Shown here one piece after another: positions 1 to 25,839 of a stretch of DNA of 25,839 bases. The position numbers were made by a program, and so were the translations under genes. The notes below the pieces were generated by a model, which was not told the origin of the DNA, ran no database searches, and saw nothing but the letters and a program-made list of their open reading frames with translations. How positions within the stretch are numbered: position 1 is the first letter of the stretch; each line of letters begins with the position of its first letter. Source of the DNA: a virus; the IMG/VR virus record IMGVR_UViG_3300036781_000206, positions 1 through 25,839 of that record; one strand, given 5' to 3'.

Positions 1-334
1 ACGCGACGCTATCGAGGAGGGCCGGCCGGGCTTTGCCGGCGGGTGGGTGTCCAGCTTCTTCATGGACGAAATGATCGAACGGCTGCGCGTCGCTGTGCCG
101 CGCTCCAAGCGCCGCGCCCTGATGCAGGATCTTGGCTACGACTGGCACCCGGCGTTGAAGGATGGCCGCGTCAACGACGTGATCATGCCCGACAACCGCA
201 AGCCCAAACTCTTCGTGCGCCACGGTCACCTGTCGCTCAACCAGACGAGCGGCGCCGAGGTGCAGCGCGCCTATACCCGGGCTCAGGAAGCGCGCGGGGC
301 GTCGCCGGATACAGTGTTCAAGGTGGCGGGCTAG
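1..334 (+). CDS. C-terminal end of a possible phage primase/helicase-like replication protein (partial)
   Basis: The reading frame is open from base 2 without a stop, so the true start lies upstream; the GTG at 47 and ATG at 62 are probably internal. About 110 residues are visible. The piece is basic and ends with a segment reading LGYDWHPALKDGRVNDVI followed by a short beta-type stretch (KLFVRHGHLSL). From memory this resembles the tail of phage primase-helicase proteins that carry a DUF5906-type ATPase, where a similar small C-terminal domain follows the helicase. No Walker motif or catalytic residue falls in the visible part, so the function is an inference. The stop overlaps by four bases the stop of a convergent leftward gene, which fits a boundary between two transcription units. 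Confidence 0.5.
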   Translation, partial: RDAIEEGRPGFAGGWVSSFFMDEMIERLRVAVPRSKRRALMQDLGYDWHPALKDGRVNDVIMPDNRKPKLFVRHGHLSLNQTSGAEVQRAYTRAQEARGASPDTVFKVAG

Positions 335-513
335 GCGAGCCGGCGATAGCCGCCCGGCACGTGCTCGGGGCGCTTGTAGCGTTGCACGAAGGGCGGCGTG
401 GCCCGGGCCGCCACCGTGACCGTGTAAGTCGTGCCGCGCGTCGAAACCGTATAGGTATCGCCATTGCAATACGTCTCGTTCAGCTTCGTGTCTTGATAGC
501 TGATGGTGGCCAT
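331..513 (-). CDS. Small hypothetical phage protein, 60 aa
   Basis: The product is not recognised. It has a central Thr/Tyr/Val-rich part (TYTVSTRGTTYTVTVAA) that would form beta strands and a basic C-terminus ending GGYRRLA. There is no signal peptide or membrane segment. The ATG overlaps the TGA of the preceding leftward gene as ATGA at 512-515, the same junction seen between the two genes upstream, which supports real, translationally coupled genes. It is the last of a three-gene leftward group and meets a rightward gene tail to tail. Such small soluble proteins near replication genes are often early host-takeover or accessory proteins, but nothing here shows that. Confidence 0.6.
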   Translation of the reverse strand: MATISYQDTKLNETYCNGDTYTVSTRGTTYTVTVAARATPPFVQRYKRPEHVPGGYRRLA

Positions 514-689
514 CAGGCGAGCTTTACGAGGCGGACTTGTGGGAACAGGTTTTCCTTGGCCGCTTGGGCCAGGAACCCGCCGGCGACATTACCCGCTTCG
601 CGCCGACTGACTATCTCGCCGTCCACACGGTCGGGCCGTCGCCATTCGCGTGTCTCGTCTAGGCGATACTCGATGGCCCACCGGCTCAT
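513..689 (-). CDS. Small hypothetical phage protein, 58 aa
   Basis: The frame starts with ATG at 689 (MSRWAIEYRLDETREWRRPD) and ends with TGA at 513-515. It is short but well supported: its start overlaps the stop of the upstream gene as ATGA (686-689), and its own stop overlaps the start of the downstream gene in the same way, leaving no gap in this leftward group. The protein is rich in Arg, Glu and Trp and has no membrane segment. Its first half has the look of small phage proteins that restate a parameter (WAIEYR...EWRRP), with alternating charged and aromatic residues suggesting a small beta-sheet protein. The family is not recognised and no function is proposed. Confidence 0.6.
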   Translation of the reverse strand: MSRWAIEYRLDETREWRRPDRVDGEIVSRREAGNVAGGFLAQAAKENLFPQVRLVKLA

Positions 690-883
690 AGCGGAAGCGA
701 CCCTTCCTCAACCAACAGGCCCTTGGAATAGACGCGCCAGGTGGGCTTGGTGACGAACAGCTGATAGGTGTGCCGGTCGCCGTCGGGCAACTGCACCGTC
801 AGCGCGCCGCCCCGCATCTTATCGAGCACATAGGCGCGATTGGCTCGAAAAGAGGTGATGCGCAGGTCGGTCATGGTGCTCAC
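686..883 (-). CDS. Small hypothetical phage protein, 62-65 aa
   Basis: This is the first gene of the leftward three-gene group. Two starts are possible: GTG at 883, with GAGG four bases before it, and ATG at 874. The choice matters because a promoter-like element lies at 881-909 and its -10 hexamer (881-886) touches the GTG. If that promoter is used, transcription would begin near 874, giving an almost leaderless message from the ATG; if the GTG is used, the message must start further upstream. The protein has a DLRITSFRANRAYVL opening and a strand-rich middle (TVQLPDGDRHTYQLFV), with no signal or membrane segment. The family is not recognised. Confidence 0.6.
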   Translation of the reverse strand: MSTMTDLRITSFRANRAYVLDKMRGGALTVQLPDGDRHTYQLFVTKPTWRVYSKGLLVEEGSLPL

Positions 884-909
884 ATTGCCTCTTTTGACGA
901 AACGGTCAA
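881..909 (-). promoter_or_regulatory. Leftward promoter-like element with TTGAC-N6-GTCAA dyad
   Basis: Read leftward, TTGACC (909-904) is followed by 17 bases and AATGTG (886-881). Bases 894-909 form the dyad TTGAC-N6-GTCAA, perfect in this copy. The element overlaps the end of the zinc-module gene and directly precedes the small leftward gene group. The same dyad occurs at four other gene starts in the window, which makes it more than a chance -35 match. The -10 match is modest. Confidence 0.5.
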
Positions 910-1547
910 CACTTGATGTTGAGCACTTTTCGCACAGTTCCCGACACCGTAAAACATATCAGACACTTGCCCGTCACCACGTTGTGAGGCGTGTCACCGT
1001 GAAGCGCGCAGCCTAGCATGTAGGTGCTCTGGCCGGCGGCTCGGGCGGCGATCCTGGCCCGGTTCGGCGTGCGCCCCAGGCGTTGAAGACCGTTAGAGGC
1101 GAAACAGTTAATGCATTTGCCGTTGCCCGTGTACGCCTGGGTCATCCCGTGCGTCGTGCACTTGAGCGAATATGTCTTTTCGCTACGCGCCCGGGCCAGA
1201 GCTCTAAGCGACGGCGGCTTAGTGTTGCAGGCCATACAGTGGCCGGTTTTGGTGCGGAAATGGGTCAACCCGTGATGGTCGCAATAGTCCGGGTAGCGAT
1301 ACATTTTCCACGCCCTGGCGTTAGTACGGCGTAGCGGGCTAAAATAGTCGAAGCGTTGACCTATAGCGCGGTATAGTTGAGGCTCTTCGCCGACCCTCGT
1401 CATGCCGGTAGGCAGATATTCGAGGGCGATAATCGATTGATGTTCTTGCATATTCTCTAAATACCCCCGCAGCGACCGCTGTTTTGACCGACCACCGTAA
1501 AAAAACGCGTCAGATTCAGTGTGTTGTATGTATGCATGCATATACAT
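906..1547 (-). CDS. Protein with three identical C-x2-H-x11-C-x2-C zinc modules; possible GIY-YIG-type mobile nuclease
   Basis: The 213-residue protein has three evenly built metal sites: C89/H92/C104/C107, C130/H133/C145/C148 and C180/H183/C195/C198. Each follows C-x2-H-G with eleven residues between H and the second C pair. The second and third modules are also preceded by a basic Arg/Ala-rich helix and a TYxLxC stretch, so the repeat unit is about 50 residues. Similar Ala/Arg helix plus CxxH/GKCxxC units are found in phage HNH and endonuclease VII-like proteins and resemble DUF723-type treble clefs. Residues 5-75 (AYI, YGGRS, LRGYL, E55 and LRRTN) could be a diverged GIY-YIG fold, but this is weak. 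The start has AGGT eight bases upstream. Base composition looks less GC-rich than the neighbours, which fits a mobile gene. It may instead be a zinc DNA-binding protein with no nuclease activity. Confidence 0.55.
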   Translation of the reverse strand: MYMHAYIQHTESDAFFYGGRSKQRSLRGYLENMQEHQSIIALEYLPTGMTRVGEEPQLYRAIGQRFDYFSPLRRTNARAWKMYRYPDYCDHHGLTHFRTKTGHCMACNTKPPSLRALARARSEKTYSLKCTTHGMTQAYTGNGKCINCFASNGLQRLGRTPNRARIAARAAGQSTYMLGCALHGDTPHNVVTGKCLICFTVSGTVRKVLNIKC

Positions 1548-1761
1548 GCACTGACCTGTTTCCGGGTCAAGGGTTAATATGGGGCGATTGTTCTGGGGTG
1601 TTTTTTGTAATTAGGTATAAATATATAATAAAAACAAGCATATAAGGCCCCCTAATATAAACCCCAGTTCTATGGCCCCAGTGTGGCCCCGGTAGGGCCC
1701 CGGTATCAAGAGGGCTTCTAGGCCCTTGCGTGTTCATCGTGCGGGGCGTAACGGTTCGGTT
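1548..1761. promoter_or_regulatory. Divergent intergenic region with AT-rich tract; candidate promoter, origin or packaging region
   Basis: This is the only long gap between diverging genes near the left end. Bases about 1600-1662 are strongly AT-rich (including TATAAT at 1624-1629 and several TATA runs) in an otherwise GC-rich genome. They are followed by GGCCCC motifs at 1646, 1674, 1685 and 1696, and by a small hairpin, AGGGC (1711-1715) with GCCCT (1722-1726), before the terS start. The layout of an easily melted tract beside GC iterons is seen in replication origins; the location before terS is typical of cos or pac recognition sites. No convincing -35 with good spacing was found for the TATAAT. 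Confidence 0.5.
1674..1706 (+). repeat. Three 11-bp GGCCCC iterons upstream of terS
   Basis: Three consecutive units GGCCCCAGTGT, GGCCCCGGTAG and GGCCCCGGTAT are spaced exactly 11 bp, about one helical turn, so a protein could bind all three on one face of the DNA. A fourth, out-of-phase GGCCCC lies at 1646-1651. They are non-coding and precede the small terminase start by 56 bp. Confidence 0.65.
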
Positions 1762-2526
1762 ATGGCGCTTACGGCGAAACAAGAGAATTTTGCGACGCAC
1801 TACGCGGCGTATCGCAACCCGGCGGCCGCCTATCGCCATTCGTACGACGTAGCGACAACGACCCATCAAGCGGTCGTGCAAAGCGCCGCGGCGACCGTTC
1901 TAAGCCACGTTGACATAGCTAAAAGGATAGCCGAGCTAGACGCGCAACGCGACATAGCGATGCAATACGACGTGACCGATGTGCAACGGGTGTGGCTTGA
2001 TATTGCAACAGCGGACCCCAACGAGCTCGCATCAACACGCGTCGGCTGCTGCCGGCATTGCCGTGGCCATGACTTCGGTTACCAGTGGCGCGAACGGGAA
2101 TATATGGAGCAACTGCAACAGGTTGAGCGCCACAACCGCTTAAACCCCAAGGCCGCCGAGCCGCTGCCGGATCCAGGCGGCGGGTTCGGGTTCAACGCCA
2201 CGCTGCCACCCGTCCCTGAGTGTCCCGAGTGCCACGGTGAAGGCCTGGAACGCTACGTGCCGCGCGACACCACCAAGCTGTCGCCTGGCGGCCGGCTGCT
2301 GTTCTGCGGTGTCAAGAAGGGGCGCCACGGGCCCGAGATCATCATTGCCGACAAGATGCGCGCGCTCGAAAACGTCACCAAAATGATGGGCGGCTTTATC
2401 GAGAACGTGAAGCAAGACACCACGCTGCGCCTCATTGCTGAGTCGGCGGATTTGGAGCGAATCACCGACCCCAAAGAGGCGGCGAAGCTCTATATGGCCA
2501 TGGTCCGCGGCATCGCCCCAAAATGA
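1762..2526 (+). CDS. terS: Terminase small subunit with CxxC zinc-finger insertion
   Basis: The small terminase recognises phage DNA and hands it to the large subunit for packaging. The N-terminus MALTAKQENFATHYAAYRNP followed by AAAYRHSY is the typical Terminase_2-type helix-turn-helix opening. Residues 97-100 (CRHC) and 154-157 (CPECHGEG) make a DnaJ-like pair of zinc knuckles around a 50-residue Pro/Glu-rich linker, a variant seen in some phage small terminases. The C-terminal part from about 190 is helical and may oligomerise or contact the large subunit. The frame extends up to a TTG at 1726, but the ATG at 1762 matches the family start. Length is 254 residues. The large subunit lies 1.5 kb downstream, separated by small genes. 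Confidence 0.85.
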   Translation: MALTAKQENFATHYAAYRNPAAAYRHSYDVATTTHQAVVQSAAATVLSHVDIAKRIAELDAQRDIAMQYDVTDVQRVWLDIATADPNELASTRVGCCRHCRGHDFGYQWREREYMEQLQQVERHNRLNPKAAEPLPDPGGGFGFNATLPPVPECPECHGEGLERYVPRDTTKLSPGGRLLFCGVKKGRHGPEIIIADKMRALENVTKMMGGFIENVKQDTTLRLIAESADLERITDPKEAAKLYMAMVRGIAPK

Positions 2527-2530
2527 TTGC

Positions 2531-2558
2531 TTGACGAAACCGTTAGGCGGAGAATAGA
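2531..2558 (+). promoter_or_regulatory. Rightward promoter-like element with TTGAC-N6-GTTAG
   Basis: TTGACG (2531-2536), a 16-base spacer and AATAGA (2553-2558) lie just after the terS stop and 30 bases before the first small gene of the next group. Bases 2531-2546 match the shared TTGAC-N6-GTYAR pattern. The likely product is a message for the small genes 2589-3576. Confidence 0.5.
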
Positions 2559-2588
2559 CACGAATCCTAACTTTTGATGGGGTGATTC

Positions 2589-2762
2589 GTGGGCAAGCGA
2601 CGCAGGTGGGGCGGGGTGGACAAGCGGCCGGCGCCTCCCGTGCCCGGCAAGCAAATCAGCACGATGCCCCTGCAGTCGTTCAACGTCCACGTCCTGGCGG
2701 ATGGCACCGTAGCCGCCGTGCGCGGCGATGGGCGCGTGTTTCGTGGCCCGGTGACGTTATGA
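2589..2762 (+). CDS. Small basic hypothetical protein, 57 aa
   Basis: It starts with GTG at 2589 and ends with TGA at 2760-2762, overlapping the next ATG as ATGA. The first 22 residues are very basic (MGKRRRWGGVDKRPAPPVPG), then comes a beta-type stretch with a VLADGTVAAVRGDGRVF repeat-like pattern (two DG turns). A GGGG tract lies eight bases before the GTG and a promoter-like element 30 bases upstream. It could bind nucleic acid through the basic tail, but the family is not recognised. Confidence 0.5.
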   Translation: MGKRRRWGGVDKRPAPPVPGKQISTMPLQSFNVHVLADGTVAAVRGDGRVFRGPVTL

Positions 2763-3100
2763 GCCCCGAAGATATGCAGGCCCGCTATTTGCGCGGCGAG
2801 AAGGTGCCAGACATAGCCTTGGCGGCGAAGACGAGTCGCACCCGGGTGTATTACCAGCTCGACAAGCTCGGCACGCTGATGCGCAAGCAGGGGCCAGAAA
2901 CCGCAACGCCGATCGCTGACGAGATATTCAACGACCTGATGAAAGGCCCCATGACGCTGGACAACCTGCAGGACTGGTTAGGCGAGAAGAGACCTCAGGT
3001 CATTCATGGGTTGTTAGTGCTTTTGCGTTCTAATCGTATCGCGGTTATGCGGGTGAACACCACGCCCGAGCCGCCAACAACTCAAGGGGTTCTACTATGA
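2759..3100 (+). CDS. Small helix-turn-helix-like protein, 113 aa
   Basis: The ATG at 2759 overlaps the preceding stop; a longer reading of the frame from 2582 crosses that gene and is unlikely. Residues 4-35 (DMQARYLRGEKVPDIALAAK then TSRTRVYYQLDKLG) look like a helix-turn-helix of the type that reads a growing list of repeats, as in small phage regulators and resolvase-like C-termini. Residues 50-95 (two helices followed by LLVLLRSNRIAVMRV) resemble a winged-helix 'dissociation' segment. It is therefore a candidate DNA-binding regulator or a packaging accessory protein, given its place between the terminase genes. It ends with an ATGA overlap on a membrane micro-protein. The exact family is not recognised. 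Confidence 0.55.
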   Translation: MSPEDMQARYLRGEKVPDIALAAKTSRTRVYYQLDKLGTLMRKQGPETATPIADEIFNDLMKGPMTLDNLQDWLGEKRPQVIHGLLVLLRSNRIAVMRVNTTPEPPTTQGVLL

Positions 3101-3180
3101 AACTCGCATCATACATGTTGAACGGCGTGGCGTTGGGCTTCGGCCTCGTCATGGCCTATTACGCCTGGGTCGTGTTGTGA
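3097..3180 (+). CDS. 27-residue membrane micro-protein
   Basis: ATG at 3097 overlaps the previous stop as ATGA, and the TGA at 3178-3180 overlaps the next GTG. The peptide MKLASYMLNGVALGFGLVMA followed by YYAWVVL is almost wholly hydrophobic and would span the membrane once. Support comes from the two perfect coupling junctions rather than from similarity. No function can be assigned. Confidence 0.45.
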   Translation: MKLASYMLNGVALGFGLVMAYYAWVVL

Positions 3181-3308
3181 GCGCCGGTTTGGTGCTGCTG
3201 ATCGTGGCCGCCACGGCGGTGCTGGGCGCGGTCGGCGGCATCTGCTGGCTTGTGTGGGACGCCTGCGACCCCCGGCACCTCAATGACGACGTTCGTAACA
3301 GACGCTAG
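3177..3308 (+). CDS. 43-residue single-span membrane protein
   Basis: It begins with GTG at 3177, overlapping the stop of the micro-protein, and ends with TAG at 3306-3308 inside the start of the next gene. Residues 4-27 (GLVLLIVAATAVLGAVGGIC and WLVW) form a clear membrane span, followed by a charged cytoplasmic tail (DPRHLNDDVRNRR). The two adjacent membrane peptides may act together, but they are far from the recognised lysis genes and their role is unknown. Confidence 0.45.
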   Translation: MSAGLVLLIVAATAVLGAVGGICWLVWDACDPRHLNDDVRNRR

Positions 3309-3576
3309 CGCGCGCCAGTGCGTCCTATGGGGCGACACGGCCGCTGAGGGGCGCATGGTGGCCGATATGGTCGGCGCGGACCTGGCGACGTGGGTGGACG
3401 ATGGTTTCCCGCGCATCATGGTCACGGAAGACCAGGGTTTGCTGGCGCGGCAGCTTGGCGCACACCGTGTCGATTGGCTCGAACCAAAATACCAGTACGC
3501 CGCGATGACGGGCGACCTTGAGGGCATCGCGACGGTTGAGGCGTATCGCCGCGCCTGGACGCACCCCAGGCGTTGA
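3283..3576 (+). CDS. Hypothetical phage protein, 97 aa
   Basis: The ATG at 3283 gives a protein starting MTTFVTDASARQCVLWGDTA; the frame can be extended back to a TTG at 3250, which is less likely. It overlaps the end of the preceding membrane protein by 26 bases. It is soluble, with several acidic patches and no recognisable motif. The central part (FPRIMVTEDQGLLARQLGAH) has alternating strand and helix character. The stop at 3574-3576 lies within the -35 of the next promoter-like element, so this gene probably ends its transcription unit. Confidence 0.5.
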   Translation: MTTFVTDASARQCVLWGDTAAEGRMVADMVGADLATWVDDGFPRIMVTEDQGLLARQLGAHRVDWLEPKYQYAAMTGDLEGIATVEAYRRAWTHPRR

Positions 3577-3601
3577 CAGACTCGTCAAGCTAGGCGATGC
3601 G
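3573..3601 (+). promoter_or_regulatory. Rightward promoter-like element with TTGAC-N6-GTCAA
   Basis: TTGACA (3573-3578) is a consensus -35; the dyad TTGAC-N6-GTCAA covers 3573-3588. The best -10 is weak (GATGCG, 3596-3601, spacing 17). It lies just before the Ala/Pro/Glu repeat protein gene, whose ATG has AGGAA nine bases upstream. Confidence 0.45.
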
Positions 3602-3630
3602 TAGGGTTCACGCTCTGTCAGGAACGCATC

Positions 3631-4014
3631 ATGCCGAAGACCGAAGACACGCCGCCCGACGCCGCGGCCGAAGAGACCGCCCCGCCCGCACCGGAAGTCG
3701 AAACCGCTCCTGCACCCGAGGCCGAAGCGCCGCCGGCTGCTGAAGAAGCCCCGCCCGCACCGGAAGTCGAAACCGCTCCTGCACCCGAGGCCGAAGCGCC
3801 GCCGGCCGCCGAGGAGATCGTGCCAGACGAGACGGACGAGACGGACGCCCCGGACCTGCGCACCGCCATCGCGATCTTTATCGAAGGGGGCCAACAATTC
3901 GTTGCGGCCGCCGCGGGCTTGCAAGCCTACATCGACCACCTGAACGCCCAGCTGGCCGCCACCGGCCCCGACGCTGAGCCCTACGTCTACACCCCGCCAC
4001 GCGGCGACGGGTAA
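3631..4014 (+). CDS. Acidic Ala/Pro/Glu repeat protein, 127 aa
   Basis: The first two thirds are low-complexity Ala/Pro/Glu with a perfect 23-residue period (APPAPEVETAPAPEAEAPPA then AEE, twice), probably extended and disordered. An acidic DETDETD linker leads to a predicted helical pair (RTAIAIFIEGGQQFVAAAAG then LQAYIDHLNAQLAA). A disordered arm on a helical head could serve as a virion accessory or assembly protein. There is a good AGGAA ribosome site, its own promoter-like element upstream, and a strong terminator downstream, so it may be a single-gene unit. No family is recognised. Confidence 0.6.
   Translation: MPKTEDTPPDAAAEETAPPAPEVETAPAPEAEAPPAAEEAPPAPEVETAPAPEAEAPPAAEEIVPDETDETDAPDLRTAIAIFIEGGQQFVAAAAGLQAYIDHLNAQLAATGPDAEPYVYTPPRGDG
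3679..3806 (+). repeat. 59-bp direct repeat within the Ala/Pro/Glu gene
   Basis: Bases 3679-3737 and 3748-3806 are identical and offset by 69 bp, an exact 23 codons. The identity at DNA level, including third positions, points to a recent in-frame duplication and a tract whose copy number may vary. Confidence 0.8.
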
Positions 4015-4036
4015 CCCTTCCCCTCCCAGGGAACGC

Positions 4037-4082
4037 TATAAAAAGGGCGCGCTCACCGTATAGGGGGCGCGCCCTTTTTATA
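4037..4082. terminator. Strong, symmetric intrinsic terminator before terL
   Basis: Bases 4037-4052 pair perfectly with 4067-4082: TATAAAAA plus GGGCGCGC against GCGCGCCC plus TTTTTATA, with a 14-base loop. The GC core followed by T5 fits a rho-independent terminator in either direction. The terL ATG begins at 4084, one base beyond the stem, so the terminator also occupies the place of a ribosome binding site. Confidence 0.85.
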
Positions 4083-4083
4083 G

Positions 4084-5775
4084 ATGACCTTCGATTGGCG
4101 GAACCCCGACTACATTCCGATATTTCAGGAGCGTATGGAGCGCCTGGCCTGGATCCGGCGCGAGGTGGCCGCCCGCAACGAAGAGATCGAGGCGAAACGC
4201 AAGCGCGAGGCGCGGCGCCAAGCCGGCACAGACAACGGCGGCCCCGATCTAGACGTTGAGGTGCGGCCCGATATCCTGGTCGCCCTGCGCCTTTTTTACC
4301 GCGACAACCCCGCCGACTTCATTAACGACTGGGGTATGACGTTCGACCCGCGCAACCTCGATATCGGGTTGCCCGCCGCGGTGCCGTTTCTCCTCTTCAA
4401 CAAGCAACGCGAGTGGATCGACTGGACAGTCGACAACTGGCGCAACCGTAAGAACGGCTCAACCAAGAAGTCGCGGGACGGTGGCCTGTCGTGGCTGTCG
4501 GTGTCGCTGGGCTGCACGCTGTGCCTGCACCATGACGACCTGGCGCTGGGCTACGGCTCGCGCAAAGAGGAGTACGTGGACCGCCTGGGCTTCCCCAAAA
4601 GCCTGTTCTACAAGGCGCGCAAGTTCATGGAATACCTGCCGCCCGAGTTCAAGCAGGGGTGGGACGTCAAGCGCGACGCCCCGCACATGCGCATCAGCTT
4701 CCCCGCCACGCAAAGCGTGATGACGGGCGAGGCGGGCGACGGTATCGGGCGGGGCGACCGGGCCGCTATATATTTCGTGGATGAGTCGGCTTTTTTGGAG
4801 CGCCCCGCGTTGGTCGACGCCTCGTTGAGCGCCACCACCAATTGCCGCCAGGATATCAGCAGCGCCAACGGCATGGCCAACAGCTTCTATCAGAACATCG
4901 CCGCCGGCCGCACCAAGGTCTTTACGTTCCACTGGCGCGACGACCCCCGCAAAGACGAGGCGTGGTATATCGATCAGGTCAACAAGCTTGACCCCGTGAC
5001 CGTCGCGCAAGAGATCGATATCAACTTCGCCGCGTCGGTTGAGGGCGTCTTGATCCCGTCGGCCTGGGTGCAGTCGGCGGTCGATGCGCATATCAAGTTC
5101 GGTCACACCCCCAGCGGGGCGCGCTATGCCGCCCTGGACGTGGCGGACGAGGGGCGCGACCTGAACGCCCTGGCCGGCGCGCACGGCATCCTGTTGGAGA
5201 CGATCGAGGAATGGAGCGGCAAGGGGTCCGACACGTTTTACACGACGCAACGGGCGTTCGATCTTTGCCAGGATCACGGATACACCGAGCTGCTGTATGA
5301 CGCCGACGGCCTGGGCGCCTTCGTGCGGGGCGATAGCCGCGTGCTCAACGACCTGCGCCAGCACAAGCTGATGGTGAATCCGTTCCGGGGCTCGGGCGAG
5401 GTCATCAACCCCGAGAAGGAAGACGTTAAGGGGCGCCTCAACAACGACTATTTCCAGAACCGCAAAGCCCAAGCGTGGTGGGAATTGCGGGTGCGCTTCC
5501 GCAACACCTATCGCCGTGTCGTTGAGGGCATGCCGGACATACCGGACGACGCGTGCATATCGATCAGCTCGCAAATGCCGTTGTTGTCCAAGCTGCTGCC
5601 CGAGCTGTCGCAGCCGACCTATCAGAAAAGCCTGACCGGCAAAATCGTGGTGGACAAGCAGCCCGACGGCACCCGCTCGCCAAACCTGGCGGACGCCGTT
5701 ATGATGCGGTTCAGCAAGCCGGCGCGGCGTCGCCTCAACGTCAGCAGCGCAGCAGTGCAGGGGGCCGCCGCATGA
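4084..5775 (+). CDS. terL: Terminase large subunit (ATPase/nuclease)
   Basis: This motor cuts concatemeric phage DNA and pumps it into the prohead. The Walker A-like loop is at residues 128-137 (KKSRDGGLSW), and Walker B with the catalytic Glu is at 227-237 (AAIYFVDESAF). The nuclease domain has acidic motifs near D352 (ALDVADEG) and D406/D408 (LLYDADG). The 563-residue length is normal. The opening MTFDWRNPDYIPIFQERMER matches other large terminases, so the ATG at 4084 is preferred, although no ribosome binding site is visible because a terminator stem runs up to it. The stop overlaps the portal start as ATGA. Confidence 0.92.
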   Translation: MTFDWRNPDYIPIFQERMERLAWIRREVAARNEEIEAKRKREARRQAGTDNGGPDLDVEVRPDILVALRLFYRDNPADFINDWGMTFDPRNLDIGLPAAVPFLLFNKQREWIDWTVDNWRNRKNGSTKKSRDGGLSWLSVSLGCTLCLHHDDLALGYGSRKEEYVDRLGFPKSLFYKARKFMEYLPPEFKQGWDVKRDAPHMRISFPATQSVMTGEAGDGIGRGDRAAIYFVDESAFLERPALVDASLSATTNCRQDISSANGMANSFYQNIAAGRTKVFTFHWRDDPRKDEAWYIDQVNKLDPVTVAQEIDINFAASVEGVLIPSAWVQSAVDAHIKFGHTPSGARYAALDVADEGRDLNALAGAHGILLETIEEWSGKGSDTFYTTQRAFDLCQDHGYTELLYDADGLGAFVRGDSRVLNDLRQHKLMVNPFRGSGEVINPEKEDVKGRLNNDYFQNRKAQAWWELRVRFRNTYRRVVEGMPDIPDDACISISSQMPLLSKLLPELSQPTYQKSLTGKIVVDKQPDGTRSPNLADAVMMRFSKPARRRLNVSSAAVQGAAA

Positions 5776-7382
5776 CCATTGACGCGATCGATAACGCCGA
5801 AAAGCGGTTTAAGCTAAACGTTAAGGCGCCCATGGTCACGGTGCAGGTGCGCCCCGATGTGTTCGCCGCGGCCGCCCCGCCGCCCGGCGTAGCGCCCAGC
5901 CACCAACTGCCCGAACGCGTACAAATCGCCATGGACTGGGCCGGCGGCCAGGTCGGTGGGCTAAATGGCGTAGCGCCTTACGGGTACAGCATTTACGGCG
6001 GCAACGACGGATGGTTGGGCTATCCCTACCTCGCCCAGCTGACGCAGCGCGCCGAGTATCGCCGCCCCGCCGAGATCCTGGCCAAGGAAATGACGCGCGA
6101 GTGGGTTAAGCTCAAATATCGCAACAACGAAAAGACACCGCCGCTTGGCGCGCAGCAACCACCTAAGCCCGGGGAGCCGGCCGACCCCGGCGCGCTGTTG
6201 AACGCCGTTGCGCCTGCCCTACAGCGTGACGACAAATTGGCCAAGCTGCGCGACGCCATGGAGAAATTCAGCGTTCAGAAGCTCTTTCAGCAGATGGTTG
6301 AAACCGAAGGCTATTTCGGCCGGGCGCAGTTGTATATCGACATAGCTGGTGCGCAAGAGAAACCGGGCGAGCTCAACACGCCGCTGATTGTCGACCCCCG
6401 CAAAATCAAGGCCGGCTCGTTGCGCGGCTTTACGCTGGTAGAACCGTTCTGGACCTATCCGGCCAACTACAATTCCGACAAACCGCTACGGCCCGACTTC
6501 TACCAGCCGCAAGCGTGGTTTGTCATGGGCGACACGGTGCACCGCTCCCGCATGCTGACGCTCGTTGCGCGCCCGGTGCCCGATATCCTTAAAGCGGCGT
6601 ATAGCTTCGGCGGCCTGTCGTTGTCGCAGATGGCCAAGCCATACGTCGACAACTGGTTGCGCACCCGGCAGTCGGTCAGCGACTTGGTGCACGCGTTCTC
6701 AACCATGGTGTTGAGCACCGACATGTCCGCCGAGATCGAGGAAGGCTGCGACTCGTCTAGCCTGCAAAACCGCGCAGCGCTGTTCAACCTCTTCCGCGAC
6801 AATAAGGGGTTGATGATCGTTGATAAGACCAACGAGACCCTGACCAACGTAGCGGTGCCGTTGGGGAGCCTGGACGAGTTGCAGGCGCAGAGCCAAGAGC
6901 ATATGGCCAGCGTCGTCGGCATCCCCCTCGTGATCCTGCTGGGCGTCACGCCGTCGGGCCTCAACGCCTCGTCGGACGGCGAGGTGCGCACCTTCTACGC
7001 CTGGATTAAGGCGCAGCAAGAGGCCCACCTGTCGGGACTGCTACGCACGGCGCTCGATATCATTCAGTTGAGCGAGTTTGGGGAGATCGACCCGAATATA
7101 ACGTTCGAGTGGGTGCCGTTGTGGCAGGTGAGCGAGAAAGAGGCCGCCGAGATCCGCAAGCTGGTTATCGAAGGCGACACGGCCCTAATCGACGCGGGCG
7201 CAGTGTCGCCGGAAGAAGTGCGCCAAAAAGTCGCCAATGACGAGGACATGGGTTACGGCGATATCGACCTGTCCGGGCCGCCACCTGAGCCACCCGTGAC
7301 GGAGCTCCCCGACGAATTTGGCGGTGGCTCTGGCGATACGCCAGGGGATGACGAGGGGCCGCCGGGTGGCGCAGACGCCTAA
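5772..7382 (+). CDS. Portal protein (DUF1073 type)
   Basis: The portal is the dodecameric gate at the capsid vertex through which DNA passes. The 536-residue protein shows the DUF1073 features: the YRRPAEILAKEMTREW helix near residues 95-115, the SFGGLSLSQMAKPYVDNWLR segment and following helix near 280-310, and the VVGIPLVILLGVTPSGLNAS motif near 380-400, followed by a long helical wing. The C-terminus is Pro/Gly/Asp-rich and disordered. It overlaps terL by ATGA, and the Mu gpF-like gene begins inside its 3' end, the common terminase-portal-gpF order. The open frame runs upstream to 5553, but only as an extension over terL. Confidence 0.88.
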   Translation: MTIDAIDNAEKRFKLNVKAPMVTVQVRPDVFAAAAPPPGVAPSHQLPERVQIAMDWAGGQVGGLNGVAPYGYSIYGGNDGWLGYPYLAQLTQRAEYRRPAEILAKEMTREWVKLKYRNNEKTPPLGAQQPPKPGEPADPGALLNAVAPALQRDDKLAKLRDAMEKFSVQKLFQQMVETEGYFGRAQLYIDIAGAQEKPGELNTPLIVDPRKIKAGSLRGFTLVEPFWTYPANYNSDKPLRPDFYQPQAWFVMGDTVHRSRMLTLVARPVPDILKAAYSFGGLSLSQMAKPYVDNWLRTRQSVSDLVHAFSTMVLSTDMSAEIEEGCDSSSLQNRAALFNLFRDNKGLMIVDKTNETLTNVAVPLGSLDELQAQSQEHMASVVGIPLVILLGVTPSGLNASSDGEVRTFYAWIKAQQEAHLSGLLRTALDIIQLSEFGEIDPNITFEWVPLWQVSEKEAAEIRKLVIEGDTALIDAGAVSPEEVRQKVANDEDMGYGDIDLSGPPPEPPVTELPDEFGGGSGDTPGDDEGPPGGADA

Positions 7383-8148
7383 AACGCTTACGCCTGTACG
7401 CCCCAACGCCGGCACCGAGGCGGCCTATCGCAAGGCGATCGATCGCCAGGTGCGCGACATGCAGGCGAGCGTCGAATACTGGCTGCGCGCCTCGTATCGC
7501 GCCAATCCGCCCGAGCTCGCGCACGACGCCTCGCCCGCCATTGAACTGCGTAACGCCGTGCGCCGCCTGGCGCGCCGCTGGCAACGTAATTTCGACGCCC
7601 TCGCCCCCAAGATGGCCGCCTATTTCGCCACGGCCGTGTCGAATCGCAGCGCCCACAGCATGCGGGCGACGATGCGTAAGGCGGGCTGGACCGTGCCGTT
7701 CAAGCCAACACGGGCGATGAACGACGCCTATCAGGCGACAATCGCCGAGAATGTGGGGCTCATTAAGTCGATCCCCAGCGAGTATTTCACCCAGGTTGAA
7801 GGCTTGGTGATGCGCAGCGTTCAGCAGGGCCAGGACTTGTCGCACCTCACCGACGAGCTCGAAAAGCGCTACGGCATAACGCGGCGCCGCGCGGCGTTCA
7901 TAGCGCGCGATCAGAACGACAAGGCCACGGCGACGTTCACGCGGGTGCGGCAGATCGAGGCTGGCGTAACCCACGCGATATGGGTGCATTCGGCCGGCGG
8001 ACGGGTGCCGCGGCCAAGCCATGTTGCCTTTAGCGGCGAACGGTACGACATAAGGCGGGGGGCGCTGATTGACGGCGCGCGTATCTGGCCGGGCGAGCTC
8101 CCAAACTGTCGGTGCGTATCGCGCCCTTGCATACCGGGATTTAGCTAA
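7348..8148 (+). CDS. Mu gpF-like head morphogenesis protein
   Basis: This is a minor capsid protein found next to the portal in many phages; it is thought to aid head assembly. The N-terminal half is helical and basic, and the C-terminal part has the gpF signature: an arginine/glutamine-rich IARDQNDKATATF helix, then HVAFSGERYDI and a closing WPGELPNCRCVSRPC motif. ATG 7348 is preferred, with GGGG directly before it; GTG 7324 and TTG 7318 are alternatives. It overlaps the portal gene by 35 bases and its TAA shares a base with the next ATG. Length is 266 residues. Confidence 0.82.
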   Translation: MTRGRRVAQTPKTLTPVRPNAGTEAAYRKAIDRQVRDMQASVEYWLRASYRANPPELAHDASPAIELRNAVRRLARRWQRNFDALAPKMAAYFATAVSNRSAHSMRATMRKAGWTVPFKPTRAMNDAYQATIAENVGLIKSIPSEYFTQVEGLVMRSVQQGQDLSHLTDELEKRYGITRRRAAFIARDQNDKATATFTRVRQIEAGVTHAIWVHSAGGRVPRPSHVAFSGERYDIRRGALIDGARIWPGELPNCRCVSRPCIPGFS

Positions 8149-8726
8149 TGGATGACCGTCTGAACCCCCACACTGCTACCAGCGCCGCGCTTGCCCGCGT
8201 GGGTGGCCTAGACGAGCGGTGCGCCGCAGAGGGCCGCTATTTCGTTGATTGCTTCGATGCCGACGGCAAGCTGAAATGGTCCGACTGGTTTGACAACACC
8301 GTTGTGACCGTCGGCAAGAACGCCATGTTGGGTTGGCTGTCCGCTTCGGCGTTCACCCAGGTTGGGCCGTTCATGGGGCTGATTAGCTCCGTCAGCTTCA
8401 CCGCCATCAGTGCGACCGACACCATGACCAGCCATGCCGGGTGGCTCGAGGCGGGCGCCACCAACGCGCCGACCTATACCGCGCCCCGCAAAACCTGCGT
8501 GTTCGCGGCGCCGTCAGCCGGCGCTGTAGCGCTCACCGCCGCCCTGGCCTACGCCATCACCGGCAGCGGCACGATTAAAGGCGCGTTTATCACGCTATCG
8601 ACCGGCGCCGTAGCGACCATCGACAACACCGCAGGGGTTCTATTCTCGGCGGGGCTGTTCGCCGGCGGCGACCGGGCGGTGCTGAGCGGCGACACCGTGA
8701 ACGTCAGCTATAGCTTGGCGCTCTAA
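8148..8726 (+). CDS. Putative phage virion protein, 192 aa
   Basis: The N-terminal part has a strand-rich stretch (GRYFVDCFDADGKLKWSDWF) and a TVGKNAMLGWLSA motif, then FMGLISSVSFTAISATDTMT and SHAGWLEAGATNAPTY. This combination recurs, from memory, in uncharacterised structural proteins encoded near tail fibre genes of contractile phages. The C-terminal half is Ala/Gly/Thr-rich with repeated beta strands (ALAYAITGSGTIKGAFITLS), as in trimeric or decoration proteins. No signal peptide or membrane span. It opens the block of fibre and lysis genes. A role in fibre attachment or virion decoration is inferred only from position and composition. Confidence 0.6.
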   Translation: MDDRLNPHTATSAALARVGGLDERCAAEGRYFVDCFDADGKLKWSDWFDNTVVTVGKNAMLGWLSASAFTQVGPFMGLISSVSFTAISATDTMTSHAGWLEAGATNAPTYTAPRKTCVFAAPSAGAVALTAALAYAITGSGTIKGAFITLSTGAVATIDNTAGVLFSAGLFAGGDRAVLSGDTVNVSYSLAL

Positions 8727-8747
8727 CCGCCAAAGGGGCCCTAGGCC

Positions 8748-10301
8748 ATGGCGACTATCACTGAGATTATACTTTACGCCGACTTTGTAGCGTCGGGCGG
8801 TCTCTTCACGCCTGCCGTAGCGATCCCCAACGGCACGGTTATTCGGTTCCACCTGCTTGATATCGGCGGCGACGGGAACAAAGGCTCAGGTGCGGCGGGC
8901 TCGCGCCGTAACGGGGGCAGCGGGGCCAGCGCATCCGGCAGCGATATCACCTATACCGGGTCGGCGATCCCTTACAATTTGCTCGCCCAGAGTGCGGGAC
9001 CTGGCCAAAGCTGGGTCGGCTCAACTTCCATCCTACTGACCAACTCGGGCCTAACCGCCAACGGATCGACGCAGGTGCTCGGCGGCGCAGCGGGCGTCGG
9101 CAACGTCTATGCTTACGCGGGCGGCGCGGGCAGCAGCAACGCCAGCGGGACGGGCGGCGGCGGCGGCGGCGGGTCGGCCGGCCCAGACGGTGCGGGCAGA
9201 AACGCAGGGTCGGTTGTCAGCAACGGTAACGGCGGCGGTGGGTCCGACGGCCTGCTGAGTACGGCGGCGGCGGGCAGCACCGGACCCACGGCGGGTGGCC
9301 AAGGCCCGCTAGGCACCGGCGCGGGCGCGCCTGGCGCGGGCGTCGACGGTTCAGATGGTGTCGACGGCGCGGGCGGCGGCGGCACGTCAGGCGGCGCCAA
9401 CAAAGGTGGCAACGGCGGCACCTACCAACTGTTCACCGCAACGCACGGGACAAACGCAGGTCTAACCGTTGGCCCGGGCGGCGGCGGCGGCGGGGCCAAG
9501 GCGGGGCAAGGTGGGCTTGGTGGTCCAGGCGGCGGCGGCGGTGGCGGCCAGGGCACAGGCGGGGCCATCGGCGGCTTCGCCTACATCGTCGCGGTCTATT
9601 CGACCGGCGGCACGAGCTACAACGTCACCGTCGCCGAGACGGGTGCGGCGGTCGATACGCTCACCACCACCGCCACACTGGGCAGCGCCCTTAGCGAGAC
9701 GGGCGCGGCGGTTGACACCACCAATTCCGTCGCGGTGCACCCCGCCAGCGTCAGCGACGCCCTGGCCGCGGTCGACACCGTGGGCTCGAGCGCCATCCAC
9801 CCCGTGACCGTCACGGAGGCCGCGAACGCCACCGATACGCTCGCCACCACCGCATCGCTGGGCGGCGCAGTCAATGAGGTGGGCGCGGCGGTCGATACAG
9901 TGTCGACGGGCGGCGGGACGGTCTATGCGGTGTCGGTGGTTGAGGCGGCCGCAGCGCTCGACACCGTGGGCTCGAGCGCCATCCACCCCGCCGGCCTCAG
10001 TGATACCCTGGCCGCGGTCGACACCGCCAGTGCACGCGCCACCTACCCGTCAGCCGTCGTTGAGGCGAGCGCGGCGGTCGATATAGTCGCTACGACCGGC
10101 GGGACGGTCTATGCGGTGAGCCTGGCGGAAGCGGCGCACGCCCAGGACACCCTGAGTGCCACCACCGGCCCCGTGCCCCCGCCCCAGCCACCGCGCTTGG
10201 TTAAGGCCGCCGCCTTCCCCCGATTCGCGCGGGCTTCCGCCTCCCCGCGTTTCGCGTATGCTCGCGCTTTCCCGCGACGCGTTGTGGCCAGGGGGCGCTG
10301 A
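8748..10301 (+). CDS. Glycine-rich, repeat-containing tail fibre-like protein, 517 aa
   Basis: Three parts are visible. Residues 1-40 form strands (MATITEIILYADFVASGGLF). Residues 42-285 are dominated by Gly, with runs of seven glycines near 140, 240 and 265; this is the composition of glycine-rich phage adhesins (Gly_rich_2-type, and polyglycine II-type receptor tips such as T-even gp38). Residues 294-475 hold nine units of about 20 residues with an E/D-x3-A-A-x-D-T core. The last 30 residues are basic with three A-x-PR motifs (AFPRFARASASPRFAYARAF). A ribosome site AAGGGG lies before ATG 8748. The next gene is adaptor-like, so this is likely a receptor-binding or fibre subunit, by composition and context. 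Confidence 0.65.
   Translation: MATITEIILYADFVASGGLFTPAVAIPNGTVIRFHLLDIGGDGNKGSGAAGSRRNGGSGASASGSDITYTGSAIPYNLLAQSAGPGQSWVGSTSILLTNSGLTANGSTQVLGGAAGVGNVYAYAGGAGSSNASGTGGGGGGGSAGPDGAGRNAGSVVSNGNGGGGSDGLLSTAAAGSTGPTAGGQGPLGTGAGAPGAGVDGSDGVDGAGGGGTSGGANKGGNGGTYQLFTATHGTNAGLTVGPGGGGGGAKAGQGGLGGPGGGGGGGQGTGGAIGGFAYIVAVYSTGGTSYNVTVAETGAAVDTLTTTATLGSALSETGAAVDTTNSVAVHPASVSDALAAVDTVGSSAIHPVTVTEAANATDTLATTASLGGAVNEVGAAVDTVSTGGGTVYAVSVVEAAAALDTVGSSAIHPAGLSDTLAAVDTASARATYPSAVVEASAAVDIVATTGGTVYAVSLAEAAHAQDTLSATTGPVPPPQPPRLVKAAAFPRFARASASPRFAYARAFPRRVVARGR
9627..10172 (+). repeat. Nine ~20-residue repeats and a 186-bp higher-order repeat
   Basis: The coding tract repeats the core (S/T/A)-V-x-E/D-x3-A-A-x-D-T about every 60 bp. 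Two longer exact matches are offset by 186 bp (62 codons): 9772-9804 with 9958-9990, and 9911-9932 with 10097-10118. This shows duplication of a three-unit block after the single units had diverged. Confidence 0.75.
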
Positions 10302-10304
10302 CAG

Positions 10305-10598
10305 ATGCCGTTTTACCCAATTGATGAGGCTAAAGCCGACATAGCGGTGCTGAACCTAGGCATCGACTGGGCGGATTTTCTTGTCACCGAGACGATCACC
10401 GGCGCCACGATTACGCTATGTGCAGATGACACATCGGGCGTCACGCTGGGCGCTGCGGCCTTCAACGCCACCGAGTCGTTTTGCTTGGTGTCCGGCGGCA
10501 TTATCGGCGCTACGGCCAAAATCGAGCACGTCATTACGACGAGCACCGGGGAGATCCAGCCCGGCACGTTGCTGCTGCAAATTGCCGCCGCGTGCTGA
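10305..10598 (+). CDS. Fibre-tail adaptor-like protein, 97 aa
   Basis: This small all-beta protein shows the layout of short phage proteins called fibre-tail adaptors: a tryptophan/aspartate stretch (LGIDWADFLVTETITGATIT), a turn-rich middle (DDTSGVTLGAAAF), a conserved LVSGGIIGATAKIEHVITTS stretch and a final strand. Such proteins adopt an Ig-like fold and are usually encoded beside tail fibre genes. It begins four bases after the stop of the glycine-rich fibre-like gene. The likely role is to join that fibre to the baseplate, inferred from fold pattern and location. Two cysteines besides the C-terminal one have no evident metal-site spacing. Confidence 0.55.
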   Translation: MPFYPIDEAKADIAVLNLGIDWADFLVTETITGATITLCADDTSGVTLGAAAFNATESFCLVSGGIIGATAKIEHVITTSTGEIQPGTLLLQIAAAC

Positions 10599-10666
10599 GC
10601 TAGACAGATTCCAGCAACACCCATAACGTCCCCGTCAACACCGTGACCTTTACCGTGGGTGATTCG

Positions 10667-11863
10667 ATGGGCCGTCTTTATGCTTTTTTGCTGATACTTC
10701 TGTTCTGCGCGGCGCCCGGCGCGTCGTATGCCGACAGTCGGCCGCACGACAATCTGGAATTTCCTAAGCCGCCGGCCACAAGTGCGGTGGTGGGGTCTCC
10801 GACCAACGGCATGTTCAAATGGCTGAACGGCCAGACGGGGCCGATTAGCGGCCTCAACGTTCACGATGCGACGGTTTACACAAATCGAATTGGTGTCCTG
10901 ATCGATAAGTGCACGGTGGTCGCCAACGGGTGCACGGGCGAAATTCCGGCAAATGGCTCGATCAAGAACACGAGTTTTACCCTGAACGCCCCCGCCACGG
11001 GGTCAAACCTGCCCGTCGCGGTGTCGATCATCAACGGCCACAACATCGTCTTGGACGGCGTGTCGTCGCATCATTTTTTTATGGCGCCCAGTTCCGGCTA
11101 CGGCAACGGCGACAATTTCTCAACGGAGCGCGGGAACGCGGCTCTAGGCACGGGCGCATATAATATCACCTACCGCAACACCTGGGCGGATGGCGCGACT
11201 GATGGAAATTACGACTTCAAAGGTGACGCGGTGGTGTTCGATAACGCCCGGGGGAACGATGGCGATATTTGTATTCGCGCCTGGGGCCACGGGAGCGGCA
11301 TCAGCACCTTTTGGTGTCAGCGTTGGGGGCCAAGCTCGCGCGGGTCGGCCTTCCAGGTCATCAAGTTGCCGGGGTCGAACGGCACAAAGGGATACCTGAA
11401 TCTTTCTGTCGCCCACGTTGAGGCTACGCCAGGCACGATACAGAAATTTGCCAACCTGCACTATACCGGCGCGACCTTGATTATCGGCAAGTGCTGGGGT
11501 CCGATGCCCGCGAACGACGGCAAGAACAAGCTGGTGACCTATGAAGACGGCGCGACGCCCGCCAACACGACGTTGCAGCTGGGCCCGGGCTGCAGGCTCG
11601 GCGACAACTACCCCGACCCCGCCGCGGCGACCGCGCCGCCAGCGATCGACCCGCCGCCCGTCGTGGCCGCGCCCATTCCGCTCTTCTGGCCCAGCACGGT
11701 CGCCTTGGTCGATAAGACGCCCGGTGACGGCAAGCTGACCATTTCCACCACCGCCAATTGGCACGCCCTTGGCGCTCGCGGCCCCGTGACCGTCAACACG
11801 CCGCCCGTGCCGTGCGCCGGCCCTAAGGGCGCGCCCGGGCTCTGCTACACGATGGCGCAGTAG
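10667..11863 (+). CDS. Secreted, cysteine-paired beta-helix-like protein, 398 aa
   Basis: The ATG at 10667 gives a textbook Sec signal peptide: MGRLYAFLLILLFCAAPGAS followed by YA, with cleavage expected after SYA before DSRP. A GTG at 10643 would add eight residues before the signal. The mature part has many short strands and asparagine/glycine turns (NITYRNTWADGATDGNYDFK, SIINGHNIVLDGVSS), typical of right-handed beta-helix proteins such as pectate lyase-like fibres. Cysteines come in close pairs (CTVVANGC, a pair 15 residues apart, CWG...PGC, CAGPKGAPGLC), which fits disulfides outside the cytoplasm. The C-terminal 80 residues are Pro/Ala-rich. A Sec signal on a protein in a fibre block is unusual. 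It could be a surface-modifying or exclusion protein or a polysaccharide-binding protein; no catalytic motif is identified. Confidence 0.65.
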   Translation: MGRLYAFLLILLFCAAPGASYADSRPHDNLEFPKPPATSAVVGSPTNGMFKWLNGQTGPISGLNVHDATVYTNRIGVLIDKCTVVANGCTGEIPANGSIKNTSFTLNAPATGSNLPVAVSIINGHNIVLDGVSSHHFFMAPSSGYGNGDNFSTERGNAALGTGAYNITYRNTWADGATDGNYDFKGDAVVFDNARGNDGDICIRAWGHGSGISTFWCQRWGPSSRGSAFQVIKLPGSNGTKGYLNLSVAHVEATPGTIQKFANLHYTGATLIIGKCWGPMPANDGKNKLVTYEDGATPANTTLQLGPGCRLGDNYPDPAAATAPPAIDPPPVVAAPIPLFWPSTVALVDKTPGDGKLTISTTANWHALGARGPVTVNTPPVPCAGPKGAPGLCYTMAQ

Positions 11864-11929
11864 GTCGACTAGATGACAGACGCAGGCCCGAATCGATCAG
11901 TAAGCGGGGAACGGCGGGAGGGGGTACGC

Positions 11930-12151
11930 ATGACGTTAGATCGGGCGGGAAAACTCGTTGGTATCGGTATGGCGTGCATCGCCTTATTTGGATCCGGCGC
12001 GGGCGCGGCGGTCACGGTGGGGGTCAATAACCAACGCCTAGACGCCGTGGAAAAGAAGGTCGCCGAGTACGGCACCGACCATGACCAGATTATCACGATG
12101 GCGGCCAACATCGCCTGGATAACGCGCGCCATGGGGGGAAGCCCGAAATGA
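11930..12151 (+). CDS. Small membrane protein with coiled-coil tail, 73 aa (possible lysis protein)
   Basis: ATG 11930 has a strong ribosome site (GGAGGGGG, a few bases upstream). An in-frame ATG at 11873 would give a 92-residue form with a charged N-terminal extension, raising the possibility of two products. Residues 10-32 (VGIGMACIALFGSGAGAAVT) form one membrane span, then comes a short heptad-type stretch (NNQRLDAVEKKVAEYGTDHD). It precedes the holin candidate with an ATGA overlap, so it probably belongs to the lysis cassette. One-span proteins with a coiled tail in this position can be antiholins or accessory holins; this is inference. Confidence 0.6.
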   Translation: MTLDRAGKLVGIGMACIALFGSGAGAAVTVGVNNQRLDAVEKKVAEYGTDHDQIITMAANIAWITRAMGGSPK

Positions 12152-12411
12152 TTCCGTCGCAGATCACGGTTGGCGCAAGCGGCGTTCCGCAGGCGGCGGG
12201 GTCAAACCTGCGCGTCGCCCTGATGCTGTTCGGGGCCTGGGCCGTCGGCCGGGGGTGGTTCAAACAAGACACCATCGACATGGTGGTGCCTATCGCTCTG
12301 ATCGCGGTGCCCTGGGCGTGGGGCCAGGTCAAAGGCTGGACGACCCATCGTAAGCTCGCCTCGATCGCCGCGGACCCCCGCGTGCCCGACGCGGTGGCGA
12401 CGATCAAATGA
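12148..12411 (+). CDS. Holin candidate, 87 aa
   Basis: The protein has two hydrophobic stretches, residues 21-37 (LRVALMLFGAWAVGRGWF) and 44-61 (MVVPIALIAVPWAWGQVKGW), followed by a basic/polar tail (THRKLASIAADPRVPDAVAT). The size, two spans and the GRGW...D connector are like the Pam3-gp28-type putative holins. Holins open the inner membrane at lysis to release the endolysin. The gene sits directly before an M15 peptidase gene, overlapping as ATGA (12408-12411), and has GGGGGGAAG before its own ATG. Confidence 0.7.
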   Translation: MIPSQITVGASGVPQAAGSNLRVALMLFGAWAVGRGWFKQDTIDMVVPIALIAVPWAWGQVKGWTTHRKLASIAADPRVPDAVATIK

Positions 12412-12842
12412 CCCTGTTGTCGCCGCACTTCAGCTTTGACGAGCTCACCTTTACGCAGCACCACACGCTCGACAACACCCCGCCGCCGGCCATCGTGCCG
12501 CACTTGTCGGTGCTGGCCCAGGGGCTCGAGGCGGTGCGCCACGTCCTGGGGGACCTACCCGTGCGCATTAATAGCGGCTACCGCTCGCCCGAGGTAAACG
12601 CCGCAGTCGGCGGGGCCTGGGACAGCGCCCACATGCAGGGTTTCGCTGCCGACTTTGTGTGCCCGCAATTCGGTGACCCGCTGGCCATCTGTCACCGCAT
12701 GACGCAAGGTGACCTTAAGTTTGATCAGGTGATCGAAGAAGGAACATGGGTTCATATCTCTTTCGCGCCAAAGATGCGGCAGCAGGTGCTTACCAAATCT
12801 GGCGCCGGCTACACGCCTGGCTTAACCAACGACCTACCCTAA
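12408..12842 (+). CDS. Endolysin, M15-type zinc peptidase
   Basis: The 144-residue protein is a single M15 (D-Ala-D-Ala carboxypeptidase/endopeptidase) domain. The signature SAHMQGFAAD at 73-82 supplies zinc ligands H75 and D82, and WVHIS at 114-118 supplies the third ligand H116, with E110 or E111 as catalytic acid. An upstream NSGYRSPEVNAAVGG segment (55-69) is also typical of the family. It would cleave peptide cross-bridges of peptidoglycan. No signal peptide is present, so it should depend on the adjacent holin for release. The gene is within the lysis cassette, before the spanin pair. Confidence 0.88.
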   Translation: MTLLSPHFSFDELTFTQHHTLDNTPPPAIVPHLSVLAQGLEAVRHVLGDLPVRINSGYRSPEVNAAVGGAWDSAHMQGFAADFVCPQFGDPLAICHRMTQGDLKFDQVIEEGTWVHISFAPKMRQQVLTKSGAGYTPGLTNDLP

Positions 12843-12865
12843 CCCCTACTTTGGAGACTGCCCTT

Positions 12866-13351
12866 ATGTCCGACGTATCCGTTACATTTCACAACGCGCT
12901 GAGCTTACTGGCCGGCACGTCGACCTTTGCGCAAGTTCGCGACAGCGAGATTGCCTTGTTTAAAAAGGACGTCGGCAAGCTGCCGGCCACGGCGCAGGCT
13001 TTCGTCAACGCCTCGATTGATAGCCTGCAGGTCGGCCTGTCGGCCCTCGTCGGCGCAGGGCAATCGGCAATCGGCCCGTTCCTGGCGGAATCCGTCGACG
13101 CCCAGGCCACCGACGTGCTCAACCTGCTGGCCAAGCTCGGCGTGCCCACGGGCGGCGCGCTGCTGCAACCCGCCGAGCGCGCGGCGCTGCAGGCGGTAAT
13201 TACGGGGCTGAAGGCGGGCCTCGATCGCGTCGGAATCCAGATCGCCACCAACGGCACCGTGACCGTCGCCGAAAAGCCGGCTGTTCTTTCCCAACCGGGG
13301 GTGGCGCCGGTCGCTCTTCCCGTCTTGGTTAACACGGCGGGCGCCCTCTAG
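12866..13351 (+). CDS. Hypothetical protein in lysis cassette, 161 aa
   Basis: The ATG at 12866 has GGAG eight to eleven bases upstream; the open frame begins earlier at 12746, but only inside the endolysin gene. The product is almost entirely helical and rich in Ala, Leu and Val, with no signal peptide and no convincing membrane span. Residues 10-130 resemble an amphipathic helical bundle, followed by a Pro/Val-rich C-terminus (AVLSQPGVAPVALPVLVN). It lies between the endolysin and the spanins and shares one base with the i-spanin start, so expression late in infection is likely. No family is recognised. Confidence 0.6.
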   Translation: MSDVSVTFHNALSLLAGTSTFAQVRDSEIALFKKDVGKLPATAQAFVNASIDSLQVGLSALVGAGQSAIGPFLAESVDAQATDVLNLLAKLGVPTGGALLQPAERAALQAVITGLKAGLDRVGIQIATNGTVTVAEKPAVLSQPGVAPVALPVLVNTAGAL

Positions 13352-13614
13352 TGTGGGGCGGGCTCGCAAAGCTTATCGGCTGGCTGTTCGGTAAGCTTTG
13401 CGGCGTGCCGCCCGTCTCGGCGGAACAACAGCTAGGCCAGGCCAAGAGCCAGGTGGCGCAGGAGGCGCAAGCTAATGACCAGTTACAGGTTGCCGCTCGG
13501 GCTCGCGCTGCTGCTGACGCTCAACGCGTGCGCGATGGTCCCCACGCCGGGGACGTCACCACCGACCCTAACGCCGCCATCAACCGCAATCCCGACAACC
13601 ACTTCCGCGACTAG
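13351..13614 (+). CDS. Inner-membrane spanin (Rz-like), 87 aa
   Basis: GTG 13351 overlaps the preceding TAG. The N-terminal hydrophobic anchor (GLAKLIGWLFGKLCGVPPVS) is followed by an Ala/Gln-rich coiled coil (EQQLGQAKSQVAQEAQANDQ onward) and a polar tail. That is the architecture of a small i-spanin, which links through the periplasm to an outer-membrane lipoprotein and fuses the two membranes at the end of lysis. The partner is encoded in a different frame within its 3' half, as in lambda Rz/Rz1. The protein is short for the class and the anchor is brief. Confidence 0.65.
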   Translation: MWGGLAKLIGWLFGKLCGVPPVSAEQQLGQAKSQVAQEAQANDQLQVAARARAAADAQRVRDGPHAGDVTTDPNAAINRNPDNHFRD

Positions 13615-13741
13615 CGCGGATCTTGTGTGCTCGCAAATGCAGGTGGTCCAGCTGTCGCGCAACGATACGGACGGCACGAAAGAACAGGTGCAGGCCAACA
13701 ATCACGTGTTAGCGGCGCTGTGCGGCAAAAACACCCCCTAG
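13475..13741 (+). CDS. Outer-membrane lipoprotein spanin (Rz1-like), 88 aa
   Basis: The N-terminus MTSYRLPLGLALLLTLNACA is a lipoprotein signal with a lipobox-type ending (L-N-A-C, Cys19). The mature part is Pro/Thr/Ser-rich (MVPTPGTSPPTLTPPSTAIP), as in Rz1, then has a polar region with two further cysteines. The gene starts in a different frame inside the i-spanin gene and runs 127 bases beyond it, an overlapping rather than fully embedded Rz/Rz1 arrangement. This implies a Gram-negative host, because the partner lipoprotein needs an outer membrane. Confidence 0.78.
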   Translation: MTSYRLPLGLALLLTLNACAMVPTPGTSPPTLTPPSTAIPTTTSATSADLVCSQMQVVQLSRNDTDGTKEQVQANNHVLAALCGKNTP

Positions 13742-13885
13742 GCGGCGGTGCTCGACTTCACGATTAGAATCCGGGGGACAGTCATGCGCAGGCCCAGGCC
13801 GACAGGTGCGTTAAGATAACGGACGAGGTATGCGAAAGCGGCCGGGCCCCCAAGACGTTGGACCCTGTAACCCGTCAAGTCGGTG

Positions 13886-14269
13886 CTACACGTCGTCTAG
13901 CAACACAAAGCGGTGCTGCACCATCGGGCTGGCGTCGGCTACGACGGGCGGCGTAGGTTCCCACGTTTCGCCCGTCTCGGCGTTGGTGGGCCAACAAATG
14001 ACCCGCAATTCACCGTGCCCGGCAACAACGAGCTCGCCCAGGGCGTCGCGCAATTCTTTAACGGTCATTGGGCGTTTTCCTTGGTCAGGCTTTCGCAGAG
14101 TCGGCGGGGGTTGATGTAAATTTCTGAATTTCTGGTCAACGAGGTCGGCAACATATAGGCGATTGCGGCGACGTTCGCCCCAAAGGATCAGGCCAATCCC
14201 AAACAGCACGATAAGGGGTTGCGCCACATGCGCGCCGAGTAGGTGCCCGGTCAATTCTTTAACGGTCAT
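13886..14269 (-). CDS. Small membrane protein with an internal second start, 127 aa (60-aa short form)
   Basis: The ATG at 14269 has GAGG seven bases upstream and overlaps the previous stop as ATGA. The protein opens MTVKELTGHLLGAHVAQPLI, has a single hydrophobic segment (VAQPLIVLFGIGLILWG) and a basic linker, then reads MTVKELRDALGELVVAGHGE at residue 68. That second start (ATG 14068) would give a free 60-residue soluble protein of the 'MTVKEL...GHGEL' kind often seen as a stand-alone small phage protein. So the gene may make two products, or be a fusion made by duplication of the start region. It is the last gene of a leftward group. Function is unknown. Confidence 0.55.
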   Translation of the reverse strand: MTVKELTGHLLGAHVAQPLIVLFGIGLILWGERRRNRLYVADLVDQKFRNLHQPPPTLRKPDQGKRPMTVKELRDALGELVVAGHGELRVICWPTNAETGETWEPTPPVVADASPMVQHRFVLLDDV

Positions 14270-14272
14270 TGG
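14051..14272 (-). repeat. Duplicated 21-bp start region (14051-14071 and 14252-14272)
   Basis: The two 21-bp copies (rightward strand: CAATTCTTTAACGGTCATTGG) are identical and 201 bp apart, an exact 67 codons. Each contains the ATG and the codons for MTVKEL in the leftward direction plus the two bases before the ATG. Confidence 0.8.
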
Positions 14273-14658
14273 AACCTCACCTTCCCGTCGTCGCCCAGGG
14301 TGACGGTGAGGGGCGGGAGGCCGGGCCATTTCCCTGCCATGTCGAAGCCACCGCCCTGACGGACGCACCAAGCCTGCCAGCCGCCTGGATAATTCGGACT
14401 TACAGGGAATGTTGACTGGATCGCCGCGCAGTCCTCAATGATCCGCGCCAGGGTTTCGGGGGCAAGGTCGGAGAAGCCGGGCGACGGGCTGTCATCGTCT
14501 AGAGCAATCGCGGCCAACCGAGACGCCTCGACCATCAGCGCCTCGATATAGCCTTGCGTGAAGGGGCCCAGGTTCGCCCAAGTCTTATACCCAGACGCGC
14601 GCGCGTCTGTCTCACCGTGACCGTACACAATGCCTGACGTATCGAGTTGGAAGGTCAT
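14266..14658 (-). CDS. Hypothetical phage protein, 130 aa
   Basis: The ATG at 14658 is coupled to the previous stop by a TAATG-type overlap. The protein has an aromatic/Gly N-terminal half (GYKTWANLGPFTQGYIEALM), a helical middle and a C-terminal end with turn-rich strands (PPLTVTLGDDGKVRFQ). No signal, membrane span or catalytic motif is visible. Its neighbours on the same strand are also small and unknown; they share one promoter-like element at 14955-14983. Small genes of this kind, on the strand opposite to virion genes, are often early or accessory genes. Confidence 0.6.
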   Translation of the reverse strand: MTFQLDTSGIVYGHGETDARASGYKTWANLGPFTQGYIEALMVEASRLAAIALDDDSPSPGFSDLAPETLARIIEDCAAIQSTFPVSPNYPGGWQAWCVRQGGGFDMAGKWPGLPPLTVTLGDDGKVRFQ

Positions 14659-14933
14659 TAAAGATTGATTCCTTGCTCGTCTGCGCGGGACTGAAGAGCG
14701 TCTTCAGCCGAGGCCAACATGGTTTTCCAATAGGCCAAGGTTCCATACCCGTGATGGATGCTGTTTTCGTTGTCGACACCCTCATCTGTCAGATAGGCGC
14801 GGTCCTGGCCGTCCCGGACTTCCATGGCGGCCACCTTGGTGATGAAAGCGTAATATTCGTCCTGCGCTTTGCCGAGCGCCAGGGCGGCGGCGTCTTCGGC
14901 GGCCCAAATGGCTTTTTGCTGGTCCAAGGTCAT
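14658..14933 (-). CDS. Hypothetical phage protein, 91 aa
   Basis: ATG 14933 has AGGAGA eight to thirteen bases upstream, much better than the longer reading from 14987, which would overlap the promoter-like element. The product is a helical, Ala/Glu-rich protein (MTLDQQKAIWAAEDAAALAL onward) with no membrane span. The composition and length are typical of small soluble phage proteins with coiled-coil character. It is the first gene of a leftward group of three joined by overlapping stop and start codons. Family not recognised. Confidence 0.65.
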   Translation of the reverse strand: MTLDQQKAIWAAEDAAALALGKAQDEYYAFITKVAAMEVRDGQDRAYLTDEGVDNENSIHHGYGTLAYWKTMLASAEDALQSRADEQGINL

Positions 14934-14954
14934 GGTGTCGTCTCCTATGCCCCT

Positions 14955-14983
14955 GTTATCGCCCATCTTAACGAAACCGTCAA
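14955..14983 (-). promoter_or_regulatory. Leftward promoter-like element with TTGAC-N6-GTTAA
   Basis: Read leftward: TTGACG (14983-14978), 17-base spacer, GATAAC (14960-14955). The dyad TTGAC-N6-GTTAA covers 14983-14968. Transcription would start near 14948, leaving a short leader with the AGGAGA ribosome site of the 91-aa gene. It is the best-formed of the five elements. Confidence 0.65.
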
Positions 14984-15000
14984 GCATTATTTTTGCGCCG

Positions 15001-15028
15001 TTGACGAAAGCGTTACGCGTGCTATGGT
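15001..15028 (+). promoter_or_regulatory. Rightward promoter-like element with TTGAC-N6-GTTAC
   Basis: TTGACG (15001-15006), 16-base spacer and TATGGT (15023-15028). It is back to back with the leftward element 18 bases away, forming a divergent promoter pair. It would drive the protease/capsid/tail operon through a leader of about 150 bases. Confidence 0.62.
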
Positions 15029-15035
15029 GCGTTCA

Positions 15036-15187
15036 GGCTTGAGGGCCGAAAGGTGCGGGCCGGGCTCGCGTCGGAGTGAAGCGGGGTTCGATGCCCCAAA
15101 CCGAAGGGTTCGACTCCCTCCGGTGCTTGGCCGCAATATATCCGACCCTCTTGCTTAGCAGGCGCGAAGCGTGGCAACTCTGGGCCC
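15036..15187 (+). other. Structured 5' leader of the protease-capsid operon
   Basis: This non-coding leader holds two tandem small stem-loops with T-loop-like heptanucleotide loops: GGGG-TTCGATG-CCCC (15083-15097) and AGGG-TTCGACT-CCCT (15105-15119). The surroundings include repeated GGCC and GGTGC words. A whole tRNA cannot be built here. The leader may act in translation or message stability; no known riboswitch class is recognised. Confidence 0.45.
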
Positions 15188-16534
15188 ATGCTTGGCCTGG
15201 CGTTCGATAAATCAGCCCGCACCTATGACGCCGACGGACGGCTGCATGTGCGTTGCCGTGTCGCCAAGGCGATGGTGAGCCCGTACCGCGGCGCAGAGAT
15301 CCCCGATTTTGAGAAATTGGGCCTGAACGGCGACAAGATTTATCACCTTCTGCGTGACCCTGCCGAGCTCGAGGCCGGCGTTGCGTCGTTCAACGGCGTG
15401 CCGCTGCTTGACCAGCATATCCCGGTCAGCACCGACAAGCCTATGAAGGACAACGTTGCGGGCGCCCTGGGCTCGGCGGCCTCGTGGGAAGCGCCCTATA
15501 TTTGGAACGACGTCACGGTATGGACTGCCGAAGCGCTGGCCGGAATCGAGAGTGAAGACGTCCGCGAATTGTCGCCCGCATATCGATATGTAGCGGATAT
15601 GACCCCCGGGGAATACCAGGGCTTGACGTTTGACGGCGTAATGCGCAACATCATCGCGAACCACGTGGCGCTTGTCGAATCGGGGCGCCAGGGGCCAGAC
15701 GTCGTTATCGGGGACAGCGCAATGCCAATTCTGCTTAAGTCGCGCAAGGCGATCGCCGTTAAGAGCGCCCTTCAAGTCGCGCTTAAGCCCATGCTGGCCC
15801 AGGACGCAAAAATCGACCTGCTGCCGCTCGTGAAGAACATCACCGCCGCCAACTATAAAGCCGGCAAGCCCGCTTTGGTTGCCGCGATCACCCGGGCCAC
15901 CGACGGCAAGTTGGCGCAAGACGCCGATATGGCCGACATCGTTGAACTGGTCGACGCCCTGGGCGACGTCCAAGAAGACGGTCCGGACCTGATTCCCGAC
16001 GCTCCCGCCGAGGTGGACGCCCCGCCGGCCGTGGATGACGACGGCGACGTCATGTCCAAGGTCATGGCCTTCCTGCAGGGCAAGCTGTCCGACGAAGACA
16101 TGGCCGGGCTGACGCAACTGTGCGTGCCGGGCGCCGCCGACGAACCGCCGCCCTTTGAGGGCCAACCTGAGACCGGCGCCAGCGAGGGCCCCAACATGAT
16201 CAGCAAGCCCGCCATGGACGCCGCGATTAAGAAGGCGTCCGACAAGGCCGCTACCGACGCGGTGGCTCGCATCAACGGCGTGCGCGAGGCCGAAAAGGCC
16301 GTTGCGCCCTACGTCGGCGAGGTGGTCGCCATGGACAGCGCCGCCGAGGTTTACAAGTTCGCCCTGGACAGCCTCAAGGTCGACGTGACCGGGGTGCACT
16401 CGTCCGCTTACGCCGCCATTCTGGCCGCCCAGCCCAAGCCGGCCGACGCGACAAAGGTTATCGCGCTGGACGCCTCGCTGCGCAGCGAGACCACCAAGCA
16501 ATTCGCGGTGGTTGACCGCATCCGTCGCGCCTAG
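15188..16534 (+). CDS. Head maturation protease, DUF2213 type, with scaffold-like C-terminus
   Basis: The N-terminal 175 residues match the DUF2213 pattern: [20 protein letters not shown] then [24 protein letters not shown], a PLLDQHIPV strand, [20 protein letters not shown] and [14 protein letters not shown]129 and H159 are plausible nucleophile and base of a prohead serine protease. Residues 240-345 are acidic, Pro/Asp-rich and probably flexible. The C-terminal 110 residues are helical and Ala/Lys/Asp-rich, like an internal scaffold. So one polypeptide likely supplies both scaffold and protease during capsid assembly, just upstream of the cement and major capsid genes. Length is 448 residues. 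No clear ribosome site precedes the ATG. Confidence 0.78.
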
Positions 16535-16545
16535 GGGACAGCAAA

Positions 16546-17466
16546 ATGGTCGCTCCGAATTATCAAGCCCAGGTCAACTACAACCAAGCGCCCGCCGTCG
16601 CTGGTCAGTTCGCCAGCGCCAACCCGCGCGCTTCCACTCTGGCGGGCCCGGGCGCGTTCGTCGCCGGGGTGCTGGGCACCCAAGTCGCCCGCTTCGCCTG
16701 GATCGACGTGGATGGCATTACCGCCAGCAACTTCGGCGTCGGCCAGCCCGACGGCTTCGTGGCCAACGAACAGCAAGCGCAGATCACCGGGTTCCTGAGC
16801 TTGGCGAGCGACCGCATCGCGCCCGGCATCATGGTCACGCTCTTTACGGGCGGCGACTTTTGGGGCCTCAATTCCGGGCTTACCCAAGTCACCAAGGGCA
16901 TGAAGGTCTACGCCAACTACGCCAACGGTTCGCTCAGCGGCGCCGCGGCCGGCGCGCCTCCGACGGGCGCTGTGGTCACCGGCGCTATCGCCGCGTCCAC
17001 CGCCAGCGTTACGGGCTCGATCACCGGCGACATTCTGACCGTTACGGCAGTCGGCTCGGGCGTTCTTGTCCCGGGCGGCACGCTGTCGGGCACCAACGTG
17101 CTGACGGGCACGCAGATTTTCGACCAGCTGACCGGCACGGCCGGGGGCGTCGGCACCTACCGCGTGTCCGTCCCGCAAACCGTCGCCAGCACCACCATTG
17201 CCGAGACCTACGGCACGCTCACCGTGTCGGCCGTTACCTCTGGCGCTCTGGCTATCGGTGATGTGCTGTCGGGCACCAGCGTCACCGCCGGCACCTATAT
17301 CTCGGCGCTCGGCACGGGGGTCGGCGGCGTCGGCACCTATATCGTGTCGCCGACCGGCACCACCGCGTCCACCACGATCACCGCCACGTCGGCGATTGAG
17401 ACCAAGTGGACCATTCGTACGCCCGCCGCACCTGGCGAGCTCTTCAAGTTCACGAATCTGGGTTAA
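16546..17466 (+). CDS. Capsid cement/decoration protein (Gp24-like) with a two-unit insertion, 306 aa
   Basis: The first 130 residues follow the phage structural cement pattern: [50 protein letters not shown] and [20 protein letters not shown]. The usual C-terminal ending is present at 283-306 ([20 protein letters not shown]). Between them lie two tandem Gly/Thr/Val-rich units, 157-221 and 222-282, that the typical cement protein does not need (see the repeat entry). The protein probably stabilises the capsid surface and the extra units may project outward. A good ribosome site (AGGGGACAGC) precedes the ATG; the major capsid gene follows in 11 bases. Confidence 0.75.
17014..17391 (+). repeat. 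Two tandem inserted Gly/Thr/Val-rich domains in the cement protein
   Basis: Unit A (17014-17208) and unit B (17209-17391) share the pattern LTVTAV...LSGT.V..GT.I...GT.GGVGTYxVS...T.ASTTI. A third related unit lies in the tail sheath gene at about 21370-21555. A 17-base match, GCGTCACCGCCGGCACC, is shared between unit B and the sheath copy. Confidence 0.75.
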
Positions 17467-17477
17467 GGGGCAAACCT

Positions 17478-18530
17478 ATGCTGTTCGATCGTCCGTATTT
17501 CGCCGAACGCGGCCTGCACCTGCCCCCGTCGGTGCTGCACATCATTGACGACCCGATTCGGGCGCGCTTCGCGATGGACGCCCAACAGGGCCTCATCACC
17601 ACGAGCAACGCCGGCATCCCGTCGTACCTGACCAACTATATCGACCCGGAAACCATTGAGGTGCTGTTTGCGCCCAACGAGGCCGCCAACGTCATGGCGG
17701 AATCGGGCGGCGAAGTGCAAAAGGGCGACTGGACCACCCTAACCGCGACGTTCCCGATTGTGGAACGCACGGGCGAGGTGTCGACCTACGGCGACTGGAA
17801 CACCAACGGTTCCGCCGGCATGAACGCCAACTTCCCGCAATTCGAGTCGTATCACTATCAAACGATCTCGCAGTGGGGTGAGCGCGAGGTTGACTTGGTC
17901 GCTCTGGCCAAGATCAACTACGCCAACGAGGTGAACGAGGCGGCCGTGTTCGCTCTGAACCGTTTCCAGAACACGTCGTATTTCAACGGCCTTGTCGGCC
18001 TGCAGAACTACGGCATCCTCAATTTCCCGGGTCTGCCGGCCGCTCTGCTGCCCGGCCCCAAGGCGTTCGGCGCCGCCGCTCATGGCCCGTGGATTACGGC
18101 CGGCGTCGTCACGGCCACCGCCAACGAGGTCTTCACCGACATTCAGTCGCTGGTCACCGCTCTGGTTGCTCAGTCGGGCGGCCTGATCAAGATCAACGAC
18201 CCGATGACCCTGGCCATGACCCCCGGGTCAGAACTGGGCCTGACGGCCACCAACAGCTTCAACGTCAACGTCAGCGACCTGTTGAAGAAGAACTTCCCCA
18301 AGCTGCGCGTTGTGACCGCCGTGAACTACGGCACCGCGGCGGGCAATCTCGTTCAGCTGATCGCCGACAAGGTGCAGTCGCAACGCACCGGCATGGTGGC
18401 CTACACTGAAAAGATGCGCGCCCACCCGGTCATTCCCGACCTGAGCTCGTGGAAGCAAAAGAAGTCGCAAGGCACTTGGGGCGCCATCTTCCGGCAAACC
18501 TTCGCCGTCGCGCAAATGCTCGGGGTCTAA
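17478..18530 (+). CDS. Major capsid protein, DUF2184 type
   Basis: The major capsid protein forms the icosahedral shell. The sequence matches the DUF2184 capsid pattern: an N-terminal arm (FAMDAQQGLITTSNAGIPSY), the YIDPETIEVLFAPNEAANVM and WTTLTATFPIVERTGEV segments, the SQWGEREVDLVALAKINYAN helix, and a C-terminal GMVAYTEKMRAHPVIPDLSS end. ATG 17478 with AGGGG nine bases upstream is preferred over an upstream start at 17406 that overlaps the cement gene. The 350-residue length is normal. The gene sits between the cement protein and head-completion genes, as usual. Confidence 0.87.
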   Translation: MLFDRPYFAERGLHLPPSVLHIIDDPIRARFAMDAQQGLITTSNAGIPSYLTNYIDPETIEVLFAPNEAANVMAESGGEVQKGDWTTLTATFPIVERTGEVSTYGDWNTNGSAGMNANFPQFESYHYQTISQWGEREVDLVALAKINYANEVNEAAVFALNRFQNTSYFNGLVGLQNYGILNFPGLPAALLPGPKAFGAAAHGPWITAGVVTATANEVFTDIQSLVTALVAQSGGLIKINDPMTLAMTPGSELGLTATNSFNVNVSDLLKKNFPKLRVVTAVNYGTAAGNLVQLIADKVQSQRTGMVAYTEKMRAHPVIPDLSSWKQKKSQGTWGAIFRQTFAVAQMLGV

Positions 18531-18572
18531 AAAGCCCCGGGTTAGACTTTCCTCTAACCAACCAAGGCTTTT
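18521..18572 (+). promoter_or_regulatory. Nested hairpin after the capsid gene
   Basis: AAAAGCC (18530-18536) pairs with GGCTTTT (18566-18572), and GGTTAGA (18540-18546) with TCTAACC (18553-18559) inside it. A competing stem CGGGG (18521-18525) with CCCCG (18535-18539) overlaps the capsid stop. This may attenuate transcription after the abundant capsid message or protect its 3' end. The T-run is short. Confidence 0.55.
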
Positions 18573-18575
18573 CCC

Positions 18576-18980
18576 ATGTCGAAATCCACCGTGACCGTCG
18601 GGTGCAAAATCCCGAACGGCATCAAGCTGCAATTGCGCCATCCGTCCCACGATAACGGCCGGGGTGAAATGGTGGCGGGCCCCGTCAAGGCCGAGTTCAC
18701 GCTTAAAGGCCCGTCGCGGCCGTTGAATATCATGCCCGATTCGTTCGCCGCTGAACTGGCGTCGGGCGGCTTCGGCCTGACCGAAATTCCTGAAGATTTT
18801 TGGCTTGAATGGGTGTCGGGAAACCTGACGCTCGATATGGTCGCCAAGGGCTTTATCTTCGCCGAAGATGACCACGCGTCGGCCGTCGACCACGCCAAGG
18901 ACAACAAGGACGTGCGCACCGGCATGGAACCGGCCGACCCGAATAAGCCCGGGCCTGGCCTCGAGCGCGCGACCGCCTAA
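18576..18980 (+). CDS. Conserved-type phage protein after capsid, 134 aa
   Basis: The first third reads as a beta-type domain (STVTVGCKIPNGIKLQLRHP), followed by an aromatic helix-rich part (LTEIPEDFWLEWVSGNLTLD) and a charged, probably flexible C-terminus. It has the place between the major capsid and DUF4054 head-completion genes where many contractile phages keep a small uncharacterised gene of similar size. A role in the head or its completion is inferred from location only. Its ATG follows a hairpin by three bases and its stop overlaps the next start as TAATG. Confidence 0.65.
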   Translation: MSKSTVTVGCKIPNGIKLQLRHPSHDNGRGEMVAGPVKAEFTLKGPSRPLNIMPDSFAAELASGGFGLTEIPEDFWLEWVSGNLTLDMVAKGFIFAEDDHASAVDHAKDNKDVRTGMEPADPNKPGPGLERATA

Positions 18981-19456
18981 TGACGGTAACGGTGGTCAAC
19001 GGCATTGTGCAGTTTGACTACGCCGGGTGGGCCCTGCGTTATCCTGAGCTCGCGTCGGTCTCCGGGCCCACCGCACAGCTATATTTCGATGACGCGTCGC
19101 TTTACCTGAACAACAGCGCGTGCAGCACCGTGCAGGATCCCGCGCGGCGCCTGCAGCTGTTGAACATGATCACCGCGCACTTGGTGAAACTGTTCGCCAC
19201 GGTCAACGGCCAGGCCGCCAGTCCGCTTGTCGGCCGCATATCGTCGGCGACCGAAGGCACCGTGACCGTTCAGACGGATATCGGCAACCAGCCGGCCAGC
19301 GCCGAGTTCTGGGCCCAGACGCCCTATGGCTTCGCGTTCTGGCAGGCGACCGCCCGCTATCGCCGCATGCGCTACGTCCCTGGGCCGCCCGCGCAATACA
19401 ACGGCGCGCCGGTCCCGGGCTTCATGGGGGGAGCGCCGCCCTATGGTTACCGTTAG
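18980..19456 (+). CDS. Head-completion protein, DUF4054 type, 158 aa
   Basis: The protein begins with a short strand, then the DUF4054 pattern: FDYAGWALRYPELASVSGPT, a YFDDASLYLNNSACSTVQDP helix pair and RRLQLLNMITAHLVKLFATV, with a GRISSATEGTVTV hairpin and a C-terminal aromatic part (WAQTPYGFAFWQATARYRRM). These proteins form the ring below the portal and close the head. It overlaps the next gene by 14 bases. Confidence 0.83.
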   Translation: MTVTVVNGIVQFDYAGWALRYPELASVSGPTAQLYFDDASLYLNNSACSTVQDPARRLQLLNMITAHLVKLFATVNGQAASPLVGRISSATEGTVTVQTDIGNQPASAEFWAQTPYGFAFWQATARYRRMRYVPGPPAQYNGAPVPGFMGGAPPYGYR

Positions 19457-19976
19457 CGGCGGCGACAAATTCGACAAGGCCATGGCGGACCTGGCGCGCA
19501 AGCTCGGCAAGCGCGGCTCTGTGCAAGTGGGGTTCCTCGAGAACGCCAAATATCCCGACGGCACGTCAGTCGCCATGGTCGCGGCGACGCAGAATTACGG
19601 CAACGGCAAGATCCCGCCGCGCCCATTCTTCACCAACATGGTGGCCGCCAAGTCGCCCGAGTGGCCGGCCGCCCTGGCGCAAAGCCTCGATCGCCACGAC
19701 AACGACGTGGCGGCGGCCATGAACGACATGGGCATGGGCATCGCCGGCCAGCTGCAGCAGGCCATCATCGACACCAACTCGCCCGCCCTAAGCCCCATCA
19801 CGCTCATGCTGCGCCAGATGCGCCACGAGAACCCTGACCTGATCGTCACGGGGCGCACGGTCGGCGAGGCGGCGCGGCGCGTGGCGGCCGGCGACAGCTA
19901 TGCCGGCGCGTCCACTAAGCCGCTCGTTGACACCAACCGCATGCTGCGCGCCGTCGACTACATGGTGGACGCATGA
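19443..19976 (+). CDS. Head-tail connector/tail completion protein (gp10-like), 177 aa
   Basis: ATG 19443 gives MVTVSGGDKFDKAMADLARK; the open frame from 19326 overlaps DUF4054 too far. The features fit HK97 gp10-like tail completion proteins: a helix, the GSVQVGFLENAKYPDGTSVA hairpin, an alanine-rich turn, the IPPRPFFTNMVAAKS motif and a long helical C-terminus containing LVDTNRMLRAVDYMV. It should sit between neck and tail tube and end the tube. It overlaps the next start as ATGA and belongs to the tightly packed connector set. Confidence 0.72.
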   Translation: MVTVSGGDKFDKAMADLARKLGKRGSVQVGFLENAKYPDGTSVAMVAATQNYGNGKIPPRPFFTNMVAAKSPEWPAALAQSLDRHDNDVAAAMNDMGMGIAGQLQQAIIDTNSPALSPITLMLRQMRHENPDLIVTGRTVGEAARRVAAGDSYAGASTKPLVDTNRMLRAVDYMVDA

Positions 19977-20350
19977 ACCTGCACGCCATCGTCCGCGGCG
20001 CTATCGGCGCCATCAACCCGCCCTTTGTCGGGTCGGTGAAGGTATCTACCGGCTCAACGGTCGCTGCCGACGGCACGCGCACACCGACCTATCAGACGTT
20101 CACCAACGTGACGATGGACGTGCAGGCGCTAGACGCCAAAGAGGTGCAGCACCTTGATTCGCTCAATATTCAGGGCGTGCTGCGCGGCGTGTGGCTGAAC
20201 GGCAACATTGAGGGCGTCAACCGGGTGGCCAGCAAGGGCGGCGACTTATTGGTGTTTGGCGGCCGGACCTGGCTTGTCGTGCACGTCTTTGAGTCGTGGG
20301 ATACCGACGGGTGGTGTCACGTCGCGGTCGCTCTGCAGGTGACCCCGTGA
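19973..20350 (+). CDS. Neck/head-closure protein, 125 aa
   Basis: The sequence follows a common but poorly named phage connector family: MNLHAIVRGAIGAINPPFVG, then GTRTPTYQTFTNVTMDVQAL, QHLDSLNIQGVLRGVWLNGN, and a strand ending in GGRTWLVVHVFESWD. It is all-beta, with no signal or membrane span. The position between the gp10-like gene and the neck terminator gene fits a role in closing the head or joining it to the tail. Starts with ATGA overlap; its stop overlaps the next GTG. Confidence 0.68.
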   Translation: MNLHAIVRGAIGAINPPFVGSVKVSTGSTVAADGTRTPTYQTFTNVTMDVQALDAKEVQHLDSLNIQGVLRGVWLNGNIEGVNRVASKGGDLLVFGGRTWLVVHVFESWDTDGWCHVAVALQVTP

Positions 20351-20895
20351 CCCTCACCATCGACCTGACCGAATCGGCCATCTTGACGGTGCTGCGCGCC
20401 TTCCTGATCGACGTGCTGCCCCTGGCGCCGGAAAGTATCGTGCAGGGCCAGGACAACCGTGTGTCCGAACCGATGGCGGGGGACTTCATAGTCTTCTGGC
20501 CGCTCAACCGCATGAGATTATCGACCAATAGAGAAACCTGGGACGTATTGAACCCGGCGCCGTCCGCGATGGACCGTATGCAGCCGACGCAAGTCTTGGT
20601 GCAACTAGACGTGCATGGACCGAATTCAACGGACAACTGCCAGATCATCACGACAACGTTTCGTAGCGACTACGCGACGACGTTTTTTGCCGCGTCGGGC
20701 AAGGAGATTCAGCCGCTCTATGCCGACGATGGCCACCAAATGCCGTTTATCAACGGCGAGCAGCAATACGAAGACCGATGGGTTATCCAAGCCGTATTAC
20801 AGGCCAACCCTATCGTCTCGACACCACAACAGTTTGCGGATACCTTGACCGTTGATTTGGTTGAGGTGGACACCACCTATCCTCCGGGGGCCTAA
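20347..20895 (+). CDS. Phage neck terminator (LIC_12616-like), 182 aa
   Basis: GTG 20347 overlaps the preceding TGA; the frame could extend to 20296 but would cover the previous gene. It shows the family pattern: a FLIDVLPLAPESIVQGQDNR opening and VSEPMAGDFIVFWPLNRMRL strand pair, then VLVQLDVHGPNSTDNCQIIT and helix, and a GHQMPFINGEQQYEDRWVIQ segment. Such proteins cap the tail tube at the neck. From memory, relatives can carry an extra Gly/Thr-rich insertion like that in the sheath and cement proteins; this one does not. Confidence 0.72.
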   Translation: MTLTIDLTESAILTVLRAFLIDVLPLAPESIVQGQDNRVSEPMAGDFIVFWPLNRMRLSTNRETWDVLNPAPSAMDRMQPTQVLVQLDVHGPNSTDNCQIITTTFRSDYATTFFAASGKEIQPLYADDGHQMPFINGEQQYEDRWVIQAVLQANPIVSTPQQFADTLTVDLVEVDTTYPPGA

Positions 20896-20898
20896 AAC

Positions 20899-22590
20899 AT
20901 GGCGAGCATTCCAGCGTCGGCGATCGTCAACGTTAACCCCGGGGTCATCGCGGCCGGCGGGACAGCGCTTGACCTTTCGGGCCTCCTCCTCACCAACAGC
21001 ACGCAGCCGCCCATCGGCGCGGCCCTTTCTCTCCCGTCGGCCGCTGCGGTGTCCGCCTACTTCGGCGCCGGGTCAACCGAAGCGCAACTTGCGGCCATCT
21101 ATTTCAACGGCTTTGACAACTCCAACGTCAAGCCCGCCGCCCTGCTGTTCGCCCAGTATCCCGCCGTCGCCGTGCCCGCCTACCTGCGCGGTGGCTCACT
21201 CACCGGCCTGACGCTCGCCCAGCTGCAGGCGCTGACCGGCACCGTGATCATCACGATTAACGGCGTCGTGCACACCTCGGGCGCCATCAACCTGTCGGGC
21301 GCTACGTCCTTCAGCAACGCCGCTACCCTCATTCAGACCGCCCTGGCGTCGTTCGACGCCGTGGGCACCGCTTCGATCACCACCACGCAGATGACGGTCA
21401 CGGGGTCGCCTGTCGGCGCATATGCCGTGGGCCAGGTGCTCAGCGGTTCCGGCGTCACCGCCGGCACCAAGATTACCGCCCTGGGCACCGGCACCGGCGG
21501 CGCGGGCACCTACACCGTCACTCCGTCGCAAACCGCCGCCAGCACCACCATCAGCGGCGGCCCGACGCTCGTCACCTTCGATAGCGTCTCGGGCGCCTTT
21601 GTCATCACCGGCGGCACGCCCGGCGCGGTGGCCACCATCGGCTTTGCGACCGGCACCATTTCAACCGGCCTCAAACTCACCGCCGCCACCGGCGCGGTCA
21701 CCTCGCAAGGCGCGGCGGCCGGCGTCCCGGGCACGGCGATGGACGCCATCGTTGCCCAAACCCAGGACTTCGCCAGCTTCGCAACGGTCTTTGAGCCCGT
21801 CACGGCCGACAAGATCGCCTTTGCGCTCTGGACCAATAACCAAGACAACCGATATCTCTACGTCATGTGGGACACCGACGTGACGGTGACCACGGCCAAC
21901 AACACCGCCAGCGCCGGGTTCGCCATTCAGGCCGCCAACTACTCGGGCACGTGCATGATCTATGAACCTGACGCGACCAAGGCGGCTTTCGTCCTGGCCT
22001 ATCCGGCGTCGCTGGACTTCACGCAACTGAACGGCCGCACGACCGCGGCGTTCCGGGCGCAAAGCGGCCTCACCGCCGACGTGACGAGCCTCGTCATCGC
22101 CAACCAGCTGTTGCTGAACGGCTACAACTTCTATGGGGCCTACGCCACGGCCAACGACCGCTTCATTTTCCTCTATGACGGGGGCGTGTCGGGCCAGTTC
22201 AACTGGCTGGACACCTACGTTAACCAGATTCAGCTGAACAACGCTTTCCAGCTGGCCGGCATGGAATTGCTCACCCAGGTGAAGTCGATTCCATACAACG
22301 CCCAGGGTTACGCCCTGATCGCGGCGGCCTTCGCGGATCCCATCAATCAGGCGCTCAATTTCGGCTCGATCCGGCCCAGCGTGACCCTCTCGGCGCTGCA
22401 AATCGCCGAGATCAACGCTCAGGCGGGGCTAGACGTCGCCACCACCATCAGCCAACGCGGTTGGTATCTGCAGGTGGCGGACGCCAACCCGACGGTGCGC
22501 GCGGCGCGCAACAGCCCGCCCATGACATTTTGGTACACGGATGGCGAGTCGGTGCAAAAACTGACCCTCGCCAGTCTCGTCATTCAATAG
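20899..22590 (+). CDS. Tail sheath protein, DUF3383 type, with inserted domain
   Basis: The sheath contracts and drives the tube through the host envelope; its presence shows a contractile tail. DUF3383 features are clear: MASIPASAIVNVNPGVIAAG, YFGAGSTEAQLAAIYFNGFD, a FATVFEPVTADKIAFALWTN stretch, YLYVMWDTDVTVTTANNTAS, the LNGRTTAAFRAQSGLTADVT motif and a C-terminal RGWYLQVADANPTVRAARNS followed by PPMTFWYTDGESVQKL. Residues about 158-219 are a Gly/Thr-rich domain of the same kind as the two in the cement protein, inserted in a family loop. Length is 563 residues, longer than usual by about that domain. Confidence 0.85.
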   Translation: MASIPASAIVNVNPGVIAAGGTALDLSGLLLTNSTQPPIGAALSLPSAAAVSAYFGAGSTEAQLAAIYFNGFDNSNVKPAALLFAQYPAVAVPAYLRGGSLTGLTLAQLQALTGTVIITINGVVHTSGAINLSGATSFSNAATLIQTALASFDAVGTASITTTQMTVTGSPVGAYAVGQVLSGSGVTAGTKITALGTGTGGAGTYTVTPSQTAASTTISGGPTLVTFDSVSGAFVITGGTPGAVATIGFATGTISTGLKLTAATGAVTSQGAAAGVPGTAMDAIVAQTQDFASFATVFEPVTADKIAFALWTNNQDNRYLYVMWDTDVTVTTANNTASAGFAIQAANYSGTCMIYEPDATKAAFVLAYPASLDFTQLNGRTTAAFRAQSGLTADVTSLVIANQLLLNGYNFYGAYATANDRFIFLYDGGVSGQFNWLDTYVNQIQLNNAFQLAGMELLTQVKSIPYNAQGYALIAAAFADPINQALNFGSIRPSVTLSALQIAEINAQAGLDVATTISQRGWYLQVADANPTVRAARNSPPMTFWYTDGESVQKLTLASLVIQ

Positions 22591-22602
22591 GGGGCCTAGA
22601 CC

Positions 22603-23037
22603 ATGGCGCGCACGATCACCGCGGCGAACGCCGTATATGCCCTCACCGTCGCGGGGCTATACGACACGCCGCAAGTTCTCCAAGGCTTCGCGGCAGACCG
22701 GGCTTTCGAGACCGAAGCGGTTACGCCAGTCGAAACGGTGCTGGGCGTTGATGGCATCATGTCGGCCGGCTGGTTGCCCACCATCACGCCGCAAACCATC
22801 ACGCTGATGCCCGACAGCCCCTCGTCGGATATCTTTGAGAACTGGGCCCAGGCGCTCACCTCGTTGCGCGAAACGCTCTTTGCGGGCGCCACAATCCTGA
22901 TCCCGTCGACCGGCAAGGTTTACACCCTGACGCGCGGCGTGCTGTCCAGCACCATGGCCATCCCCAACGCCCAGAAGGTGTTGCAGGCCCGGCCCTGGGC
23001 GATCACGTGGCAGTCGATCACGTCGGCCAATGCGTAA
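22603..23037 (+). CDS. Tail tube protein, DUF3277 type, 144 aa
   Basis: The protein is short, beta-rich and directly follows the sheath gene, as tube genes do. It matches the DUF3277 tube pattern: ANAVYALTVAGLYDTPQVLQ, GFAADRAFETEAVTPVETVL, a GVDGIMSAGWLPTITPQTIT strand and a SPSSDIFENWAQALTSLRET helix with final GRAW-like strand. GGGG lies before the ATG. It overlaps the tail chaperone start by eight bases. Confidence 0.8.
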   Translation: MARTITAANAVYALTVAGLYDTPQVLQGFAADRAFETEAVTPVETVLGVDGIMSAGWLPTITPQTITLMPDSPSSDIFENWAQALTSLRETLFAGATILIPSTGKVYTLTRGVLSSTMAIPNAQKVLQARPWAITWQSITSANA

Positions 23038-23530
23038 GACCGCCGACGTTACTATCGACACCGAGGGCCGCGACAAGGGCAAGGTGTTCCGCATCACCGA
23101 AATGCCCGCCACGCAGCAAGAGGCGTGGGGTCTGCGCGCCGTCCAGGCGATGACCCGGGGCGGCCTGGATATCCCCGAGAACGTCGCCGAGGCGGGTTTG
23201 CCGGCTATGATCGCCACGGGGCTGCACGGCCTGTTCAAGGCCAATTACGCCGACGTTGCGCCGCTCCTGGCGGAAATGATGGGCTGCGTCACCGTGATCG
23301 TTGACGCCATGCCCCTTGGCCGGCCGCTGGTCGAAAACGATATCGAGGAGGTTCAGACGCGCATCAGGCTGCGCGACGAGACCCTTGCGCTACACCTGGG
23401 TTTTTCGCCGGCCACCGTTCTGCAAGCAGCGGTGGCGCTGAACAAGGAATTGGCGGCCCAAGCTTCCTTGAATACGTCAACGTCTCGGCAAAAATCGGCG
23501 CCGTCGTCTCGGCGCGCCTCGCCACGCTGA
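23030..23530 (+). CDS. Tail assembly chaperone, frame-0 product (gpG-like), 166 aa
   Basis: In many phages two products made by frameshift chaperone the tape measure while the tail tube is built. This frame has the expected helical body (ATQQEAWGLRAVQAMTRGGL, AMIATGLHGLFKANYADVAP, TRIRLRDETLALHLGFSPAT) and a Ser/Thr/Lys-rich, poorly conserved-looking end after residue 145 (NTSTSRQKSAPSSRRASPR). The tape measure follows, after an overlapping -1 frame. A canonical slippery heptamer lies at 23398-23404. Third-base preference suggests frame 0 is still used as coding until about 23461. Confidence 0.8.
   Translation: MRKTADVTIDTEGRDKGKVFRITEMPATQQEAWGLRAVQAMTRGGLDIPENVAEAGLPAMIATGLHGLFKANYADVAPLLAEMMGCVTVIVDAMPLGRPLVENDIEEVQTRIRLRDETLALHLGFSPATVLQAAVALNKELAAQASLNTSTSRQKSAPSSRRASPR
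23398..23404 (+). other. Candidate -1 ribosomal frameshift site, GGGTTTT
   Basis: The heptamer G-GGT-TTT follows the X-XXY-YYZ rule in frame 0 of the chaperone gene; slipping back one base leaves GGG and TTT pairing acceptable. A second possible place is GGCCCAAG at 23455-23462, where frame-0 codon use fades, but it is not a canonical heptamer. Confidence 0.5.
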
Positions 23531-23640
23531 ACGAGCTTCAGACGGTCTATGGTTTGGAAGACCTTCACGTGCTCTATGACATACTGATTATAGACGCCGC
23601 AAACCGCCGAATCGAACGGGAATATGCCGACCGTCATTGA
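23404..23640 (+). CDS. -1 frame extension of the tail assembly chaperone (gpGT-like)
   Basis: This frame has no start of its own; it is open far upstream and ends at TGA 23638-23640, 17 bases inside the tape measure gene. Its convincing part from about 23458 reads SFLEYVNVSAKIGAVVSARL, then LATLNELQTVYGLEDLHVLY and IIDAANRRIEREYADRH, which has the helix pattern of known gpGT-type extensions. With a slip at 23398-23404 the fusion would be 203 residues; with a slip near 23458 slightly different. It should be made at low level and bind the tape measure. Confidence 0.7.
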   Translation, partial: FAGHRSASSGGAEQGIGGPSFLEYVNVSAKIGAVVSARLATLNELQTVYGLEDLHVLYDILIIDAANRRIEREYADRH

Positions 23641-25204
23641 CTCTTTTGTCGTCTCGTTGGGCCTGGACCCGACGGCCTTTAACAAGGGCAGCGAGGCAGC
23701 ACGCAAGCAGTTCAAGGGCACCAAAGACGAGGCGAAAAAGGCCGCAACCGAGCTCGAAGCGTCGGGCAAGCAGGCCGCGCAATTCTTCACCAAAATCCAG
23801 AAAGAGGCGCTGGGCGCGTTCGCGGCGATCGTCGGCACCGGCGGCCTGGCCAAGTTCACCGCCGACACCGTGACCAGCCTGTCGGCCATGGGCCGCGCGG
23901 CGACGGCGGCCGGCGTCAAGGTCAGCGACCTGGCGGCTTTCCGCAACATGATCGTGCGCAACGGCGGCAGCGCCGACGCCGCGACCGCCTCAATCCAAAA
24001 TCTCGCCCAAGCCATGGAGCAATTCAGGGTCACGGGTCAGACCGCCATGCTCCCGGCGCTTAACAAGATCGGTGGCGGCCGTAATGACACCGCCCTGCAG
24101 GTTTACCAGAAATTCGCCACCTGGGCGCAGGGTAAAGACGCCAAGCTGGTCAACTATGAGGGTCAGCAACTCGGGCTGGACGAGGGGTCTATCAACAAGG
24201 CGATGCAGGGCGGCGGCGCGGTCAAGGCGGGCCTGGCCGAGTCCTATCGCCTGGGCGTGCCGACAGACGAGGATATCGCCAAGGTCACCAAGCTGCAGGG
24301 CGCGTTCTTCAAGCTGCGTCAGGCCATCGTCGGCGATGCCCAGGCCATGCTTTACAGCGCCGCACCGGCCATGACGTCGTTTTTCGACGGTATCGACGGG
24401 TTCGTTGAGAAAGAACCGCAAGTCACCAAGGCTATTTTGGCCATCGGCGGCGCTCTGTCCATCTTCGGCTCACTGAAGGCGGCCGCGTGGGTGCTGCGCC
24501 TCCTGGGCATCGGTGGGAAGGCCGCGGCGGTCGAAGGGGCCACAGCGGCGGCGACAGGCGGCGGGGGCGGTGTTCTAGGGGCGCTGGGGACGGGCGCGGT
24601 GGCCCTCGCCGAAGCGCCGTTTATCGCCATCGGCACCGGCGTTGCGGCGTGGGCCTATGGCGGCGGCATGGCCAAGGATGAGGACCGCCGATTTAATGCC
24701 GGCCAAACTGAGGCTTACCTTCTTAAGCACGGGAGCTCGGCGGCGGCGGCGCGCGGGGCGGCGGCCGGCGTCTATGCTGAAGGCGGCAAGGTCGACGGCG
24801 CTAATTCCATCGGCGCCTATGGTATCGGCCAGTGGCTGGGCCCGCGGCGTGATCGATTGTTCGCCAAATACGGCCCGCACCCGACGTTGCCGCAACAGCT
24901 TGAGTTTTTGAACTGGGAACTGCATGGCGGCGACGCGGGCGGCGCGTCGGTGCTCGGGTCCAAGTCCTCGGCCGCGGCGATGGACGCCTACGTGCGCAAC
25001 TTCATGCGGCCGCGCAAGGGTGACGAGACGGCTGGCGACCTGAAACGCGGCACCCACTATCTGGGAATCGCCGGGGGACATAAAACCCCCACCGTGACCA
25101 TCGGCACGGTAACCATCCACACCAAGGCCACCGACGCCAAGGGCATCGCCAAGGACTTCAAAAAAGAGGTGTCGGTGCAGGCCAACACGGGGCTGAGCGG
25201 TTAA
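23624..25204 (+). CDS. Tape measure protein with C-terminal tail-lysozyme domain, 526 aa
   Basis: The tape measure sets tail length and can help enter the cell. The N-terminus (MPTVIDSFVVSLGLDPTAFN) and Ala/Lys helix at 25-75 fit the class; a hydrophobic stretch lies at 268-296 (AILAIGGALSIFGSLKAAAW) and another, Gly/Ala-rich, at 312-348. Residues 362-465 resemble a phage tail lysozyme domain: LLKHGSSAAAARGAAAGVYA with E386 in place of the catalytic Glu, AYGIGQWLGPRRDRLF at 398-413, then QQLEFLNWELHGGD and a helix (AAMDAYVRNFMRPRKG). It is short for a tape measure, consistent with a short tail. It shares a base with the next gene's ATG. Confidence 0.82.
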   Translation: MPTVIDSFVVSLGLDPTAFNKGSEAARKQFKGTKDEAKKAATELEASGKQAAQFFTKIQKEALGAFAAIVGTGGLAKFTADTVTSLSAMGRAATAAGVKVSDLAAFRNMIVRNGGSADAATASIQNLAQAMEQFRVTGQTAMLPALNKIGGGRNDTALQVYQKFATWAQGKDAKLVNYEGQQLGLDEGSINKAMQGGGAVKAGLAESYRLGVPTDEDIAKVTKLQGAFFKLRQAIVGDAQAMLYSAAPAMTSFFDGIDGFVEKEPQVTKAILAIGGALSIFGSLKAAAWVLRLLGIGGKAAAVEGATAAATGGGGGVLGALGTGAVALAEAPFIAIGTGVAAWAYGGGMAKDEDRRFNAGQTEAYLLKHGSSAAAARGAAAGVYAEGGKVDGANSIGAYGIGQWLGPRRDRLFAKYGPHPTLPQQLEFLNWELHGGDAGGASVLGSKSSAAAMDAYVRNFMRPRKGDETAGDLKRGTHYLGIAGGHKTPTVTIGTVTIHTKATDAKGIAKDFKKEVSVQANTGLSG

Positions 25205-25839
25205 TGGCGCTGCCCAACACCCCCGTGCCCGCCTTTCCAGACGTGCCCCAGGCCCCGGGCGTGCCGCCGGTGGCGCGCGATACGAGCGCCGTCCAGACGC
25301 CCGAGCCCACGCCGCTGCGCCGAGATGACGCGTCGGTGTCGACGGCCACGGGTGGGCCGCCCTGGGGGCTATACGACGACACGGGTGGCGCCCAGCTGAT
25401 CAAACCCGACAGCTTCGTTTCGGTCGAATACGGGCGAGACTGGCGCATCGCGGATTATCCCCTCGAGCAAGGCGGTTTCGAGTCATACAACAAGGTCACG
25501 CGGCCCTATGAGCTACGCGTAGCGCTCACCAAGGGGGGCACCGAGGCGGAACGCGCCGACTTCGTGAACGCGATCGATGCGCTGGGCCAAAGCCTCACCT
25601 TGATCAGCACGGTTACGCCAGAGCACACCTATCTGAAGGGCAACATAAGCCGGGTATCGTATGACCGCTCGGCGCGGTCGGGCGCGGCGCTGATTGTCGC
25701 CAATCTGGACATCATGGAGATCCGCACCACCGTAACGGCCACCTACGGCACGGCGAAGACGCCCAGCGCCGCCGATGCCGTTAACGACGGCACCGTGCAG
25801 ACGCAGCCGCCCACCGCGGCGCAATCCGCCAAGATCAAG
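25204..25839 (+). CDS. Baseplate/tail-associated protein (Dit-like), partial at window end
   Basis: The frame starts at ATG 25204, overlapping the tape measure TAA, and is still open at the last base, so only 212 residues are visible. A Pro-rich start (MALPNTPVPAFPDVPQAPGV) is followed by WGLYDDTGGAQLIKPDSFVS, VEYGRDWRIADYPLEQGGFE and SYNKVTRPYELRVALTKGGT, then AERADFVNAIDALGQSLTLI. This pattern recurs, from memory, in the protein after the tape measure in contractile phages, thought to be a distal tail or baseplate component. Orientation and position agree. Confidence 0.65.
   Translation, partial: MALPNTPVPAFPDVPQAPGVPPVARDTSAVQTPEPTPLRRDDASVSTATGGPPWGLYDDTGGAQLIKPDSFVSVEYGRDWRIADYPLEQGGFESYNKVTRPYELRVALTKGGTEAERADFVNAIDALGQSLTLISTVTPEHTYLKGNISRVSYDRSARSGAALIVANLDIMEIRTTVTATYGTAKTPSAADAVNDGTVQTQPPTAAQSAKIK

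Follow-up and report, generated by a model that had tools for sequence, protein, structure and literature searches.

Dyad copies and their gene context

The window, i.e. the whole stretch of DNA that was analysed, is a complete IMG/VR record of 25,839 b, yet it represents only a fragment of a phage. Its TerL is ~57 % identical to that of Burkholderia phage Magia, and among GenBank phages none was found to be closely related to the window at the DNA level. Five copies of an inverted repeat, TTGAC-N6-GTCAA in its perfect form, were confirmed at the coordinates given in the original prediction (Table 1). The copies at 894 and 3573 are perfect; that at 14968, which reads TTAAC..GTCAA on the + strand, has one mismatch, and those at 2531 and 15001 have two each, with right halves of GTTAG and GTTAC, respectively. 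In each case the left half of the dyad would supply the −35 element of a sigma70-type promoter, with the right half positioned inside the spacer.

Table 1. Dyad copies, associated promoter elements and neighbouring features in the window
Feature	Coordinates	Strand	Context
Perfect dyad TTGAC-N6-GTCAA	894–909	−	Between two leftward genes; overlaps stop codon of 906–1547; 10 bp before called GTG start at 883
Dyad with two mismatches (TTGACGAAACCGTTAG)	2531–2546	+	Just 3' of terS
Small protein after the 2531 site	2759–3100		HTH-like by eye (KVPDIALAAKTSRTRVYYQLDKL)
Perfect dyad	3573–3588	+	Overlaps stop codon of 3283–3576; located 5' of a small gene preceding terL
Small acidic A-, P- and E-rich protein	3631–4014		Near-perfect internal repeats (APPAPEVETAPAPEAEAPPAAEE)
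Dyad with one mismatch	14968–14983	−	Contains −35 TTGACG (14983–14978) of leftward promoter
−10 GATAAC of 14968 promoter	14960–14955	−	Promoter serves leftward small-gene cassette 13886–14933
Dyad with two mismatches	15001–15016	+	−35 TTGACG of rightward promoter ahead of DUF2213/capsid genes
−10 TATGGT of 15001 promoter	15023–15028	+	Spacer 16; matches a promoter best among the five
Leader of ~160 bp	15029–15187		Between 15001 promoter and DUF2213 gene; holds stretch resembling tRNA T-arm (AGGGTTCGACTCCCT)

Exact matches to TTGACN6GTYAR, the pattern under which the copies had been described, numbered six (counted by strand) in the window against 0.02 expected in shuffled sequences; the pattern thus held as far as the excess of exact matches is concerned, but did not extend to the copy at 15001, which reads GTTAC. 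Nor was it upheld that all five are equally strong, as the prediction implied. Intergenic dyads with two mismatches were found in only modest excess in the window (3 versus 1.1 at control spacers). As such, the sites at 2531 and 15001 are weak on the dyad alone, and the case for them is made by an extended match common to both (TTGACGAAA[CG]CGTTA) and by promoter context, together with synteny for 2531, which corresponds in position to perfect dyads located at the terS end or shortly beyond it in L005, L006, L007, L009 and L016. A GAAA[CG] core is present on the + strand in four of the five window copies and is not conserved in relatives; the GAAAC core was rejected as part of the motif for being specific to the window.

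Applying a sigma70-type test (−35 TTGAC, with a −10 at a spacer of 16–18), we found a good or fair −10 at two of the five window sites, namely 15001 (good) and 14968 (fair, spacer 17). Those at 2531 (TAGACA, spacer 18) and 894 (CAATGT, spacer 16) are weak, and at 894 any −10 would coincide in part with the GTG called as the start codon. For 3573, no convincing −10 exists at a spacer of 15–18. The expectation that every copy would be followed by a −10 after 16–17 bases therefore fails at 3573 and is questionable at 894, and promoters at these two sites are doubtful. The 3573 copy shares its position with a copy in L005 (4529) whose TAGGGT lies at spacer 18, and as the same hexamer is displaced to 23 bases in the window, the promoter may have been altered in this phage.

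Window proteins encoded near the dyads, including that at 2759–3100, were rejected as candidates for the regulator because they have no Pfam or PHROG match; for the acidic protein at 3631–4014, no Pfam family was matched. Within the 15029–15187 leader, ARAGORN and Rfam identified no tRNA or Rfam element, and its folding was no better than that of shuffled sequences.

Enrichment of the dyad and its placement at promoters

We counted every perfect 5-mer inverted repeat at spacers of 0–20 in the window together with the ten relatives closest to it in TerL. TTGAC-N6-GTCAA ranked first among all combinations of 5-mer and spacer, with 20 copies observed versus 0.28 expected. Across nine related records, which overlap in some of their content and for which genes were called with a simple custom script rather than a standard gene finder, 26 perfect dyads were intergenic versus 3 within called genes, with intergenic DNA constituting 6–18 % of these records. 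Hence copies are not as frequent inside genes as outside them, an outcome that had been named in advance as grounds for abandoning the idea; ~90 % of copies are intergenic. Two of the three intragenic dyads are no more than ~30 bp from a stop codon, and in many cases the copy starts at the stop codon that ends the preceding gene. At 30 prophage loci with TerL relatives, taken from bacterial genomes that were mostly gammaproteobacterial, the dyad was at background, with one copy in 508 kb versus 0.75 at control spacings. The dyad is real, and present in the window and its relatives far above chance.

When clade sites were aligned on the dyad, the majority showed TA 6–10 bases after it, which corresponds to a −10 at spacer 16–18 from TTGAC, and for pooled perfect dyads the −10 score peaked at these same spacers. 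The sigma70-type arrangement is thus a trend in the clade, and it is also found in Klebsiella phage JD001 (see below). The recurrence of the same dyad at promoters across related phages supports the original idea of a regulator site inside promoters. It might be argued that no regulator is involved, and that the dyad reflects random occurrence, conservation of the −35 as such or a hairpin formed in RNA at the ends of genes, given that TTGAC is the −35 consensus, two of the window dyads are weak and several copies overlap stop codons. GTCAA, however, features in no promoter consensus and yet is retained at exactly 6 bases, the arms hold fixed letters among aligned sites, and the counts at control spacings already contradict such an explanation; we regard its probability as negligible.

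A small TetR_N-domain protein encoded beside the dyad

In four relatives (G003, G005, G006 and G010), a protein of 100–111 residues is encoded between the dyad and a gene of ~800 codons, the product of which has NrS-1 polymerase-like and DUF5906 domains in G005 and G010. In G006, the dyad lies on the start codon of the small gene itself. The small protein, hereafter mini-TetR, matches PHROG 8723, for which function is listed as unknown, and TetR_N (PF00440) was detected above the Pfam cut-off in three of the four proteins and below it in the fourth (E=0.0013). Homologues are found in Klebsiella Jedunavirus phages (e.g. JD001 gp45), Shewanella phage SppYZU01 and Pseudomonas phage Psp6. Most members are 90–115 aa in length and end soon after the helix–turn–helix, where the structural model shows only short helices, and the C-terminal ligand-binding/dimerisation domain of canonical TetR proteins is absent. 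Mini-TetR is thus a putative TetR_N-domain regulator and not a canonical TetR protein.

The AlphaFold model of the G005 protein is composed entirely of helices (mean pLDDT 92.8). Its best solved matches in Foldseek were TetR-family structures, the first being EilR bound to its palindromic operator eilO (60 columns of one chain at 1.0 Å, 38 % identity), with E-values that are modest (0.005–0.04) because only the domain is shared. EilR differs in being a full-length, dye-responsive host repressor with a 24-bp operator of other half-site and spacing. Sequence-profile searches likewise returned TetR-family PDB structures (best 2e-11), including those of RutR (2e-6), which is distinguished from mini-TetR as a full-length, ligand-controlled host protein. 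The RutR box is TTGACCAnnTGGTCAA.

The association between dyad and gene was assessed in 37 non-redundant mini-TetR genes, some from loci obtained by dyad search and most by protein searches. A dyad with ≤1 mismatch at spacer 6 was present near the start of 28 of these, as compared with 4 of 444 (about 1 %) for 12 other spacings at the same genes. For a held-out set, which was fetched afterwards and is ≤85 % identical to the first set and within itself, the corresponding figures were 14 of 27 genes versus 6 of 405 at other spacings; the remaining 13 genes have no close dyad. Among 39 records chosen by similarity to TerL or to the DUF2213 head-region protein, 9 of 11 with mini-TetR contained one or more perfect dyads, versus 4 of 28 without it (Fisher p = 1.4e-4, uncorrected for relatedness). 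Mini-TetR is present and the perfect dyad absent in G009 and G058, and G007, a fragment of the G006 type, has two dyads and no mini-TetR. A3 was too poorly conserved for use as a scan query, and a single-protein scan yielded two loci only.

A subfamily of 166–218 aa (L220, L222, L229 and L234) has extra sequence N-terminal of the TetR_N domain. Its start-proximal dyad carries one mismatch in L220 and L222 and two in L229 and L234, where GGCAC replaces GTCAA, and is followed by TTAGTAT or ATAGTAT. L234 is Shewanella phage SppYZU01, which encodes a TetR-like protein of 166 aa and yet contains no perfect TTGAC dyad in its whole record; a CGATA-N7-TATCG inverted repeat occurs there four times versus 0.4 expected, perhaps by chance.

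A search conducted from the DNA side retrieved 58 contigs on the basis of two adjacent perfect dyads. Contigs with dispersed dyads (e.g. L159, L175, L181, L182, L184 and L197) encode mini-TetR, and most of the others have clustered dyad arrays and no mini-TetR. The perfect dyad alone was therefore rejected as a marker for the protein, as most tandem-dyad contigs are without it and resemble other operator arrays. In L157, L177, L191, L201 and similar GC-poor contigs, arrays of 3–5 perfect dyads are spaced at 22–24 bp, with one 79-bp gap in L201, and no mini-TetR is encoded; these are probably operators of another kind of repressor.

That contigs exist with tandem dyads every 19–25 bp and without mini-TetR indicates that other proteins can use the dyad, and the window copies could accordingly be the immunity operators at which a CI-type phage repressor acts, with no link to mini-TetR. 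In the window, however, the sites occur scattered and singly, or as a pair, in front of several transcription units, an arrangement shared with the TerL relatives that bear mini-TetR, making a CI-type origin highly unlikely. Mini-TetR itself is not encoded in the 25.8-kb window. As this fragment does not include the replication region, in which relatives carry their mini-TetR gene, we infer that the phage encodes one in its unsequenced part.

The dyad in Klebsiella phage JD001 and its proposed role

In JD001 there are seven perfect dyads, and spacers of 0–12 other than 6 gave none. Its gp45, annotated in the record merely as TetR family, is a 92 aa mini-TetR (PHROG 8723) that, like its homologues above, adjoins a replication gene of the primase/polymerase kind, here that for primase, with a perfect dyad in its own promoter. 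Ten JD001 dyads with ≤1 mismatch carry TTGAC[GC]-N17/18 promoters, with −10 elements including TATAGT, TACAGT, TATACT, CATACT and TAGTAT, and these are positioned 39–67 bp upstream of annotated starts, except at gp24, the start of which overlaps the site. The genes so led are small hypothetical genes (several of them opposing structural genes), the SSB gene, the TetR–primase operon and gp49, with an exonuclease gene downstream; judging from the kind of gene involved, they would be expressed early. None of the ten promoters precedes structural genes. No clear leftward promoter is seen at an eleventh, perfect site, which is at position 90 close to the baseplate-spike gene. At the one-mismatch promoter sites the change is confined to the outermost base of the downstream half, and for this reason the operator core is probably TGAC-N6-GTCA, with the outer T apparently retained by the −35. 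In a limited literature collection, searches returned no published operator or function for JD001 gp45/PHROG 8723, nothing combining Jedunavirus and promoters, and nothing relevant on phage TetR operators.

The original prediction left open whether one phage or one host regulator acts at the dyad. As the dyad recurs at promoters of relatives and both co-occurs with and precedes the mini-TetR gene, the regulator is most likely phage-encoded, although its gene is not within the window fragment. A host protein might instead bind the dyad, with the mini-TetR gene merely one of its targets. In favour of this are CtrA, a host protein with the consensus TTAA-N7-TTAA at promoters of some alphaproteobacterial phages (PMC9437464), where dyad sites similarly serve one regulator, and the TetR-family protein RutR of Escherichia coli, which binds a palindrome of ~16 bp (PMC10891134), comparable in length to the dyad. 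The sequence described here is not the CtrA consensus. Against a host regulator, the dyad tracks a phage gene and is one and the same in phages whose hosts and GC content differ, both Klebsiella phages and GC-rich lineages; we thus consider a host regulator distinctly unlikely.

Taken together, it is likely that the dyad is the operator of an autoregulated phage mini-TetR that represses many dispersed phage promoters. Computed support comes from dyad enrichment, promoter placement, conservation in the mini-TetR gene's own promoter across diverse phages, and the TetR_N fold. Under the proposed mechanism, a protein of 90–110 residues, consisting of the TetR_N helix–turn–helix and a short conserved tail with no ligand-binding domain, would bind as a dimer to TTGAC-N6-GTCAA over the −35 and the upstream portion of the spacer, and would thereby block RNA polymerase at many sigma70-type promoters, that of its own gene included. 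With no ligand domain, control would likely be by concentration-dependent negative feedback: promoters would fire early, mini-TetR would accumulate, and all would then be shut down together.

Repression fits best because the −35 and upstream spacer lie under the site in promoters that appear competent by themselves, and because the G006 site lies on a start codon. The same protein might instead activate these promoters through the same operator, since all of the association evidence is silent on sign and some of the GC-rich −10s are weak. Against this are the seemingly competent promoters of JD001, with TTGAC[GC]-N17 and good −10s, the location of the G006 site on the start codon of the regulator, and the precedents with operators in core promoters, which repress: repressible promoters were built by inserting a shortened EilR operator into the spacer beside the −35 or −10 (PMC6127294), and Aca (anti-CRISPR-associated) proteins are small HTH autorepressors of phages and mobile elements that act on their own operon at inverted repeats within its core promoter (PMC9410906). 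Activation is thus unlikely. Mini-TetR is similar to Aca proteins as a small HTH protein with an inverted repeat inside its own operon's core promoter, but its HTH is of the TetR_N type, its gene is linked to one for replication and its site recurs in many dispersed promoters; it is not classed here as an Aca protein.

More tentatively, and with somewhat less than even confidence, we suggest that a widespread class of tailed phages, including Klebsiella Jedunavirus, uses a TetR DNA-binding domain free of a ligand domain as a global switch for early genes, and that scattered accessory cassettes, often between or against structural genes, join the regulon by means of their own dyad promoter. The present findings propose a concrete operator, regulon and mechanism for a family to which PHROGs assigns no function, and an annotation that was vague becomes, in a phage genus with good isolates, a circuit that can be tested. 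If such an early switch exists, the dyad would be an address label for small early genes of host takeover and counter-defence, and a TetR domain operating independently of ligand control would be useful as a minimal repressor.
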